Source of the DNA: Microbacterium luteolum
Lineage (GTDB): Bacteria; Actinomycetota; Actinomycetes; Actinomycetales; Microbacteriaceae
Reading direction: 5' to 3'
Length of the DNA: 64,000 bases
NCBI RefSeq assembly: GCF_039533965.1
Contig: NZ_BAAAUN010000001.1
Span: 2,392,950 to 2,456,949 of the forward strand
Of the stretch, positions 1 through 64,000 are shown piece after piece. Under the pieces are notes generated by a model. The model did no database searches, was not told the DNA's origin, and was given only the letters and a program-made list of their open reading frames with translations. Position numbers and translations under genes: made by a program. Within the stretch, counting starts at the first letter, position 1. Every line of letters starts with the position of its first letter.

Positions 1-1
1 G

Positions 2-265
2 CCGCGCTACGCGGATGCTCCGTGCATCGCGCTCGACGCTCATCACTCCGTACGCGTGCTGCCCCCGCGCATCCATCTCGACGTCTACGCCGAGGATCAG
101 GACGCTGAGGTACGGCGACTCGTCGAGCTCGGCGCGCGCGAGGTGCCCTGGGACGGACGACCGGACGACGCCGACTACATCATCCTGGAAGACCCCGAAG
201 GCAACCGCTTCTGCATCGTCGACCGCCCGCACTGGCCGGGCTGGCAGCGCATCCCCGCGCGCTGA
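2..265 (+). CDS. VOC (glyoxalase-like) family protein, C-terminal part
   Basis: Only the last 87 residues are in the window; the frame is open to the left edge. The end reads ILEDPEGNRFCIVDRP followed by a Trp-rich tail, which is the usual last strand of a vicinal-oxygen-chelate (VOC) or glyoxalase/bleomycin-resistance fold. Proteins of this family bind a metal or small ligand in paired beta-alpha-beta-beta-beta units, but the substrate cannot be told from this fragment. It converges on the hemerythrin gene with 3 nt between the stops. Confidence 0.75.
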   Translation, partial: PRYADAPCIALDAHHSVRVLPPRIHLDVYAEDQDAEVRRLVELGAREVPWDGRPDDADYIILEDPEGNRFCIVDRPHWPGWQRIPAR

Positions 266-268
266 GCA

Positions 269-742
269 TCACAGCGGCCCGAGCACCCTCCCCGGATCAG
301 CATCCAGCTCCAGCGTCTCGAGCACCGACAGCAGCTGCCGCTCCTCGAAACGGAAGTGACTCTCCATGATCGCCGCGATGCCCTCGAGATGCCTCGACAG
401 CTCGTCGGGTGATGCGGCCGAGTCCACCGCGGCCTGCAGTCCGCCGATCAGGTGCCCGATCATCGAGTGATCCTGCTCGAGCTTGCGCAGCGTGTCGCGC
501 AGTTCCGGGTGCGCCGCGGCGATCGCCGGGAAGAGCTCCCGATCCTCACCCTCGTGATGCCCCGTCAACGCCGCGCAGAAGCCATGGCAGAACAGCAGCA
601 GATCGCGAGTTGCCGATCCGCCAGGTGGTTCGCCGGAAGCGAGAGCCTCCTGCGTGACCGACAGTGCTTTGCGCAACCGCTCGTGGACGCTGCGCAGTTC
701 CATACTCCAGGCCACGAGCCTGGTCTTCTCGCCCTCAGTCAC
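269..742 (-). CDS. Hemerythrin HHE-domain protein
   Basis: This 157-residue protein is a single four-helix hemerythrin-like domain. Iron-ligand motifs are visible in order: HHEGEDRELFP (about residues 63-73), EQDH (about 90) and SHFRFEER (about 128-135). Such proteins bind a di-iron centre and are linked to oxygen or nitric-oxide sensing or iron handling in the cytosol; the exact role here is unknown. The start is GTG. It overlaps the stop of a short upstream frame as GTGA, which suggests translational coupling. No clear Shine-Dalgarno (SD) sequence precedes the GTG, so an internal ATG 13 codons later is possible. Confidence 0.85.
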   Translation of the reverse strand: MTEGEKTRLVAWSMELRSVHERLRKALSVTQEALASGEPPGGSATRDLLLFCHGFCAALTGHHEGEDRELFPAIAAAHPELRDTLRKLEQDHSMIGHLIGGLQAAVDSAASPDELSRHLEGIAAIMESHFRFEERQLLSVLETLELDADPGRVLGPL

Positions 743-801
743 GTGAGGGCGAAGGGGTCGACGTGTTCATCGTCGTGCTCCTTCGGATCCCACGCCTCCA
801 T
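739..801 (-). CDS. Candidate 20-residue small protein upstream of hemerythrin
   Basis: A short frame MEAWDPKEHDDEHVDPFALT starts at an ATG and stops so that its TGA overlaps the hemerythrin GTG by the GTGA arrangement. A GTG three codons earlier (808-810) is an alternative start. The peptide is acidic and His/Asp-rich. No good SD is visible. The only support is the overlap with the next gene; it may be a coupled leader peptide or chance. Confidence 0.3.
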   Translation of the reverse strand: MEAWDPKEHDDEHVDPFALT

Positions 802-1103
802 GTCTGACACAGCCTGCCACCGACACGCGACGCTCCCGAAAAACTAGCACGACCCCTCTTACCGATGAGGAACCCGGCGGGGCTCATTTCGTCTCGCTGG
901 CGCTCGCTCAACGACCGGGGAGGGAGAGGACCGCGCCGGTGGGCGACGGGCCCGACGATTCGCGGAGAAAGAGACGAATCACGGAGGAAAGTCCGGAGAA
1001 GTCTCCGAGATTCGTCATTCCATCCGCGATTCGTCCGCGCCGACTCCCCCGCCAGACTCCCGAACGAGTCAGACCAACGCAGGACCGCCGGGGACGCTGA
1101 GCT
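802..1103. other. Non-coding stretch with repeats
   Basis: No gene is supported here; open frames are low-complexity Arg/Ser shadows. Positions 886-920 hold a sequence of the type TCGCTGGCGCTCGCTCAAC that resembles short dispersed repeats common in actinobacterial intergenic DNA. Positions 954-1035 hold a nested palindromic element described separately. Confidence 0.6.
954..1035. repeat. Nested double-palindrome element 1
   Basis: Arms in order: L1 954-967 GACGATTCGCGGAG, L2 973-986 GACGAATCACGGAG, R2 1003-1016 CTCCGAGATTCGTC, R1 1022-1035 ATCCGCGATTCGTC. L2 pairs with R2 at 13 of 14 positions and L1 with R1 at about 12 of 14; L1 and L2 are themselves near-copies. The loop holds a further CGGAGA/TCTCCG stem. 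The same L1-L2-loop-R2-R1 layout recurs at five other intergenic sites in the window. Confidence 0.75.
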
Positions 1104-1595
1104 TCATGCCGAAGCCTCCTTCTCGACCAGTTCCGCGAGCGCCGCGGTGACCGAACCCCAGCCATCGAAGAAGCCCAGCTCCTGGTGGTGCGCGCGCGCC
1201 GCGGGGGTTCCGTGGCGCACGACCACGCGGTAGTCCGTGCCCTCGGGGTGGTCGCCGAGGATGATCTCCGCGGTCATCGCCACCGGCTCCGGATCGGCCG
1301 GACGCCACGCGCTCGTCACCGCATTGGTGAACACGAGCCGCCGCCCGTCCTCCACGACCAGGAACACCGAATCGGTGTGCGGCACGAACTCGCCCCCGTT
1401 CTCGCTCATGCGCGTGACGAAGCCGCCGCCCGGAGTGACGTCGAGTCGGTCGACCCGGGTGACCATGGGGGCCGGGATCCACCACTTCTCGAGCCGCGCG
1501 GGCTCCGTCCATGCGCGCCAGACGTCTGACGGCGATGCGCGGATCACACGCTGCAGGCTGAGGTCGTGGTCGGGGTCGATGGTCATGTCGGTCAT
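1104..1595 (-). CDS. SRPBCC / AHSA1 (START-fold) domain protein
   Basis: The 163-residue product begins near LSLQRVIRASPSDVWRAWTE and continues through LEKWW and VVEDGRRLVFTNA, ending with a GFFDGWGSVTAALAELV helix, the standard layout of AHSA1-type SRPBCC proteins with a hydrophobic ligand pocket. The ligand is unknown. An SD AGGAG sits about 5 nt before the ATG. The start overlaps the stop of the upstream ArsR gene by 4 nt, so the two are one operon. ArsR plus AHSA1 is a very common actinobacterial pair in which the regulator controls both genes. Confidence 0.9.
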   Translation of the reverse strand: MTDMTIDPDHDLSLQRVIRASPSDVWRAWTEPARLEKWWIPAPMVTRVDRLDVTPGGGFVTRMSENGGEFVPHTDSVFLVVEDGRRLVFTNAVTSAWRPADPEPVAMTAEIILGDHPEGTDYRVVVRHGTPAARAHHQELGFFDGWGSVTAALAELVEKEASA

Positions 1596-1927
1596 GATGT
1601 CTCCTGAGGATTGGCGAGGAAGTTCTCGAGGCGGTCGGTGCGCCCCTCCCAGAGGCTCCGCTGCTCGGCCAGCCAGTCATCGACGACCGCCAGCCGCTCG
1701 CGGTTGAGCGTGCAGGTGCGCACCCTGCCCGACTTCGCCGTGCGGATGAGCCCGCTCGCCTCGAGCGCCCGCACGTGCTTCATGAAGGACGGGAGGGTGA
1801 TCGGGAACGGACGCGCCAGGTCGCCGACGCTCACGGGGCCGCGCCCGAGACGGCGGACGACTTCGCGTCGGGTCGGATCCGCGAGGGCGAGGAAGACCTC
1901 GTCCAGCGGCTGCGAATGGTTAGCCAT
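1592..1927 (-). CDS. ArsR-family winged-helix regulator
   Basis: The 111-residue protein starts MANHSQPLDEVFLALADPTR and has the ArsR winged-helix core (PTRREVVRRLGRGPVSVGDLA, then LPSFMKHVRALEASGLI and the wing KSGRVRTCTL). No Cys metal motif is visible in the recognition helix, as is usual for the ArsR proteins paired with SRPBCC genes. The ATG at 1927 is preferred over a TTG further upstream. There is no SD; the region upstream carries spaced AGTTTGCC / AGTTTCCG repeats that may be its own operator. Confidence 0.9.
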   Translation of the reverse strand: MANHSQPLDEVFLALADPTRREVVRRLGRGPVSVGDLARPFPITLPSFMKHVRALEASGLIRTAKSGRVRTCTLNRERLAVVDDWLAEQRSLWEGRTDRLENFLANPQETS

Positions 1928-1964
1928 GCGGAACAGTATTGCGGAAACTATGCCACAAGGCAAA

Positions 1965-2738
1965 CTATTCGGTCGGACGCACCGGCATCCGTCCGACCGC
2001 GGCCCGCACCATGGCGGCGTTCGTCGAGGCCGGCATCCCGTCGGGCAGAGTCAGCACGTCTTCGAGACCGATCCGCGAATCCAGGCCCAGCTCGACGGCG
2101 AGGTCGAAAGCCGCCCACGCGGAACCCTCTTCGCCGTGAAGGAGGATCGGGATGCCCGGCTCCTCGGCCGCGACATGTGCGATCAGTCCCTCGGCATGAC
2201 CGCGCACGACGTCGGCCGCCTCGTCAGGAAGCTCGATCAACACACGGAGGCAGTCACCGCGAACGGGCGACCGCCGCCACGCCTCCAGGCCCGAGGAGTC
2301 CCAGATCCCCGCCTCGATGCCGACGCCGCGGCGGAGCAGCAGCGCAGCCACCTCGTCGGCACCGGCCTCGTGCCAGTTCACCGAGGCGAAGTCCGGGAGC
2401 TCCGTCCATCCGGCGATCGCGGCAAGGCGCCGCTCGACGTCGGGTTCGGCCCAGGCGCCGGTCGTCACGCCGACGGCGATGCCGGGGCAGGCCGCTCGCA
2501 CCGCGCGGAGCCACTGCGCGACATCGTCACCCTCCAGGCTGTCGCGACCGCGTTCGTCCTTCGCATGCACGTGGATCGCACCGGCTCCCGCAGCCACCGC
2601 CTGCGCCGCGTCGCCCGCCACGACCGTCGCATCGGTGCTCAACCACGGATGCTGCGCCACATCTCGCGCGCCGTTGACGCATACCTGCAGGAGCATGCGA
2701 CGGTCCGGCTGACCGTCGGCATGGGTCTCGAGAGGCAC
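1965..2738 (-). CDS. BKACE-family beta-keto acid cleavage enzyme (DUF849)
   Basis: The 257-residue protein has the metal-binding GAIHVHAKDERGRDSLEG motif near residue 55 and the C-terminal SRIGLEDVL motif typical of BKACE enzymes, Zn-dependent TIM barrels that react a beta-keto acid with acetyl-CoA to give acetoacetate and a new CoA ester. The specific keto acid is not predictable; the known lysine-fermentation member (Kce) is only one branch. It is a little shorter than many members. The start is GTG; an in-frame ATG at 2696 (MLLQVCVNGAR) is equally plausible. It lies 3 nt after the DUF2188 gene, so they are probably cotranscribed. Confidence 0.85.
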   Translation of the reverse strand: MPLETHADGQPDRRMLLQVCVNGARDVAQHPWLSTDATVVAGDAAQAVAAGAGAIHVHAKDERGRDSLEGDDVAQWLRAVRAACPGIAVGVTTGAWAEPDVERRLAAIAGWTELPDFASVNWHEAGADEVAALLLRRGVGIEAGIWDSSGLEAWRRSPVRGDCLRVLIELPDEAADVVRGHAEGLIAHVAAEEPGIPILLHGEEGSAWAAFDLAVELGLDSRIGLEDVLTLPDGMPASTNAAMVRAAVGRMPVRPTE

Positions 2739-2741
2739 CCC

Positions 2742-2969
2742 TCAGCCGATCAGGTCGCGGGGATGGACGGCATAGGCGCCGCTGTCGGGCGAAGGACCCT
2801 CTTCCGTGCGCACGGTGTGGACGACCTGACGCGCGACGGCCGCTCCCCGCCCGACCTTGACGGCCTCGGCCTCGTTCAGGAAGCTCGCGCCCAACGTGCG
2901 CGATTCCCCCTCGATGCGGTTGAACCAGATCCCGTCGCGCTGAAAAGTCTCGATGTCGCCTGCGGCCAT
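2742..2969 (-). CDS. Small DUF2188-like protein
   Basis: The 75-residue protein has an N-terminal GIWFNRIEGESR strand pair, a central helix FLNEAEAVKVGRGAAVARQV and a C-terminal hydrophilic strand ending HPRDLIG. This matches the DUF2188 pattern of very small actinobacterial proteins with unknown function. An SD AGAAAGGA lies about 6 nt upstream. The 90 nt upstream to the next gene hold its likely promoter, which I cannot place firmly. Confidence 0.7.
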   Translation of the reverse strand: MAAGDIETFQRDGIWFNRIEGESRTLGASFLNEAEAVKVGRGAAVARQVVHTVRTEEGPSPDSGAYAVHPRDLIG

Positions 2970-3060
2970 GCCGTGTCCTTTCTCTCGCGTTCCTTTCTAC
3001 GATGCGGCACCGACATGAGAGAGCCCCTTGACAGAGAAATACGTCGCCGCCGCACCGACG

Positions 3061-4248
3061 TCAGGAAACGCGGCGGAGAGCCTCGCCCATGGATTCGAAG
3101 GCCTCACCAAGCACAGGGCGAGGCGTGGCGAACACGACCCGCACGAACTCCTCGTATCCCCGGCCGAGCAGACGCCCCTCGGTGAGCACGACACCGGCCT
3201 GCTCGCGGAAGAACTCCGCCGGCGGCCCCTCGAGTTCGAGCGCGCGGGCGTCGATCCAACCGATATATGTCGCTTCCGGCACGCGATACACAGCCCCGGG
3301 AAGATGCGTCGCGACGAGGTCGCCGAGCACCCGCCGCGATCCGTCGAGGTACTCGATGACGTCCGTCAGCCAGGGCCGGCCGTGCCGATATGCGGCCGTC
3401 GACGCGACGACACCGAGGGTCGCCGCGCCGTGCTGCACCGCGAATCCGAACCGCCGGTACCGCTCCTGGTCGGCATCGTTCGAGGTGATCAGCTGCGCGG
3501 TCTTGAGTCCGGGGATGTTCCAGGCCTTCGAGGCGCTCGTGCCGGTCACGGTGTGCGCGGCCGCCGCCTCCGACACCGACGCGTAGGGGACGAACGGCCG
3601 ACCGTCGTAGCGCAGCGGCGCGTGGATCTCATCCGCGAACACCCGACCGCCGTGCCGCTCGACGATCTCGGCGATCGCCTCGAGTTCGGCGCGATCCGCG
3701 ATCGTCCCGGTGGGGTTGTGCGGGTTGCAGAGCACGAGCGTGCGGGCACCGGCGGCGAAGGCCTCGTCGATGCGCTGCAGGTCGTGCTGCCAACGCCCAT
3801 CGACCTCGACGCCCGGCACCTCGATGACCGGATGCCCGATCGCAGGAAGATATGTCAGGAACGGCATGTAGGCCGGCGTCGGCACGATCACGGCCGACCC
3901 GGCGGGCGCATACTCCTGCACCGCGACGCCGAGAACAGCCATCACGTCGGAGACCGGATGCACGCGCTCGGGATCGACGGTCCAGCCGTACTCCTCGCGC
4001 ATCCAATCGGACGTCGCCTCGCCGAGCTCCGCAGCCACCGGCGGCGACAGGTAGCCGAGGTTCTCCTCGTCGATGGCCCGATGCATCGCCGCGGCGATCT
4101 CGGGGGCGATCCCGAAGTCCATCTCCGCCACCCAGGCGCCGATCCGGCCGGGATGCAGGCTCCACTTGCGGCTGTGCGGCCGGTCGAGGTGCAGGCGCGT
4201 ACGCGCGTCGAACGGATGCGACGGGAGGGGCGGACAGTCCTCGCTCAT
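3061..4248 (-). CDS. PatB/MalY-type PLP-dependent C-S lyase
   Basis: The 395-residue fold-type I aminotransferase-class protein carries WVAEMDF at the N terminus, VLCNPHNPTGT in the middle, ADEIHAPL for the PLP-nitrogen Asp, and the Schiff-base Lys in TSASKAWNIPGLK (about residue 240). These are marks of the MalY/PatB group, which cleave cystathionine or other S-linked cysteine derivatives to a thiol, pyruvate and ammonia; aminotransferase side activity is possible. The ATG at 4248 follows TTGGGGCAG and is preferred to an ATG 12 codons earlier. Alone in its transcription unit. Confidence 0.88.
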   Translation of the reverse strand: MSEDCPPLPSHPFDARTRLHLDRPHSRKWSLHPGRIGAWVAEMDFGIAPEIAAAMHRAIDEENLGYLSPPVAAELGEATSDWMREEYGWTVDPERVHPVSDVMAVLGVAVQEYAPAGSAVIVPTPAYMPFLTYLPAIGHPVIEVPGVEVDGRWQHDLQRIDEAFAAGARTLVLCNPHNPTGTIADRAELEAIAEIVERHGGRVFADEIHAPLRYDGRPFVPYASVSEAAAAHTVTGTSASKAWNIPGLKTAQLITSNDADQERYRRFGFAVQHGAATLGVVASTAAYRHGRPWLTDVIEYLDGSRRVLGDLVATHLPGAVYRVPEATYIGWIDARALELEGPPAEFFREQAGVVLTEGRLLGRGYEEFVRVVFATPRPVLGEAFESMGEALRRVS

Positions 4249-4330
4249 CTGCCCCAACATACGGACGAACCGGGTTCGATGCATGCCGCGTTTCCGCGCA
4301 TGACGCGAACGCGGATCGAACTCGTGCCGC

Positions 4331-5395
4331 TCAGCTGCCCTTGCCGGACTCCGACCGGCGGCTCCCAGCTTCCAGCACGTCGCCGGACGGGAGCTCCTGG
4401 TGCCCGCCGAACTGCAGCCGCATGGCCGACAGCACCTGGTTGGCGAAGCGATCCTCGTCGCGCGACGCGAAGCGCTCGAAGAGGGATGCCGCGAGCACCG
4501 GCACCGGCACGCCCACGTCGACGGCCGCCTTGACCGTCCAACGTCCTTCGCCGGAATCCGACACGCGCCCGGCCAGGCCGTCGAGGGTCGGGTTCTGGTT
4601 CAGCGCCGCCGCGGTGAGGTCGAGCAGCCATGACGAGACGACGGATCCGCGCCGCCAGAGCTCCGAGACCTTGGCGGTGTCGATCGGGAACTGGTAGAAC
4701 TCCGGCTCCTCGAGCGGGGCGATCTCGGCGGAGTGCTGGGCCTCGCGGATGCCGGCATCCGCGTTCTCGAGCAGGTTGAGACCCTCGGCGAGCGCCGCCA
4801 TGATCCCGTACTCGATGCCGTTGTGCACCATCTTCACGAAGTGCCCGGCACCCGAGGGACCGCAGTGCAGGAAGCCCTGCTCCTCGGGAGCGAAGTCGCC
4901 GCTGCGTCCGGGCGTGCGCTCGATCTCACCGGGACCCGGCGCGATCGTGCGGAAGATCGGCTCGAGGCGCTGCACCGCGGCATCCGGTCCGCCGACCATC
5001 AGGCAGTAGCCGCGCTCCAGCCCGAAGACGCCGCCGCTGGTGCCGACGTCGAGGTAGTCGATGCCGCTCTCGCGGAACACGGCCGCGCGGCGGACGTCGT
5101 CGCGGTAGTTCGAGTTGCCGCCGTCGATGAGCGCGTCGCCGGGCTCCAACACGGCAGCTACCTCGTCGGCGACCTGGCCGGTGAGCGAGGCGGGCACCAT
5201 CATCCAGACGGCGCGCGGCACCTGCAGCTTCGAGACCAGATCCGGGATGCTGTCGGCGCCGACCGCACCCTCGGCGACCAGCGCCTGCACGGCCTCCGCG
5301 TTCACGTCGTAGACGACGCAGTCATGCCCCTGCCGCATCAGTCTGCGAACGATGTTCGCACCCATCCGTCCGAGTCCGATCATCGCCAGCTGCAT
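4331..5395 (-). CDS. gnd: 6-phosphogluconate dehydrogenase (decarboxylating), short type
   Basis: The 354-residue enzyme starts MQLAMIGLGRMGANIVRRL (Rossmann GxGxxG), has the substrate loop LIDGGNSNYRDD and the catalytic HFVKMVHNGIEYG helix (Lys near residue 190). Its length is that of the short, often NAD-preferring class, not the 470-residue E. coli Gnd. It converts 6-phosphogluconate to ribulose 5-phosphate and CO2. SD GGAGGGAAT sits 3-4 nt before the ATG. It could feed from the gluconokinase encoded at 37881. Divergent from the kinase gene with about 200 nt between. Confidence 0.92.
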   Translation of the reverse strand: MQLAMIGLGRMGANIVRRLMRQGHDCVVYDVNAEAVQALVAEGAVGADSIPDLVSKLQVPRAVWMMVPASLTGQVADEVAAVLEPGDALIDGGNSNYRDDVRRAAVFRESGIDYLDVGTSGGVFGLERGYCLMVGGPDAAVQRLEPIFRTIAPGPGEIERTPGRSGDFAPEEQGFLHCGPSGAGHFVKMVHNGIEYGIMAALAEGLNLLENADAGIREAQHSAEIAPLEEPEFYQFPIDTAKVSELWRRGSVVSSWLLDLTAAALNQNPTLDGLAGRVSDSGEGRWTVKAAVDVGVPVPVLAASLFERFASRDEDRFANQVLSAMRLQFGGHQELPSGDVLEAGSRRSESGKGS

Positions 5396-5596
5396 GGGAT
5401 TCCCTCCGAGTACGTGTGCGACCTCTGCGCGACGTGCGCGCCTGGTGGCGATGGTACGCCTCCGCGGTGTCGCATTCGGCGTCGATCGGCCTCTCATCCA
5501 CCGATTCGGCGGCGCGTCAAGGCAGGTTACGCCCAGGATGGCGCGGGATACTGTCATGGACGGCAAGACCCGGATGCCGCGAACGAGGAGTGCGTG

Positions 5597-6469
5597 ATGA
5601 CGCTGGAGGTTCTCTCTCCGACGTCCGCTCTGCTCGACGGACGCTACGTCCTGCAGGACCGGGTCGGCCAGGGCGGCACCGCCACCGTCTACCGCGCCGA
5701 GGACACGCACCTGGGGCGCACCGTCGCGATCAAGATGCTCCACCGCGGCGAAGGCGCGCTTCGATCGGCGGATAACGCGCGCACGGAGGAGGCCCTCCTC
5801 GCCTCGCTGAGCCACCCCTCGCTGGTCGCGCTGTTCGACGCGCAGCTGCGGCGTCGCCGGCCCCAGTACCTGGTCATGGAATTCGTCGACGGGCCGACGC
5901 TCGCCGAGCGCATGACCGCGGGACCGATCCCGCCACGGCAGCTCGCCCACCTGACCCGCGATCTCGCCGAGGGTCTCGCCGCCGTGCACGCCGCCGGCAT
6001 CGTCCATCGCGACGTGAAGCCGTCGAACGTGCTGCTGGCGCCGCGTCGCACACGCCGCGGAGGGCAATGGGCCGCGAAGCTCGCCGACTTCGGCATCGCC
6101 TGCGCGCTCGACGATGCGCGGATGACCTCGTCGGGCCATGTCCTGGGCACCCTCACCTACATGGCGCCGGAGCAGCTGCGCGACGCCGACCCCGGCACCG
6201 CGGTCGATGTCTTCGCGCTCGGCCTGGTCATGCTCGAAGCCCTCACCGGCGAGGCCGGATACGCCGCTCTCGGCACGGGCCGCGCGGCCGCGATCAGGCG
6301 CCTGAGCACGAAGCCGTTCATCCCGGCATCCGTCGACGGCGACTGGCGACGACTGCTGGAGCACATGACGCGCCTCGACCCGCGTGAGCGGCCGACGGCC
6401 GTCGAGGTCGTCCGCGCTGCGCGTGACCTCGTGCGCGGCGACCGGCGCGTGGAGCTCAGCGCCGCCTGA
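5597..6469 (+). CDS. Soluble Hanks-type serine/threonine protein kinase
   Basis: The 290-residue protein is just a kinase domain. Visible motifs: glycine loop RVGQGGTATVYRAED, Lys in VAIKML (about 45), catalytic loop GIVHRDVKPSNVLL (Asp about 139), ADFGIAC, and MAPEQL. No transmembrane helix, PASTA or other sensor domain follows, unlike PknB; it is presumably cytosolic. SD GAGGAG lies 7 nt upstream of the ATG. A possible -10 TACTGT lies near 5552, with TTACGC 16 nt upstream. Partner phosphatase and substrates are not in the window. Confidence 0.92.
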   Translation: MTLEVLSPTSALLDGRYVLQDRVGQGGTATVYRAEDTHLGRTVAIKMLHRGEGALRSADNARTEEALLASLSHPSLVALFDAQLRRRRPQYLVMEFVDGPTLAERMTAGPIPPRQLAHLTRDLAEGLAAVHAAGIVHRDVKPSNVLLAPRRTRRGGQWAAKLADFGIACALDDARMTSSGHVLGTLTYMAPEQLRDADPGTAVDVFALGLVMLEALTGEAGYAALGTGRAAAIRRLSTKPFIPASVDGDWRRLLEHMTRLDPRERPTAVEVVRAARDLVRGDRRVELSAA

Positions 6470-6526
6470 CGTCGCGTCCGTACGCCTCCGCCACCTCCGG
6501 CGAACCGGCAGCCGGCCACGCGCGCC

Positions 6527-7720
6527 TCAGGTACCGACCCGCAGCGCCTCGACCGGATTCATCCGCGCCGCGCGCACTGCCGGATACGTTCCGAAGAACA
6601 CTCCGATGATGACCGAGAGCCCTGCGGCCAGCAGCACCGTCGGTCCGTCGATGAGCGGTTGCACCCCGTTGATCGGGAACAACGCCACGACGAGTGCAAG
6701 CAGCACACCGAGCCCGCCGCCGACGACGCTCAGCACGGTCGCCTCGAGCACGAACTGCCCCGCGATGGAGCCCGGTTGCGCACCGAGCGCCTTGCGGATG
6801 CCGATCTCCCGCGTGCGCTCGCGCACCGTGAGCAGCATGACGTTCGTGACGCCGATACCGCCGACGAGCAGGCTGATGCCCGCCACGCTCGCGAGCATGC
6901 CGTTCAGACTCTCCTGTGCGCCGCCGAGCGTCTCGCGCAGCTCATCCGAGGAGTAGAAGCTCGGTTCCGTCGACCCGCGTGCCGTGAGGATGGCCGTCGC
7001 CTGCTGTTTCGCGGCATCCACGGTCTCCGGCGACTTCGCGCTGAAGACGACACCCGCGAGCGGTCCGAAGCCGCTGATGGTCGCCCGCACACGATCGATG
7101 GGAGCGAACAGGTTGCCTTCGGATCCCCCCGTGCCGAACTTCTTGTCGACAGCCGTGGGCGCGAGCACACCGATCACCTTCATCGGGCTGCCCGCGACGA
7201 GGATCGTCTTGCCGACGACCGAGGGCTGGTCGGGGAACAGGATCTTCGCGAGCGTCCCGTCGATGACGGCGACCGCCTCGCCGCCGAAGACGTCTGACGG
7301 GGAGAACACCCGCCCCTCGACGACTCGGGAGTTCTTGATCGTGAAGTAGTCCGGGGTCGTCCCCGTGGCGTAGGCCGAACTCGACTTGTCACCGGCGACG
7401 ACCTTGGCGGTGGCGGCCGAGATGGGGGCGACGAGAGTGATGTCCGGCCCGAGCGGACTCTTCGCGAGGGCATCGGCATCCTCCTGTGTGAGCGGTGCCG
7501 GCATGAAGCCTTGCGGATCGAAGCCCGGATAGGCGTCGACGGCCGACGCACCGAGGGAGGCGATCTGATCGTTCACCTGTTTCGTCGTGCCGTTGCCGAC
7601 CGCGACCAGCGTGATGACGGAGCCGACGCCGATGACGACCATGAGCACGGTGAGGATGGAGCGGGTGAGGTTGCCGGCGATCCCCCGCGAGGCGACGACG
7701 ACGGTTTCGAGGATGTTCAT
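6527..7720 (-). CDS. MacB-type ABC transporter permease
   Basis: The 397-residue protein has one N-terminal membrane helix (about 17-40), a large extracytoplasmic MacB core domain (about 45-250) and three C-terminal helices forming the FtsX domain, with TREIGIRKALGA between the first two. This is the mechanotransmission class rather than a classical importer. ATG overlaps the ATPase stop by 4 nt. With the ATPase and the HlyD adaptor it should form a tripartite-like efflux unit; in a Gram-positive cell the adaptor ends outside the membrane. Likely cargo is an antimicrobial peptide, lipid or macrolide-like compound (inference). Confidence 0.92.
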   Translation of the reverse strand: MNILETVVVASRGIAGNLTRSILTVLMVVIGVGSVITLVAVGNGTTKQVNDQIASLGASAVDAYPGFDPQGFMPAPLTQEDADALAKSPLGPDITLVAPISAATAKVVAGDKSSSAYATGTTPDYFTIKNSRVVEGRVFSPSDVFGGEAVAVIDGTLAKILFPDQPSVVGKTILVAGSPMKVIGVLAPTAVDKKFGTGGSEGNLFAPIDRVRATISGFGPLAGVVFSAKSPETVDAAKQQATAILTARGSTEPSFYSSDELRETLGGAQESLNGMLASVAGISLLVGGIGVTNVMLLTVRERTREIGIRKALGAQPGSIAGQFVLEATVLSVVGGGLGVLLALVVALFPINGVQPLIDGPTVLLAAGLSVIIGVFFGTYPAVRAARMNPVEALRVGT

Positions 7721-8415
7721 GCGGCCGCCTCCTCGTTGGTGCGACTGCTCTCGATGCGCCCGTCGCGCATCACGATCACGCGCTCGGCGCGGGCCGCGAC
7801 ATCATCCTCGTGCGTGATGATGACGACGGTCGCACCGTCGCGGTGGAGCTCCTCGAAGATTCCGAGCACATCGTCGGTCGCACGGGAGTCGAGGTTGCCG
7901 GTCGGCTCGTCGGCAAGGATGAACGCGGGGCGGTTGACGAGCGAACGAGCCACCGCGACGCGCTGCTGCTGCCCTCCGGAGAGCTGGTTGGGCCGATGAT
8001 GCTCGCGGCCGTCGAGCCCCACCCGGGCGAGCGCTTCGAGGGCGCGCTCGCGCCGCTCCGCCCGTCCGACGCCGGCATACGCCATGGGCAGCTCGACGTT
8101 GCCGACGGCCGTCAGAGCCGGGATGAGATTGAAAGACTGGAAGACGAACCCGATCTGCATGTTCCGGATGCGCGCGACCTCTCTCTCGGGCAGCTCGGAC
8201 ACCCGCTGCCCCGCGATGGCGAGCGAACCGGAGCTCGGCCTGTCGAGACAGCCGAGGATGTTCAGGAGGCTCGACTTCCCGGCGCCGGAGCGTCCGACGA
8301 TGGCGAGGAACTCTCCGTCGGGCACGACGAGGTCGACGCCGTCGAGGGCATGCACGACACCGGTGCCGCTGCCATAGCTGCGGCGGACGTCGGTGAGTTC
8401 GATGGCGATGCTCAT
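7717..8415 (-). CDS. MacB/LolD-type ABC ATPase
   Basis: The 232-residue ATPase has Walker A GRSGAGKSSLLN, signature LSGGQQQRVAVARSL, Walker B FILADEPTGNLDS and the FNLIPALTAVGNVELPM stretch common to the MacB/LolD/FtsE group. It powers the permease encoded next. Both its start and its stop overlap neighbours by 4 nt, so translation of adaptor, ATPase and permease is likely coupled. Confidence 0.95.
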   Translation of the reverse strand: MSIAIELTDVRRSYGSGTGVVHALDGVDLVVPDGEFLAIVGRSGAGKSSLLNILGCLDRPSSGSLAIAGQRVSELPEREVARIRNMQIGFVFQSFNLIPALTAVGNVELPMAYAGVGRAERRERALEALARVGLDGREHHRPNQLSGGQQQRVAVARSLVNRPAFILADEPTGNLDSRATDDVLGIFEELHRDGATVVIITHEDDVAARAERVIVMRDGRIESSRTNEEAAA

Positions 8416-9614
8416 GAGACGGGCTCCTCCGTCCCGGGATCCTCGCTCGGAGTCGCCGAACCGATCTCGACGACATCGCCCGCAGAGACTCCGTCGGTGA
8501 TCTCGGCGAGCCCGTTGCCGGTGAGACCGGTCTTGACCTTCACGGTCTTCGCCGGCGCCCCCTTCTTCACCACGAGCTGCACGGTGCCCTCACCCGGTGC
8601 GGTGAGCTTGACCGCTTCGCTCGGGAGTGTGACCACATCGGCCGCCTCCGCCGTCGCGATGCTCACGAACCCGGTCTGGCCGAGTTTGATCCCCGCGGGC
8701 GGATCGATGAGCTGAATCGTGACCGCGTAGGTGACCACGCCCTCCGTCGTCGTCTGCGGGGTCGGCGCGACGGATATCACCGTCCCGCTGATCGGTGCGT
8801 CGCCCGAGGCCGCGAGCGCGACGACGGCCGTCTGCTGGAGCACCACCTTCGCGATGTCGGCCTCGGGAATCGACGCCGTCACGCGCAGCGCGGAGACGTC
8901 GGAGATCGTGATGAGGCCGGCCGGCGGCTTCTCGGATCCGGAGCCAGCGGAGTCGCTGGAGCTGCCGCCGCCCGAGGCGACAGAGCCGACCGTGCCGTTG
9001 ATCGCCGTGACGACACCGGCCATCGGCGCCTTCAGCACGGTCTGGTCGCGTGCCGCCTGCGCCGCTGCGACTTCGGCCGCGGCATCATCGCGGGTCTTCG
9101 CGGCGGCGACCACCTCCGTGTCCCTGGACGGGAGCGATATCTCCTGCTCGCGGACGGCATCGCCCAGGGTCGCGCGTTCCGGTGCATCCGCGGGGGCGGC
9201 GGCGAATGCAGCGCGGGCGGAGTCGAGCGCTTTCGAGGCGGTCCAATAGGAGCTGCGAGCGTTCTCGAGTGCACTCTCTGCGGCGGAGAGCGCACTCTGC
9301 GCCTTGTTCAGCTCACGGTCGGCGTCGGCCGGATCGGTCGTGGCCAGGTCCTGACCGACCGCGACGGTCTGCCCGACGGTGACAGCGATGCCCGTGATGG
9401 TCCCGGGCTTCACGAAGGACGCGTTCGACGTCGCCGCCGCGGCGATCGCCCCCTTGCCGCTGACGACTGTCGTGACGGTGCCGACCTCGGCCGTCACCGT
9501 TGCCGCCTTGGCGACGGGCGGCGCAGCGAACGGGTTCGTGAAGGCGATGATCACGGCGGCGACCACGACCGCGGTGAGGCACGATCCGCTGATGATCCAT
9601 GTCTTCTTGCTCAT
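8412..9614 (-). CDS. HlyD/MacA-like efflux adaptor protein
   Basis: The 400-residue protein has an N-terminal membrane anchor (about residues 7-30), a first biotinyl-like half near residue 65, an Ala-rich alpha-hairpin (about 95-185), the second half APMAGVVTAINGTVGS and a beta-barrel plus C-terminal membrane-proximal domain. This is the membrane-fusion/adaptor family that works with MacB-like permeases. A Gly/Ser-rich insert follows VGSVASGGGSSSDS. The last 20 residues are acidic and Pro/Glu-rich. It is preceded by a probable activated, near-leaderless promoter described separately. Confidence 0.9.
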   Translation of the reverse strand: MSKKTWIISGSCLTAVVVAAVIIAFTNPFAAPPVAKAATVTAEVGTVTTVVSGKGAIAAAATSNASFVKPGTITGIAVTVGQTVAVGQDLATTDPADADRELNKAQSALSAAESALENARSSYWTASKALDSARAAFAAAPADAPERATLGDAVREQEISLPSRDTEVVAAAKTRDDAAAEVAAAQAARDQTVLKAPMAGVVTAINGTVGSVASGGGSSSDSAGSGSEKPPAGLITISDVSALRVTASIPEADIAKVVLQQTAVVALAASGDAPISGTVISVAPTPQTTTEGVVTYAVTIQLIDPPAGIKLGQTGFVSIATAEAADVVTLPSEAVKLTAPGEGTVQLVVKKGAPAKTVKVKTGLTGNGLAEITDGVSAGDVVEIGSATPSEDPGTEEPVS

Positions 9615-9622
9615 GTCGCCAG

Positions 9623-9654
9623 ACCATAGGCGGCCAAGCTAAGCCCAACTTAAG
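9623..9654 (-). promoter_or_regulatory. Candidate response-regulator site and promoter of the efflux genes
   Basis: Read on the minus strand, two 11-nt direct repeats CTTAAGTTGGG and CTTAGCTTGGC (9654-9633, 8 of 11 identical) are followed 4 nt later by a -10-like TATGGT (9628-9623), 8 nt before the adaptor ATG. Tandem 11-nt repeats placed at the -35 position are the classical layout of OmpR/PhoB-type activator sites. The regulator encoded just upstream is of that family. The site overlaps the end of the kinase gene. Confidence 0.55.
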
Positions 9655-11119
9655 CGTCGTGAGCCGGGACGGTGAACCGGAAGACCGTCACACCCGGAAC
9701 GCTTCGCGCCGTGATCTCCCCGTCGGATGCTTTCGCGATCGCGGCGACGATCGCGAGCCCGAGTCCGATGGAGCCTGACTTCCGTGAGCGCAGCGAGACA
9801 GAGGGGTCGCCCTGGCTGAAGCGGTCGAAGATGATGGGGAGCGTCTCCGGCGGGATGCCGGGGCCGGTGTCGCTGACCTCGATCACAGCGCTGCGGTCTT
9901 CGGTGCGGGCTGACACGGTGACCGTGGTGCCGGGCGGAGTGTGTGCGCCCGCGTTGGCGCAGAGGTTGACGAGGACCTGGCGGACCGCGGCCTCGTCGGC
10001 GTCGGCGAGGACCGGTTCGTCGGGGAGCACGATCCGCCACTCGTGGTCGGGCATCGCCATGCGCGCATCGGCCACCGTCTCCATCACGAGCAGAGAGAGG
10101 TCGATGGTGTCTCGGCGGAGGACTCGCCCGGCGTCGAGCTTCGCGAGGGTCAGCAGTTCATCGACGAGGGCGCCCAGGCGCTCGGACTCGGCGGCGACGC
10201 GTTCGAAGCCGCCGCGGGCGTCGTCCGGCACTCCGGATGTCGCGGCGTAGTGCTCGGCATAGCCCCGGATCGACGCGAGCGGATTGCGCAGTTCATGACT
10301 GGCCTCTGCCACGAAGCGGCGCATCGCCTCTTCTGTTCGATGGCGGGCGTCGAGCGACTGCTCGACGTTGTCGAGCAGTCTGTTGAGCGCGAGTCCCACG
10401 CGACCGGCCTCGGTGCCTTCGTCGACGTCGGCACCGAGCACGCGCCGGTCGAGCACGATCGCGCCCTCCGAGAGCCGCATGTCCGCGACCTGATCCGAGA
10501 TCTCCACGACGCGATCGAGCGGGAGCAGGGCACGCCGCACGATGCGAGAGCCGATCAGTACCGCCCCGGCGGCGACGAGCAACGTCACCGCCCCCGCGGA
10601 GAGGAGGAACACCGTGATCGTCGAGTCGATCGGATTCTCCTGCTCACCCGTGACGAAGAGCGCGGTGGTGCCGTCGCCTTCCTCGATGGTGATCGCGAGC
10701 GAACGGTAGCGATCGTCGCCGAACGACAGCACGAAGTAGTCGCCGTCGTCACGGTCGAGCGCCTCGAGGAGTCGCTGCTGCTCGCCGTCGTTCAGCGGGC
10801 GGTAGACGTAGTCCTGATCGAGCACCATCGCCGATGTCACGGCTCCGTCGACCACGATCGCCTGGAAGCTGCCTGCCGATGAGGGGAAGATGTTCTCGAC
10901 GCTGTATTCGGCGAGGTTCACGGAGGCGTCGCCCGCGGCGTAGATCGTCGTCAGGCTGGCGTTCAAGGCCGTCTCGATGCTGCGATCGAGCTGGCGATTG
11001 AGGCTGGCGGTCAGGATGAACGTCAGGGTCGTGACGACGATCGCCGTGGCGACGAGGATGAGCCCCGCGATGACGGCGACGAGGCGGACGCGGAGCGAAC
11101 GCCCCGGGCGATCGGACAT
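9650..11119 (-). CDS. Membrane sensor histidine kinase
   Basis: The 489-residue kinase has two membrane helices (about 12-38 and 168-190) enclosing an external sensor of roughly 125 residues, a HAMP-like segment, the HisKA box EASHELRNPLASIRGYAEHY (His about 276) and a HATPase_c domain with NLCANAGAHTPPG and DTGPGIPPE. It would phosphorylate the OmpR-type regulator encoded 5 nt upstream. Start chosen as ATG 11119; a GTG directly before it is an alternative. Signal is unknown; with a MacB pump downstream, cell-envelope stress or an antimicrobial is a reasonable guess. Confidence 0.9.
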   Translation of the reverse strand: MSDRPGRSLRVRLVAVIAGLILVATAIVVTTLTFILTASLNRQLDRSIETALNASLTTIYAAGDASVNLAEYSVENIFPSSAGSFQAIVVDGAVTSAMVLDQDYVYRPLNDGEQQRLLEALDRDDGDYFVLSFGDDRYRSLAITIEEGDGTTALFVTGEQENPIDSTITVFLLSAGAVTLLVAAGAVLIGSRIVRRALLPLDRVVEISDQVADMRLSEGAIVLDRRVLGADVDEGTEAGRVGLALNRLLDNVEQSLDARHRTEEAMRRFVAEASHELRNPLASIRGYAEHYAATSGVPDDARGGFERVAAESERLGALVDELLTLAKLDAGRVLRRDTIDLSLLVMETVADARMAMPDHEWRIVLPDEPVLADADEAAVRQVLVNLCANAGAHTPPGTTVTVSARTEDRSAVIEVSDTGPGIPPETLPIIFDRFSQGDPSVSLRSRKSGSIGLGLAIVAAIAKASDGEITARSVPGVTVFRFTVPAHDA

Positions 11120-11124
11120 CACGG

Positions 11125-11838
11125 CTACGCCCGCACGGAGACAGGCGGGCGGAGCACGTAGCCGACCCGGCGGATGGTGTGGATCATCGGCGGGCGGCCG
11201 TCGTCGATCTTCCGGCGGAGGTAGGAGATGTAGAGCTCGACGATGTTCGACTCGCGCCCGTAGTCGTAGCCCCAGATCCGTTCGAGGATCTGCTCCTTCG
11301 ACAGCACCCGTTCGGCGTTCGCCATCAGGTACTGCAGCAGCTCGAACTCGCGCGCGGTGAGCCGGATGTCCACGTCGTCGCGTCGCACCGCGTGGCCGCC
11401 GGGCACGAGCTCGAGGTCACCGACGCGAAGCACCTCGTCCTCGGGAACGGAGTCCCAGTCGACGCGGCGGAGCAGACCACGCAGGCGCGCGACGACCTCC
11501 TCCACGCTGAACGGCTTGGTCACGTAGTCGTCGCCGCCGGCCGTGATCCCCGCGATCCGGTCTTCGACCGCGTCGTTCGCCGTGAGGAACAGCACCCGCA
11601 CACTCGGGAGGACAGCGCGGATGCGCTGGAGCACGCTGAGCCCGTCGAGATCGGGCAGCACGATGTCGAGCACGACCAGTTCCGGCCGGAAGGCGAGGGC
11701 CTCATCGATGGCGGCACGCCCCGTGCCCGCCGTGCGCACGGCCCAGCCCTGTGCACCGAGCACCGTCGCGAGCAGATCACGGATGCCCTGCTCATCGTCG
11801 ACGACGAGGACACGTACGTCGCCGGTCGCCTCGATCAT
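11125..11838 (-). CDS. OmpR/PhoB-family response regulator
   Basis: The 237-residue regulator has a receiver domain with VDDEQGIRD, the phosphoacceptor in LVVLDIVLPDLDG (Asp about 58), Lys in DDYVTKPFS, and a winged-helix output domain with IWGYDYGRESNIVELYISYL. It probably activates the efflux genes through the repeats at 9633-9654. Its ATG is preceded by TAGGAT six nt upstream (11850-11845), which can act as the -10 of a leaderless promoter lying in the last codons of the MerR gene. Confidence 0.93.
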   Translation of the reverse strand: MIEATGDVRVLVVDDEQGIRDLLATVLGAQGWAVRTAGTGRAAIDEALAFRPELVVLDIVLPDLDGLSVLQRIRAVLPSVRVLFLTANDAVEDRIAGITAGGDDYVTKPFSVEEVVARLRGLLRRVDWDSVPEDEVLRVGDLELVPGGHAVRRDDVDIRLTAREFELLQYLMANAERVLSKEQILERIWGYDYGRESNIVELYISYLRRKIDDGRPPMIHTIRRVGYVLRPPVSVRA

Positions 11839-11847
11839 CCCGTCATC

Positions 11848-12588
11848 CTAGACGCGCCCCGGCTTCTCTCCCGTGGCAGCCATCTTCCTCCACATGCGCT
11901 CCAGGACATCCAGCTGCACGGGCGTGTAGACGTCGACGAGCACATCGATGACGGCCGCCGCCGCTCCGGGGCGGGCGGGAGATGACACCGATTCCGGGTG
12001 GACGAGCTCGCGGCTGAGCGTGGACGCCTGCTCGGCGAAGTGCGTGGCGATCCGTTCGCGGGTCGACTCGCTCGCATCCGCGGAGAGAGCGTCGAACTCC
12101 TGAGCCGTCGCATCGCGCGTCGAGGTCTCCATGATCTGCTGCCAGTAGTCGGCGCTCTCGTCACCGTAGAGTTGCGCGAGCACGGAGTAGAGCGCGCGGT
12201 CCTGCGGAGAGATCTTGGCCGTGTTCGCCGCCGCAGACAGGCGCGGCGGCATGTCAGCCGGCACCAGCAGGCGTCGGAAGTCCGCGAGTTCGGCCCGAGC
12301 CTTCTCCAGTCTGGCGATCGCCGCGCGGAGCTCGTCATCGGCCAGGTCGAGCGCCGCCTCGTTGTCTTCGGGGAGGCCCTCGTTGATCGCCGCGATCTGC
12401 TTGAGCGACAGCCCCAGCGCGCTGAGGCGACGGATCTGCACGAGCCGCACGAGGTGCTCGGTCCTGTAGACCTTGTACCCGTTGGTCAGCCGCTCCGGCT
12501 CCTCGAGCAGACCCTGCTCGTGATAGTGGCGCACCGCCCGCAGGCTCGTCCCCCCGAGTTCGGCGAGTTCTCGTGTGCTCCAGGCCAT
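11848..12588 (-). CDS. MerR-family transcriptional regulator
   Basis: The 246-residue protein has an N-terminal MerR helix-turn-helix (STRELAELGGTSLRAVRHYH, wing YKVYRTEHLVRLVQIRRL), a helical linker (about 80-115) and a roughly 130-residue C-terminal region with no Cys cluster, suggesting a non-metal ligand. Two ATGs compete; SD GGGAGGG sits 9 nt before the second and touches the first, so 12588 is chosen. It ends 9 nt before the response regulator, so it may lead the whole efflux operon. It is divergent from prsW; 12648-12672 carries AGTGT/ACACT inverted halves. Confidence 0.85.
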   Translation of the reverse strand: MAWSTRELAELGGTSLRAVRHYHEQGLLEEPERLTNGYKVYRTEHLVRLVQIRRLSALGLSLKQIAAINEGLPEDNEAALDLADDELRAAIARLEKARAELADFRRLLVPADMPPRLSAAANTAKISPQDRALYSVLAQLYGDESADYWQQIMETSTRDATAQEFDALSADASESTRERIATHFAEQASTLSRELVHPESVSSPARPGAAAAVIDVLVDVYTPVQLDVLERMWRKMAATGEKPGRV

Positions 12589-12704
12589 CGTCGCCATCCC
12601 CTCCCGACGCAGCCGATTTGAGTATGCCGCGACGGCACAGTGTCTGCTGGTCGCACACACTCTATGTCGCATCGCTGCCGCCGGCGAGATGCGGGAAGGA
12701 AGAC

Positions 12705-13838
12705 ATGACCACCCCTCATTCATCGCGCAGGATTCCATGGAACCGGGTCTGGCCCCCGGCCGCCCTGTTCGCTCTCATCCTGACGAACACCTGGAGCCTC
12801 TCGCAGATCGGACCCGTGGGCTTCGTCGTCGGCCTCGGTCCCGCGGTGGTCCTCGCCGTCGTCACGGGAGGAACATTCCTGTGGCTCGACCGCTGGGAGC
12901 GGGAACGGCCTTCCCTGTTGCTGTCCGCCTTCGTCTGGGGCGCGTCCTTCGCCGGACTCGGAGCGATCGTCTTCCAGGCGGGGTTCGAGAAGCTCGCGAT
13001 CGCTCTCGCTGGACCTGCCTTCCAGGAGTGGGCCAGTGCGCTCATCGTGACCCCGATCACCGAGGAGGTGTTGAAGGGGCTGTTCCTGATCTGGCTGTTC
13101 CGCTTCCACCGCCAGCGCATCCGCGGACTGCTGAACGGCATCGTGTTCGGCGGGCTCGCGGGCGCCGGCTTCGCCTTCTCCGAGAACATCTTCTACTTCG
13201 GTCGGGCCTTCGTGAAGTTCACGGCAGCCCCGACCGACCCCGCGATGATGGTCGAGTTCATCGGCACCTTCGTGCTCCGCGGCTTCATGGCGCCGTTCCT
13301 GCATCCGTTCTGGGTCGCATTGTTCGGACTCACGATCGCGCTGTCGACCCGCCGGCCTCCCGGCGCCTCCCGGGTGCTCGTCGCGTCATCCGGACTCGTC
13401 GCCTCGCTGATCCTTCATGGTGTGTACGACTGGGCCGCCATCGTCGGGCGCACCTCCGACGGGTTCGCCGTCTTCAAATTCTTCGGTGTCGTGATCCTGC
13501 CGCTGATGATCGCCATGGCAGTCCTCGCGATCGTGCTGCGTCGTCGGGAAGGTCGGGCGATCGTACGCCGACTGCCGCTGCTCGCCGCCGAAGGACGGAT
13601 CGCCTACGAAGAGGCATCGAGCCTCGACAGTCTGCACCGGCGTCGTCGGTGGCGCGCTGATCACCGTCGCGCCCGAGGCCGCACGGCGGCGAAGCTGCTC
13701 GGGCGATACCAGGCCGAGGTCAGCGCTCTCGCGCTGATGCAGGAGCGGAATGACGACGCGAGCGACGTCGAGGCCCAGCGCAGAGAACTCGAGATCGCAC
13801 GACAGCGGATGCTGATCGCTGCTGAGAGAGGAGTGTGA
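12705..13838 (+). CDS. PrsW-family intramembrane protease
   Basis: The 377-residue multi-pass protein carries the PrsW motifs TPITEEVLKGLFLIW, AGFAFSENIFYFG, FLHPFWVALFG and LILHGVYDW. PrsW in Bacillus cleaves an anti-sigma factor to release SigW; the substrate here is unknown. A charged C-terminal cytosolic tail of about 80 residues (Arg/Glu-rich, coiled-coil-like) follows the last helix. ATG 12705 is preceded by GGGAAGGAAG. The next gene, another membrane protease, starts 1 nt after the stop. Confidence 0.88.
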   Translation: MTTPHSSRRIPWNRVWPPAALFALILTNTWSLSQIGPVGFVVGLGPAVVLAVVTGGTFLWLDRWERERPSLLLSAFVWGASFAGLGAIVFQAGFEKLAIALAGPAFQEWASALIVTPITEEVLKGLFLIWLFRFHRQRIRGLLNGIVFGGLAGAGFAFSENIFYFGRAFVKFTAAPTDPAMMVEFIGTFVLRGFMAPFLHPFWVALFGLTIALSTRRPPGASRVLVASSGLVASLILHGVYDWAAIVGRTSDGFAVFKFFGVVILPLMIAMAVLAIVLRRREGRAIVRRLPLLAAEGRIAYEEASSLDSLHRRRRWRADHRRARGRTAAKLLGRYQAEVSALALMQERNDDASDVEAQRRELEIARQRMLIAAERGV

Positions 13839-13839
13839 C

Positions 13840-14784
13840 ATGGTCGCGTCGAGACACGACCCACGCCGCGGTTCGCTGGCCGCGATTCCCGCCGGCCTCG
13901 AATACCAGCAGGTACTCGCGGCGACGCGCCCGTCCTGGTGGCGCGGCGTCCTCGCCATCGTCCTGATCCTCATCGGCCTGTTCGGAATCGGAATCGTCCT
14001 GCAGACGGTCGGGGCGATCGCGAACGACGCGCTCGGGCTGCTGAAGGCCGGCGAAGTCGGCTTCACCCCGATCTCGCACCTGTCCGGGCTGCTCGGCGTC
14101 GCCCTCCTCATCCCGTGGAGCATGCTCGTGCAGCGCTGGGCGTTCGGCGTCTCGATGCGTTCGCTGTTCTCGGTGGCCGGCCGCCTCCGCATGGACGTGA
14201 TCGGCCGCGCCCTGGTGCTCCTCGCGCCGATCTACGCCGTGCTCCTGATCTTCGTGACGCTCGATCGCGCCACGGGTACCTGGTCGCGTCTCGATCTGCT
14301 TCTGATGGTCGCGATCACGATCGTGGTCGCACCTCTGCAGTCTGCCGCCGAGGAGTTCGGCTTCCGCGGCGTGGTCTTCCGCGCCGCAGCGAGCTGGGGT
14401 CGCCGCCCGGTGACGCGCCTGATCATCGGAATCGTGGTGTCGGCCATCGCCTTCGCCGCGGTGCACGGTGCCGGAGATGTCTGGCTGATCCAGTACTACC
14501 TCGCGCTCGGGGTGAGCTGGGCCGTGATCACCTGGCGCACGGGCGGCCTCGAGGTCTCGATCGTCGCGCACGCCGTGAACAACACGATCGCGTTCATCTA
14601 TCTCATCGTGCTGCACGACGACTTCGGTGCGAGCTTCGATCGATCGGCAGGTTCCACCGGTCCGGTCATGCTCCTGCCGACGGTCGTGACGCTCGCCGTG
14701 GGAGCCGTCGTGTGGATCATCACGCGACGCCGTGGGCCGGCCGTGACGCCCGCAGCGGCGGTCGAAGGGAGTCAGCTCCGATGA
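13840..14784 (+). CDS. CPBP-family (CAAX-like) intramembrane glutamic protease
   Basis: The 314-residue membrane protein has about eight helices and the CPBP/Abi motifs AAEEFGFRGVVFRA (about 168-181), IAFAAVHG and VAHAVNNTIAF, giving the conserved Glu-Glu-Arg and two His sites. Bacterial members act in membrane protein processing, self-immunity or anti-sigma factor degradation; none of these can be assigned here. It sits between PrsW and a SpoIIM-like gene with no gap, so all three are probably translated from one mRNA. Confidence 0.9.
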   Translation: MVASRHDPRRGSLAAIPAGLEYQQVLAATRPSWWRGVLAIVLILIGLFGIGIVLQTVGAIANDALGLLKAGEVGFTPISHLSGLLGVALLIPWSMLVQRWAFGVSMRSLFSVAGRLRMDVIGRALVLLAPIYAVLLIFVTLDRATGTWSRLDLLLMVAITIVVAPLQSAAEEFGFRGVVFRAAASWGRRPVTRLIIGIVVSAIAFAAVHGAGDVWLIQYYLALGVSWAVITWRTGGLEVSIVAHAVNNTIAFIYLIVLHDDFGASFDRSAGSTGPVMLLPTVVTLAVGAVVWIITRRRGPAVTPAAAVEGSQLR

Positions 14785-15398
14785 TCGTCATCCGACGTCC
14801 GCTGGGGATCATCAGGGCGAATGTCCGCACCTACGCGGCGGTGAACGTCGTGATCTACGGGTCGCTCTTCCTGGCGTTCATCCTGGGCGTTGCCTTCCCC
14901 CGCCTCGCCGAGGCCGGCCTCGGGGTGATGACGGCGTTCGCCTCGACGAGCCCGCTGGGCGAGCAGGTCGAGAGCGCGCCGGAGAGCAGCATCCTGGCCT
15001 TGACGGGCGTCATCCTGGTCTCGACGATCGTGTTCGGGGCGCTGGGCATGGCGACGATCCCCTCGTTGCTCGTCCCCTGCGCCGGCGTGTTCGTGCACGT
15101 CGCGTTCGCGTTCCTGCTCGGCCTGACGTACGCACCGCAGGACTCCGACGGATGGGTCGTCTTCTGGGCTCATCTGCCGACCCTCGTGCTCGAGCTGCAG
15201 GGCTACATCCTCGTGCTGCTCGGGTCGGTGATCCTCGCGCGGTACTGGCTTCGCCCGCGCGCTCACGGCTTTGCGACCCGCCGGGCGGGGTACGTCCGCG
15301 GTCTCGTCGAGAGCGCGTGGCTGTATGTTCCGGCTCTCGTCGTGCTGGTCGCGGGAGCGATATACGAAGCGATCGAGTTCATCGTGATCCTGGGGTGA
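14781..15398 (+). CDS. SpoIIM-like polytopic membrane protein
   Basis: The 205-residue protein has about five hydrophobic helices. The segment HLPTLVLELQGYILVLLGS followed by an end helix LVLVAGAIYEAIEF resembles the stage II sporulation protein M / DUF95 pattern (short acidic helix then Gly-rich helix, then a final helix with a Glu). The match is by eye only. In actinobacteria such proteins are not sporulation-specific and often accompany membrane regulators. ATG overlaps the CPBP stop as ATGA. Confidence 0.6.
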   Translation: MIVIRRPLGIIRANVRTYAAVNVVIYGSLFLAFILGVAFPRLAEAGLGVMTAFASTSPLGEQVESAPESSILALTGVILVSTIVFGALGMATIPSLLVPCAGVFVHVAFAFLLGLTYAPQDSDGWVVFWAHLPTLVLELQGYILVLLGSVILARYWLRPRAHGFATRRAGYVRGLVESAWLYVPALVVLVAGAIYEAIEFIVILG

Positions 15399-15423
15399 TC
15401 CTGGGGCAGGGGCGCGGCCAGGG

Positions 15424-15513
15424 GCGTGCACAACTCAGCAAGAACATGCGCCGCACGTCCCAGAACACCTGGTTCGGGGCGGATGCGAGGTGTTCTTGCG
15501 GAGTTGTGCACGC
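15424..15513. repeat. Nested double-palindrome element 2
   Basis: The left arm 15424-15446 (starts GCGTGCACAACTC, ends GCAAGAACA) pairs with 15491-15513 at 22 of 23 positions. An inner arm AGAACACCT (15462-15470) pairs with AGGTGTTCT (15488-15496), which overlaps the right arm, so two alternative hairpins compete. It lies between convergent genes (SpoIIM-like and VOC) and no T-tract follows. Confidence 0.8.
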
Positions 15514-15523
15514 GCCGCGTCGG

Positions 15524-15979
15524 TCACTCCTGCACGTCGAGCACCCAGGTCACGCCGAAGCGGTCGGTCAGCATGCCGAAACCGGCGGACCATGCCGAGG
15601 CCGCGAGCGGCTCGACGATCACGGCGCCATCGGCGAGGCCATCCCAGTAACGCGTGAGTTCGTCGAGCGACTCCGCCTGCAGCGACTGGAAGAACGTGCG
15701 ATCGGTGACCGTGGTGCCGTTCTCGCGGCGGGTCGAGCCGGCGGTGGCGGCGGCATCCGGGTCGTCCTGACCGGGGATGTCGTAGGCCATCAGGCGGATG
15801 CCGGCGGGACTCTCGATCCGTCCGAACACGACCTTGTCGGCGCCGGGGACGCCGGCCGGCATGCCGAAGTCGCTGTAGGTCGCGAGCGTGACCTCGCCGC
15901 CGAAGACCGACCGGTAGAAGTCGAGCGCGTGGCGTGCGGTCCCGCGGAAGTTGAGGTGCGTGGTGGTCGTGAGGGTCAT
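15524..15979 (-). CDS. PhnB-like VOC family protein
   Basis: The 151-residue protein starts MTLTTTTHLNFRGTARHALD and contains FYRSVFGGEVTLATYSDFG and DRFGVTWVLDV, the layout of PhnB/YjdN-type VOC proteins, whose biochemical function is poorly known. SD AGGAG sits 6 nt before the ATG. It is divergent from a WYL regulator across a 100-nt gap carrying a perfect inverted repeat, which suggests direct control by that regulator. Confidence 0.88.
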   Translation of the reverse strand: MTLTTTTHLNFRGTARHALDFYRSVFGGEVTLATYSDFGMPAGVPGADKVVFGRIESPAGIRLMAYDIPGQDDPDAAATAGSTRRENGTTVTDRTFFQSLQAESLDELTRYWDGLADGAVIVEPLAASAWSAGFGMLTDRFGVTWVLDVQE

Positions 15980-16035
15980 GTCGTTCTCCTGGATTCCCGG
16001 CGCCCGGTGACGCCGTCGGGACCAACGATCACAGC

Positions 16036-16062
16036 AGAAGAGGTCAGTTTCAGTCCTCTTCT
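16036..16062. promoter_or_regulatory. Inverted repeat between VOC and WYL genes
   Basis: AGAAGAGG (16036-16043) and CCTCTTCT (16055-16062) form a perfect 8-bp inverted repeat with an 11-nt spacer. It lies in the divergent intergenic region, 18 nt before the WYL regulator ATG, and is the best candidate for an operator of that regulator. Confidence 0.55.
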
Positions 16063-16079
16063 CGGCGCACAATGGAGGC

Positions 16080-17039
16080 ATGTCCGGAAGCTCCTCGCGC
16101 ATGCTCGCACTCCTGTCGCTGCTGCAGACTCCGCGCGACTGGCCCGGCCACGTGCTCGCCGAGCGCCTCGAGGTGAGTCCGCGCACCGTGCGCCGCGACG
16201 TCGACCGGCTGCGGGAGCTCGGCTATCGCATCGGCGCGATCAAGGGACCGGATGGCGGCTACCGCCTCGCCGCCGGATCGGAGCTGCCACCTCTCCTGTT
16301 CGACGACGACCAGGCCGTGGCGATCGCGGTCGCCCTGCAGAGCGTCGCTTCGAGCGGCATCGACATCGAGGAGGCCGCGAGCCGGGCCCTCGCCACAGTC
16401 CGGCAGGTGATGCCGTCGCGGCTGCGGCACCGCGTGGACGGCATCCGCTTCTCGGGCACGGAGAGCACGACGAGGGTCGATCCGGCCGTGCTCGAGGCGG
16501 TGAGCGCTGCGGTGCGGGAGAAGCGGATGCTGCGCTTCGACTACGGCTCTTCTGCGGATCGGCCGGCCCGCCGGACCGAGCCGCATGCCGTCGTCGCCCG
16601 CGAGGGGCGGTGGTACCTGATCGCGTGGGACCTCGAGGTCGACGACTGGCGGACGTTCCGGCTCGACCGGATGCAGCCGCGCATCCCGACCGGTCCGACG
16701 TTCACGCCGCGCGAGTTGCCGGCGAAGGACGCCGCGACGTACCTCGCGGCGCGGTCGAAGGGTTCCGTCTCGGAGGACCGCTGGCCGTGCGTGGGAGAGG
16801 TGATCATCCGGATGCCGGCGCGGGAGGTCGCACCCTTCATCGGCGACGGCACGCTCGAGGAGCTCGACGAGGAGTCGTGCCGGATCACTGTGGGCTCGTG
16901 GTCCTGGGTCGGTGTGGTGGCCTCGGTCGCGCGCTTCGATGCACCGTTCGAGGTCGTCGGGCCGGAGGAGTTGCGAGAGGCCACGGGGGTGTTGGCAGGG
17001 CGCTTCGCCGCGGCCGTGGATGACTCCTCCTCCTCCTGA
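16080..17039 (+). CDS. WYL-domain (YafY-like) transcriptional regulator
   Basis: The 319-residue protein has an N-terminal winged helix (MLALLSLLQTPRDW, LAERLEVSPRTVRRDVDRL), a central WYL domain with REGRWYLIAWD (about 176-186) and FRLDRM, and a C-terminal WCX-like extension. WYL domains bind small ligands or nucleic acid. It most likely controls the divergent VOC gene and itself. It ends in a run of Asp and Ser. SD-like GGAGG is only 1 nt from the ATG, so the start is slightly uncertain. Confidence 0.9.
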   Translation: MSGSSSRMLALLSLLQTPRDWPGHVLAERLEVSPRTVRRDVDRLRELGYRIGAIKGPDGGYRLAAGSELPPLLFDDDQAVAIAVALQSVASSGIDIEEAASRALATVRQVMPSRLRHRVDGIRFSGTESTTRVDPAVLEAVSAAVREKRMLRFDYGSSADRPARRTEPHAVVAREGRWYLIAWDLEVDDWRTFRLDRMQPRIPTGPTFTPRELPAKDAATYLAARSKGSVSEDRWPCVGEVIIRMPAREVAPFIGDGTLEELDEESCRITVGSWSWVGVVASVARFDAPFEVVGPEELREATGVLAGRFAAAVDDSSSS

Positions 17040-17171
17040 TCGGGCCTACTCCACGAGTTGTCCCCAGTTTCCGGGCGGATCCTCGCATCGAACAGAGCCG
17101 GGACGGCGATCGTGGTTGTCTGGACCGATGACAAACTTTGCCAACAGCGTTACCGTGAGGAGATGGCGACC

Positions 17172-17405
17172 ATGAACATCTCCCTTCCCGATGCCCTGAA
17201 GGAATTCGTTGAGACGCAGGTGTCCGAACGGGGCTACGGCAACAGCAGTGAGTTCGTTCGCGATCTGATCCGCCATGAGCAATCGCGCTCGCAGCTGCGC
17301 GCGATGATCGTGGATGGGATGACATCGGGTCGAGGCTCCGAGGTCGACGAGCACTACTTCGAGCGCCTTCGCGACCGTATCCGAGCTGCCGCTCCGGACG
17401 CCTGA
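17172..17405 (+). CDS. parD: ParD-like ribbon-helix-helix antitoxin
   Basis: The 77-residue protein starts MNISLPDALKEFVETQVSER and has the ParD beta strand plus two helices (YGNSSEFVRDLIRHEQ), with a C-terminal toxin-binding tail. It would neutralise the adjacent toxin and bind its own promoter. SD GAGGAG (17157-17162) abuts the ATG at 17163 and lies 9 nt before the ATG at 17172, so the latter is chosen. The toxin ATG overlaps its stop by 1 nt. Confidence 0.9.
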   Translation: MNISLPDALKEFVETQVSERGYGNSSEFVRDLIRHEQSRSQLRAMIVDGMTSGRGSEVDEHYFERLRDRIRAAAPDA

Positions 17406-17833
17406 TGACGAGACGCGTCGTCACCACCCGACGAGCGGATGAAGACATCGATCTCGCGGTCGAGTACTACGTACTGGCCGGGGAACATGCGGTCGCTGAA
17501 GCGATCGTCGATGCACTCGCCGCCGCACTCAAGCTCCTTGTCGGGCATCCGTCCATCGGTTCCGCACGATGGGAGGCGCTCATCGGTATCCCTGACCTCC
17601 GAACCCTCCCCTTGCGACACCACCCCTATGTACTGATCCACACCGATGATCCGGATGCCGTCCGCATCCACCGATTCCTGCATACGAGCAGAGACATTCC
17701 GGCTGAGCTCGCCGCCACCGCTGCCAGCCGAATCTCGCCGCCTGCGCGCATCGGAGCCCTCAAGTACCCGCCGGTGACCGAGATCGAGTCGACCACCGAC
17801 ATCCTGGACGATCTCCGGCGAGACCGGCTCTGA
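17405..17833 (+). CDS. parE: ParE/RelE-fold toxin with C-terminal extension
   Basis: The 142-residue protein has the ParE pattern: RRADEDIDLAVEYYVLAGEH, helix AIVDALAAALKLLVGHPSIGS, then LRTLPLRHHPYVLIHTDD and VRIHRFLHTSRD. ParE toxins poison DNA gyrase. Typical ParE is about 95-105 residues; here about 40 extra residues (from SRIS to DDLRRDRL) follow the core. The extension could be regulatory or a decayed fusion. Overlap TGATG with the antitoxin gene. Confidence 0.88.
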   Translation: MTRRVVTTRRADEDIDLAVEYYVLAGEHAVAEAIVDALAAALKLLVGHPSIGSARWEALIGIPDLRTLPLRHHPYVLIHTDDPDAVRIHRFLHTSRDIPAELAATAASRISPPARIGALKYPPVTEIESTTDILDDLRRDRL

Positions 17834-17872
17834 AGGCCACACACCCCGAATCCGCGCTCACGCGACCGCCGG

Positions 17873-17878
17873 TAGACT
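17873..17878 (+). promoter_or_regulatory. Probable -10 box of purL
   Basis: TAGACT lies 37 nt before the purL start, in the only non-coding gap upstream of it (17834-17914). It matches the actinobacterial -10 form TAnnnT. No clear -35 element is seen. Confidence 0.45.
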
Positions 17879-17914
17879 GGAAGCGCCCCGCCGGCCCCTT
17901 CCTTTGGAGTGCGC

Positions 17915-20245
17915 GTGACCACCGCCCCTGCACCTGTCCACAAGCACGTCCCCGACTCCGTCGAGAACGCGACCGCGACGCCCGAGAAGGAGCAGCCGTA
18001 CGGCGCCCTCGGCCTCAAGGACGACGAGTACGCGCGCATCAAGGAGATCCTCGGCCGCCGCCCCACCTCGGGCGAGCTGGCGATGTACTCCGTCATGTGG
18101 TCGGAGCACTGCTCCTACAAGTCGTCGAAGAACTACCTGCGCCGCTTCGGCCAGAAGGTCTCCGACGAGATGAAGGAACGCCTCATGGTCGGCATGGGCC
18201 AGAATGCGGGCGTCATCGACGTCGGCGAGGGCTGGGCCGTCACCTTCAAGGCCGAGTCGCACAACCACCCCAGCTTCATCGAGCCGTTCCAGGGTGCGGC
18301 GACCGGCGTCGGCGGCATCGTCCGCGACATCATCTCGATGGGCGCTCGCCCCGTCGCGGTCATGGACGCCCTGCGCTTCGGCGCGATCGACCACCCCGAC
18401 ACCGCCCGCGTCGTGCACGGTGTGACGAGCGGCATCAGCTTCTACGGCAACTGCCTCGGCCTGCCGAACATCGGCGGCGAGACCGTCTTCGACTCCGTCT
18501 ACCAGGCGAACCCGCTCGTGAACGCGCTCGCGGTGGGCGTGCTGCGCCACGAAGACCTCAAGCTCGCCAACGCGACCGGGGTCGGCAACAAGGTCGTGCT
18601 CTTCGGAGCGCGCACGGGCGGCGACGGCATCGGCGGCGCCAGCATCCTGGCATCCGATTCCTTCGACTCGACCGGCCCGACCAAGCGCCCCGCCGTGCAG
18701 GTCGGCGACCCCTTCGCCGAGAAGGTGCTCATCGAGTGCTGCCTCGAGCTGTATCGCGGCGAGCTCGTCGAGGCGATCCAGGACCTCGGTGCCGCCGGCA
18801 TCTCCTGCGCGACCAGCGAGCTCGCGGCCAACGGCAACAGCGGCATGAAGGTCTCGCTCGACAACGTGCTGCTGCGCGACCCCACGCTGACGGCTGAGGA
18901 GATCCTCATGTCGGAATCGCAGGAGCGCATGATGGCGATCGTGGCTCCCGAGAAGCTCGACGCGTTCCTGGCCGTCGTGAACAAGTGGGAGGTCGAGACC
19001 TCCGTGCTCGGCGAGGTCACCGGCGACGGACGCCTCATCATCGACTGGCAGGGCGAGCGCATCGTCGACGTCGACCCCTCGACCGTCGCGGTCGACGGCC
19101 CGGTCTACGACCGCCCGGTCGCATACCCGACGTGGATCGACGCGCTGCAGGCGGATGCCGCCGAGAAGCTGCCCCGCTCCAACGAGCCCGACGTGCTGCG
19201 CCAGCAGTTCCTCGACCTGGTCGCCTCGCCGAACCTGGCCGACACGAGCTGGATCACCAACCAGTACGACTACTACGTGCTCGGCAACACCGCGCTGAGC
19301 TTCCCCGACGACGCCGGCATGATCCGCGTCGACGAGGAGTCCGGCCTCGGCTTCGCGATCTCCACCGACGCCAACGGCCGCTACTGCCAGCTCGACCCCT
19401 ACGCGGGTGCGCAGCTCGCCCTGGCCGAGGCGTACCGCAACGTCGCCGTCACGGGTGCTGTGCCCACCGCGATCACCGACTGCCTGAACTTCGGCTCCCC
19501 CGAGAACCCCGAGGTCATGTGGCAGTTCGGGCAGACGGTCGACGGCCTGGCCGACGGATGCTACGAACTGGGCACCCCGGTCACCGGCGGCAACGTCTCG
19601 TTCTACAACCAGACGGGTGACGTGCCGATCCACCCGACCCCGCTCGTCGGCGTGCTCGGCATCATCGACGACGTCTCGCGCCGCATCCCCTCGGGATGGC
19701 AGGACATCGGCCAGAACATCTATCTGCTCGGCACCACCTCCACCGAGCTCTCCGGCTCGGCGTGGGCCGACGTCGTGCACCAGCACCTCGGCGGACTGCC
19801 CCCCAAGGTCGACCTCGCGGGCGAGAAGCGCCTCGCGGGTCTGCTCTCGGCGGCACGCGACGAGTGGCTGATCTCCTCGGCGCACGACCTGTCCGAGGGC
19901 GGCCTGGGCCAGGCACTCGCCGAGGGCGTCTCGCGCTTCGGCGTCGGGGCCCGCGTGTGGCTGAACGAGATCATCGAGCGCGACGGCGTGGATGCGGCAT
20001 CCGCTCTGTTCTCGGAGTCGACCGGTCGCGTCATCGTGACCGTGCCGCGCGAGGACGACGTGAAGTTCCGCGGCCTGTGCGAGGGTCGCAACTACCCGGT
20101 GCTGCGCGTCGGCGTGACCGACAGCGAACCGCAGCTCGAGGTGCAGGACGTCTTCACGGTCTCGGTCGCCGAGCTGCGCGAGCGCTCGAACGCCACCCTG
20201 CCGTCGTACTTCGGCCCGACCGTCACGGAGCCGACCGACGCATGA
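17915..20245 (+). CDS. purL: Phosphoribosylformylglycinamidine synthase subunit PurL
   Basis: The 776-residue enzyme is the small PurL that works with PurQ and PurS. It carries the motifs [37 protein letters not shown] and [19 protein letters not shown] of the first AIR-synthase-like half and [11 protein letters not shown] and [17 protein letters not shown] of the second. It makes FGAM from FGAR, ATP and ammonia supplied by PurQ. PurQ and PurS are not in the window. GTG 17915 is chosen because TTGGAG lies 6-7 nt upstream; another GTG two codons earlier overlaps that SD. A long antisense frame over this gene is a coding-bias shadow. Confidence 0.97.
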
Positions 20246-20388
20246 GCGAACTGAGCAGGCCCGACGACGACTACGGCGACCTGGGCGAACCCCACAACCG
20301 CCGCATCCGGATCATCGCCTGGACGGTCATCGTCGCGCTGATCCTCGGCGGCGGCGGCGCGACCGTGCTGACGCTGATCTTCGGCTAG
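20242..20388 (+). CDS. 48-residue single-pass membrane protein
   Basis: The ATG overlaps the purL stop as ATGA. The product has a polar N terminus ([19 protein letters not shown]), a basic patch RRIRI and one membrane helix (about residues 27-45, with a GGGG kink). No known family is recognised. Coupling to purL suggests it is real and cotranslated. A GCCGGGC/GCCCG hairpin at 20398-20418 could end the transcript. Confidence 0.65.
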
Positions 20389-20532
20389 GACGGGCTCGCC
20401 GGGCCGTGATAGCCCGCGACTTGTCGTGCACAGCGAACCGCTGAACGACCTTCTCCACCGACCCCGGAAAAGGGCGTCGGAATGGGAGAACCCCCTCGGA
20501 GGATGCAGAGCATCACGAGCAAAGGGGATTCC

Positions 20533-21255
20533 ATGACCGAAGCGAAGCTGGACCTGATCGCCAAGCTGCTGGCGAAGGCGGAGAGCACGACGCCCGAGGA
20601 GGCCGAGGCGCTCACCGAGCACGCCGAGCGGCTGATGGTGAAATATGGCATCGAGCAGGCGCGCCTCGACGAGCGCCGGGCGCGATCAGGACAGGCCGGC
20701 GAAGAGATCGTCCAGGAGCGGATCATCTTCACCGGCGTCTACGCGCGCGACATGCGTGAGCTCGGCACGCGGGTGGCGCTGGCGCTCGACACGGTGCGTC
20801 CGCTGCACGCCGACCATGCGGCCGGTTCGCTCCTGTACTTCGTGGGCTACGCGTCTGACGCGCAGCAGGCGCGCGTGCTCACCGCGAGCCTCGAGGTGCA
20901 GGCGATGGTGGCCATGCGGGCGTGGTGGGCCGCCCAGCGCGAGAGCTACCGGTGGTGCACGGAGGGAGACCGCCGGCGCGCGCGTAGCGGATTCATCCGT
21001 GGGTTCGCCGCCGGCGCGGCCGAGCGCATCGACGACAGCCGGCGCCGGATCATCGAGGAGGCCGCGAGCGGAACCGATCTCGTTCTGGCGTCGCGCCGCG
21101 ACCGCGTGGACGCCGTGATCGACCGGATGGCGACGCGCAGAGCCCGTGGGCGTCAGAGGGCGGATGCCGGGGCCTACGTCCATGGGCACCGCTCGGGTCG
21201 CGAAGCGCGAACCGGTGAACGTACCGTGACCCCGGGCAGCGGCGGCGCGCGATGA
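20533..21255 (+). CDS. DUF2786-domain protein
   Basis: The 240-residue protein starts MTEAKLDLIAKLLAKAESTT and continues PEEAEALTEHAERLMVKYGI, the conserved DUF2786 helical module. The central part (about 60-150) is mixed alpha/beta and the C terminus is basic and Arg-rich, suggesting nucleic-acid contact. Function is unknown. The ATG is preceded by AAAGGGG. The 144 nt upstream hold no other gene. Confidence 0.8.
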   Translation: MTEAKLDLIAKLLAKAESTTPEEAEALTEHAERLMVKYGIEQARLDERRARSGQAGEEIVQERIIFTGVYARDMRELGTRVALALDTVRPLHADHAAGSLLYFVGYASDAQQARVLTASLEVQAMVAMRAWWAAQRESYRWCTEGDRRRARSGFIRGFAAGAAERIDDSRRRIIEEAASGTDLVLASRRDRVDAVIDRMATRRARGRQRADAGAYVHGHRSGREARTGERTVTPGSGGAR

Positions 21256-21326
21256 ATGCCATCCTCCGCAGCCGGGAGTGACCGCGGCGTCTCCGTGATG
21301 TCGGGGCTGCTGTCTAGTGTGAGGGC

Positions 21327-21677
21327 ATGGCCACCGACCTGCGCGAACTCCTGGAAGACCTGCGCGCGCAGGCGGTCGCGCGCGTGGACGCCACGGCCGC
21401 GACCCTCGACCAGCTCACTCATGACCGGGAGGGGTCGAACGACGACGACGAACACGACCCCGAGGGGGTGACGCTGTCATCCGAATGGTCACGCCTGACC
21501 GGACTCGCGGAGGCAGCGGCATCCGAACTCCGACAGGTCGACGAGGCGATCGCGCGGATGGATGCCGGCACCTACGGCATCTGCGCGAACTGCGGTCGAC
21601 CGATCCCCGCCGGCCGTCTCGAGGTGCGTCCGTTCGCCGTCCACTGTGTGAGCTGCGCCGAGAAGCTCGGTCGCTGA
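21327..21677 (+). CDS. DksA/TraR-type zinc-finger protein
   Basis: The 116-residue protein has an N-terminal helical part (LRELLEDLRAQAVARVDATA), an acidic loop NDDDEHDPEGVT and a C4 zinc finger CANC-(17)-CVSC near the C terminus. DksA/TraR proteins bind RNA polymerase near the secondary channel; the usual DksA acidic tip is not clearly matched, so transcriptional action is likely but not shown. TAGTGT (21315-21320) lies 6 nt before the ATG, so the mRNA is probably leaderless. Confidence 0.88.
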   Translation: MATDLRELLEDLRAQAVARVDATAATLDQLTHDREGSNDDDEHDPEGVTLSSEWSRLTGLAEAAASELRQVDEAIARMDAGTYGICANCGRPIPAGRLEVRPFAVHCVSCAEKLGR

Positions 21678-21716
21678 ATCCGGTCGGCGTACCCTGAGGG
21701 CGAGAACGGAGGAACC

Positions 21717-22042
21717 ATGACCATCCTGCCCAGAGACGTCGGCCGGGACGAAGACATCGAGGGTCGTCTGCTCGGGTCGCCCGTGAGCATCATGCGCGAG
21801 TACATCGCCACTCCGGGGCGCGGGCCGCGGCTGCACCGGCATCCGTACGCCGAGACGTTCGTGATCCACCACGGCCGGGCGCTGTTCACGGTCGGGGAGG
21901 AGCAGGTCGTGGGCGTGGGAGGGCAGATCCTCGTCGTCCCCTCGCTCGTCGACCATCGCTTCGAGGTTCTCTCGACGGCGGCACCTACGAGGCGACCCAC
22001 GTGCATGCGAGCGACCGCTTCATCACGGAGTGGCTCGAGTAG
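21717..22042 (+). pseudogene. Cupin-domain protein, frameshifted near its C terminus
   Basis: The first 87 codons encode a cupin: LHRHPYAETFVIHHGRALFT, then VGEEQVVGVGGQILVVPS. After VLST the frame turns into Ser/Arg nonsense that runs to 22193, across the start of the next gene. In the frame one base over, the expected end GTYEATHVHASDRFITEWLE follows and stops at 22040-22042. One G appears to be missing in the ACGGCGG run at 21975-21981. With that base the protein would be 108 residues, a normal small cupin. It is either a real inactivating deletion or a sequencing error. Confidence 0.85.
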
Positions 22043-22087
22043 CTCGGCCCGAACCCGACGTCGGCGCCTGCGAGTAGCATCCACCTC

Positions 22088-22525
22088 ATGGCTATCAGAC
22101 TCGAGAACGTCGGCATCGCGGTGCGCGACTTGGAGGCGACGATCTCCTTCTTCTCCGACCTCGGGCTCACCGTGCTCGGACGCGATGAGGTGAGCGGCGA
22201 ATGGGCGGACACGGCGGTGGGTCTCGACGGGAACCACGCCAAGATCGCGGTGCTCCAGACGCCCGACGGCCAGGGGCAGATCGAGCTCTTCGAGTACATC
22301 CACCCCGACGCGATCGAGACCGAACCCACACTCCCCAACGAGATCGGGATGCACCGCATCGCCTTCGCCGTCGACGACATCGACGAGTCGTTGGCGATCG
22401 CCGCGCGCCACGGCTGCCACCCGCTGCGCGGCGTCGCGGACTACCAGGGCGTCTACAAGCTCACGTACCTCCGCGGGCCCAGCGGCATCCTCGTGATGTT
22501 CGCGCAGGACCTCACGAAGAGCTGA
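22088..22525 (+). CDS. VOC family protein (epimerase/glyoxalase-like)
   Basis: The 145-residue protein has two VOC halves: MAIRLENVGIAVRDLEATIS with FFSDLGLTVLGRDE, and MHRIAFAVDDIDESLAIAAR with LTYLRGPSGILVMFAQDL. Candidate metal ligands are Glu in GQIELFEY and His in GMHRIAF. The substrate is unknown. TAGCAT (22075-22080) lies 7 nt before the ATG with no SD, pointing to a leaderless mRNA. Confidence 0.88.
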   Translation: MAIRLENVGIAVRDLEATISFFSDLGLTVLGRDEVSGEWADTAVGLDGNHAKIAVLQTPDGQGQIELFEYIHPDAIETEPTLPNEIGMHRIAFAVDDIDESLAIAARHGCHPLRGVADYQGVYKLTYLRGPSGILVMFAQDLTKS

Positions 22526-22615
22526 CCATCCCGCGCCAGATCACCTCGATCGCGCAGTCCGAATGGACAGCTCCATGAACGGCGGATGACGCCGCGGTCT
22601 GGCTACGATTCCCGT

Positions 22616-23239
22616 GTGGACAAGCAGACGACGACCGCGCTCCTCCGCGAGCACTTCTTCCCGCCCCTGAAGGCGCAGGGGTTCGCGCGCAACGGGGACG
22701 TGCTGCGCCGCGCCGACGACCCGGTCGTGCACGTCGTCGAGGTCGTGCACCAGCCACGGCGCGGTGTCTTCCGCATCGACCTCGGCGTGCATCTGACGCT
22801 GCTGGGCGACGTCTCCGGCCACGTCATCGATCCGACGAAGATCCGCGAAGCGGACTGCGCCTGGCGGTCGTCGATCATCCCCGGGTTCCGCAACGACCAC
22901 GACCCCGATTTCGTCTACGGCTCGACCGCCGAGGAAGCACAGGAGTCGGTGTCGTTCCTCGTCTCGGAGTGGGACCGGCAGTCGAGCGCGTTCTTCGGTC
23001 GGCTCGCCACCTGGCCGCAGGACTTCCACGAGGCGGCTCGCGCGGCAGTGATCGATCCTCCGCATCCGGCCCACCTGCTCACCTGGGCGCGGGTCTCGGC
23101 GCTGGCCGGTGACCTCGAGCTCGCCCGTCGCTGCGCCGAGGTCGCCCTTCCGAGCGTGCCCGAGCGCGCGACCGCTCTGCGCGCGGACCTCGAGGCGATC
23201 GTGAACGACCCGAGCACGGCAGTGCCGCAGCTGCGCTGA
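22616..23239 (+). CDS. DUF4304-like protein
   Basis: The 207-residue protein begins VDKQTTTALLREHFFPPLKA and has the DUF4304 look: KAQGFARNGDVLRR, then VVHVVEVVHQPRRGVFRIDL with a beta-rich centre, and helical repeats near the C terminus. Function unknown. GTG 22616 is chosen because TACGAT (22604-22609) sits 6 nt upstream, giving a leaderless mRNA; an ATG 10 codons earlier has no SD. Confidence 0.7.
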   Translation: MDKQTTTALLREHFFPPLKAQGFARNGDVLRRADDPVVHVVEVVHQPRRGVFRIDLGVHLTLLGDVSGHVIDPTKIREADCAWRSSIIPGFRNDHDPDFVYGSTAEEAQESVSFLVSEWDRQSSAFFGRLATWPQDFHEAARAAVIDPPHPAHLLTWARVSALAGDLELARRCAEVALPSVPERATALRADLEAIVNDPSTAVPQLR

Positions 23240-23279
23240 TCGCCGTCAGCCGTACGCATCGTCGGGAGGAGTCGAGCCC

Positions 23280-24362
23280 CTACCCCGCGACGGCCTCCGC
23301 GATCGCGGCGCCGAGCTCGACCGTCGTGGCCGTGCCCCCGAGGTCGGGGGTGAAGGGCGCGGCATCCGCTCCTCGGGCGAGCACGTCCTCGATCGCGGTG
23401 AGGACGGCGGCTCCGGCATCCGGGTGTCCGAGGTGCTCGAGCATCATGGCCCCGCACCAGATCTGGCCGATCGGGTTCGCGATGCCGCGGCCGGCGATGT
23501 CGGGCGCCGAGCCGTGCACGGGCTCGAACAGGCTGGGGAACGCCCCCTCGGGGTTGATGTTGGCGCTGGGCGCGATGCCGATCGTACCGGTGCAGGCCGG
23601 GCCCAGGTCGGAGAGGATGTCGCCGAACAGGTTGCTCGCCACGACCACGTCGAACCAGTCGGGGTGCAGCACGAAGTTCGCGGTGAGGATGTCGATGTGG
23701 AACTGGTCCTGCCGCACGTCGGGGTAGTCGGCGCCGACGGCCGCGACCCGCTCGTCCCAGTAGGGCATCGAGATCGAGATGCCGTTGCTCTTGGTCGCCG
23801 ACGTCAAGTGCTTGGCCTCGCGGCGCTGCGCCAGATCGTACGCGTAGCGCAGCACCCGGTCGACGCCGGTGCGGGTCATCACGGTCTCCTGCAACACGAA
23901 CTCGCGATCGGTGCCCTCGAACATCCGGCCGCCGATCGAGGAGTACTCTCCCTCGGTGTTCTCGCGCATGACGTAGAAGTCGATGTCGCCGGGCTCACGA
24001 CCGGCGAGCGGTGAGACCACGCCGGGCATCAGCCGCACCGGCCGCAGGTTCACGTACTGGTCGAACGCCCGCCGGAACTGGATGAGGCTCCCCCACAGAC
24101 TCACGTGGTCGGGCACGACGTCGGGCCAGCCGACCGCTCCGAAGTAGATCGCGTCGAACCCGCGCAGCGTCTCGAACCAGTCGTCCGGCAGCATCCGCCC
24201 GTGCTGCTGCCAGTACGTCGCGCTCGCGAAGTCGAACTCGGTGAACTCGAGCGAGATGTCGAAGCGGGATGCCGCGGCGCGCAGCACGCGCAGCCCCTCA
24301 GGCATGACCTCGGTGCCGATGCCGTCTCCGGCGATCACGGCGATGCGGTGGGTGGTCGTCAT
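23280..24362 (-). CDS. Tartrate / D-malate dehydrogenase family enzyme
   Basis: The 360-residue NAD-dependent beta-decarboxylating dehydrogenase starts MTTTHRIAVIAGDGIGTEVM and carries FYVMRENTEGEYSSIGG, NLFGDILSDLGPACTG and LFEPVHGSAPDIAGRGIANP. The RENTEGEYSS form is characteristic of tartrate and D-malate dehydrogenases (TtuC/DmlA) and not of LeuB (typically RELTGGIYFG) or Icd. It probably oxidises a 2-hydroxy dicarboxylate such as D-malate or tartrate. It lies downstream of the peptide ABC operon, separated by a palindromic element, so cotranscription is uncertain. Confidence 0.88.
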   Translation of the reverse strand: MTTTHRIAVIAGDGIGTEVMPEGLRVLRAAASRFDISLEFTEFDFASATYWQQHGRMLPDDWFETLRGFDAIYFGAVGWPDVVPDHVSLWGSLIQFRRAFDQYVNLRPVRLMPGVVSPLAGREPGDIDFYVMRENTEGEYSSIGGRMFEGTDREFVLQETVMTRTGVDRVLRYAYDLAQRREAKHLTSATKSNGISISMPYWDERVAAVGADYPDVRQDQFHIDILTANFVLHPDWFDVVVASNLFGDILSDLGPACTGTIGIAPSANINPEGAFPSLFEPVHGSAPDIAGRGIANPIGQIWCGAMMLEHLGHPDAGAAVLTAIEDVLARGADAAPFTPDLGGTATTVELGAAIAEAVAG

Positions 24363-24390
24363 GGGGGGAGGTTCCTTCCGTTGCGGTGGG

Positions 24391-24484
24391 CGTTCCGGTC
24401 GCACTTCGTGTTGTTCGTGGCCGTTCCGGTCGCAGTATCTGCCGCCTGCCGCGCGCTCCAGCGGCCGAAAGTGCGACCGGAACG
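24391..24484. repeat. Nested palindrome element 3
   Basis: L1 24391-24408 CGTTCCGGTCGCACTTCG and a shorter copy L2 24422-24434 CGTTCCGGTCGCA can each pair with R 24466-24484 CGAAAGTGCGACCGGAACG (L1 with one extra T in R). So one right arm has two competing left arms. It occupies the whole 132-nt gap between the ABC ATPase end and the dehydrogenase start, both on the minus strand. Confidence 0.8.
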
Positions 24485-24494
24485 CGGGCGGCGG

Positions 24495-25472
24495 TCAGTC
24501 GAGCTCGACGGGGTGATGGCAGGCGACGCGATGCGCGCCACCGTGGTCTTCGAGCTCGGGAACCACCTCGGCGCAGATCTCGGTGGCCTTCCAGCAACGT
24601 GTGCGGAAACGACATCCGCTGGGCGGCGAGACGGGGCTCGGCACATCGCCGGTGAGCACGATGCGCTCGCGCGCCCGCTCGGCCCGAGGATCGGGTACCG
24701 GGATCGCCGACAGCAGCGCCTGGGTGTACGGATGCCGTGGCCGCTCGTACAGTTCGTCGACGGGCCCTTCCTCGACGAGCTTGCCGAGGTACATGACTCC
24801 GACGCGGTCGCTCAGGTGCCGCACCACGGAAAGGTCGTGCGCGATGAACAGGTACGTGAGTCCGAGGTCGCGCTGCAGGTCGTCGAGCAGATTGAGCACC
24901 CCGGCCTGCACGCTCACATCGAGAGCACTGACCGGCTCATCGAGCACGATGACCTCGGGCTCCACGGCGAGCGCCCGCGCGATGCCGAGCCGCTGCCGCT
25001 GACCGCCGGAGAACTCGTGCGGGAAGCGGTCGGCGTGCGCGGGGTTCAGCCCGACCTGGGCGAGCAGCTCTTCGACCCGGCGCTCGTGGTTCCCCCGATG
25101 CAGCCCGTGGATCACGAGGGGTTCGGTCAGCGTCGCCCGCACGGACTTGCGCGGATTGAGCGAGGCGTACGGATCCTGGAACACGAACTGCACCCGCCGG
25201 CGCAGCGCCCGCAGCCGGCCGCCCTCGACGCCGGTGATGTCGTCGCCGTCCAGTCGGATCGAGCCGCCGTCACTGGACTGCAGTCGGGCGACGCTGCGGC
25301 CGAGCGAGGACTTGCCGCATCCGCTCTCGCCCACCAGCCCGAAGGTCTGTCCGCCGTCGATCGAGAGGCTGACGTCCGACACGGCCTGCACGACGTCGCG
25401 GGTCCGGCCGAAGAGACCACCGCCGACCTTGTACTCCTTGACGAGGTTCTGCACGGTCAGGCTCGTGCTCAT
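24495..25472 (-). CDS. Oligopeptide ABC transporter ATPase (DppF/OppF type)
   Basis: The 325-residue ATPase has Walker A GESGCGKSSLGRS, signature EFSGGQRQRLGIARAL, Walker B VIVLDEPVSALD and the C-terminal OppF cluster SGCRFRTRCWKA, which in this family can bind an iron-sulfur cluster. It forms the nucleotide-binding pair with the DppD-type ATPase. Start overlaps the upstream stop by 4 nt. Last gene of the dpp-like operon. Confidence 0.94.
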   Translation of the reverse strand: MSTSLTVQNLVKEYKVGGGLFGRTRDVVQAVSDVSLSIDGGQTFGLVGESGCGKSSLGRSVARLQSSDGGSIRLDGDDITGVEGGRLRALRRRVQFVFQDPYASLNPRKSVRATLTEPLVIHGLHRGNHERRVEELLAQVGLNPAHADRFPHEFSGGQRQRLGIARALAVEPEVIVLDEPVSALDVSVQAGVLNLLDDLQRDLGLTYLFIAHDLSVVRHLSDRVGVMYLGKLVEEGPVDELYERPRHPYTQALLSAIPVPDPRAERARERIVLTGDVPSPVSPPSGCRFRTRCWKATEICAEVVPELEDHGGAHRVACHHPVELD

Positions 25473-26530
25473 GACGCCGCCTCCTTCTGCCATTCGTCGA
25501 GCCGCACGCACGCGGCGGTGTGGATGCCGGATGCCGTCGGCCCATCGACATCTGCAGCACCGCCATCTGCAGCACCGGCCCCGACTCCCACCGGCACCGC
25601 GGGCGGAACCGCCGCATCGCACAGCCCGGCGACCGCATGCGCGCAGCGCGGGGCGAACCGGCATCCGCTCGGCCACGCGGTCGCCACCGGCGGCTGACCC
25701 GCGATCTGGTACAGCCGCTCGTCGCGCGACGCCCGCCGGTCGATCCGCGGCAGCGACGCCAGGAGCCCTGCCGTGTAGGGGTGCGCGGTCTCGTAGAAGA
25801 GCGGATCGACGTCGGCCGTCTCGACCACCCCGCCCGCGTACATCACCAGGACGCGGTCGGCGGTGCCGGCGACCACGCCGAGGTCGTGCGTGATGAGCAG
25901 CACGGTCGTGCCGGTACGGCGCTGCACCTCGCGCAGCACCTCGAGCACCTGCGCCTGCACGGTCACGTCGAGCGCGGTCGTCGGCTCGTCGGCGATCAGC
26001 AGGTCGGGCTCGTTGGCGATGCTCATCGCGATCATCACGCGCTGGCGCATGCCTCCCGAGAACTCGTGCGGATAGCGGTCCACGCGCAGTTCGGGCGAGG
26101 GGATGCCGACCACGTCGAGCAGCTCGATCGCTCGCGCTTTCCGCTCGGCCGTCGTGGTGTCCGGGCGGTGCACGCGCACGGCCTCGATCAGCTGCTCGCC
26201 GACGCGCATCACCGGGTTGAGGGCGGTCAACGCGTCCTGGAAGACCACGGCGATGTCCTTGCCGCGGATCTCGCGCAGCGCGGCATCCGACATCCCGACG
26301 AGCTCCTGGCCGCGGAACCTGATCGAGCCGGTGACGACGGCCTTCTTCGGCAGCAGCCCCATGATCGCCATCGCGGTCAACGACTTGCCCGAGCCCGACT
26401 CCCCGACGATCCCGACCGTCTCCCCCTCGCGCAGCACGAACGAGACGCCCTCGATCGCCCGGGCGAGTCCGGCATCCGTCGGGAAGCTGACCGACAGATC
26501 CGAGACCTCGAGAAGCACCGCGCCGCTCAC
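25469..26530 (-). CDS. Oligopeptide ABC transporter ATPase (DppD/OppD type)
   Basis: The 353-residue ATPase has [47 protein letters not shown] and the C-terminal [14 protein letters not shown] cluster. Before its end lies an Ala/Gly/Val-rich linker ([18 protein letters not shown]) of low complexity, unusual for the family. The start is GTG at 26530, set by the GTGA overlap with the permease stop and by [16 protein letters not shown] beginning the fold. Confidence 0.93.
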
Positions 26531-27429
26531 AGGTTCTTCCCCTGCGGGTCGAGCGCGTCGCGCAGGCCGTCGCCGATGAAGTTCACGCACAGCACCGTGA
26601 CGAGGATGAACAGTCCGGGGAAGTACAGCAGGTACACCTGCGGAGTGCCGACGTAGCCGGCGGCCTGGCTGAGCATCGAGCCCCAGCTGGTCTGCGGCGG
26701 CTGCACGCCGAACCCGAGGAAGCTCAGCGTCGACTCGGCGATGATCGAAGAGGCCACGGCCAGGCTCATCGCGACCACGATCACGCCCGCGAGGTTCGGC
26801 AGCAGGTGCGAGACGACGATGCGGAATCCGGATGCTCCGATGCCGCGCGCCGCGTCGATGAAGTCCTTCTCCCGGAGCGACAGCACCTGCGCCCGCACGA
26901 CCCGGGCGATGTAGGTCCAGCCGAGGGCGGTGAGCGCCAGGACGATCGTGGTCGGCGAGGGACCGAGGCCCTGCAGGATCACGGCCAGCAGCGCGATCGC
27001 CGGGACGATGAGGAAGAGATCGGTGATGCGCATGATGAGCTCGCCGATCCAGCCGCCGACGTAGCCCGAGATCGCGCCGAGGGCGGTGCCGACGACCGTC
27101 GCGAGCAGGGCGACGGCGAGTCCGATCGCGAGCGAGATCTGTCCGGAGAAGAGGATCTCGCTGAGGTAGTCGCGACCCAGCTCGTCGGTCCCGAGCCAGT
27201 GCGCACCCGAGGGCGGGGTCGGTCCGGTGAGGAGGTCCTGCTGTCCCTGCGGGTAAGGCGCGATCCAGCCCGCGCCGAAGCAGGCGATCAGCAGGATCAC
27301 CAGCACGATCAGACTCACCACGCCCAGTCGGTGCCGCAGGAACCCCTTCAGCAGCTGACGGGTGGGCGCCTTCTGCGGCTCCTGCTCGGCGAGCAGCTCC
27401 TCGCGCCCCGCGATGCCGGCACCGCTCAT
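26527..27429 (-). CDS. Oligopeptide ABC permease (DppC type)
   Basis: The 300-residue permease has an N-terminal cytosolic stretch, a first helix (about 36-58), the extracellular HWLGTDELGRDYLSEILFSG motif of DppC/OppC and the inner-membrane coupling loop ARGIGASGFRIVVSHLLPN. About six helices in all. The ATG overlaps the DppB stop by 4 nt. Confidence 0.94.
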   Translation of the reverse strand: MSGAGIAGREELLAEQEPQKAPTRQLLKGFLRHRLGVVSLIVLVILLIACFGAGWIAPYPQGQQDLLTGPTPPSGAHWLGTDELGRDYLSEILFSGQISLAIGLAVALLATVVGTALGAISGYVGGWIGELIMRITDLFLIVPAIALLAVILQGLGPSPTTIVLALTALGWTYIARVVRAQVLSLREKDFIDAARGIGASGFRIVVSHLLPNLAGVIVVAMSLAVASSIIAESTLSFLGFGVQPPQTSWGSMLSQAAGYVGTPQVYLLYFPGLFILVTVLCVNFIGDGLRDALDPQGKNL

Positions 27430-28391
27430 GACAGTCTCACTCTCGGGTCGAGCACCGCGTAGGCGATGTCGGCGATCAGGTTGCAGATCACGACCGCGAC
27501 GGCGACCACGATCATCCAGGGCAGCAGCACGAACACGTCGCCGGCCACGAGCGACTGCAGGAACAGACGCCCCATGCCGGGGATCGCGAAGATCTGCTCG
27601 GTGACCACGAGGCCGCCGATGAGGATCGCCGCGTCCAGCGCGACGACCGTGACGAACGGCGCGAGCGAGTTGCGCACCGCATGCCGCCAGATGACCTGCC
27701 GGCGCGGCACGCCCTTCGCGCGGGCGGTGCGCACGTAGTCGCTCGACAGCGCGTCGAGCATGGCGGCGCGGCCGAACCGGCTCCAGGACGCGATGAGGGC
27801 GATCATGAGCGCGGCCACGGGCAGGATCAGGTGACGGATGTAGTCGAGCACGCCGGTCTGCCCCGGCGAGTTCAGACCGATGAAGTACAGCGGCGGCTCG
27901 CTGAGCCCGAACGCCTCCTTCGGCCACACCGCGAACGTCTGGATGAGGATGAGGCCGAACCAGAAAGCCGGCATCGCGATGCCGAGGTACGAGGCCCCCG
28001 TGAGCAGGTTGTCGCCCAGGGAGTACTGCCGCACGGCCGAGTAGACGCTGATGCCGCCGGCGATGAGGATCGCGATCAGCAGCCCCCAGAACGCCAGCTG
28101 CAGCGTCGGCCACAGCGCTTCGCCGATCAGCGGCAGCACCGGGGTGCCGGTGCGGGTGCTCAGACCCCAGTCGCCGACCACCATGGAGCGCAGCCAGAGG
28201 AAGTACTGCTCGGGTACGGAACGGTCGAGCCCGAGCCGCTCCACCTCGCGGGCGAGCGCCGTCGGGTCCTGTGCCAGCCGGAGCTTCGCGAGCGGATCGA
28301 ACGTCGCACGCACCGCCCAGAACAGCACGAAGGAGGCGACGAGGATCACCGGGATCGAGTACAGCACCCGTCGTGTGATGAACGTGATCAT
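27426..28391 (-). CDS. Oligopeptide ABC permease (DppB type)
   Basis: The 321-residue permease begins MITFITRRVLYSIPVILVAS, has a large external loop after helix 1 (about 30-105) and the coupling loop RTARAKGVPRRQVIWRHAVR. About six helices. It pairs with the DppC-type subunit. It lies 46 nt after the binding-protein gene with its own SD-containing gap. Confidence 0.94.
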   Translation of the reverse strand: MITFITRRVLYSIPVILVASFVLFWAVRATFDPLAKLRLAQDPTALAREVERLGLDRSVPEQYFLWLRSMVVGDWGLSTRTGTPVLPLIGEALWPTLQLAFWGLLIAILIAGGISVYSAVRQYSLGDNLLTGASYLGIAMPAFWFGLILIQTFAVWPKEAFGLSEPPLYFIGLNSPGQTGVLDYIRHLILPVAALMIALIASWSRFGRAAMLDALSSDYVRTARAKGVPRRQVIWRHAVRNSLAPFVTVVALDAAILIGGLVVTEQIFAIPGMGRLFLQSLVAGDVFVLLPWMIVVAVAVVICNLIADIAYAVLDPRVRLS

Positions 28392-28437
28392 GTCGTCGCC
28401 TCCTTCCTCTGCGAATTCCTGGCCGCACCCGCGGGCG

Positions 28438-30150
28438 TCAGCCCGCGAGACCCCACTCGGCGAGGTTCCAGAACGGACCCTCGATCGGGTTGATCTGCAG
28501 CGGACCGCCGACCTTCTCGCTCCACAGCAGCACGTTCGGCACGGCGTCGAGCGGGAGCGACGGGACGTTCTCGGCGATCAGCGCATCGCCCTCGTGGGAT
28601 GCCGCGATGCGCGCATCCGTGTCGATCTCGCTGTCGACCTGGGTGAGCAGGTCGTCGAGGCCGGGGATGTTCGCCCGGTAGAAGTTGATGCCCGAGAACC
28701 CGTTGGCGTCGCTCGGGATGTTCACCGAGGAGAACGTCGCGCTGAGCGTGGGGTCCGGGAACGTGTCGACGAGCGCCCAGATACCGGCCTGGAAGTCGCC
28801 TTCCGGCGCGATCGTGCCGAACAGGTCGGCGGGGGTGACCTGGTCGATGGTCATCTCGAATCCGGCATCCGCCAGCTGCGACTGCAGCACCTGCACGGTG
28901 AGGTCGCGGCGCTTGTTGCCGGCCAGCGTCTTGATCGAGAAGGTCGCGGTCTCGCCGCCCTTGGCCCAGACGCCGTCGCCGTTCTTCTTCCAGCCGTCGC
29001 CCTCCATCAGCTCGTCGACCTTGTCGAGGTCGAGCGTGTACTGCGAGAAGTCGTCGGAGGCGAACGGAGCGACCATCGGCGAGTTGAAGCTCTGCTGCGC
29101 CTTGTCGATGCCGAGGCTGCCGAAGAGGCGCTTCACGATGGCGTCGCGGTCGATCGAGTAGGCGAGCGCCTGACGGACCGCGACCGAGTCGAAGGGGGCG
29201 ACGGCGTTGTTCAGCCAGATCGCCTCGAGGTTGCCGCTGCGGGCATCGACCTGCGACTTCACCCCGGGGAGCCCGGCCTCGATCTGCGAGAGCGCGTCGA
29301 GCTGCGGTGTGGGTGCGAGCACGCTGACCTGGCCGCTCTTGAGCGCCTGGAACGCGGCCGTCGTGTCGGGCAGGAAGAGGAACGTCACCTTGTCGAGGTG
29401 CGGCTTCTCTCCCCAGTAGTTCTCGTTCGGCACGAGCGTGACCGACGTGCCGCGGGTCCACTTCTCGATCTTCCACGGTCCGCCGCTGAAGTCGTAGCCG
29501 TCGGCCATCATGGCGTTGCGGTCCTGACCCTCGAGGATGTGCGCCGGCATGATGCCGTAGACGCTGAACAGCGTGCGCCATCCGGCGAACGCGGAGTCGA
29601 GGGTGACGACGGCCTTCTGCGGGTCGCTGACGTCGACGGCGGTGATCCGGTCGTATCCGGTCTTGTCGAAGATGTCGTCGCCGTCGCGGATCTGCAGGGC
29701 GGTGTAGGCGAAGTCGGCTGAGGTGATGGGCTCGCCGTCCGACCACACGGCATCCGGGTTGATCTCGTAGGTGACCGTCTGGGTGCCGTCCTCGGCGACC
29801 TCGGCGGTCGGCTCTCCCGTGACGAGATCCGACGGCACCGGCACCCACTCGTCATCGACGAGGCGGGTCTGGAACACGCTCGGCATGGTGGGGATCTGCA
29901 TCACGTAGGTGCCCCAGATGGAGCCGCCGCAGGTGGCGATCCAGTCGGCGCAGTCGGGCTCCTGCTCGGCGCCGATGACGAGCTCGCCGCCGTCGACGAC
30001 GGCGACCTCCTCGTTCGTCTCCGCGGGGGTGGGCGACGGGGTGCAGGCTGCGAGCGAGCCGATGAGCGCGGCGGCGGTGAGAGCCGCGAGGATGCCGCGT
30101 CGGGACAGTCGGGAAGAGGGTACAGCGGTGCGAAGCAGTGATTTCGACAT
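28438..30150 (-). CDS. Peptide-binding lipoprotein (SBP family 5)
   Basis: The 570-residue protein starts with a signal peptide containing LSRRGILAALTAAALIGSLA (a Tat-like SRRG segment) and a lipobox LAAC with Cys36. The mature part has the family 5 binding-protein layout: TYEINPDAVWSDGEPITS and SVYGIMPAHIL in the N-terminal lobes, later RQALAYSIDRDAIVKRLFG. It captures the oligopeptide, opine or related solute outside the membrane. First gene of the five-gene ABC operon; a promoter and a copy of the TetR-type operator lie just upstream. Confidence 0.93.
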   Translation of the reverse strand: MSKSLLRTAVPSSRLSRRGILAALTAAALIGSLAACTPSPTPAETNEEVAVVDGGELVIGAEQEPDCADWIATCGGSIWGTYVMQIPTMPSVFQTRLVDDEWVPVPSDLVTGEPTAEVAEDGTQTVTYEINPDAVWSDGEPITSADFAYTALQIRDGDDIFDKTGYDRITAVDVSDPQKAVVTLDSAFAGWRTLFSVYGIMPAHILEGQDRNAMMADGYDFSGGPWKIEKWTRGTSVTLVPNENYWGEKPHLDKVTFLFLPDTTAAFQALKSGQVSVLAPTPQLDALSQIEAGLPGVKSQVDARSGNLEAIWLNNAVAPFDSVAVRQALAYSIDRDAIVKRLFGSLGIDKAQQSFNSPMVAPFASDDFSQYTLDLDKVDELMEGDGWKKNGDGVWAKGGETATFSIKTLAGNKRRDLTVQVLQSQLADAGFEMTIDQVTPADLFGTIAPEGDFQAGIWALVDTFPDPTLSATFSSVNIPSDANGFSGINFYRANIPGLDDLLTQVDSEIDTDARIAASHEGDALIAENVPSLPLDAVPNVLLWSEKVGGPLQINPIEGPFWNLAEWGLAG

Positions 30151-30195
30151 GGACGGATCTCCAGTGAGCGTGCGACGAAGGAACAGTGCAAGAGG

Positions 30196-30271
30196 TGCTG
30201 TGATGCGGGTGGTGGTCCGACTCTAGAACCGAGTGGAAAAGATAGCAAGTGTTTTAGTCAATGTTCCTGAC
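30196..30271 (-). promoter_or_regulatory. Promoter and operator (site 3) of the peptide ABC operon
   Basis: Read on the minus strand, TTGCTA then 17 nt then TAGAGT gives a good -35/-10 pair upstream of the binding-protein gene. The 27-nt operator 30271-30245 starts GTCAGGAAC, has core TTGACTAAA and ends CACTTGC. It aligns with the operators at 32138-32164 and 35172-35198 (17 of 27 matches to the first; opposite orientation relative to the gene) and overlaps the -35. It also covers the last codons of the S9 peptidase gene. Confidence 0.55.
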
Positions 30272-32117
30272 TAGGGGCGATGCCGGGAGCGTCCCAGCGG
30301 TCTCCTGCGAGCGTTCGGAGGGCCAGTTCCTGCATGCGGCGCTGGTCGTGAGCGGCCCCGCGGAGGCCCGTGGGCTCGTGTCCGCCCTCGAAGATCTCGA
30401 GCACGGCGTCGCCGCCGCGAGCGCGCAGCCGGTCGACGTAGCCCTGCACACCGACGACCGGTGTGCGGGTGTCGATCGAGCCTTGATTGATCCAGACGGA
30501 TGCCGTGACGTCGTCGAGGTACGAGATGGCCGAGAAGCGCTCGACGAGCTCCGGCGGAACCCACGAGCTCCAGACGCTCCGGACCGCGGGGTTCATCGCG
30601 TCGATCGTCACCGACCAGTCGGCCACGGCGACGTGCGCGAAGCCTCCGGCGAACAGCTCAGGGAGTCGCCCCACACTGAGCAGGGTCATGTGCCCGCCGT
30701 AGGACGCTCCGGTGACGAAGGTGGATGCCGGGTCGGCGAGGCCCTGCGCGCGCAACCAGTCGATCGCCGCGGAGACGTCTTCGATCTCGCGGTCGCCGCC
30801 GACGTTCCAGAATCCCTCGCGGAACGCGCGTCCGAACGTCACGGACCCCCGGTAGTTCAGGGAGGCGTACGCGAAACCGGCATCGAGCCAGGACTGGGCG
30901 GAGGGGTTGTAGTGATCCACTGCCACGAGCATCGGCCCGCCGTGGATCTCGAGGATCGTGCCGAGCGGCTCACGATCGGCCGGGCGGCCCGACCACAGCT
31001 GCACCCTGGTGCCGTCGGCGCTCGTGACCAGGGTCGAGGTCAGCGGCTGCCCCGGCGGCACGGCTGCGGGGGCGATCAGCGTCTTCTCGGCGCCGTCGGC
31101 GGCGACCTCCGTGACGCGCAGGGGAACGTCCCAGGTCGAGCGCATCGCCCGGACGGCGCCGTCCGGCGCGTAGTACGACGTCCAGTAGAACGGATGCAGG
31201 TTGGCGATGTCGGGCTCAGCGAAGCTGCCGCCGTCGAGCACAGTCCGCACCCCGCCGTCCGCCTCCTCGATCTCGAGCAGACGATGGATGCCGCCGTCGA
31301 CGTGCAGCGCGAGGATGCGGCCGCTCGGGGCGTGCCAGTCGAGCGCGATCACCTCTCCGGCGATGTCGGGCAGGTCGAAGTCGTGCCGCTCCCCGGTGCG
31401 CGGATTCCAGATCGCCGGGCGCGAGAATCCGCTGCGCTCGGTGTTGAGGAGCAGGCGGTCGTCCCCCGCGATGGAGGAGAACCGCACGGCACGAACCGGC
31501 CCGTCGGGGAGGTCGTCGAGCGTCGCGACGGTCGCGCCGCTCGCGCTATCCACGACCGTGATGCGAGGACGACGGATGCCGGGATTGTGGTCGGTCGTGT
31601 CGATCGAGACCAGCGTCGCGTCGGCCGACGGCATCCCGAACCAGGCCTCGATCGGGTTCGAGTACACGACTCTCGGCTCGCCCCAGGGGGCTGCCGGGAT
31701 CGCCAGTACGTGGAAGCCCTCCTCGTCGACGACCGTGGCGATGAGCGTGGAGCCGTCGAACGAGAACACCAGCCCGCGCAGGACGTAGGGCTCGCGACCG
31801 GGGGTGAGGGCTACGCGCTCGGAGCCGTCGAGGGAGATCGCGACGAGGGCGCCCACCTCCGAGCCGCCGCCGTCGTCGAGGTCGACGATCCAGCGGCCGT
31901 CCGGCGTGACGATCGCGCCCGTGCTCACATCGAACGGGAGAAGACCCTCGGGGGCGTTCGGCGCCTGCCACAGTCGTGCACGCGCACCCTCGGGGTGGTT
32001 CTCGATCACGAGCGCGCGATCGGCCGCACCCGCGGCGGGGCGCACTGTCATGAGGTACGGAACGGCGAAGCGCTGGTCGATCATCGCTGTCGTCGCGTCT
32101 TCCGGGGTGTGCAGCAT
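30258..32117 (-). CDS. S9 (prolyl oligopeptidase) family serine peptidase
   Basis: The 619-residue protein has a beta-propeller-like N-terminal part (to about 370) and a C-terminal alpha/beta-hydrolase peptidase domain. The catalytic triad is visible as TGASYGGH (Ser about 472), NQGSIDTRTPV (Asp about 549) and EGGHEPTG (His about 582); the oxyanion motif EIHGGPML precedes. No signal peptide is seen, so it acts in the cytosol on imported peptides or acyl-amino compounds. SD GAGGAG lies upstream of the ATG. Control is from the operator-containing promoter at 32138-32164. Confidence 0.9.
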   Translation of the reverse strand: MLHTPEDATTAMIDQRFAVPYLMTVRPAAGAADRALVIENHPEGARARLWQAPNAPEGLLPFDVSTGAIVTPDGRWIVDLDDGGGSEVGALVAISLDGSERVALTPGREPYVLRGLVFSFDGSTLIATVVDEEGFHVLAIPAAPWGEPRVVYSNPIEAWFGMPSADATLVSIDTTDHNPGIRRPRITVVDSASGATVATLDDLPDGPVRAVRFSSIAGDDRLLLNTERSGFSRPAIWNPRTGERHDFDLPDIAGEVIALDWHAPSGRILALHVDGGIHRLLEIEEADGGVRTVLDGGSFAEPDIANLHPFYWTSYYAPDGAVRAMRSTWDVPLRVTEVAADGAEKTLIAPAAVPPGQPLTSTLVTSADGTRVQLWSGRPADREPLGTILEIHGGPMLVAVDHYNPSAQSWLDAGFAYASLNYRGSVTFGRAFREGFWNVGGDREIEDVSAAIDWLRAQGLADPASTFVTGASYGGHMTLLSVGRLPELFAGGFAHVAVADWSVTIDAMNPAVRSVWSSWVPPELVERFSAISYLDDVTASVWINQGSIDTRTPVVGVQGYVDRLRARGGDAVLEIFEGGHEPTGLRGAAHDQRRMQELALRTLAGDRWDAPGIAPSQEH

Positions 32118-32137
32118 CCTTGCTTCTCCTCGTCATC

Positions 32138-32164
32138 GCCAATGCCGTTGACTATAGCATTGGC
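32138..32164. promoter_or_regulatory. Perfect inverted-repeat operator (site 1) between S9 peptidase and TetR
   Basis: GCCAATGC (32138-32145) and GCATTGGC (32157-32164) are perfect 8-bp inverted arms around an 11-nt core CGTTGACTATA. On the minus strand the core contains TATAGT, a good -10 for the S9 peptidase gene, so a bound repressor would block it. Near-copies lie upstream of the hydrolase operon and the ABC operon. Confidence 0.75.
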
Positions 32165-32285
32165 TATGCTGATCGGGCCAGGGATTCCGGCATTGTCGAC
32201 GGGCATGACAGGAGCCGTGATCATGGTGGGGTACCGTGATCTCTGCGTGACCGACGCACGGTGACGACAGCGAAGGAGTGACTCG

Positions 32286-33002
32286 ATGGCGACTCGGAAG
32301 GCCGCAGGTCAGGCGAAGGCGCCGGCCCGCACGAGCGGGAACACTGCACGCCCCCGCCGCGCACGCGACTCGCTCAGCCGCGACATCATCGTCGCCGCCG
32401 CAGACCGCGTCGTGGAACGCGAAGGGCTGGACCGGCTGACGTTCCAGGCCATCGGCGAGGAGCTCGGCGCGCACCCGACATCGATCTACCGGCACTTCCG
32501 CGACAAGGACGAGCTTCTTCTCGCCCTGATCGACACCCTTCGCGCCCGCTCCTACAGCGGCGGCATGGTCGCGACCGACGACTGGCTCGCCGACCTGCGC
32601 ACCCAGGCGCACCTGATCCACGACCACTACATGCGCTACCCCGAGTTCGCGCTGCAGATGGCGCTGCGCCGCCCCACGGACTTCTCCTCGATGGAGTTCT
32701 CGATCGGCGCCCTCCGACGCGGAGGCTACGACAAGGAGCAGGCGGCGCTGTACGCCCGCGCGCTCGGGCAGCTGATCCGCTCGGCATCCAGCATCCAGGC
32801 CGCACTCACGGCGCTGCCCGCCGACGTGCAGGACTCCGACGAGCTCACCTGGCAGATGGACTACCGACGGCTCGACCCCGACGAGTTCCCGAACATCGTC
32901 TGGGCCGGCGACAGCCTTCCCGGCGTGCGCGACCCGCGGGCCTGGGAGTCCGCGCTCGACCTGCTGCTGGAGAGCATCGAGCGGCACGCGCCCGGCGCCT
33001 GA
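32286..33002 (+). CDS. TetR-family transcriptional regulator
   Basis: The 238-residue protein has a basic, disordered N terminus (about 28 residues) and a TetR helix-turn-helix (IIVAAADRVVEREGLDRLTF, then IGEELGAHPTSIYRHFRDKD). The C-terminal helical domain would bind an inducer. SD GAAGGAG sits 7 nt upstream of the ATG. Its place beside the perfect operator at 32138 and the recurrence of that operator before the neighbouring catabolic genes make it the likely regulator of the locus. Confidence 0.92.
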   Translation: MATRKAAGQAKAPARTSGNTARPRRARDSLSRDIIVAAADRVVEREGLDRLTFQAIGEELGAHPTSIYRHFRDKDELLLALIDTLRARSYSGGMVATDDWLADLRTQAHLIHDHYMRYPEFALQMALRRPTDFSSMEFSIGALRRGGYDKEQAALYARALGQLIRSASSIQAALTALPADVQDSDELTWQMDYRRLDPDEFPNIVWAGDSLPGVRDPRAWESALDLLLESIERHAPGA

Positions 33003-33076
33003 GGCTTGCGGGGCTGGCCTGTGGTCGGGCAGCCGCCGCGATCTGGCACCCCGTTCTGAGCAGGCACACGTTGTGA

Positions 33077-33163
33077 GCACGCACTACGAAGGAGATCTCA
33101 CGCTTCGAAGGAGCATCCGGCCTCAAACCTCCTTCATTGCGTGAGATCTCCTTCACGACGTGC
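33077..33163. repeat. Nested double-palindrome element 4 (GAAGGAGATCTC type)
   Basis: L1 33088-33103 GAAGGAGATCTCACGC pairs perfectly with R1 33139-33154; L2 33107-33113 GAAGGAG pairs with R2 33129-33135 CTCCTTC. An outer GCACG/CGTGC pair (33077, 33159) extends it. It fills the gap between the convergent TetR and M20 genes. The L1 sequence recurs at 55579. Confidence 0.85.
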
Positions 33164-33170
33164 GCTGCGA

Positions 33171-34265
33171 TCAACCGCGCGCCGTGAGGTCGTCGAGCAT
33201 CCCTGCGAGCAGGTCGATCCGCTCCATCATCGAGTCGATCGACACCCACTCGTGGTCGGCGTGCGCGCCCGCGCCGCGCGGCCCGAGGCCGTCGAGTGTG
33301 CGGGCGCCGACAGCGGCGGTGAAGTTGCCATCGGATGCTCCGCCGGCGGACACCGCCTCGATCTCCGGATGCCGGAGGCGCGCGGCCACCCGACGGGCGC
33401 AGTCGAGAAGTTCGGCGGAGGAGCTCTCCTCCATCGGCGGGCGGTTGATACCGCCCGTGACGTCGACGGAGACTCCTTCGGTGTGCGCGCTCAGCCCCTG
33501 CATCCGCTCGTCGACGCGTTCGAGCTCGCCGAGCGTCCAGGCCCGCACGTCGACCCGCACCTCCGCATGCTCGGGGATCACGTTGGTTACGGTCCCCGCC
33601 TGCGCGACGGTCGGACTCACGGTCGTGCCGGCCGCGTCGTCGGCGAGTTCGGGCAGCGCGAGCACGTGATGCGCGAGCTCGGCCAGGGCGCTCCGCCCCT
33701 TCCACGGCTCGAGGCCCGCGTGCGCCGCGCGCCCGGTGAAGGCGATCCGATAGATGCTGCCGCCGCGACGGGCGATCTTGAGCGCTCCGTCGAGGCTGGG
33801 CTCGAGCACCAGCACGGTGCCGGCGCGCCGGGCCTCCCGCTCGATGAGCGCGCGCGAGGTCAGTGAGCCGACCTCCTCGTCGCTGGTCAGCAGCACGGCG
33901 ACCTCACCGGGCCGCGCGATCCGGGCGAGGGCTGCCGCCATGATCACGATGCCGGCCTTCATGTCGAAGACCCCGGGGCCCGTCGCCCTGTCGCCGTCGA
34001 TGCGGAACGGACGGTCGACGATCGTGCCCTTCGGGAAGACCGTGTCGAGGTGGCCGATCAGCAGCACGGCCGGCGCATCGCCGCCGGTCCAGCGCAGATG
34101 CGCGATGCCGTCGACGGTCTCGATGATCCCCGGCTCGCCGATGATCGGCTCGAGCCACGAGCGCACCAGCTGCTGCGCGGCCTCGAGACCTGCGGCGTCG
34201 CCCGTGGGCGTCTCGATGGACACGAGCTCGGCGAGACGCTCGACCGCGAGCGATCGCGCGCTCAT
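33171..34265 (-). CDS. M20-family metallopeptidase
   Basis: The 364-residue protein shows the M20 zinc-peptidase motifs: LLIGHLDTVFPKG (His and Asp), PGVFDMKAGIVIMA, the catalytic TSDEEVGS, VLEPSLDG and a C-terminal GAHADHEWV His. A dimerisation insert spans about 175-285 (YRIAFTGRAAHAGLEP). Relatives include carboxypeptidase G2, ArgE and DapE; hydrolysis of a peptide or N-acyl-amino acid is expected. The ATG overlaps the hydrolase stop by 4 nt, so both are one operon. Confidence 0.92.
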   Translation of the reverse strand: MSARSLAVERLAELVSIETPTGDAAGLEAAQQLVRSWLEPIIGEPGIIETVDGIAHLRWTGGDAPAVLLIGHLDTVFPKGTIVDRPFRIDGDRATGPGVFDMKAGIVIMAAALARIARPGEVAVLLTSDEEVGSLTSRALIEREARRAGTVLVLEPSLDGALKIARRGGSIYRIAFTGRAAHAGLEPWKGRSALAELAHHVLALPELADDAAGTTVSPTVAQAGTVTNVIPEHAEVRVDVRAWTLGELERVDERMQGLSAHTEGVSVDVTGGINRPPMEESSSAELLDCARRVAARLRHPEIEAVSAGGASDGNFTAAVGARTLDGLGPRGAGAHADHEWVSIDSMMERIDLLAGMLDDLTARG

Positions 34266-35137
34266 GCGGCGACCTCGGTCGCCGCGAAGAATTCCCGCAA
34301 CGCGGCGGCGGTCGCCTCCGGCGCCTCTTCCGCCAGGTAGTGGTCCGCCTCGATCGGCGCCCCTGTGACACCCGGGGCATACGGTGCCCACGTCGCGAGC
34401 ACATCGAAGTTGCGGCCCACGTAGCTGTGCGCACCCCAGAGCGCGACGGTCGGGCAGGCGACCGTGCGTCCGGCCTCCCGGTCCGCGCGATCATGATCGA
34501 GGTCGACGGTCGCCGCGGCGCGGTAGTCGGCCCCCGAGGCGAACACGGTGTCGATGTCGAAGCAGCGCCGGTACTCATCGTATGCGTCCGGCAGTCGATC
34601 GCCGTCATGGCGCCGGCCGGTGAACCTGCTGCGCAGCCAGGTCTCCCGATCCGCGCCGATCAGCGCCTCCGGCATCCCGTCGTCCCGTGCGAGGAAGAAC
34701 CAGTGGAAGTACGCGGTCGCCATCGCCCGGTCGACGTTCTCGAACATGTGCAGAGTGGGCACGATGTCGAGCACGGCCAGCGCCGACACGGCATCCGCAT
34801 GATCCAGCGCCATCCGATGAGCGACGCGCCCGCCGCGATCATGGCCGGCCACGGCGAAGCGAGGGAAGCCGAGCTCGCGCATCAGCGTCACCTGGTCGCG
34901 CACCATCTCGCGCTTGGCGTAGTGGTCACCGCGCGGCTTCGCCGAGTCGCCGTAGCCGCGCAGGTCGGCGGCGACGACCGTGTGGTCCGCGGCGAGCGCC
35001 TCGGCGACGTCGTCCCACATGGCCTTGGTCTCGGGATACCCGTGGAGCAGCAGCACCGGGGATCCGGATCCGCGCACCTCGGCCGCGATCCTGATGCCGT
35101 CGCAGCCCACCGCTACCTGCGTGCGGGGTGTGGTCAT
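34262..35137 (-). CDS. Alpha/beta hydrolase, haloacetate-dehalogenase-like
   Basis: The 291-residue protein has the oxyanion LLHGYPETKAMWDD, the nucleophile elbow [18 protein letters not shown] (Asp nucleophile, with two Arg), the cap sequence AYFHWFFLARDDGMPEALIG and the His in IEADHYLAEEAPEA. The Asp nucleophile, the HDRGxRxxHR arginines and the His-Trp pair in the cap match fluoroacetate/haloacetate dehalogenases; epoxide hydrolase is the alternative. It starts the hydrolase-M20 operon, whose promoter carries operator site 2. Confidence 0.87.
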   Translation of the reverse strand: MTTPRTQVAVGCDGIRIAAEVRGSGSPVLLLHGYPETKAMWDDVAEALAADHTVVAADLRGYGDSAKPRGDHYAKREMVRDQVTLMRELGFPRFAVAGHDRGGRVAHRMALDHADAVSALAVLDIVPTLHMFENVDRAMATAYFHWFFLARDDGMPEALIGADRETWLRSRFTGRRHDGDRLPDAYDEYRRCFDIDTVFASGADYRAAATVDLDHDRADREAGRTVACPTVALWGAHSYVGRNFDVLATWAPYAPGVTGAPIEADHYLAEEAPEATAAALREFFAATEVAA

Positions 35138-35171
35138 CGTCGTCCCACTCTCGAAGAAGTCCAGTCAACAA

Positions 35172-35198
35172 GTCAATCCCGTTGACTATAGCAATGAC
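35172..35198. promoter_or_regulatory. Operator (site 2) upstream of the hydrolase-M20 operon
   Basis: The 27-nt stretch starts GTCAATCC, has the same core CGTTGACTATA as site 1, and ends GCAATGAC. It keeps the outer GTCA/TGAC arms. On the minus strand the core gives the -10-like TATAGT, placed as in site 1. Confidence 0.65.
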
Positions 35199-35269
35199 CA
35201 GTGCGCCGGGATAGCCCGGGATCCGACGAACCCGGCGTCAGAGTGCGGCGAACCCCGCGGCGGCGCAGG

Positions 35270-35797
35270 CTAGTCGGGCGCCCGAACAGCGGTCGCAGAA
35301 GAGGCAGCCGCGGCGGCGACCAACCGCGACATCCCGGGCGCCGACGTGTGCACGCGCAGGGTCGTGCCGTCGGACGAGCGCACCACCAGCATCCGTCTTC
35401 CCCGCCGGTCGATCGTGCGATGCGAGACGATGTCGCGATAGCGGATGCTGCGCTCCGCGCCGAAGATCGTCCGGAACACGACCGCGTCGGCACCGGGCAG
35501 CACGTACCGATTGCGATAGGCGAGCAGGACGAGCAGGCCGACCACGAGCAGCACCGCCGACGCGATGCGGAACGGCACCGGGTCGCGCATGTCACCGCTG
35601 CCGAACCCCAGGAGCGACGCCACGACAGCGAGGGCGAGCAGCACCGCGGCGGCGATGGCGACGGACCGCGGCAGGCGGACACGGGGATCCCGGGTCTTCG
35701 CGCGGTTCGAGCGGCCGAAGAACGAGCGCACGAGCACCACCACGAAGACCAGCGCCGCGGCGAAGAGGACGATCTTCAGCACGAAGGCGGGGATCAT
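35270..35797 (-). CDS. Membrane protein with PH-like domain
   Basis: The 175-residue protein has three hydrophobic helices (about 4-24, 44-64 and 77-93) followed by a beta-rich soluble part: RYVLPGADAVVFRTIFGAER, SIRYRDIVSHRT, MLVVRSSDGTTLRVHT. This resembles small actinobacterial bacterial-PH (bPH-like) membrane proteins. Function is unknown. It stands alone between the hydrolase operon and the GntR gene. Confidence 0.65.
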   Translation of the reverse strand: MIPAFVLKIVLFAAALVFVVVLVRSFFGRSNRAKTRDPRVRLPRSVAIAAAVLLALAVVASLLGFGSGDMRDPVPFRIASAVLLVVGLLVLLAYRNRYVLPGADAVVFRTIFGAERSIRYRDIVSHRTIDRRGRRMLVVRSSDGTTLRVHTSAPGMSRLVAAAAASSATAVRAPD

Positions 35798-35834
35798 GTT
35801 CCGACGGTATCAAGCGCCGGGGCCACGACGGCGC

Positions 35835-36533
35835 TCAACGCCGGGATGCCCGCCCGGTGCGCGCCGGCGCCGGACCCGCGAAGAGCTCCGGATGCTGCGC
35901 CTGCACAGCCTCGAGATCGGCGAACACGAACCGGAGGTGCGCGCGGAGCGCGGCGATGGCGGCATCCGAATCTCCGCCCGCGAGGGCGTCGACCACGCGC
36001 TCATGGTCGTCGACGTAGTCCTGCACGGCACGGGTGGCGCTCATGCCGACGTAGCGCGCCCGGTCGAGGTGCCCCTTCGCGGCGCTCACCGCGGCCCAGG
36101 CGTTCGCGTGTCCTGCCAGGCCGAGGAGCGCGCGGTGGAACTCCTCGTCCAGTGGATAGAAGGCGTCGCGGTCGCGGGCGCCGCGCTGCCGGCGGATGAG
36201 GTCGCGCAGCATCCGCTCCTCGTCGGCCGACGGCTGCGCGCAGGCCCCGAGGGACGCGAGCTCGATGGCTTCGCGGATGAACTGCGCCTCACACACGCGG
36301 TCGGGATCGATGCGCGTGACGTAGGTTCCGCTCTGCGGCCGCACCTCGACGAGCCCCTCCTGCGCGATGAGCAGCAGCGCCTCGCGCACGGGCTGCCGGC
36401 TGAGTCCGAGCGACACGGCGAGCTCGTTCTCGGAGAGCAGTGCGCCCGGGGCGAATCGACCGCCGATGATGTCGTCGCGCACGCGTCCGTACGCGAGTTC
36501 ACGCGCGGAGGTGCGGGCGACGGGGGCGGGCAT
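35835..36533 (-). CDS. GntR-family regulator (FadR/FCD subgroup)
   Basis: The 232-residue regulator has the GntR winged helix (YGRVRDDIIGGRFAPGALLS, LGLSRQPVREALLLIAQEGL, VRPQSGTYVT) and an all-helical FCD ligand domain with EFHRALLGLAGH and DDHERVVDAL metal-binding His residues. It is divergent from the mannonate dehydratase gene and most probably represses it in response to a hexonate or hexuronate intermediate. ATG 36533 chosen at the start of the conserved part. Confidence 0.92.
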   Translation of the reverse strand: MPAPVARTSARELAYGRVRDDIIGGRFAPGALLSENELAVSLGLSRQPVREALLLIAQEGLVEVRPQSGTYVTRIDPDRVCEAQFIREAIELASLGACAQPSADEERMLRDLIRRQRGARDRDAFYPLDEEFHRALLGLAGHANAWAAVSAAKGHLDRARYVGMSATRAVQDYVDDHERVVDALAGGDSDAAIAALRAHLRFVFADLEAVQAQHPELFAGPAPARTGRASRR

Positions 36534-36630
36534 ACCGTCACGATAGCTTGACACAACTTGTATGGCAGTGATTCCATGGAGGTGTCGGCGAGGTGATCCC
36601 CACTGTCGCCCTGCACCCGAGGAGCATCCG
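36534..36630 (+). promoter_or_regulatory. Divergent promoter region of GntR and manD
   Basis: A consensus -35 TTGACA lies at 36548-36553 on the plus strand. The best-placed -10 is weak (around 36571-36577). The segment ACAACTTGTATGGCAGTG between them contains a TTGTAT stretch of the kind bound by FCD-type GntR proteins. SD GAGGAG lies 7 nt before the manD ATG. Confidence 0.45.
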
Positions 36631-37869
36631 ATGACCATCGACAGGGCAGAGGTCATCGTGACCAGTCCCGATCGCAACTTCGTCACGCTGAAGATCACGA
36701 CCGCCGACGGAGTGACCGGCTTGGGGGATGCCACCCTCAACGGGCGCGAGCTCGCGGTGGTCGCGTACCTGTCCGAGCACGTGGTGCCGCTGCTGATCGG
36801 GGCGGACGAGTCGCGCATCGAGGACACCTGGCAGTTCCTGTACCGGTCGGCGTACTGGCGGCGGGGTCCGGTCACGATGGCGGCGATCGCCGCGGTCGAC
36901 ATGGCGCTGTGGGACATCAAGGGCAAGGTCGCGGGTCTCCCCGTGTACCAGCTGCTCGGCGGCGCGTCCCGGAACGGACTGATGGCGTACGGACACGCGT
37001 CGGGCAAGGAGCTGCCCGAGCTGTTCGACTCGATCCGCGCGCACCAGGCGCAGGGGTACCGGGCGATCCGGGTGCAGACCGGCGTCCCGACCCTGAAGGC
37101 GATCTACGGCATCGCGTCGCAGTCCGCCGACACCGGGGGCGGCGAGGCCCGCTACGACCACGAGCCGGCCCGCCGTGGGGCGAAGCCGGTGGAGGAGGAC
37201 TGGGACACCCGCGCGTATCTGAACCACCTCCCCGGTGTCTTCGAGGCGGTGCGCAACGAGTTCGGCCCCGACATCCCCCTGCTCCACGACGGCCACCACC
37301 GGATGACGCCCATCCAGGCCGCACGCCTGGGCAAGGACCTCGAGCCGTACGACCTGTTCTGGCTGGAGGACTGCACCCCGGCCGAGAACCAGGAGGCGCT
37401 GCGCCTGGTGCGCCAGCACACCACCACCCCACTCGCGATCGGGGAGATCTTCAACACGGTCTGGGACTTCAAGGACATCATCCGCGACCAGCTCATCGAC
37501 TACGTCCGCGGGGCCGTCACCCACATGGGCGGTATCAGCGCCTTGAAGAAGACCCTCGACTACGCCGCGATGTACCAGATCAAGTCGGGCATGCACGGGC
37601 CGACCGACATCTCGCCGGTCGGCATGGCCGCCGCGATGCACCTCGGTCTCGCGATCCACAACTTCGGCATCCAGGAGTACATGCAGCACGGATCCCGCAC
37701 CGACCAGGTCTTCCAGCAGTCGTTCACCTGGACCGACGGCTACCTGCACCCCGGCGACAAGCCCGGCCTCGGTGTCGAGCTCGACGTCGACGAAGCCGGC
37801 AGATACCCGTACGAGCAGGCGTACCTGCCCTACAACCGTCTCCTCGACGGCACGGTCCACGACTGGTGA
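36631..37869 (+). CDS. manD: D-mannonate dehydratase of the enolase superfamily
   Basis: The 412-residue enzyme matches the ManD/RspA group: [20 protein letters not shown], the long loop with [16 protein letters not shown], metal ligands in [12 protein letters not shown] (Asp; catalytic His), [12 protein letters not shown] (Glu) and AIGEIFNT (Glu). It dehydrates D-mannonate to 2-keto-3-deoxygluconate; some family members prefer D-gluconate or have low activity, so the substrate needs testing. The gluconokinase next door argues for hexonate metabolism. Confidence 0.9.
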
Positions 37870-37880
37870 AGGATGGAGGG

Positions 37881-38408
37881 GTGAACGCCGCATCCCACTC
37901 CGCACCGCCCCTCGTCGTGATGGGCGTCTCCGGCGTCGGCAAGACGACCATCGGCCAGGAGCTGGCTCGCCGGCAGGGCACTCGCTTCGTCGACGCCGAC
38001 GACCTCCACGGACCGGAGAACATCGCCAAGATGAGCGCGGGCATCCCGCTGGTCGACGACGATCGCTGGCCCTGGCTGGATCGCGTCGGCGCTGTGCTCG
38101 CGGCGGAGCCCGGGGTCGTCATGGCGTGCTCGGCGCTGCGGCGGGTCTACCGCGACCGCCTGCGGGCGAACGCGCCTGCGACCCTGTTCGTGCACCTCGC
38201 CGCGGCGCCCGAGAGAGTGGCGGCACAGGCGGCCGCACGCGAGGACCACTTCATGCCGCCGGCGCTGCTGCGGTCGCAGATCGCCACGCTCGAGCCGCTC
38301 GACGAGGACGAGCCGGGCATCACAGTCATCGTGGATGCAGGCCCCGATGACCTCGTCGATCGCATCCTGGGTCTTCTGGCAGGTGAGCGGGAGCGGTCCG
38401 AGAAGTAG
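37881..38408 (+). CDS. gntK: Gluconokinase
   Basis: The 175-residue kinase has the P-loop VMGVSGVGKTTIGQELA, then RFVDADDLHGPENIAKMSAG and PWLDRVGAVLA, ACSALRRVYRDRLR and EDHFMPPALLRSQIATLEPL, all typical of GntK. It makes 6-phosphogluconate from gluconate and ATP, the substrate of the dehydrogenase at 4331. The start is GTG with AAGGATGGAGGG just upstream. It follows manD after 11 nt. Confidence 0.94.
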   Translation: MNAASHSAPPLVVMGVSGVGKTTIGQELARRQGTRFVDADDLHGPENIAKMSAGIPLVDDDRWPWLDRVGAVLAAEPGVVMACSALRRVYRDRLRANAPATLFVHLAAAPERVAAQAAAREDHFMPPALLRSQIATLEPLDEDEPGITVIVDAGPDDLVDRILGLLAGERERSEK

Positions 38409-38420
38409 GCTGATCCCATC

Positions 38421-39251
38421 ATGCAAGAGTTCTGGCAGTGGGCGGGCAGCTACTGGTGGCTCATCTTCCCCCTCTTCGGGATGGCCGGTGGCGTCGCCAA
38501 GGCGTGGGAGCGGAGCGCTCGACGCCGTCATGAGCGGCGCCTCGAGACCCTCAAGATCAAGGCCCAGCTGAAGACGGCCGAGATCGAGGCCCGTGCCCTG
38601 ACCCAGCAGGCCAAGCGCCGCGGGCCGTCGATCGTCGACACCACGGCATCCGTCGCTCCGAACGATCTGCTCGTGCGCCTGTTCGCCGAGCACGACGAGA
38701 TCACCGCGCGCTGGCTGGACTACGAGCTCGACGTCGCGAAGCTGATCGCGTTCCCCGCGATGAGCGATGGCCGTCAGCCGCTGACCGCCGCATTCCTGCG
38801 GGCCAAGAAGACCGCGGATGCTCTGCGCCCGGCATCCGCCGAAGGCAAGGTCACCGAGCATCAGGTCGCCGAGTACCTGCAGGCCGTCGGCGACTACGCG
38901 GTCGCGTTCGAGATCGCGGAGAAGGACGCCCGGCGCCTGCGCGACTCGACCTTCACCGAGCCGGAGCGCAAGCGCCTCGATCGCGCACAGCAGCTGCTCA
39001 AGGTCGCGGTCGACGAGTCGGCCACGCAGGCCGAGCGCAACGTCGCCTACAAGCGGGTGCGCGAAGAGCTCGACGGACTCATCCTGCTCTCCGACGACGC
39101 CGTCACGGTGCTCGAGAAGCAGGTCGCGCGGGAGATCGCCGCGCCGGTCGTGCAACCGGCGCCTGCGCCCGTGCCGGAGCCCGAGCCCGAGCGGATGCCG
39201 GTCGCCGAGCCGCTGCGCCCCGCTCCGCCCGCGCACCGAGAGGGCGCATGA
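38421..39251 (+). CDS. Membrane-anchored helical protein of unknown function
   Basis: The 276-residue protein has a short N-terminal membrane helix (about 4-26, WAGSYWWLIFPLFGMAGGVA), a basic helix rich in Arg/Lys/Glu (about 30-70, coiled-coil-like), a long alpha-helical middle with many Glu/Lys/Arg, and a Pro/Glu-rich end (APVPEPEPERMPVAEPLRPA). I do not recognise a family. It overlaps the SDR start by 4 nt. Confidence 0.75.
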   Translation: MQEFWQWAGSYWWLIFPLFGMAGGVAKAWERSARRRHERRLETLKIKAQLKTAEIEARALTQQAKRRGPSIVDTTASVAPNDLLVRLFAEHDEITARWLDYELDVAKLIAFPAMSDGRQPLTAAFLRAKKTADALRPASAEGKVTEHQVAEYLQAVGDYAVAFEIAEKDARRLRDSTFTEPERKRLDRAQQLLKVAVDESATQAERNVAYKRVREELDGLILLSDDAVTVLEKQVAREIAAPVVQPAPAPVPEPEPERMPVAEPLRPAPPAHREGA

Positions 39252-40105
39252 CACCCGACGGCGCTGCGCGCCGCCGGACGATCGTCATCACCGGGGCATC
39301 CGACGGGATCGGAGCCGCTGCCGCGCGACAGCTCGCGGCATCCGATGATCGCCTGCTGCTCGTCGGCCGATCGCCGGAGAAGACCGCGGCGATCGCGCGG
39401 GAGACGGGCGCCGAGCACCTCACCGCCGACTTCGCCCGTCTCGACGACGTCCGCGCGCTCGCGGAGCAGATCGCGGACCTGGTCGGCGACGACGGCATCG
39501 ACGTGCTGGCGAACAACGCTGGCGGGATCTTCGGCGATCAGACGCCGACCGTCGACGGCTTCGAGAAGACCATCCAGGTGAATCATCTGTCGCCGTTCCT
39601 GCTGACGAACCTGCTGCTGCCGCAGCTGAGGAAGGCGGATGCCGCCGTCATCAACACCTCGAGCGTCGGCCATCGCCTGTTCGGACACATCGACGTCGAC
39701 GACCTCGACAACCGGAAGAAGTACAGCGCCAACAAGGCCTACGGCGACGCGAAGCTCGCCAACGTCCTGTTCACGAAGAGCCTGCACACGAAGTTCCACC
39801 CCGGCGGCCTGAGCGCGGTGGCCTTCCACCCCGGCGTCGTGCGCACGAACTTCGCGGCCGAGTCGTCGAGCGTGATGCGGCTGATCTACCGCACACCTCT
39901 GAAGCACGTCCTGGCGATCAGCACCGACAAGGGCGGCGAGACGCTGCGCTGGTTCATCGAGGGCACCCCCGATGAGACCTGGTTCTCCGGCGCGTACTAC
40001 GACGAGCGCACCCTGAGCACCCGCGTCAATCCGCAGGTCGACGACGCCGATCTCGCCGAGGCGCTCTGGCAGAACAGCGCGCAGCTCGTGGGTATCGACG
40101 CCTGA
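39248..40105 (+). CDS. Short-chain dehydrogenase/reductase
   Basis: The 285-residue SDR has the cofactor motif VITGASDGIGAAAARQLA, LANNAGGIFG, the Ser in INTSSVGHR and the catalytic YSANKAYGDAKLAN (Tyr, Lys). The Asn-Ala-Gly-Gly form and the inserted DVDDLDNRKKY put it near the retinol-dehydrogenase-like SDRs. Substrate unknown. Confidence 0.9.
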   Translation: MTPDGAARRRTIVITGASDGIGAAAARQLAASDDRLLLVGRSPEKTAAIARETGAEHLTADFARLDDVRALAEQIADLVGDDGIDVLANNAGGIFGDQTPTVDGFEKTIQVNHLSPFLLTNLLLPQLRKADAAVINTSSVGHRLFGHIDVDDLDNRKKYSANKAYGDAKLANVLFTKSLHTKFHPGGLSAVAFHPGVVRTNFAAESSSVMRLIYRTPLKHVLAISTDKGGETLRWFIEGTPDETWFSGAYYDERTLSTRVNPQVDDADLAEALWQNSAQLVGIDA

Positions 40106-40146
40106 GGCGGGACGGACCGGGAGGCCCGCCCCGCCGAACCCCGGGG

Positions 40147-41745
40147 TTACAGCTTCGGCGCGCGACGCGCGTCCACTGCCTGCTCGTACGCGTAGGCGAA
40201 CGAGATGAGCGAGGAGTCGCTCAGGCGGGTGCCGATGAAGGAGAGCCCGATCGGCAGGCCGGATTCCGTGAAGCCGGTCGGCACCGTGACGTGCGGATAT
40301 CCGGCGGAGGAGGTATTGCGCGTGCTGCTCTGGAAGGGCGGATGCTCGTCGGAGTGCAGCGGAAGCGCGGGCAGGTCGGAGATCGTGACGATCGCGTCGA
40401 GGTCGTACTTCTGCAGGACTTCATCCACACTCTCCTGCGCACGTGTGGTCACCGTCTCGCGGTGTGCGAGATACTCGGGATCGTCGAGGTTTCCCTCGGT
40501 CTGGTCCGCCATGACGAGCCAATCCTGCTCCAGCGGGCTCGGCAGTTCGACCTCCGCATGCTCCTGGTTGTAGGCGATGAGCTCGGTGAGGCTCTGCGGG
40601 TGCGCACCGGGAGTCGCGGCGAGATATCCGTTGAGGCCGTGCTTGAACTCGGTGAGCAGAGCCGGAAGCAGATCCGTCGGGACCAGCGACGCGATGTCCG
40701 GCACGTCCGCCCCCTCGACGACCTCCGCGCCCATGCCGCGAAGCACTTCGACCGACATGTCGAACGCATCGTCCGCCTCGTCATCGATCCCCTCGTGACC
40801 GTCGCGCCATACTCCGATGCGGCTGCCGCGGAGCGCGTTCTGGTCGAGCATCTCGTCGAGATCCTGGGGCAGTCCGCCGTCGATGGAGCCCGCGTCGGTG
40901 TCGTCGAAGCCCGCGATCACCTGCAGTGTGATGGCCGCGTCGGTGACCGTGCGCGCGATCGGCCCCGGCGAATCCTGCGCGCTCGTGATCGGGATGACGC
41001 CCGACCGGCTGACCACCCCGAGAGTCGGCTTCAGGCCGACCGTCGATGCGGATGCGGCGGGGCAGGTGATCGACCCATCGGTGTCGGTGCCGATGGTCAC
41101 GGTGGCCAGTGCCGCGGCCGCAGCGACGGCCGCGCCACTCGACGAACCGCAGGGGGTGCGCTCCAGGTCGTAGGCGTTGCCGGTCTGTCCGCCGACGGCG
41201 CTCCACCCGGGGATCTGACGCGAGGAGTAGAAGTTCGACCACTCGGACAGATTGGTCTTGCCCAGCACGATCGCCCCCGCGTCGCGCAAGCGCTGCACGA
41301 GGAACGCGTCCTGCTCCGGCTTCGAGTCGGAGAGAGCGGTCGAGCCCGCCGTGGTCATCTGCTGATCGGCTGTGTCCATGTTCCCCTTGATGAGGACGGG
41401 GATGCCCTCGAGCGGGCCGCGCGACTGGTCGGACTCCCGACGCTCATCACTCTCACGAGCGATGTCGAGCGCATCGGGGTTGACCTCGAGGACCGCATGG
41501 AGAGTCGGGTTCAGCTCCTCGATCCTGTCGATGTAGCCCTGGGTCAGCTGCTCGGCATCCACCTCGCCCTCGTCCATGGCGCGCTGCAGTTCCGGGATGG
41601 TCATCTCGTCCAGGAAGGTCGACATGTCCCTTTCCGGCCTCGGCAGCTCCACGCTGACCGTGCACGCGGCCAGCGGTGCGGCCAGGCATGCGACGGCCAT
41701 CAGGGCCACGCCCCCGCGCAGCCGATTTCGGTTCGTCTTCAGCAT
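40147..41745 (-). CDS. Secreted amidase lipoprotein (amidase signature family)
   Basis: The 532-residue protein has a signal peptide with lipobox LAAC (Cys28) and the amidase signature catalytic set: GIPVLIKGNMDTADQQ (Lys about 119), TPCGSSSGAAVAAAA (cis-Ser about 200) and GTDTDGSITCPAA (Ser nucleophile about 223). It should sit on the outer face of the membrane and hydrolyse an amide. The substrate is unknown. It could supply ammonia or free acids from external amides. Confidence 0.92.
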   Translation of the reverse strand: MLKTNRNRLRGGVALMAVACLAAPLAACTVSVELPRPERDMSTFLDEMTIPELQRAMDEGEVDAEQLTQGYIDRIEELNPTLHAVLEVNPDALDIARESDERRESDQSRGPLEGIPVLIKGNMDTADQQMTTAGSTALSDSKPEQDAFLVQRLRDAGAIVLGKTNLSEWSNFYSSRQIPGWSAVGGQTGNAYDLERTPCGSSSGAAVAAAAALATVTIGTDTDGSITCPAASASTVGLKPTLGVVSRSGVIPITSAQDSPGPIARTVTDAAITLQVIAGFDDTDAGSIDGGLPQDLDEMLDQNALRGSRIGVWRDGHEGIDDEADDAFDMSVEVLRGMGAEVVEGADVPDIASLVPTDLLPALLTEFKHGLNGYLAATPGAHPQSLTELIAYNQEHAEVELPSPLEQDWLVMADQTEGNLDDPEYLAHRETVTTRAQESVDEVLQKYDLDAIVTISDLPALPLHSDEHPPFQSSTRNTSSAGYPHVTVPTGFTESGLPIGLSFIGTRLSDSSLISFAYAYEQAVDARRAPKL

Positions 41746-41868
41746 CTTTCATCTCCTGTCACAGCGTCGATACGACGACACGATCGACGTCTCCTTCGAC
41801 GGTAGATTCGCGTCCCGCCGAGAACGAGGGAGGCAGCCACCGCATGAGGGTGGGGCAGGCTGCACCGT

Positions 41869-42609
41869 TCAGACGACAGCAGTGGCGACCTCGCGCACGC
41901 ACGCGGATGCGAGGCAGTCCAGGGAGTCCACCACGGGGACCACGCGGGACGCGGCTCCGAGCACGAGCGGCAGCTCCGTGCACGCGGCGATCAGCACATC
42001 GGCGCCGGCAGCGTGCAGACGCGCGGCGGCGGCCGCGACGAGGCGCTCGGCGCGGAGAAGGCGCCGTCCGCTCTTCACATGCCCGATCGCGTCGTCGATC
42101 AGCAGAGACTGGTCCGTGTCCGAGGGATAGAAGACGTCAAGGCCACGAGGCGCTGCGGCCGCGTCGTAAAGCCCGGCCGCTCTGGTGCCTCGTGTGCCCA
42201 GGATCCCGACCCGCTCCGCGCCCGTGCGCGCGATCCGATCCAGGGTCGCGCCGATCATGTCGACCCAGGTCGTCCCGGTGGCCGCGCGCACGGCGGGAAG
42301 GAACGCGTGAGCGGTGTTGCACGGCATGGCCAGGATCTCCGCACCCATCGCCTCGAGCCTTCGGGCGCCCTCGACCATCGCCGGCACCGGAGACGGCCCA
42401 CCGCCCAGGATCGCGGCCGTACGATCGGGGATCCTCGGATCGCTCCAGATCACCGTGGGGATGTGGAGCTGGTCGTGGTCGGCCGGAGTGGCCCGCACCA
42501 CCGCCTCGTAGAAGCGGGCGGTGGCGAGCGGCCCCATCCCGCCGAGCACTCCGAGCACCCGATGCTCGCCGGGTGGGCGCAGGCGCACGGAAGAAGCGGA
42601 CGAGGACAT
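41869..42609 (-). CDS. Aspartate/glutamate racemase family protein
   Basis: The 246-residue protein has LGVLGGMGPLATARFYEAVV, the first catalytic Cys in LAMPCNTAHAF, and the second in LIAACTELPLVLG, as in the YgeA/RacX group of PLP-independent racemases. The amino-acid substrate is not certain. The ATG at 42609 starts the conserved part. Confidence 0.9.
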   Translation of the reverse strand: MSSSASSVRLRPPGEHRVLGVLGGMGPLATARFYEAVVRATPADHDQLHIPTVIWSDPRIPDRTAAILGGGPSPVPAMVEGARRLEAMGAEILAMPCNTAHAFLPAVRAATGTTWVDMIGATLDRIARTGAERVGILGTRGTRAAGLYDAAAAPRGLDVFYPSDTDQSLLIDDAIGHVKSGRRLLRAERLVAAAAARLHAAGADVLIAACTELPLVLGAASRVVPVVDSLDCLASACVREVATAVV

Positions 42610-42664
42610 GCATCGATCGTCTCGCCCTGCGACGGCGGATCGTCGGTGCCGACGGACGAAAAAG

Positions 42665-42691
42665 CCGCGGCGGTTCGTCCGACCGCCGCGG
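42665..42691 (-). terminator. Hairpin with T-tract (minus strand)
   Basis: CCGCGGCGGT (42665-42674) and ACCGCCGCGG (42682-42691) form a perfect 10-bp stem with a 7-nt loop. Read on the minus strand it is followed by CTTTTTCG, which is an intrinsic terminator shape. It sits upstream of the racemase gene rather than after a gene, so it may stop antisense transcripts from the corA leader or act as an attenuator. Confidence 0.6.
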
Positions 42692-42745
42692 GACCCGGGC
42701 CCTTCGAATCGAGGTCGGCCGTCGGCCGTCGGCAACAGGAGTAAC

Positions 42746-42808
42746 ATGGCCCCTCGGGTCGTCCGACCCGAGGGGAGTCCGAAAGGCGGTGATGGCGATG
42801 TCCGGTGA
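42746..42808 (+). CDS. Short upstream frame 1 in the corA leader
   Basis: A 20-codon frame (MAPRVVRPEGSPKGGDGDVR) starts at an ATG with SD AGGAG 4 nt upstream (42737-42741). Its first half lies in a strong hairpin (CCCCTCGGGTCG at 42749-42760 with CGACCCGAGGGG at 42763-42774). Three Pro codons are present. Its stop lies inside the second short frame, so the two overlap. Confidence 0.45.
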   Translation: MAPRVVRPEGSPKGGDGDVR

Positions 42809-42860
42809 TAGTTACGACGCCGCCACCGCTGCGTCGAGACTCCCTGCGCTTTCGCGTTGA
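42792..42860 (+). CDS. Short upstream frame 2 in the corA leader
   Basis: A 22-codon frame beginning MAMSGDSYDAATAASRLP and ending ALSR overlaps the end of frame 1. AAAGGCGG (42782-42789) is a plausible SD. It ends 117 nt before corA. Gene-like features are the SD and the ordered composition; there is no homology evidence available to me. Confidence 0.45.
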   Translation: MAMSGDSYDAATAASRLPALSR

Positions 42861-42928
42861 GCATCCGCTCCACGATCTCGCACGTCCTTCCGCAGCGTCG
42901 GCGGCGTCTCCCGCCCTCTGACTGATCT

Positions 42929-42956
42929 GCGCACGGAGCCTTCTGCTCCCGTGCGC
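42929..42956 (+). promoter_or_regulatory. Hairpin just upstream of the corA start
   Basis: GCGCACGGAG (42929-42938) pairs with CTCCCGTGCGC (42946-42956) with one bulged base and a 7-nt loop. It ends 21 nt before the chosen corA ATG, so it could control access to the translation start. No T-tract follows, so it is not a simple terminator. Confidence 0.5.
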
Positions 42957-42977
42957 CTGCGAGAACGGATGCGCATC

Positions 42978-43979
42978 ATGGCGCTCATCGACAACGGCGT
43001 GTACGTCCACGGACGTCGCGTGGAGACCCCGAAGAACCTGGACGAGACCTACCGGATGCTGGATGCCGCGGGCGGCACCGCCTGGATCGGCCTCTACCGC
43101 CCGAGCCCGGAAGAGGTCGCGTCGGTCGCGCGCGAGTTCGATCTGCATCCGCTCGCCGTCGAAGACGCCCTGTCCGGTCACCAGCGGTCGAAGGTGGAGC
43201 GCTACGGGGACACCCTGTTCGCGGTGCTGCGCCCTGCGCGCTACCGCGACAAGGAGGAGTCCATCGAGTTCGGCGAGCTGCACCTGTTCGTCGGACCCGA
43301 CTTCGTGGTGACGATCCGGCACGCCGAGTCGCCCGACCTCGCGGCCGTGCGCCGGCGGATGGAGGCCAACCCCGACCTGCTGGCGATGGGACCCGAGGCC
43401 GTGCTCTACGCGATCCTCGACGAGGTCGTCGACGGGTACGAGCCGATCGTCGCCGGTCTGCTGAACGACATCGACGAGATCGAGGACCAGCTCTTCGGCG
43501 ACAGCGACGACGACCAGCTCTCCCGGCGCATCTACGAGCTCTCGCGCGAGGTCATCAACTTCCAGCGGGCGGTGCATCCGCTCAGCGGGATGCTGGAGTG
43601 GCTGCGCCGCGGGTCGGAGAAGTACCGCATCGACGAGGAGCTGCAGCGGTCGCTGCGCGATGTGCTCGACCACACGATCCGGGTGAACGAGCGGGTCGAC
43701 TCGTTCCGCGCGATCCTCGAGAACGCGCTGACCGTGCACTCCGCGCTCGTCGCCCGCCGGCAGACCGAGGCGGGGCTCGCGCAGAACGACGAGATCAAGA
43801 AGATCTCCTCGTGGGCGGCGATCATCTTCGCTCCCACGCTCGTCGGCACGGTCTACGGCATGAACTTCGAGGTCATGCCCGAGCTGCACTGGGCCTTCGG
43901 CTATCCGATGGCGATCGGCGCGATGGCCGCGTTCGCCGTGGCGCTCTACGGGGTGTTCAAGTACAAGAAGTGGCTCTGA
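42978..43979 (+). CDS. corA: CorA-family magnesium/divalent cation channel
   Basis: The 333-residue protein has a large cytosolic N-terminal domain with HPLAVEDALSGHQRSKVERYG, long helices (about 150-270) and two C-terminal membrane helices joined by the signature VYGMNFEVMPELHW. The GMN motif defines CorA selectivity for hydrated Mg2+ (also Co2+, Ni2+). ATG 42978 is preferred; an ATG three codons earlier and a GTG at 42951 are alternatives. The leader of about 230 nt carries two short frames and three hairpins, unusual for corA. Confidence 0.93.
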   Translation: MALIDNGVYVHGRRVETPKNLDETYRMLDAAGGTAWIGLYRPSPEEVASVAREFDLHPLAVEDALSGHQRSKVERYGDTLFAVLRPARYRDKEESIEFGELHLFVGPDFVVTIRHAESPDLAAVRRRMEANPDLLAMGPEAVLYAILDEVVDGYEPIVAGLLNDIDEIEDQLFGDSDDDQLSRRIYELSREVINFQRAVHPLSGMLEWLRRGSEKYRIDEELQRSLRDVLDHTIRVNERVDSFRAILENALTVHSALVARRQTEAGLAQNDEIKKISSWAAIIFAPTLVGTVYGMNFEVMPELHWAFGYPMAIGAMAAFAVALYGVFKYKKWL

Positions 43980-43993
43980 ACCGGGGCATCCTG

Positions 43994-44076
43994 CCGACTT
44001 CTGCGGCCATCTCGAACTTCTGCGGCCCATCCGGGCTGATGTGGCCGCAGAAGTTCGGATCGGCCGCAGAAGTCGG
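43994..44076. repeat. Nested double-palindrome element 5
   Basis: L1 43994-44008 CCGACTTCTGCGGCC pairs perfectly with R1 44062-44076; L2 44014-44027 GAACTTCTGCGGCC pairs perfectly with R2 44043-44056. L1 and L2 share ACTTCTGCGGCC. The gaps L1-L2 and R2-R1 are both 5 nt. It follows the corA stop by 14 nt. Confidence 0.9.
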
Positions 44077-44121
44077 GATCGGTTGCTGGGCGCCGGAATC
44101 GACATCGACATCCGAGAAGAC

Positions 44122-44152
44122 TTGACCTTGTCACAGTGACAAGGTGTCTGAT
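44122..44152 (+). promoter_or_regulatory. MerR-type promoter with perfect palindromic operator
   Basis: TTGACC (44122-44127) and TCTGAT (44147-44152) are separated by 19 nt, the long spacer typical of MerR-controlled promoters. Within it, ACCTTGTCAC (44125-44134) and GTGACAAGGT (44136-44145) form a perfect palindrome around a single A. The second gene downstream is a MerR-family regulator, so this is very likely its own operator. Confidence 0.85.
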
Positions 44153-44171
44153 GGAGGGTGGAGGTGGTCTC

Positions 44172-44846
44172 ATGACCGACACGAACATCGAAACCGACGC
44201 CGCGCGACGGCTCGACACCGCTCTGCAGGCGGAGTCCGCATCGACGCGCTTGCAGGCGGCCCTGACGGCGGGCACGCACCCTCGCCCCGAGTACATCCGG
44301 GTGCTCATCACCCAGTGCCGCATCGAACCGGACTTCTCCGTGCGCGACATGCTCACCTGGGCGCTCACCCGTCACGATCGTGAGGCGACCGTCGATCTGC
44401 TGCTGCCGGAGCTCGGCTCGGCCACGCCCCAGGCCCGCAGCCAGGCACTGCACACGCTGTCGAAGATCCGCGACCCGCGCGCGTGGCCGGCGATCACGAC
44501 CTCCTTGCTCACCGACGACGACGCGGAGGTGGCCCGAGCCGCCTGGCGCACGGCGGCCGGGCTTGCCCCCGACGAGGAGAAGGGCCGACTCGCCGAGGTT
44601 CTGGCCACCCAGTTCGCGCGGGGCGACCACGACCTGCAGCGCAGCCTGAGTCGCGCCTTCGCGATGCTCGGCGCGCCGGCGACGGCGGCCGTCGAGAAGG
44701 CGTCGACCTACCCCGGACCCGAGGTGCGCATCCACGCGATCGCGACCGCGCACGTGATGGACAATCCCGACGACGGCTTCGAGGCCGCCGTCGCCGAGGC
44801 ACGGCGCGTCGTCGCCCTGCGCGCGGCGCCGCGCATCGAGGACTGA
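44172..44846 (+). CDS. HEAT-repeat protein
   Basis: The 224-residue protein is all helical with repeat-like units (ATVDLLLPELGSATPQARSQ, ALHTLSKIRDPRAWPAITTS, LLTDDDAEVARAAWRTAAGL, and a further unit with LQRSLSRAFAMLGAPATAAV). HEAT repeats give protein or DNA binding scaffolds. There is no catalytic motif I can recognise. SD GGAGGT sits 7 nt before the ATG. It is the first gene of the operon and probably works with the MerR-HEAT fusion encoded 2 nt downstream. Confidence 0.85.
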   Translation: MTDTNIETDAARRLDTALQAESASTRLQAALTAGTHPRPEYIRVLITQCRIEPDFSVRDMLTWALTRHDREATVDLLLPELGSATPQARSQALHTLSKIRDPRAWPAITTSLLTDDDAEVARAAWRTAAGLAPDEEKGRLAEVLATQFARGDHDLQRSLSRAFAMLGAPATAAVEKASTYPGPEVRIHAIATAHVMDNPDDGFEAAVAEARRVVALRAAPRIED

Positions 44847-44848
44847 CC

Positions 44849-45841
44849 ATGCTGATCGGCGAGGTGGCGCAGCAGACCGGCATCAGTGCACGGATGCTGC
44901 GCCACTACGACCGCATCGGTCTGGTCTCGCCGTCGGAGCGCTCGGCCGCGGGGTACCGTCGCTATTCGGATGCCGACGTGCAGCGGCTGTTCCGGGTGGA
45001 GGGTCTGCGGTCACTGGGGCTCGGCCTCGCCGAGATACCCGCGGCGCTCACCGACGAGCGGTTCACCACGCGCGGCATGATCGATCAGCTCCTCGATCGC
45101 TCTCGCGACCAGCTCGCTCGGGCGCAGGAGCTGGTGTCGCGGCTGGAGCAGGTGCAGGCGTCCGAACCCGAGGCCTGGCCGGACGTGATGCGGACGATCG
45201 GGCTCATGCGGGGATTCGACGCGGACGATGCATCTGTCCGCCAGCGACAGGCGCTCTCTCTGCCGGACGCAGACGAGCGTGATGCCGGGGTGCTCGTCGA
45301 GGCCCTGCTCCGCGAGGAGGATGTCAATGCGAGCGGAGCGATCGCCTGGGCCGTGGCGCGCGCGGGCGACGCGGCGATTCCGCTGCTCGCCGCCGCTCTC
45401 GACTCGCCGGCGGAGGATCGACGGCATCGCGCCCTCCGAGCGCTCGAGAAGATCGGATCCCCCGCCGCCCTGAGCGCGCTGACGGATCTCGCCGACCACC
45501 GCGATCCGCTCCTCCGTGCCCGCGCGCACCTGGCCCGCGGGCGCACGGGCGACGACGAGTCCATCGACGCGATCGTCGAGCTGATCGTCCTCGGCACTGC
45601 CGACATCGAGGCCGTCGAGGTCCTCGAGGGTCTGGCGCGCTCGGATGATCTCGCACCTCGGATCGCGCGCGCCCTGGCGGTCGCCACGGCATCCACCGAC
45701 CCGGCGGCTCGGCGCCGTCTCGCCGGTGCGCTCGGATCGATTCCCGGCGACGAAGCGGTCACCGCGCTCCGCGACCTCGCCGAAGATCTCGAGCCGTCGG
45801 TCGCCCTGACCGCGAAGGCCCTGCTGCGCGCGCACGAGTGA
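44849..45841 (+). CDS. MerR-family regulator fused to HEAT repeats
   Basis: The 330-residue protein begins with a MerR domain (MLIGEVAQQTGISARMLRHY, then YRRYSDADVQRLFRVEGLRS), a coiled dimerisation helix (about 75-105), and then about 210 residues of HEAT-like repeats (GAIAWAVARAGDAAIPLLAA, RHRALRALEKIGSPAALSAL, ARALAVATASTDPAARRRLA). The repeats replace the usual ligand domain. It likely controls its own operon through the palindrome at 44125-44145. The inducer or partner is unknown; the stand-alone HEAT protein is a candidate. Confidence 0.9.
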   Translation: MLIGEVAQQTGISARMLRHYDRIGLVSPSERSAAGYRRYSDADVQRLFRVEGLRSLGLGLAEIPAALTDERFTTRGMIDQLLDRSRDQLARAQELVSRLEQVQASEPEAWPDVMRTIGLMRGFDADDASVRQRQALSLPDADERDAGVLVEALLREEDVNASGAIAWAVARAGDAAIPLLAAALDSPAEDRRHRALRALEKIGSPAALSALTDLADHRDPLLRARAHLARGRTGDDESIDAIVELIVLGTADIEAVEVLEGLARSDDLAPRIARALAVATASTDPAARRRLAGALGSIPGDEAVTALRDLAEDLEPSVALTAKALLRAHE

Positions 45842-45854
45842 GCGCGCGCCGGCA

Positions 45855-46331
45855 TCACTGCGGCGTGGAGCTGTCCCGATCCCTGACCTCGATGTTGGCG
45901 ATCTCGAGTTCGTCGTCGAGCTGCACCAGGATCCGCGAGTCGGGGAACTGCTTCGGTGCGTCGAAGGCGAGGAGCACGGCATCCGCGAAGACGACGACCG
46001 AGGTCGCCTCGAGGTCGTCGCGCAGGTCGACCTGCTCGATCACCGGCTCGTCGTCGACCGCCTCGTCGATGTCGTCGGCGACCTCGTCGATCACGGCCCG
46101 CCAGCGCGTCTCGTTCACGGAGAGGATGCGCGTGACGGCGGCGATCAGCGCGTCGTCGTCGAGGACATCGTCGTCGTCATCCAGTTCGGGGTCGACGTTC
46201 ACGGTCACGACCGTGCCGGCGGCGTCGATGCTCGCGCGCCCGTAGATCAGGCCGTTCTCGACGACCGGTTCATCGAGCAGCCCACTGTCGACGATGCGGG
46301 CGAGGAGGTTGTCGAGAAGCGGGGAGGTCAT
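45855..46331 (-). CDS. Acidic protein of unknown function
   Basis: The 158-residue protein is very acidic, with runs such as ELDDDDDVLDDDALIAAVTR and DEVADDIDEAVDDEP, and an alpha/beta pattern (TVVTVNVDPE, VVVFADAVLLAF, RILVQLDDELEIANIEV). I do not recognise a family. ATG 46331 is chosen over an earlier in-frame start. It converges on the MerR-HEAT gene. Confidence 0.75.
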   Translation of the reverse strand: MTSPLLDNLLARIVDSGLLDEPVVENGLIYGRASIDAAGTVVTVNVDPELDDDDDVLDDDALIAAVTRILSVNETRWRAVIDEVADDIDEAVDDEPVIEQVDLRDDLEATSVVVFADAVLLAFDAPKQFPDSRILVQLDDELEIANIEVRDRDSSTPQ

Positions 46332-46389
46332 GAGACCAGTCTTTCGCATCCGGCCGCCGCGCGGGCGGCCGGATGCGGAGACGATCGGG

Positions 46390-48900
46390 TTACTGCCGGG
46401 ACCCGATCTCGTCGATCGGCCGCGTGCGCATCGCGGCGATCGTCGCCGCCCAGATCGACAGCAGGGCGAGAGCGCCCATCGACCCGACGATCGCCAGCGA
46501 GGGCAGCACGGGCAGTGCCGGGATCGGCTGGCCGGAGATCCCGATGCTCAGGCCGATCAGCGACGGAACGGCGACGACGACGCCGAACACCACTGAGATG
46601 CCAGCCACCAGCACCGCCTCGACGCGCATCATCGCCCGCACCTGGCGCCGCGAGGAGCCGATCAGCTGCAGCAGCGCGAGCTCACGCGACCGCTCACCGG
46701 TCGCCATGACGAGCGTGTTGATGACGGCGATGGCGATGTAGCCGAGGATGACGATCAGACCGATCACGCCCACCCACCCCTGCTGCGACTGCGCGTCGGC
46801 GCCGGCCGCCTTCTGGCCCCCGGCATCCGTCGGTGTCAGTCCCGCCTCGGTCAGCGCGGTGCGCACCTGGTCGAGAGAGCCGTCGTCGACGGCCACGAGT
46901 GCGAACGCGTCCAAGCCGGCTGTGGTGTGCTCGCGCACCGCCTCGACGTCCATCGTGAGGTCGCCGAAACCCAGACCGCGCTCGTAGATCGCCACGACGG
47001 TCGCCTCGAGCGGCGTCCCGTCGCCGAAACGGCCGGCGACCGTGTCGCCGATGCCGACGCCGAGGGTCTGCACGGCATCCGTGCTCACTGCCACGGTCGC
47101 TCCGCCGTCGAGCGCGGCCAGCGTGCCCTCCTGCACCTGCAGGTCGAGCGCTGTGTCGACCGTTGCCGGGTCGACGCCCTGCAGAACGTGCTCTCCGCGC
47201 TGCACCTTGCCCTCGAAATCGCGGGAGTCGATGATCGCGCTGGTGATGGCGATGCCGGACGCGTCCGAGACCCCGGGGATCGAACTGATCGCCTCCGTGG
47301 CCGCCGGAGAGAGTCCCGCGGATGCCGTGACGCGGAGGTCGGCCGTGACACCGGCCTGCGCCTGCGCGGCGGCCTCGCTCGCCATGATCGCGGGGGCGCC
47401 GATCTGCACCAGCCCCAGGCCGATACCCAGCGCGATCGGGAGGATCGCGCTCGCCAGCCGACGGCTGTTCGCCGCGGCATTCGCGGCCGCGAGGAACCCG
47501 GCGGCCGACATCCGCCGCAGCACGGAGCCGATCAGGCGCACGCTGAGCGACACCAGCCACGGTCCCAGCAGCGCGAGCGCGACGATCAGCATGATCACGG
47601 CTCCGGCCGAGGCGCCGGCCGCGTTCTCGCCGCGCACGACCAGCGGAACGGTCGACACCGAGATCCCCGCGGTCGCGAAGACGATGCCGGCGATGATCCG
47701 CGGCAGTCCGCTCGCGGCGGGACCAGTGGCCGATTCCCGCAGCGCCTCGATCGGGTCGAGCTTCGCCGGCCGCCGAGCCGCGATGCGCGCCGCGCCCCAC
47801 GCGGCGCCGAGCACGAGCAGCACCGCGCCGACCGCGGGGATCGGACCGACCGCCAGAGCGAAGTCACCGGGGATCACGCCGCCCGACACGAACGCGCCCT
47901 GCAGCACGGTCGAGAGCGCGTATCCGGGAGCGATGCCGGCGAGCGCCGCGATCACCGCGATCGACAGCACCTCCCGGGCGACCAGCGCATGGACCTGCTT
48001 CGGGCTCGCACCCACCGCGCGGAGCAGCGCGTAGTCCCGGCGACGCGACTGCACCGACAGCGAGAGGGTGCCTGCCACGATGAACATCGCCACGAGGATG
48101 CAGGTGCCGACGAACGCGCTGCCGATCGCGATGAGCGTCGCCCGGGCCGCGCCCGAGTCGAGGAACTCGATGTCGCCACGGCCGTCTCCGGTCTGCGCGA
48201 CCACGCCGGGTAGCGCATCGCGGATCGCGTCGGCGGTGCGGTCCGCCTCGCCGGGTGCGGTGAACACGCCCAGCACCTGCGCGGCGCCGCCGTGCGGGTC
48301 GAGCTGCGCGATGCGCCCCTCGGTGAGGAAGACGTGGTTCGCGCGTTCGGGCACGACCGGACCGTCGACGACGCCGACGACGCGGTACTCCGCCGCGACC
48401 CCGCCGTGCGAGAGGGTCACGGCGTCGCCCACGGCCTCGCCGGTGACGGCCGTGACGACGACCTCGTTGGCGGAGGCGGGTTCGCGACCCTCGCGCAGGA
48501 CGAATCCGGTCAGGGCCGTCGAGGCCCACGGGTGCGCCTCGACGGGTGCCGCATCGTCGCCCGCGACGAGGGGGACCGTGACGTCGGCGACGACGCTCTC
48601 GACGCCGGGGATCGCGGCGATCTCCTGCGCGGCATCCGCGGGAAGCGGGGCGCGCTCGCGCAGCGGGAGCGGCATGTCCTCCGGGACGTCGACATACTGC
48701 GGCGAGCCGACGACCACGTCGACCTGGGTGTAGCGCTCGGGGGCGAGGCCCCCGCGGATACCGGACTCGACGAGCACACCGAGCCCGGTGACCAGGATGC
48801 TCGCGACGAAGATCGCCACCGCCACCCCGGCGAAGCTGGCACGGTTGTGACGCAGGTCAGCACGCACGAGGCGACCGAAGCTCAGACGCTGACCGGTCAT
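46390..48900 (-). CDS. FtsX-family ABC permease with two FtsX units
   Basis: The 836-residue protein has an N-terminal helix, a large external domain, three helices with RRRDYALLRAVGASPKQVHA, a mid-protein set of helices, a second external domain and three last helices with RSRELALLQLIGSSRRQVRA. This duplicated FtsX layout is typical of actinobacterial exporters of lipids, peptides or lipoproteins. ATG 48900 follows SD GGGGAG and overlaps the ATPase stop by 1 nt. Confidence 0.93.
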   Translation of the reverse strand: MTGQRLSFGRLVRADLRHNRASFAGVAVAIFVASILVTGLGVLVESGIRGGLAPERYTQVDVVVGSPQYVDVPEDMPLPLRERAPLPADAAQEIAAIPGVESVVADVTVPLVAGDDAAPVEAHPWASTALTGFVLREGREPASANEVVVTAVTGEAVGDAVTLSHGGVAAEYRVVGVVDGPVVPERANHVFLTEGRIAQLDPHGGAAQVLGVFTAPGEADRTADAIRDALPGVVAQTGDGRGDIEFLDSGAARATLIAIGSAFVGTCILVAMFIVAGTLSLSVQSRRRDYALLRAVGASPKQVHALVAREVLSIAVIAALAGIAPGYALSTVLQGAFVSGGVIPGDFALAVGPIPAVGAVLLVLGAAWGAARIAARRPAKLDPIEALRESATGPAASGLPRIIAGIVFATAGISVSTVPLVVRGENAAGASAGAVIMLIVALALLGPWLVSLSVRLIGSVLRRMSAAGFLAAANAAANSRRLASAILPIALGIGLGLVQIGAPAIMASEAAAQAQAGVTADLRVTASAGLSPAATEAISSIPGVSDASGIAITSAIIDSRDFEGKVQRGEHVLQGVDPATVDTALDLQVQEGTLAALDGGATVAVSTDAVQTLGVGIGDTVAGRFGDGTPLEATVVAIYERGLGFGDLTMDVEAVREHTTAGLDAFALVAVDDGSLDQVRTALTEAGLTPTDAGGQKAAGADAQSQQGWVGVIGLIVILGYIAIAVINTLVMATGERSRELALLQLIGSSRRQVRAMMRVEAVLVAGISVVFGVVVAVPSLIGLSIGISGQPIPALPVLPSLAIVGSMGALALLSIWAATIAAMRTRPIDEIGSRQ

Positions 48901-49667
48901 CACCACTCCCCGAGCGCGCTCATGCGGTCGGTGATCTGCGCCGGCGTCCCACCGTCGAGGTACCCGGCGAACGACCCGTCGGCGAGGAAGATCACGCGGT
49001 CCGCGTGCGAGGCGACGACCGGGTCGTGCGTCACGACGACGACGGTCTGGTCGAGCTCCTTCGCCGTGTGCGCGAGCAGATCGAGCACCTGCTTGCCGGA
49101 GCGCGAGTCCAGCGCGCCCGTCGGCTCGTCGCCGAAGACCACGTACGGCCGGGTGATCAGCGCGCGGGCGATCGCGACGCGCTGCTGCTGGCCGCCGGAG
49201 AGCTCGGCCGGACGGCGGAGCCGCCGATCACGGAGCCCGACCGCGTCGAGCAGGAAATCGAGCCATCCCGGGTCGAGCCGGCGCCCGGACAGGCGCAGCG
49301 GGAGCGTGATGTTCTCCTCGACGTTCAGGGCGGGGAGCAGGTTGTACGCCTGGAAGACGAAGCCGACGTGGTCACGCCGGAACGCCGTGAGCTTCGCAGC
49401 GCGCAGTCCGGAGATCTCGGTGCCGCCGAGCTGCACGGTGCCGCTGGTGGGCTTGTCGAGGCCGGCCGCGCTGTGCAGCAGCGTGCTCTTGCCCGAGCCG
49501 GACGGGCCCATGATCGCGGTGAACGAGCCCTTCGCCAGGACGAGGTCGACGCCACGGAGCGCCGACACCGCATTGGCGCCGGAGCCGTAGGTCTTGACGA
49601 CGGATTGGAGGCGCAGCGCCTCGGCCGGACGAGCGTCGGCGGCGGATGCGAGTGGTGTGGAGGTCAT
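48900..49667 (-). CDS. ABC ATPase for the FtsX exporter
   Basis: The 255-residue ATPase has GPSGSGKSTLLHSAAGLDKP, FQAYNLLPALNVEENITLPL, LSGGQQQRVAIARAL and VVFGDEPTGALDS. It pairs with the permease downstream. It is divergent from a DesK/NarL-type two-component system, which probably controls it. Confidence 0.94.
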   Translation of the reverse strand: MTSTPLASAADARPAEALRLQSVVKTYGSGANAVSALRGVDLVLAKGSFTAIMGPSGSGKSTLLHSAAGLDKPTSGTVQLGGTEISGLRAAKLTAFRRDHVGFVFQAYNLLPALNVEENITLPLRLSGRRLDPGWLDFLLDAVGLRDRRLRRPAELSGGQQQRVAIARALITRPYVVFGDEPTGALDSRSGKQVLDLLAHTAKELDQTVVVVTHDPVVASHADRVIFLADGSFAGYLDGGTPAQITDRMSALGEW

Positions 49668-49790
49668 GCTTCGACGCTACGAACGCCGGCGACGGCATCC
49701 CATCCCGCTGCCCACCGGAACGATGGTGGTGCTGGCTATACCGCGCCGGCATCCGCACTCCGGCAGACTTGCAGAGTGAAGGACGGACGG

Positions 49791-51011
49791 ATGCGACGCT
49801 GGCTGCGGGACTGGCGGTACGTGGCGGTCGAGTTCGCGGCATCCGTCGTCTCGCTCGTGCTCTTCTGCGTCGGGATGCTGCTGCTGCCGCTGATGATCAT
49901 CACCGGCGGCGTGCTGATCCTGCCGCAGGCCGTACGCATCCTGCACGCGTGGAGCGACCTCAACCGCCGGCGCATCGGCGCCTTCCGCGGGGTGGACCTG
50001 CCTCCGATCTCGCGCCCGCTCCCCCCGGGGGCCACGATCGACGATCGTCTGCGCTTCGCCTTCTCGCGATCGACCGGCCGCGACGCGCTGTGGCTCGCCG
50101 TGCACGCCCTGCCCGTGTTCTCGGTGTCGTTGCTCGCGGCTGTGCTTCCGGTGGCTGCGGTCAACGCCCTCGCCCTGACCTACTACTGGCAGTTCGCGCC
50201 CGCCGATGATCCGGTCGGATCCCCCTATCCGGTCACCTCGTGGGAGCTCGCGGCCACGATGCCGCTGGTCGCCGTCGCCTATGCGCTGATCTCCTGGTGG
50301 CTCATGCCCGCCGTCGCGCGGCTGGTGTCCTGGACGTCGGCGCGACTGCTCGCGACGCCCGAGAAGTCGCGTCTCGCCGCACGCGTGGACGCCCTCACGC
50401 TCAGTCGCGCCGCCGCCCTCGACGCGCACGGCGCGGAGCTCCGCCGCATCGAGCGCGACCTGCACGACGGCGCACAGAACCGCCTCGTGAACGTCGTGAT
50501 GATGCTCGGGATCGCGGAGCGGGCACTCGAGACCGATCCGAGCGGAGTGCTCGAGCCGCTCCGCCGCGCGCAGGATGCCGCGACCGACGCCCTCGCGGGG
50601 CTGCGCCGCACGGTGCACGACATCTATCCGCCGATCCTCGACGAGCTCGGCCTGGAGGGGGCGCTGGCGTCGCTCGCCGGCCGCAGCGCGGTGCCCTGCA
50701 CGATCGAGGCCGCCGATGTCGGACGCGTGCCCGCCGCGGTCGAGTCCGCCAGCTACTTCGTCGTCGCCGAGGCTCTCACCAACGTGAACAAGTACAGCGG
50801 CGCCGCGCACGCGACCGTGCAGGTGAGCCGCGAGAGCGAGCGCCTGATCATCACCGTCGAAGACGATGGCGCGGGCGGCGCCGTGGAGCGTCCGGGCGGC
50901 GGACTCGCCGGCATCCGCCGCCGCGTCGAGGCCTTCGAGGGCACGACGGAGCTGACCAGCCCGGTCGGCGGACCGACCACCCTGAGAGCGGAGCTGCCAT
51001 GCGGATCGTGA
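49791..51011 (+). CDS. DesK/NarL-type sensor histidine kinase
   Basis: The 406-residue kinase has about four membrane helices in the first 190 residues, then the HisKA_3 box ELRRIERDLHDGAQNRLVNV (His about 225) and a HATPase_c with EALTNVNKYSGA and GGGLAGIRRRVEAFEG. The short external loops suggest sensing within the membrane. ATG 49791 follows AAGGA; a GTG five codons earlier is preceded by a -10-like CAGACT and would give a leaderless start. It overlaps the response-regulator start by 13 nt. Confidence 0.91.
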   Translation: MRRWLRDWRYVAVEFAASVVSLVLFCVGMLLLPLMIITGGVLILPQAVRILHAWSDLNRRRIGAFRGVDLPPISRPLPPGATIDDRLRFAFSRSTGRDALWLAVHALPVFSVSLLAAVLPVAAVNALALTYYWQFAPADDPVGSPYPVTSWELAATMPLVAVAYALISWWLMPAVARLVSWTSARLLATPEKSRLAARVDALTLSRAAALDAHGAELRRIERDLHDGAQNRLVNVVMMLGIAERALETDPSGVLEPLRRAQDAATDALAGLRRTVHDIYPPILDELGLEGALASLAGRSAVPCTIEAADVGRVPAAVESASYFVVAEALTNVNKYSGAAHATVQVSRESERLIITVEDDGAGGAVERPGGGLAGIRRRVEAFEGTTELTSPVGGPTTLRAELPCGS

Positions 51012-51637
51012 TCGCCGAGGACGACACCCTGCTGCGGGAGGGGCTCGCGCTGCTGCTGCGCAGCGAGGGCTTCGATGTCGTCGCCGCGGTCGACAACGCC
51101 GACGACTTCCTGCTCCGGCTCGACGAAGCGGATGCCGCGGTCGTCGATGTGCGGATGCCGCCGACGTTCACGAGCGAAGGGCTGAAGGCCGCGGCCGAGG
51201 CACGCGCGCGTCGCCCGGGCTTCCCGGTGCTGGTGCTGTCCGCCTACGTCGAGGACCGCTACGCCGGGGAGCTGCTCGCCGCCGGCGCCGACGGGCTCGG
51301 GTATCTGCTCAAGGAGCGCGTCGGCAAGGTCGCCTCGTTCATCGACGCCCTCCACCGCGTGGCCGCGGGGGGCACCGTCATGGACCCCGAGGTCATCTCG
51401 CAGCTCATGAGCAGGCGTCGCGCCGACGACCCGGTGCAGTCGCTCACGCCGCGAGAGCGCGAGGTGCTCGGGCTCATGGCGGAAGGCCTCGACAACGCCA
51501 CGATCGCCGCACGACTCTTCGTGACGGAGACCGCGGTGAGCAAGCACATCGGCAACATCTTCGCCAAGCTCGGGCTCGCGACGAGCGACAGCGGGCACCG
51601 CCGCGTGCTCGCTGTGCTCGCGTACCTCCGCGACTGA
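50999..51637 (+). CDS. NarL/LuxR-family response regulator
   Basis: The 212-residue regulator has a receiver domain (MRIVIAEDDTLLREGLALLL; phosphoacceptor in ADAAVVDVRMPP, Asp about 50; Lys in GYLLKERVGK) and a LuxR helix-turn-helix (SLTPREREVLGLMAEGLDNA, TIAARLFVTETAVSKHIGNI). It should act on the divergent exporter promoter between 49668 and 49790. Confidence 0.94.
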   Translation: MRIVIAEDDTLLREGLALLLRSEGFDVVAAVDNADDFLLRLDEADAAVVDVRMPPTFTSEGLKAAAEARARRPGFPVLVLSAYVEDRYAGELLAAGADGLGYLLKERVGKVASFIDALHRVAAGGTVMDPEVISQLMSRRRADDPVQSLTPREREVLGLMAEGLDNATIAARLFVTETAVSKHIGNIFAKLGLATSDSGHRRVLAVLAYLRD

Positions 51638-51681
51638 GCAGGCCCCTGGACACGTCGCCCGGACGAGCGCATGCTGAGACC

Positions 51682-52074
51682 ATGACCGCCTTCCAGACCA
51701 CACACGCGTTCAGCGGGTTCAGCGTCGACGACATCGACGCTGCTCGCTCCTTCTACCGCGACACGCTCGGCATGGACGTCACCGACAACGCCATGGGCTT
51801 CCTCGAGATCGCGCTGCCGCAGGGCGGCTCGATCCTCGTCTACGGCAAGCCCGATCACACGCCGGCGAGCTACACGATCCTGAACTTCCCGGTCGACGAC
51901 GTCGAGGCCGCCGTCGACGAGCTCAACGCGAAGGGCGTCGTGACGAAGATCTACACCGACCCCGATCTCGGCACCGACGCGAAGGGCATCTCGCACGGCG
52001 CCCCGGGCAAGGGACCGGACATCGCCTGGTTCACGGACCCCGCGGGGAACGTGCTCTCGGTGCTCGCGGGCTGA
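51682..52074 (+). CDS. VOC family protein
   Basis: The 130-residue protein has one VOC unit with VDDIDAARSFYRDTLGMDV, the metal-ligand-like LEIALPQGGSILVYGKPDH and the closing DPAGNVLSVLAG. Close relatives are annotated as glyoxalases without proven activity. The ATG is preceded by CATGCT at 6 nt, suggesting a leaderless mRNA. Confidence 0.88.
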   Translation: MTAFQTTHAFSGFSVDDIDAARSFYRDTLGMDVTDNAMGFLEIALPQGGSILVYGKPDHTPASYTILNFPVDDVEAAVDELNAKGVVTKIYTDPDLGTDAKGISHGAPGKGPDIAWFTDPAGNVLSVLAG

Positions 52075-52081
52075 CGCGGGG

Positions 52082-53047
52082 TCAGAGCCGGTCCGCGAGC
52101 CACGCGGTCTGCCGGTGCCACTGCACGATCAGCCCGCCCTCGTGGCCGTTGAACTCGTAGACGGCGATCTCGGCATCCGCGGAGCCGCAGTGGTTGAACG
52201 CCGCGAACACGCTCGACGGCAGCACGACGGCATCCATCAGGGCGACCGAGAACAGCACCGGCGCAGTGATGCGGCGTGCGAAGTTCACGCCGTCGAAGTA
52301 CGACAGGGTCTCGAAGATGTCCTCGACCCGCCCTCGGTGCACGCCGAGGTAGCGCCCGATCTCGGTGAACGGCAGCTCGGGGGTGAGCTGCACCGACCGT
52401 CGGAAGTGACACAGGAACGGCACGTCCGGCATGGCCGCGGAGACGTCGGGGTGCAGGGCCGCGGCCGCCAGGCTGATGCCGCCGCCCTGGCTGCCGCCGG
52501 TCACGCTGATGCGACCGCTGTCGACGGCATCCAGCTGCTTCACGGCATCGATCAGCAGCACCGCATCCGTGAACACGCGACGGTAGAAGTACGTGTCGGG
52601 ATGCTGGATGCCGCGGGTCATGAAGCCGGGGATCGATCCCTCCGACCCGTGCGGGTCGGGGGTGTCGCCGCCCGATCCCCATCCGCTGCCCTGACCGCGG
52701 GTGTCCATCAGCACGTGCACGTAGCCGGCGGCCGCCCACTGCAGCCGCTCGCCGGGGATGCCGCGACCGCCGTTGTAGCCGATGTACTCGACGACGGTCG
52801 GCAGCGGGCCCTCGACCTGCGGGCGAGTGATCCACGCGCGGATCGGCTCGCCGCCGAATCCGCTGAATGTCAGATCCTCGACGATCAGCTGCGTGATCGG
52901 GGTGGCGACCGACTCGACCACGGGCGCCGCGGCGAGCGCGCGTGACTCGGCGAGCGTACGCGCCCAGAAGTCGTCGAAGTCCGCGGGTTCGGCTACGTCG
53001 GGCCGGAAGGAGCGGAGCTGGTCCAGGGGGAGATCGGTGAGAGCCAT
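52082..53047 (-). CDS. Acetylxylan esterase / cephalosporin-C deacetylase family
   Basis: The 321-residue protein has the family features: FRPDVAEPADFDDFWARTLA, MDTRGQGSGWGSGGDTPDPH (RGQ motif), the nucleophile VTGGSQGGGISLAAAAL, Asp in SVALMDAVVLPSSVFAAFN and His in NGHEGG. These enzymes remove acetyl groups from xylo-oligosaccharides and other small esters in the cytosol. No signal peptide is seen. Confidence 0.92.
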   Translation of the reverse strand: MALTDLPLDQLRSFRPDVAEPADFDDFWARTLAESRALAAAPVVESVATPITQLIVEDLTFSGFGGEPIRAWITRPQVEGPLPTVVEYIGYNGGRGIPGERLQWAAAGYVHVLMDTRGQGSGWGSGGDTPDPHGSEGSIPGFMTRGIQHPDTYFYRRVFTDAVLLIDAVKQLDAVDSGRISVTGGSQGGGISLAAAALHPDVSAAMPDVPFLCHFRRSVQLTPELPFTEIGRYLGVHRGRVEDIFETLSYFDGVNFARRITAPVLFSVALMDAVVLPSSVFAAFNHCGSADAEIAVYEFNGHEGGLIVQWHRQTAWLADRL

Positions 53048-53101
53048 CGGCGAAAGGTTAGCGGGGCCCTCCGGAGCCGACCAAAAAGATTTCAGTATTC
53101 G

Positions 53102-53162
53102 GTGTTGCTAAGTACCGGTACTCAGTGTTACTTTGTACCGGTACCCAGCAACACTGAGTACC
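53102..53162 (+). promoter_or_regulatory. Multi-palindromic PadR operator and promoter
   Basis: AGTACCGGTACT (53111-53122) and GTACCGGTAC (53135-53144) are perfect palindromes. GGTACTCAGTGTT (53117-53129) and AACACTGAGTACC (53150-53162) are a perfect 13-bp inverted repeat, and GTGTTGCT (53102-53109) pairs with AGCAACAC (53147-53154). A promoter TTGCTA (53105) and TACTTT (53129) with 18-nt spacer runs through them. The PadR regulator encoded next is the obvious binder. Confidence 0.8.
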
Positions 53163-53185
53163 GACAGAAACGAAAGGAGGACCTG

Positions 53186-53530
53186 ATGGGCAGGCAGATG
53201 ACCGAGATGCTCAAGGGCACTCTGGAGGGCATCGTTCTGGCCCTCCTCGCCGAGCAGCCGGCGTACGGGTACGAGATCACCACACGGATCCGCGACCACG
53301 GGTTCACCGACATCGCCGAGGGCACGATCTACGCACTCCTCGTGCGCATCGAGCAGAAGAGCCTCGTCGACGTCGAGAAGGTCCCGAGCGAGAAGGGCCC
53401 GCCGCGCAAGGTCTACAGCCTCAACGCCGCGGGCACGCAGGAACTCGAGGATTTCTGGAACACCTGGAGCTTTCTCAAGAAGCACATCGAACAGCTGAAC
53501 AAGAACAACACCGAGAACAAGGAGAACTGA
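53186..53530 (+). CDS. PadR-family transcriptional regulator
   Basis: The 114-residue protein has the PadR winged helix (LEGIVLALLAEQPAYGYEIT, IAEGTIYALLVRIEQKSLVD, wing SEKGPPRKVYSLNAAG) and a short C-terminal dimer helix, the PadR-s2/LmrR class. A strong SD AAAGGAGG lies 5 nt before the ATG. It probably represses the whole four-gene operon from the nested palindromes upstream; inducer is likely a toxic cargo of the exporter. Confidence 0.93.
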   Translation: MGRQMTEMLKGTLEGIVLALLAEQPAYGYEITTRIRDHGFTDIAEGTIYALLVRIEQKSLVDVEKVPSEKGPPRKVYSLNAAGTQELEDFWNTWSFLKKHIEQLNKNNTENKEN

Positions 53531-53532
53531 GC

Positions 53533-53904
53533 ATGGCCGCGAAGTGGATCGAAGCGATCACCGGATCGCTCGAAGAGAAGAAGCAGTACAAGCAGGCTCA
53601 GGCCCGCATCAACGCCCTCCCCGAGCCGTACCGCGAGGTCGCCAAAGCGCAGCAGCGTTACAACATGTACTACGGCGGTGTCACGGACGGCGACACGATC
53701 GTGAAGATGTTCCTCGACATCGCGGATCTGTGGGAGCGCGCCGCGATCGACGGCACCCCGGTCAGCGCCATCGTCGGCGACGACCCCGTCGAGTTCGCCG
53801 AGAACTACGCGGCCGCATACGGCGGACGGCAGTGGATCGACAAGGAGCGCACGCGCCTCATCAAGGCGTTCGACGACGCGAAGAAGAAGGAGAACGGATC
53901 ATGA
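53533..53904 (+). CDS. DUF1048 protein
   Basis: The 123-residue helical protein (WIEAITGSLEEKKQYKQAQA, YREVAKAQQRYNMYYGG, AAAYGGRQWIDKERTRL) is a DUF1048 member. This family regularly sits between a PadR regulator and a drug-type ABC exporter; its role is unknown. It follows PadR after 2 nt and overlaps the ATPase start by 4 nt. Confidence 0.88.
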   Translation: MAAKWIEAITGSLEEKKQYKQAQARINALPEPYREVAKAQQRYNMYYGGVTDGDTIVKMFLDIADLWERAAIDGTPVSAIVGDDPVEFAENYAAAYGGRQWIDKERTRLIKAFDDAKKKENGS

Positions 53905-54674
53905 GCACCGCAGCCATCAGCGTCAAGGGCCTGCAGAAGTCCTACAAGGACCTGCATGTGCTGCGCGGCGTCGACTTCGACGTGCAGAAGGGCAGCATCT
54001 TCGCCCTTCTCGGGTCGAACGGCGCGGGCAAGACCACCGTGGTGCGCATCCTCTCCACCCTGCTGAAGGCGGATGCCGGCACGGCCACCGTGCAGGGCGT
54101 GGACGTCGCGACCGATCCGGTCGGCGTCCGCGAGAAGATCAGTCTCACCGGGCAGTTCGCCGCGGTCGACGAGATCCTCTCCGGACGCGAGAACCTGGTG
54201 CTGGTCGCGAAGCTGCGGCACCTCCCCGACGCCGGGAAGGTCGCCGACGATCTGCTGGCGAAGTTCCGACTGACGGATGCCGGTGGCCGCAAGGTCGGCA
54301 CCTACTCGGGCGGCATGCGCCGTCGGCTCGACATCGCGATGAGCCTGGTCGGACACCCCGAGGTCATCTACCTCGACGAGCCGACCACGGGCCTCGACCC
54401 CGAAGCCCGCATCGAGGTGTGGGACGTCATCAAGGAGCTCGCGAACACCGGCACCACCGTGCTGCTCACCACGCAGTACCTCGACGAGGCGGAGCAGCTG
54501 GCCGACCGCATCGCGATCCTGCACGAGGGACGCATCATCGCCAACGACACCCTCGCCGGGCTGAAGAAGCTGCTCCCGGCCGCCAAGGTCGAGTACGTCG
54601 AGAAGCAGCCCACCCTCGAGGAGATCTTCCTCACCCTCATCGGCCCGTCTTCCAAGAAGGAGAACGCAGCATGA
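53901..54674 (+). CDS. Drug-type ABC exporter ATPase (DrrA-like)
   Basis: The 257-residue ATPase has GSNGAGKTTVVRILSTL, the DrrA-type GQFAAVDEILSGRENL, YSGGMRRRLDIAMSLVG, VIYLDEPTTGLDPEAR and TTQYLDEAEQLADRIAIL, then a short C-terminal domain ending TLEEIFLTLIG. It energises the ABC-2 permease next to it. Confidence 0.94.
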   Translation: MSTAAISVKGLQKSYKDLHVLRGVDFDVQKGSIFALLGSNGAGKTTVVRILSTLLKADAGTATVQGVDVATDPVGVREKISLTGQFAAVDEILSGRENLVLVAKLRHLPDAGKVADDLLAKFRLTDAGGRKVGTYSGGMRRRLDIAMSLVGHPEVIYLDEPTTGLDPEARIEVWDVIKELANTGTTVLLTTQYLDEAEQLADRIAILHEGRIIANDTLAGLKKLLPAAKVEYVEKQPTLEEIFLTLIGPSSKKENAA

Positions 54675-55438
54675 CCACGCACTTCGCGGCGGACACCGCG
54701 ACACTCACCGGCCGCTCCATGCGGCACATCTTCCGCAGTCCCGACACGATCATCACCACGGCGGTCACCCCGATCGCCCTGATGCTCCTGTTCGTGTACG
54801 TCTTCGGGGGCGCTCTGCAGACGAGCACCGGTGCCGAGAACTATGTGAACTACCTGCTTCCCGGCATCCTGCTCATCGCCATCGCATCCGGCATCGCCTA
54901 CACGGCGTTCCGACTGTTCACCGACATGCAGAGCGGCATCTTCGAGCGGTTCCACTCCATGCCGATCGCCCGCTCGAGTGTGCTGTGGGCGCACGTGCTG
55001 ACGTCTCTCACCGCGAACGCGATCACGCTCGCTATCATCTTCGGCGTCGGATTCCTGATGGGCTTCCGCACCGGAGCGAGCGTCGGGGCATGGCTCGCCG
55101 TGATCGGCATCCTGATGCTGTTCACGCTGGCCCTCACCTGGCTGGCGATCATCGCCGGCCTGAACGCCAAGACGGTCGACGGCGCGAGCGCCTTCTCGTA
55201 CCCGCTGATCTTCCTGCCGTTCATCAGCTCGGCCTTCGTGCCGACGGACACGATGCCCGGTCCGGTGCAGTGGTTCGCCGACAACCAGCCGGTCACCTCG
55301 ATCGTCAACACCATCCAGGCGCTGTTCGCCGAGAAGCCCGTCGGCAACGACATCTGGGTCGCTCTCGCCTGGTGCGTCGGCATCCTCGTGGTCGCCTACG
55401 TGTTCGCGATCATCTCCTACCGGAAGAAGGTCAGTTGA
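54671..55438 (+). CDS. ABC-2 type exporter permease (DrrB-like)
   Basis: The 255-residue permease has about six helices (about 28-48, 62-85, 108-130, 140-165, 178-195, 233-250) and the ABC-2 motif GIFERFHSMPIARSSVLWAH after helix 2. Together with the ATPase it should export a hydrophobic compound. Its ATG overlaps the ATPase stop as ATGA. Confidence 0.93.
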   Translation: MTTHFAADTATLTGRSMRHIFRSPDTIITTAVTPIALMLLFVYVFGGALQTSTGAENYVNYLLPGILLIAIASGIAYTAFRLFTDMQSGIFERFHSMPIARSSVLWAHVLTSLTANAITLAIIFGVGFLMGFRTGASVGAWLAVIGILMLFTLALTWLAIIAGLNAKTVDGASAFSYPLIFLPFISSAFVPTDTMPGPVQWFADNQPVTSIVNTIQALFAEKPVGNDIWVALAWCVGILVVAYVFAIISYRKKVS

Positions 55439-55462
55439 TCTCTCCGAGCGGGACGGGACGCT

Positions 55463-55488
55463 CCGTCCGGGGTTCACACTCCGGACGG
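55463..55488 (+). terminator. Hairpin after the PadR operon
   Basis: CCGTCCGG (55463-55470) and CCGGACGG (55481-55488) form a perfect 8-bp stem with a 10-nt loop, 24 nt after the permease stop, followed by GGCGTTTCG. There is only a short T run, so termination is plausible but weak. Confidence 0.5.
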
Positions 55489-55578
55489 GGCGTTTCGCTG
55501 CGCTCGGGGCGCTGCGCGCGTTTCGCCAGGGACGAGGATCCCACGGGCTTGGGCTGACTTTCTCACCCCGCACGGAAT

Positions 55579-55645
55579 GAAGGAGATCTCGCCGTACGAA
55601 GGAGCCCCTGGCGAATGGGGCCCTTCATAGTGCGAGATCTCCTTC
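55579..55645. repeat. Nested double-palindrome element 6 (GAAGGAGATCTC type)
   Basis: L1 55579-55592 GAAGGAGATCTCGC pairs perfectly with R1 55632-55645; L2 55598-55608 GAAGGAGCCCC pairs with R2 55617-55626 GGGGCCCTTC with one bulge. L1 shares GAAGGAGATCTC with element 4 at 33088. It lies between convergent genes (exporter permease and betaine-binding protein). Confidence 0.85.
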
Positions 55646-55674
55646 AGAGCGGGAGACGGATGCCGCGGCTCAGG

Positions 55675-56592
55675 TCAGCTGACGACCCACTCGAACTGGT
55701 CGCCGTACTCCTCGAGCCAGGCATCCACGGCTTCGGCCTCGCGGCCCTCGCCGTACTCGTTCACCACGAGGTCCTCGAGCGAGCCGTACTGCTCGTCGTC
55801 GAGGACGATCTGCTCGATGAGCTCGGCCGCCTCGGGGAACTCGTCCGCGAAGCCCTTGGTGCCGAGGAAGTGCAGCCCCTCGGCCTCGCCCATCGCGCCC
55901 TTGGGGTCTTCGAGATCCTTCACCGGGAAGGCGTCGTTGGCCCAGAACGGACGCCACAGCGTCACGGCGATGTCCTGCTTCTTCTCGGTCGCGGACTTCA
56001 GCTCGGTGAGCATGGCCGCGGTCGAGGAGGTGACGAGCTCGTACTGGCTGTCGAGGCCGTAGGCGGGGAGCATCTTCTGGGTCTGCGCGGTCAGACCGGC
56101 ACCGGGCTCGATGCCGTAGATCTTCCCGCCGAGATCGGCGCCCGCGAGGTCGTCGATCGTCTCGAGCTCGGAGTACTCCGGCACCGCGATCGTCAGCCGG
56201 GCGTTGTCGTAGTAAGTGCCGAGGTCGTCGATCGAGTCGCCGTACGTCTTCATGTACTCGGCGTGCGTCACCTCGGGCCACGCCGAAGGAAAGACGTCGA
56301 CGTCGCCCTGCGCGAGCCCGGTGTACAGCGGGCCCGCCTCGGTCAGCGTCTTCAGCTCGACGTCGTAGCCGATCTTCTCGAGCTGGTCCTGCAGCAGGTA
56401 CGCGGTGCTGAGTCCGTCGGTCCACGATGGGAGGAACCCGAGCGTGATGGTGCCCTTGTCGCCTCCGCCGCCGGCGCTTCCGCCGCCGCCGAGCTCGATG
56501 GTTCCGCCCGCGCCGTCGCTCGCGCAACCGGAGAGGGCGAGGGCTCCTGCGGCGCCGATGGCCGCGATGGTCATGATCCTGCGATTACGCAT
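55675..56592 (-). CDS. Glycine-betaine/proline-type ABC substrate-binding lipoprotein
   Basis: The 305-residue protein has a signal peptide with lipobox LSGC (Cys23), a Gly-rich linker, and an OpuAC domain: LGFLPSWTDGLSTAYLLQDQ, DVFPSAWPEVTHAEYM, IYGIEPGAGLTAQTQKM and ITLWRPFW-like VTLWRPFWANDAFPV with Trp residues that form the aromatic box for quaternary ammonium groups. It should bind glycine betaine, choline or a related osmolyte. ATG 56592 overlaps the permease stop by 8 nt. Confidence 0.92.
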   Translation of the reverse strand: MRNRRIMTIAAIGAAGALALSGCASDGAGGTIELGGGGSAGGGGDKGTITLGFLPSWTDGLSTAYLLQDQLEKIGYDVELKTLTEAGPLYTGLAQGDVDVFPSAWPEVTHAEYMKTYGDSIDDLGTYYDNARLTIAVPEYSELETIDDLAGADLGGKIYGIEPGAGLTAQTQKMLPAYGLDSQYELVTSSTAAMLTELKSATEKKQDIAVTLWRPFWANDAFPVKDLEDPKGAMGEAEGLHFLGTKGFADEFPEAAELIEQIVLDDEQYGSLEDLVVNEYGEGREAEAVDAWLEEYGDQFEWVVS

Positions 56593-57538
56593 TCTGGAGC
56601 TCCTTCTCTTCGACGGTCGTCTCGACGGCCGGGGCGGATGCCGCGGCTGCGGCTGTCGCCTGGCGCTGCGCACCGCGACGACGGATGACCGCCAGCAGCG
56701 ACGCCGGGTTCTGGCCCAGCGTGCCGAGCGCCGCGGTGACGCGGTCGAGGAAGACGGCGATCAGCACGACGCCGAGGCCGGCCTCCACACCCTTGGCGAT
56801 GTTCACGGTCGAGATGGCTTCGACGACCATCTTCCCGAGGCCGTCTGCTCCCGCCATTCCGGCGATGACCGCCATGGACAGGGCGAGCATGATGACCTGG
56901 TTGATGCCGGCGAGGATCGTCGGCATCGCGAGCGGAAGCTGGATGCCGCGCAGGATCTGCCCCGGCTTCGCGCCGAAGGCCTGGCCGGCCTCGACGGTCT
57001 CGGAGTCGACCCCGCGGATGCCGAGCTCGGTCAGTCGCACACCCGGAGGCAGCGCGAAGATGACCGTGGCGACGAGTCCTGGCACGACGCCGATGCTGAA
57101 GAACACGATCGCGGGGATCAGGTACACGAACGCGGGCATCGTCTGCATGAAGTCGAGCACGGGCTTGAGCACCGCGCGGACCGTGGCGTTGCGCGCCGAC
57201 CAGATGCCGAGCGGCACGGCGATCACGACCGCGACGAGTGCGGCGACCAGCACGAGGCCGAGCGTCTGCATCGCGGGGACCCACAGGCCCATCGCGACGA
57301 TCAGCGTGAACGACACGACCGTGCCGATCGCCAGCTGCCACGAGCGCACCAGCCAGGCGATGAGCGCGGCGATGGCGATCACGACGAAGAAGTAGGGCAG
57401 CAGGAGCAGCGAGGTGAGTCCGTCGACGAGGAACGTCACCACGAACGAGACGACGTCGAGCAGGCCGTCGAGGTTGACCTTGACCCAGTCGACACCGGCT
57501 TCGACCCAGCTGCCGAGGGGGAGGCGGAAACCATCCAT
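56585..57538 (-). CDS. Glycine-betaine-type ABC permease (ProW/OpuAB-like)
   Basis: The 317-residue permease has about seven helices and the coupling loop VEAGQAFGAKPGQILRGIQL. The motif LDFMQTMPAFVYLIPAIVFF is typical of ProW/OpuAB. ATG 57538 overlaps the ATPase stop by 1 nt. The C-terminal tail is Ala/Glu-rich. Confidence 0.93.
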   Translation of the reverse strand: MDGFRLPLGSWVEAGVDWVKVNLDGLLDVVSFVVTFLVDGLTSLLLLPYFFVVIAIAALIAWLVRSWQLAIGTVVSFTLIVAMGLWVPAMQTLGLVLVAALVAVVIAVPLGIWSARNATVRAVLKPVLDFMQTMPAFVYLIPAIVFFSIGVVPGLVATVIFALPPGVRLTELGIRGVDSETVEAGQAFGAKPGQILRGIQLPLAMPTILAGINQVIMLALSMAVIAGMAGADGLGKMVVEAISTVNIAKGVEAGLGVVLIAVFLDRVTAALGTLGQNPASLLAVIRRRGAQRQATAAAAASAPAVETTVEEKELQNA

Positions 57539-58875
57539 CAGCGCACCTCCTCTGTCAGTTCGGTTCCTGAGCCGAACGCATCTTGGGCCCCTGAGCTCGT
57601 CGAAGGGCCGGGGTCCGTCCATCCGTCATCGAGCACGGCGTCGATCTCGGCCTGCGGCATGGGCATCAGCGGGAGGATGATCTCCTCCGTGGCGCCGGGT
57701 CCGGGGCCGAGGGCGGCGAGCAGGGTCACACGCGGGATGACGCCGACGAGACGCCCCTCGGCATCCGTCACCGCCAGCGGCAGCGGCGACTCGACCGCTG
57801 GCACGAACAGGTTCATCAGGACCTCGTCCTCGCGGACGCTCTGCAGCACGGGCTTGAGCACGGAGTCGAGCGTCGTGGCGCCGGAGCGCACGAGCTTCAC
57901 GGCATCCCGGTCGGTCACGACGCCGAGCAGCTGCCGGTCGCGGCCGACGACGTAGGTCGCCGACATGTAGGCGTCGCGCATCTGGCGGAGAGCCGTGCGG
58001 GGACCGGCGGTCTCGGGCACGACGGGACGCGGGCGCTCCATGACGTTCGCGGCGGTGAGCACGCGGGCGCGGTCGACATCCTGCACGAACTGCTCGACGT
58101 AGTCGTTCGCGGGGTCCATGAGGATGTCCTCCGGCGTGCCGATCTGCACGATGCGGCCGTCGCGCATCACGGCGATGCGGTCGCCGAGGAACATGGCCTC
58201 GTTCAGGTCATGGGTGATGAAGACGATGGTCTTCTGCAGCTTCTCCTGCAGTTCGAGCAGCTGCTCCTGCATCTCGCGACGGATGAGCGGGTCGAGCGCG
58301 CTGAACGCCTCGTCCATCAGCAGGATGTCGCTGTCGGCGGCGAGGGCGCGGGCGATGCCGACGCGCTGCTGCATGCCGCCGGAGAGCTCGGACGGCATCT
58401 TCTCGCCCAGGCCCTCGAGGCCGACGAGCGAGAGGATCTCCGCGGCCTTGGCGAGGCGCTCCGCCTTGGCGACGCCCTTCAGCTCGAGCGGGTAGGCGAC
58501 GTTCGCGGCGACCGATCGATGAGGCAGCAGCGCGAAGTGCTGGAACACCATCGAGATGCGGTCGCGGCGGATCTCCCGCAACTGACCGTTCGGGATGCCG
58601 GTGATCGGATCGCCATTGACGGTCACGGTGCCGGAAGTGGCGTCGTGCAGGCCGTTGAGCATGCGGATGATGGTGGACTTGCCCGATCCGGACAGGCCCA
58701 TGATGACGAAGATCTCACCGCGGTTGACGGTGAAGCTCGCGTCGATGACGGCTGCCGTGCCCGCGTCATCGACGGCGGTGCGGCTCTCACCGGCCTTCAG
58801 ACGACGGACAGCCTGGCTCGGATTCTTCCCGAACACCTTGAACAGATTGCGCGCTTCAAGAGCGATTTCGGACAC
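57538..58875 (-). CDS. Glycine-betaine-type ABC ATPase with CBS pair (ProV/OpuAA-like)
   Basis: The 445-residue ATPase has GLSGSGKSTIIRMLNGLHD, LSGGMQQRVGIARALAAD, ILLMDEAFSALDPLIRREMQ and two CBS domains (about 275-395) that in OpuA sense ionic strength and gate transport. The GTG start is preceded by GGGGGAAAC. The last 20-25 residues contain a repeat-derived GPSTSSGAQ stretch (see repeat at 57585). First gene of the operon; the 306-nt upstream gap holds its promoter. Confidence 0.93.
   Translation of the reverse strand: MSEIALEARNLFKVFGKNPSQAVRRLKAGESRTAVDDAGTAAVIDASFTVNRGEIFVIMGLSGSGKSTIIRMLNGLHDATSGTVTVNGDPITGIPNGQLREIRRDRISMVFQHFALLPHRSVAANVAYPLELKGVAKAERLAKAAEILSLVGLEGLGEKMPSELSGGMQQRVGIARALAADSDILLMDEAFSALDPLIRREMQEQLLELQEKLQKTIVFITHDLNEAMFLGDRIAVMRDGRIVQIGTPEDILMDPANDYVEQFVQDVDRARVLTAANVMERPRPVVPETAGPRTALRQMRDAYMSATYVVGRDRQLLGVVTDRDAVKLVRSGATTLDSVLKPVLQSVREDEVLMNLFVPAVESPLPLAVTDAEGRLVGVIPRVTLLAALGPGPGATEEIILPLMPMPQAEIDAVLDDGWTDPGPSTSSGAQDAFGSGTELTEEVR
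57585..57613. repeat. Short dispersed repeat inside the proV end
   Basis: The stretch contains CCCCTGAGCTCGTCGAAGGG, a variant of the repeat CCCTGAGCTTGTCGAAGGG found at 59688-59710. It is translated as GPSTSSGAQ near residues 421-430 of the ATPase, after the second CBS domain. Confidence 0.65.
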
Positions 58876-59181
58876 GTTTCCCCCGCGGCTCGCCTCGGCG
58901 GCTGAGCCTGCTTCGGTTACGCCCGGGTGATCCTCACGAGGCCGTTCGACATGACTGCTGTGGCGGCGCGGACAGCGGATTTCGGATCCGCCGCAGAGAG
59001 CATCGACCGTACGTCCACGCCTCTTCGCAGCACAGCTCATCGAAAGAAGGACGTGGTCGCGGACTGGTCTTTCGGGCCGTCAGGCCCACAGACCAACGTA
59101 ACGAAATGGCTGATCAGGGGCAAATCCGCAATCCCGAACGCGCCCGGGTTTCCCCCGCTGACCGGGGGATTGGTCATATGT
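58876..59181. other. Intergenic region upstream of proV with hairpins
   Basis: No gene is supported. On the minus strand, CCCCCG/CGGGGG (59168-59152) follows the methyltransferase stop by 13 nt and is probably its terminator. A second hairpin with TGGTCT (59065), GGGCC (59074), GGCCC (59083) and AGACCA (59090) forms a two-part stem. The rest should hold the proV promoter; GTAACGAAA at 59098 and GGTTACGC at 58914 are noted but not assigned. Confidence 0.5.
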
Positions 59182-60384
59182 TCAGCGACGGATGCTGCGC
59201 GTCACGGTGAACTTCGCCGTGCGGTGCAGCTGCTCGGTCGCGCCGACGATCCGGGTGAGTTCGGCGCGGTATCCGAGCGAGGAGTTGAAGACCGTGAAGA
59301 GCTCGCCACCGGGTCGGAGCAGACGGGCGGCGGCCTCGAACAGACGGGTCGCCGCGCCGGTGTGGACGCTGGTGCCGAGGTGGAAGGGCGGGTTGAGCAG
59401 GACGACGTCGGCGCTCGCATCCGCCAGCTCGGATCCGGCATCGTCGTGCGTGACGGTGATCCGGTCGGCCAGCCCGTTCGCCGCGACCGTCGCCCGAGCG
59501 GATGCCGCGGCTGCCGCGGACCGGTCGGTCGCGATCACGCGGGCATCCGGATGGGCGAGTGCGTAGGCCGCGGCGAGCGCGCCGGTGCCGCAGCCGAGGT
59601 CGATCACGGTCCGGGACGCTTCGACAAGCTCAGCGACCCATCCACCGTCTCCCGCCGCTTCGACAAGCTCAGCGACCCAACCACCCCTGGGTCCCTGAGC
59701 TTGTCGAAGGGCCCCCGGCGCGACCCCGAGCACCTCGAGCAGAACCCGGGTGCCGATGTCGAGGCGCGAGCCCGCGAACGCCCCGCCGTGGGCGACGAGG
59801 GTCAGCCCGTCGTGCTCCGCGGTCACCGGGAACGGCGGCTCGGCCGGCGCGGGAAGGGGCTCGGATGCCACGACGAGCCGCGACTTCCGCTCCGCCCGTT
59901 CGGCCTGCACGCGACCGAAGCTCCGCCCGAGCACCTCGTTCTGGCCCAGGGTCATGTGCTTCACCCGGCCTCCTGCCACGAGCACGGCGTCGGGTGCGGC
60001 CCAGCGGGCGACGGCATCCGCGATCTCCTCGAGCTCGGCGAGCGACTTCGGCAGCTGCAGCAGCACGAGCCGCGCGCCTATGAGCAGGTCGCCGTCGAGC
60101 TCATGCGAGACGAAACCTGCGAGCCCCAGCTCCTCCGCGTTGCGCGCGAGCGCGCGCCGTCCGGTCGCCAGGTCCTGATGCACGCGGATGCCGCGCAGCC
60201 CGGCATCCGTCAATGCCAGGGTGATCGCGCCGTATTCGTCGCCGATGACGGCGATCTCCGCGCCGGGAACCCCGAGCGCGAGCGCCCGCTCGACCAGCAG
60301 CACGTCGGTGGCGTCGTACGCCTGGAGGTTGTCCGCCTCGACGTCGGGCCAGCGGCGCAGGCGACTGTAGGGAAACTCCGGCAC
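59182..60384 (-). CDS. RsmC/RlmG-like class I methyltransferase
   Basis: The 400-residue protein has an N-terminal methyltransferase-like half (EIAVIGDEYGAITLALTDAG) and a catalytic half with motif I RTVIDLGCGTGALAAAYALA and motif IV DVVLLNPPFHLGTSVH, the NPPFH form of rRNA guanine-N2 methyltransferases. It probably modifies 16S or 23S rRNA with SAM. Between the two halves, at residues about 225-256, lies a repeat-coded insert with GGWVAELVEA twice; without it LLEVLGVAPGA would join directly to RTVIDLG. Confidence 0.9.
   Translation of the reverse strand: MPEFPYSRLRRWPDVEADNLQAYDATDVLLVERALALGVPGAEIAVIGDEYGAITLALTDAGLRGIRVHQDLATGRRALARNAEELGLAGFVSHELDGDLLIGARLVLLQLPKSLAELEEIADAVARWAAPDAVLVAGGRVKHMTLGQNEVLGRSFGRVQAERAERKSRLVVASEPLPAPAEPPFPVTAEHDGLTLVAHGGAFAGSRLDIGTRVLLEVLGVAPGALRQAQGPRGGWVAELVEAAGDGGWVAELVEASRTVIDLGCGTGALAAAYALAHPDARVIATDRSAAAAASARATVAANGLADRITVTHDDAGSELADASADVVLLNPPFHLGTSVHTGAATRLFEAAARLLRPGGELFTVFNSSLGYRAELTRIVGATEQLHRTAKFTVTRSIRR
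59618..59710. repeat. Three-arm repeat inserted in a coding sequence
   Basis: Two identical 23-nt left arms (59618-59640 and 59657-59679, each starting GCTTCGACAAGCTC and ending AGCGACCCA) face one right arm (59688-59710, starting TGGGTCCCTGAG, ending CTTGTCGAAGG), which matches the reverse complement at 21 of 23 positions. The layout L1-L2-R is like that of element 3. It keeps the reading frame of the methyltransferase. Confidence 0.9.
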
Positions 60385-60426
60385 CAGCCCACTGTACGCG
60401 GGCGCCGTAAGGATTCCGCATGGGTT

Positions 60427-60466
60427 GTTTCGCAGTATTCACAAGATCGTGAAACGGGCGTAGCGT
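60427..60466 (+). promoter_or_regulatory. Promoter and inverted repeat of the ABC-2/GbsR operon
   Basis: TTCACA (60438-60443), 17 nt, TAGCGT (60461-60466) gives a good promoter whose start point falls at or just before the ATG at 60474, so the mRNA is probably leaderless. TTCAC (60438-60442) and GTGAA (60449-60453) are perfect inverted halves with a 6-nt spacer over the -35, flanked by GTTTC (60427) and GAAAC (60451). The GbsR/MarR-type protein encoded at the end of the operon may bind here. Confidence 0.6.
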
Positions 60467-60473
60467 CCCCGCC

Positions 60474-61466
60474 ATGACCACCGTCATCAGCACGCAGAGT
60501 CTCACCAAGCACTACGGCCACGTACATGCCCTCGACGGGCTCGACCTCTCCGTCGAACACGGTCAGGTGCACGGCTTCCTCGGCCCGAACGGCGCGGGGA
60601 AGTCGACCACGATCCGCATCCTCCTCGGCCTCGCACGACGCACGGGAGGCAGCGCGTCCGTCTTCGGCGAAGACCCGTGGAGCAGCGCCGTCGACCTGCA
60701 TCGTCGCATCGCCTACGTTCCCGGTGACGTCAGCGTGTGGCCCACGCTGTCCGGCGGCGAGGCCGTCGATCTGCTCGCCCGCCTCCGCGGCGCCCGCACG
60801 AAGGAGGCCGCCTACCAGCACGAGAAGACGCGGCTCATGGACGCGTTCCAGTTCGACCCGCGAAAGAAGGGCCGCGCGTACTCCAAGGGGAACCGGCAGA
60901 AGGTCGCGCTGATCGCGGCCTTCGCGGTGCCCGCCGACCTCTACATCCTCGACGAGCCGACGAGCGGCCTGGATCCGCTCATGGCCGTGATCTTCCAGCG
61001 CGAGGTCGCCCGTGCCCACGCGAACGGTGCGACCGTGCTGCTGTCGAGCCACATCATGAGCGAGGTCGAGCAGCTCTGCGACCGGGTGTCGATCATTCGC
61101 GCGGGTCAGATCGTCGAGAGCGGCACCCTCGCCGAACTGCGGCACCTCACCCGCAGCGACGTGTCGTTCACGGCATCCGGCATCTCGCTCGACCAGGTCG
61201 AGCGCATCCCCGACGTGCACGACGCCGCACAGCACGACGACCGCTTCCGTCTCGCCGTCGACAGCGACCGCACGGCCGCCGTGCTGCCGGCACTCGCGGC
61301 GCTCGGGATCAGCGATCTGCGCGTCGCGCCGCCGTCTCTGGAGGAGCTGTTCCTCCGCCACTACGGCGACGACCTCGCGACGCTCGAAGCCGCCGAGGAC
61401 GGCCGGCCCGATGACTCCGCGAAGCCGCAGACCCGTCGCGGCCGCCGTCAGAGGGAGCAGGCATGA
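60474..61466 (+). CDS. ABC-2 exporter ATPase
   Basis: The 330-residue ATPase has GPNGAGKSTTIRILLGLARR, the YVPGDVSVWPTLSGGEAVDL segment, YSKGNRQKVALIAAF (signature with KGNRQK in place of SGGQ), LYILDEPTSGLDPLMAV and HIMSEVEQLCDRV, then a C-terminal regulatory domain and a basic tail. The SKGN-type signature is usual in the subgroup that pairs with 12-helix permeases (tetronasin/TnrB-like). ATG overlaps nothing upstream; leaderless start likely. Confidence 0.93.
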   Translation: MTTVISTQSLTKHYGHVHALDGLDLSVEHGQVHGFLGPNGAGKSTTIRILLGLARRTGGSASVFGEDPWSSAVDLHRRIAYVPGDVSVWPTLSGGEAVDLLARLRGARTKEAAYQHEKTRLMDAFQFDPRKKGRAYSKGNRQKVALIAAFAVPADLYILDEPTSGLDPLMAVIFQREVARAHANGATVLLSSHIMSEVEQLCDRVSIIRAGQIVESGTLAELRHLTRSDVSFTASGISLDQVERIPDVHDAAQHDDRFRLAVDSDRTAAVLPALAALGISDLRVAPPSLEELFLRHYGDDLATLEAAEDGRPDDSAKPQTRRGRRQREQA

Positions 61467-63088
61467 TGTCGACCTTCGGCGTGCTGCTGCGGCAGCGCAT
61501 CCGGCGCGACTGGCTGCAGCTGACCCTGTGGATCGCCGGTACCGCGGGGATGGCCTTCGCGGGTTACGCGGGCGTCACCCAGTCCTACTCGACGCTCGAG
61601 GACCGGCAGAACATCCTGGCCGCCGCTCTCGCGAACCCGGTGATCCTGATGTTCCGCGGCCTGCCGTCCGGCACGTCGGAGGGGGCGTTCCTGGCCTTCG
61701 AGATCCTCCCCTGGCTCGCGTTGCTCGCTGCCCTCATGAGCACCTTCCTCGCCGTCCGCCACACCCGCGGCGATGAGGAGGCCGGACGCTCGGAACTCGT
61801 CTGGGCGACTCCGGCGGGGAGACGGATGCCGACGATCGTGACCATCGTGCACGGCATCCTCGCCAACCTCGTGCTCGCCGCGCTCACCGCTCTGGCGCTG
61901 CTCGCGACCGGCCTGCCGGCAGCGGGATCGGTGCTCTCCGGAGCCGCGGCCGGCGCCACCGGCATCGCGTTCCTCGGCATCGGGCTGCTGGCCGCACAGC
62001 TGATGCGCACCGCGCGCGGCGCGAACTCGCTGACCGTGTGGGTGCTCGTGGCGGCCTTCCTGATCCGCGGCATCGGGAACGCGGCCGGCACGCCGAACGA
62101 CGACCTCTCCGGGATGAAGAGCGCATGGTTCGCGTGGCTCTCGCCCTTCGCCTGGGCGGAGCAGACCCGGCCGTACGACGCCGACCTCCTCGGACCGGTG
62201 TTCCTGGGACTCGGTCTCGGTCTCGTGCTCGCCACGGCATCCGTCGCTCTGCAATCGTTGCGCGACATCGACGCGAGCTTCGTGGCCGAGCGCCCCGGTC
62301 GGGTGTCGGCGCGGCCCGCCCTCGCGTCTCCCCACGCACTGGTCTGGCGGCTCACCTCGGGCGCGATCGTCGGATGGGCGGTCGGCGGTGCGGTCACCGG
62401 CATCCTCGCCACCACGCTGAGCGGACTCGTCGACCAGATCTCCGGCGAGAACCCGGCCGTCGCCGACATCCTGAAGAAGATCGGCGGCGCGACCGGCGGC
62501 CTCGACGAGGTCGTGATCACGGTGTTCTTCACGCTCCTCGGCATCCTCGCCGCGTGCTGCGCCGTGCAGACGGTCGTGCGCGCCCGGCAGGAAGAGGCGC
62601 GCGGCACCGTGGAGGCCGTTCTGGCCTCACCGGTCGGCCGCGTGCGCTGGCTCGCCGACTACGTGATCGTCGGGACGGCCGCGGTGCTGATCGTCGTCGC
62701 GGCGGCCGTGCTGGCCGGGTGGGCGGGGATCCGGTCGACGGATGCCGACGACTCGCTCTACCGGATCGTCGCGGTCGCGGGGCTCGGGCAGGCGGTCGCC
62801 GCCTCGGTGTTCACCGTGCTCACCGCGCTGGTGCTCGTGCTCGTGCCGCGCGCGACGATCGGGGTGGCCTGGGCTCTCGTGCTCGTCGCGACCATGCTCG
62901 GGATGTTCGGCCCTCTGTTCGGCCTTCCGGAGTGGACCGCGAACATCTCCCCGTTCGCGGTGACCCCGGTGGTCGATGGCGACGGCGTCGATGTCCGCGG
63001 ACTCTGGTGGCTCGTGCTCGCCGTGGGCGCGGGACTCGCAGCATCCCTCTCGCTCATGCGACGCCGCGAGCTTGCGACGGGCGGATGA
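61463..63088 (+). CDS. Twelve-helix ABC-2 exporter permease
   Basis: The 541-residue permease is two ABC-2 halves of about six helices each; each half carries a similar short motif after its second helix (HTRGDEEAGRSELVWATPAG and RARQEEARGTVEAVLASPVG). This is the large single-chain permease of TnrB-like antibiotic exporters. Starts with an ATGA overlap on the ATPase stop. Confidence 0.93.
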   Translation: MMSTFGVLLRQRIRRDWLQLTLWIAGTAGMAFAGYAGVTQSYSTLEDRQNILAAALANPVILMFRGLPSGTSEGAFLAFEILPWLALLAALMSTFLAVRHTRGDEEAGRSELVWATPAGRRMPTIVTIVHGILANLVLAALTALALLATGLPAAGSVLSGAAAGATGIAFLGIGLLAAQLMRTARGANSLTVWVLVAAFLIRGIGNAAGTPNDDLSGMKSAWFAWLSPFAWAEQTRPYDADLLGPVFLGLGLGLVLATASVALQSLRDIDASFVAERPGRVSARPALASPHALVWRLTSGAIVGWAVGGAVTGILATTLSGLVDQISGENPAVADILKKIGGATGGLDEVVITVFFTLLGILAACCAVQTVVRARQEEARGTVEAVLASPVGRVRWLADYVIVGTAAVLIVVAAAVLAGWAGIRSTDADDSLYRIVAVAGLGQAVAASVFTVLTALVLVLVPRATIGVAWALVLVATMLGMFGPLFGLPEWTANISPFAVTPVVDGDGVDVRGLWWLVLAVGAGLAASLSLMRRRELATGG

Positions 63089-63098
63089 GGGGAGCGTG

Positions 63099-63605
63099 AT
63101 GGCGGACGACGAGAAGGCGGATGCGGCGGCATCCGACTCTGTCGCGCATCGCGCGACCGGGCCGGCCGAGCAGGCCGCAGCCATGCTGACCGCCGCGGGG
63201 ATGCCGCGGATGCCGGCACGCGTGATGATGGCGCTGGTCGCCGCCCCTGACGGCGGATACACGGCAGCCCAGATCGGCGACCGCCTCGGCGTCTCAGCGG
63301 CTGCCGTCTCGGGCGCCGTCCGCTACCTGCAGCAGCTCCACTTCATCCAGCGCCGTTCCTGGCCCGGCGATCGCCGCGACCGCTACGAGTTCGTGCACGA
63401 CACGTTCTCGAGCTCGATGGTCGGGAACATCCCCGTGTACACGCGCCTGGCCGCGTACATCGACGAGATCGCCACCGAACACGACGACGACCCGGGCGCT
63501 CAGGATCGGGCGACCGAGCTCGCCGAGTTCTTCCGCTATCTCAGCGAACGGATGCTGCAGATCGTCGAGGACTGGCGCGAGCTGCGTCGCGACGCGACGG
63601 GCTGA
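63099..63605 (+). CDS. GbsR/MarR-type winged-helix regulator
   Basis: The 168-residue protein has an Ala-rich N terminus and a MarR/GbsR-like winged helix (MPRMPARVMMALVAAPDGGY, TAAQIGDRLGVSAAAVSGAV, wing RRSWPGDRRDRYEFV), then a helical dimer domain (EFFRYLSERMLQIVEDWREL). It follows the permease after 10 nt and likely regulates the exporter. SD GAGGGGAG precedes the ATG. Confidence 0.9.
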   Translation: MADDEKADAAASDSVAHRATGPAEQAAAMLTAAGMPRMPARVMMALVAAPDGGYTAAQIGDRLGVSAAAVSGAVRYLQQLHFIQRRSWPGDRRDRYEFVHDTFSSSMVGNIPVYTRLAAYIDEIATEHDDDPGAQDRATELAEFFRYLSERMLQIVEDWRELRRDATG

Positions 63606-63662
63606 ACGACCCGTTCTGCGATCAGGACCTTGCGGATGACACGCGAACGAAACACAATGGAC

Positions 63663-63691
63663 ATCAAATAGATCACTTTGATCTGTTTGAT
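63663..63691. promoter_or_regulatory. Palindromic operator before the nitrilase-family gene
   Basis: ATCAAATAGATCA (63663-63675) and TGATCTGTTTGAT (63679-63691) pair at 12 of 13 positions with a 3-nt spacer. The surrounding DNA is AT-rich compared with the rest of the window. It lies 29 nt before the ATG. The regulator is not in the window. Confidence 0.7.
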
Positions 63692-63720
63692 AGGTGCATC
63701 GACGCACGAGGAGCATCCGC

Positions 63721-64000
63721 ATGACCCTGACCATCGCCGGACTTCAGCATCACGGCACGCCCGGCGATGTCGATGCCAACCTCGCGGTCATCGCCGCGGC
63801 GGCGGGCGAGGCGGCCGCGAAAGGGGTGCGCATCCTCGTCACCCCCGAGATGTTCGTCACGGGCTACAACATCGGCGACCGCCTGGCACCGCTGGCGACA
63901 CCGGACCTCGTCGACCGGATCGCCCGCATCGCCCAGGACAGCGGGATCGCCATCGTCGCCGGCCTCCCGGAGTCCCTCGAGGGCGGTGGCATCACGAATT
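63721..64000 (+). CDS. Carbon-nitrogen hydrolase (nitrilase superfamily), N-terminal part
   Basis: The first 93 residues are present: MTLTIAGLQHHGTPGDVDAN begins the fold, and ILVTPEMFVTGYNIG contains the catalytic Glu of the Glu-Lys-Cys triad. The Lys and Cys lie beyond the right edge. Members hydrolyse amides or nitriles. SD GAGGAG sits 8 nt upstream. The operator palindrome in front suggests specific control. Confidence 0.9.
   Translation, partial: MTLTIAGLQHHGTPGDVDANLAVIAAAAGEAAAKGVRILVTPEMFVTGYNIGDRLAPLATPDLVDRIARIAQDSGIAIVAGLPESLEGGGITN

What the first reader, a model, noticed from the sequence alone, without database searches (positions are those of the whole stretch)
954..55645. Six intergenic elements share a nested two-stem architecture but mostly not sequence
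Elements at 954-1035, 15424-15513, 24391-24484, 33077-33163, 43994-44076 and 55579-55645 each carry one or two left arms and matching right arms, where the inner arm is a partial copy of the outer arm. Gaps and total size (67-94 nt) are similar. Four different arm sequences are seen, plus one that recurs. Five of six fill a gap downstream of a gene end; three lie between convergent genes. Without a T-tract they are not standard terminators. They could be several families of mobile palindromes, RNA-processing sites, or transcription barriers that are selected for shape.
Basis: partly seen in the sequence, partly recalled or inferred. Interest (0 to 1): 0.75.

Follow-up and report, generated by a model that had tools for sequence, protein, structure and literature searches.

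The report
Palindrome families tied to Vsr-like nucleases
The window appears to lie in a Microbacterium genome with many short mirror-image DNA elements just behind genes; they fall into many sequence families with one shared layout, and several families flank their own gene for a DNA-cutting enzyme, which suggests a mobile-palindrome system that is built differently from the known REP system.

Summary
Four of the six elements (954, 33088, 43994, 55579) are nested palindromes L1-L2-R2-R1 with a 19-nt pitch; 24390 repeats the arm on the left only; 15424 is a plain palindrome. In a 21% sample of the genome, 18 of 23 such structures have pitch 19 and 3 have 18 (two shuffled controls: 2 and 1 hits, none at 18/19). 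Within a family, box sequence and spacings are fixed while spacers and a 15-nt centre are free, and paired changes are rare: a site read by sequence rather than a shape. None of 24 lies in a divergent gap; they sit behind stop codons. Relatives can carry another family at the same gene end. A likely partner was found: an AbiEi-like domain plus a Vsr/I-Bth0305I-like nuclease (DUF559). Of 11 such genes read (57 found in 12 genomes), 9 have same-family palindromes on both sides (two of the nine with one degraded copy), the family differing between paralogs; control 3 of 276 genes. So this works like REP/RAYT with an unrelated enzyme: no Y1 transposase was found in the genome. That the nuclease binds, cuts or spreads the palindromes is inferred. 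A cognate gene was found for one of the window's families (ACTTCTGCGGCC).

The parts
954..1035 (.). Element 1, family H (GACGAWTCNCGGAG), nested, pitch 19, 82 nt; 68 nt behind the stop of 1104-1595(-)
15424..15513 (.). Element 2, family I (GCGTGCACAACTCAGCAAGAA), plain palindrome, convergent gap; similar arms occur in G097 beside other genes
24390..24485 (.). Element 3, family J (CGTTCCGGTCGCA), direct repeat on the left only; same family at this site in G080, outer arms only in G097
33088..33154 (.). Element 4, family B (GAAGGAGATCTC), nested, pitch 19, 67 nt, convergent gap; G080 and G097 carry similar but different boxes here
43994..44076 (.). Element 5, family C (ACTTCTGCGGCC), nested, pitch 19, behind corA; a DUF559 gene between two C palindromes lies at C1:1356638-1357525 of the same genome
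55579..55645 (.). Element 6, family B, 67 nt, convergent gap; G102 has another box family between the orthologous genes
59658..59709 (.). Plain palindrome CTTCGACAAGCTCAG, inside an ORF call (59182-60384); similar ones at L025 and L027 of the same genome; relation to the others unknown

Best explanation
The elements are dispersed palindromic sites of a multi-copy family of AbiEi-Vsr fusion endonucleases. Shown: common layout; fixed box sequence and spacing within a family; free 15-nt centre; position behind stop codons; nuclease genes lying between two palindromes of one family, the family differing between paralogs; unit-sized copies with unrelated flanks. Inferred: the AbiEi-like domain binds the boxes, two per half-site at a pitch of 19, as a symmetric dimer or tetramer; the Vsr-like domains meet on the sequence-free centre and nick or cut there; repair of such breaks occasionally copies the palindrome to another place; copies last where they harm least or help, behind stop codons, where the hairpin may protect 3' ends or limit read-through in both directions.
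Against: No binding, cutting or movement was shown. G080, G097 and G021 carry family C palindromes, but the best matches to the C protein are about 39% identical in G080 and G097 and weak in G021, so palindromes outlive or do not need the gene. 2 of the 11 genes lack the pair (L310; the G080 ortholog of the N gene, left side only), and in L314 and L316 one of the two palindromes is degraded (arm scores 8 and 10). No cognate gene was found for families B, I and J of the window, and for H only a gene with a similar box (T). Samples of G063 and G066 held no structure at 18/19 although these genomes have 6 and 4 homologous genes. No clean target duplication was seen. Family O has another geometry.
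Confidence: 0.6

Rival explanations
1. Structure-only 3'-end hairpins: bidirectional terminators or exonuclease barriers selected for shape. Families are copies of successful hairpins, and the nuclease genes are passengers.
For: 0 of 24 in divergent gaps against 115 of 427 gaps; 11 of 24 convergent against 59 of 427; behind corA, 4 of 12 relatives have nested elements of other families and G002 and G091 plain hairpins.
Against: Boxes conserved as sequence without visible covariation; the variable spacer positions do not pair; no T-tract; does not explain the nuclease pairs.
Confidence: 0.15
2. Operator or addiction sites: the fusion protein is an AbiEi-like regulator of its own gene, and dispersed palindromes titrate or silence it; the nuclease punishes their loss.
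For: AbiEi fold; palindromes on both sides of the gene.
Against: Dispersed copies avoid divergent promoter gaps; genomes and loci without a close gene keep solo palindromes.
Confidence: 0.12
3. The pairs arise because laterally gained nuclease genes are inserted at palindrome hot spots by another system.
For: Low coding score of the N-type gene; solo palindrome at the C locus of TPD7012.
Against: The same family on both sides and a different family for most paralogs; other genes do not show it (3 of 276).
Confidence: 0.1

Closest known systems
REP/REPIN palindromes with RAYT (TnpA-REP, Y1 HUH transposase)
   Same: Dispersed extragenic palindromes, many families, and a nuclease gene flanked by palindromes of its own family (REP features recalled)
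   Different: No Y1 protein found in this genome; the enzyme is a Vsr-like nuclease with an AbiEi-like domain; nested direct repeats at pitch 19 with a free 15-nt centre
EDxHD homing endonuclease I-Bth0305I (3r3p)
   Same: Catalytic domain fold and sequence relation; recalled: a dimer with a long footprint centred on a pseudo-palindrome, and the name EDxHD
   Different: Gene is not in an intron or intein; it stands between two palindromes; many solo sites; AbiEi-like N-terminus
AbiEi antitoxin of the AbiE system (6y8q)
   Same: N-terminal domains by fold and weak profile matches
   Different: Fused to a nuclease; an AbiEii partner was not searched for
Integron attC sites
   Same: Imperfect palindromes with unpaired spacers and shared layout but variable sequence (recalled)
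   Different: Here boxes are direct repeats on each side, centre and spacers have fixed length, and I saw no cassette array in the stretches read

Membership tests
REP/RAYT | Y1 (HUH) transposase gene, PF01797 | tested here: not met
   0 matches in own genome at E 0.001; rings in 5 of 14 control genomes
REP/RAYT | Nuclease gene flanked by palindromes of its own family | tested here: met
   9 of 11 DUF559 genes read, with an unrelated enzyme
REP/RAYT | Many dispersed extragenic copies | tested here: met
   24 in 864 kb of G000, a few of them weak
EDxHD homing endonucleases | Vsr-like catalytic domain with conserved acidic and His residues | tested here: met
EDxHD homing endonucleases | Gene inside an intron or intein that interrupts its site | tested here: not met
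   ORFs between two palindromes in the 9 positive loci; introns as such were not searched for
EDxHD homing endonucleases | Cleaves its site | not testable with these tools
   needs a biochemical assay
Canonical intrinsic terminators | Stem followed by a T-tract | tested here: not met
   0 of 62 flanks with 4 or more T in 10
Described RNA families (Rfam 15) | Match at gathering score | tested here: not met
   0 matches in the window
AbiE toxin-antitoxin | AbiEii toxin gene next to AbiEi | not tested
   no search for AbiEii was run

The most novel reading that the evidence does not exclude
A previously undescribed class of bacterial mobile palindrome: many lineage-specific site families, each made, moved and read by its own AbiEi-Vsr nuclease paralog, radiating in Microbacterium and supplying interchangeable 3'-end modules to ordinary genes.
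Probability: 0.45. Interest if true: 0.9.

Novelty: new variant of a known kind. Interest (0 to 1): 0.75.

Why it matters
Multi-copy DUF559 'very-short-patch-repair endonucleases' have, as far as I know, no assigned job here; their pairing with palindrome families gives a direct, testable substrate for each paralog. It would be a second, unrelated invention of the REP/RAYT arrangement, with natural sets of DNA-binding domain and site pairs, and it shows how 3' ends of genes swap unrelated modules of one layout between species.

Tried and rejected
Rfam: nothing. Y1 transposase: none in own genome. First pattern for family B found 0 because the gap was set too short. Isolated half-sites as ends of a longer transposon: most halves of families C and N pair at the fixed distance; several in G021 do not and are probably chance or decayed. 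Target-site duplications: none convincing by eye. Exclusion between nested structures and short-loop hairpins in convergent gaps: 2 of 38 gaps have both, about 4 expected, not significant; the looser cut-off of that call also gave 10 nested hits in 326 shuffled gaps. Wider sampling gave little elsewhere: 20 stretches of six relatives 5 hits, 1 at 19; 80 kb each of G097, G063, G066, G059 no hits (one shuffled hit at pitch 18 in G059, one at 13 in G066); G110 6 hits, 3 at 19; 13 stretches (260 kb) of other families of the order 7 hits, none at 18/19, one perfect nested hairpin at 20 in L308. In one search the rows of reverse-oriented loci were misread by my script and are dropped; redid corA on both strands. 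In one search, 3 of 33 rows (L213, L217, L225) are probably chance half-hits and stayed in the counts; the remark that joint changes are no more than expected is by eye. One search kept only C copies with a 15-nt centre. Literature: searches listed nothing that I could recognise as these palindromes or as DUF559 with inverted repeats; I saw listings and abstract starts only, and read no paper. Properties of I-Bth0305I, attC, REP and AbiEi beyond tool rows are recalled.

Full report
What was checked. All six elements are inverted repeats. Four are nested with a pitch of exactly 19 nt; element 3 has the direct repeat on one side only and element 2 is plain. The genome is most likely a Microbacterium: the family C pattern, searched in a collection of 84,980 species genomes, fell in 39 stretches, all titled Microbacterium.

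More than chance. A four-way scan with pitches 12-35 allowed gave 23 hits in 427 intergenic gaps: 18 at pitch 19, 3 at 18, 1 at 21, 1 at 15; two dinucleotide controls gave 2 and 1 hits, none at 18 or 19. An exact 7-mer version gave 5 hits, 4 at pitch 19, and 0 in three controls. Syntenic stretches of relatives gave 17 hits, 10 at 19 and 4 at 18; random stretches of other genomes gave few or none (listed under Tried and rejected). With pitch restricted to 18/19 and a slightly looser cut-off, the G000 sample holds 24 structures, a few of them weak; about 115 per genome is my extrapolation. 11 are in convergent gaps, 13 co-directional, 0 divergent, where gaps number 59, 253 and 115.

Families and geometry. 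Boxes seen: ACTTCTGCGGCC (C), GAAGGAGATCTC (B), GACGAWTCGCGGAG (H), TGTCGGAC (N), TGCAGGTC (F), ATCAGGC (D, pitch 18), CGGGCGGAG, GGGAGGAG and TTCGGAGGA (E, E', S), TCGCAGAACG (Q), TCACGATCTGCGGAG (R) and others. Family B is 67 nt in 8 of 8 copies. Family C is 12-7-12-15-12-7-12 in 48 of 51. Spacers and centre are free in sequence: mean identity between 59 copies is 0.43, as in column-shuffled pairs; the most similar pairs are mainly orthologs. In 33 C elements, of 792 box cells 643 are consensus on both arms, 133 changed on one arm, 10 changed alike, 6 changed unlike; the four variable spacer positions match in 7 to 11 of 33, the three next to the inner box in 13 to 19. These copies were found by box searches, which favours consensus boxes. 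The most economical reading is a protein site with a fixed quaternary geometry.

Turnover in place. Behind corA, where G000 has family C, 4 of 12 relatives have nested elements of other families (G080 N, G074 E, G043 D, G021 N/F-like) and G002 and G091 plain hairpins. At element 4, both flanking genes being orthologous, G000 has B, G080 S and G097 E, which are similar boxes. Where G000 has a nested element, 11 of 24 orthologous gene ends in relatives have one too, against 6 of 77 elsewhere (4 of 21 with gaps of 60 or more, 2 of 56 with shorter ones) and 0 of 101 shuffled; both sides of a convergent gap count twice, so the 11 are 8 gaps, and one of them (G097 at element 6) is weak. By contrast the palindrome at 53095 in a divergent gap is conserved almost letter for letter, as an operator would be.

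Copying. Most similar pairs of C copies are orthologs, but L157 matches L181 at 88% over 76 nt, which is the unit, without flanking similarity, and shares an identical 15-nt centre with L001, whose locus is orthologous to L181. G097 has two N copies about 240 nt apart with 14 of 15 centre bases alike and, by eye, unlike flanks.

The protein. Two N palindromes in L261 flank one ORF with a DUF559 nuclease domain and an AbiEi_4 domain. A family search found six PF04480 genes in G000. Same-family palindromes flank five: C at L309, N at L311, D at L312, O at L313 and GCACGACTTCGGAG at L314, one of the latter degraded; L310 has none. Twelve Microbacterium genomes have 57 such genes. Of five more read outside G000, four have pairs (L316 F, one side degraded; L317 E-like; L318 T; L294 S), and the G080 ortholog of the N gene has only the left palindrome. 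So 9 of 11 read, of 57. Three further C-type genes (L180, L190, L161) also share flank sequence but were fetched through C palindromes and are not counted as independent. With a threshold of 14 shared nt between 300-nt flanks, 4 of 277 control genes qualify, one being the O-type gene itself. At the C locus, TPD7012 and G021 have the flanks and a single C palindrome without the gene, while H83 and P30 have the gene: gain or loss of the gene leaves one palindrome.

Against the reading. Close C-type genes were not found in G080, G097 and G021, which keep C palindromes. Homologs at about 51-55% identity occur in genomes without the exact C pattern. G063 and G066 have such genes but no structure at 18/19 in 80 kb each. 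No cognate gene is known for B, I or J. No biochemical step was tested. The 3'-end role rests on position and turnover alone.

Verdict. The elements are best read as solo copies of palindromic sites belonging to AbiEi-Vsr nuclease paralogs. It works like REP/RAYT but is not a member, because the defining Y1 enzyme was looked for and not found.

Noticed in passing
53095-53161: Palindrome with pitch 23 in a divergent gap, conserved almost letter for letter in G097, G001, G013 and G080, and similar in G102; looks like an operator in front of 53198-53530(+).
   Followed up: partly
59658-59709: Palindrome of the word CTTCGACAAGCTCAG; similar ones at L025:3002 and L027:16734; a single unit of this kind lies behind the pair-less DUF559 gene L310 (by eye).
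   Followed up: no
L263, L218 and other G080 contig ends: Some G080 contigs begin or end inside a palindrome, so short-read assemblies may break at them.
   Followed up: no
L313, L017:18165 and 19267: Family O (CCCGTGGCAC...) has another geometry and a more distant DUF559 protein, as if nuclease subgroup and palindrome layout go together.
   Followed up: partly
33088-33154 and orthologous gaps in G080, G097: Boxes B, S and E at one locus are similar, as if all four boxes change together over time.
   Followed up: partly
L308:9797-9861: A perfect nested hairpin with pitch 20 in a genome of another family of the order, between convergent genes.
   Followed up: no
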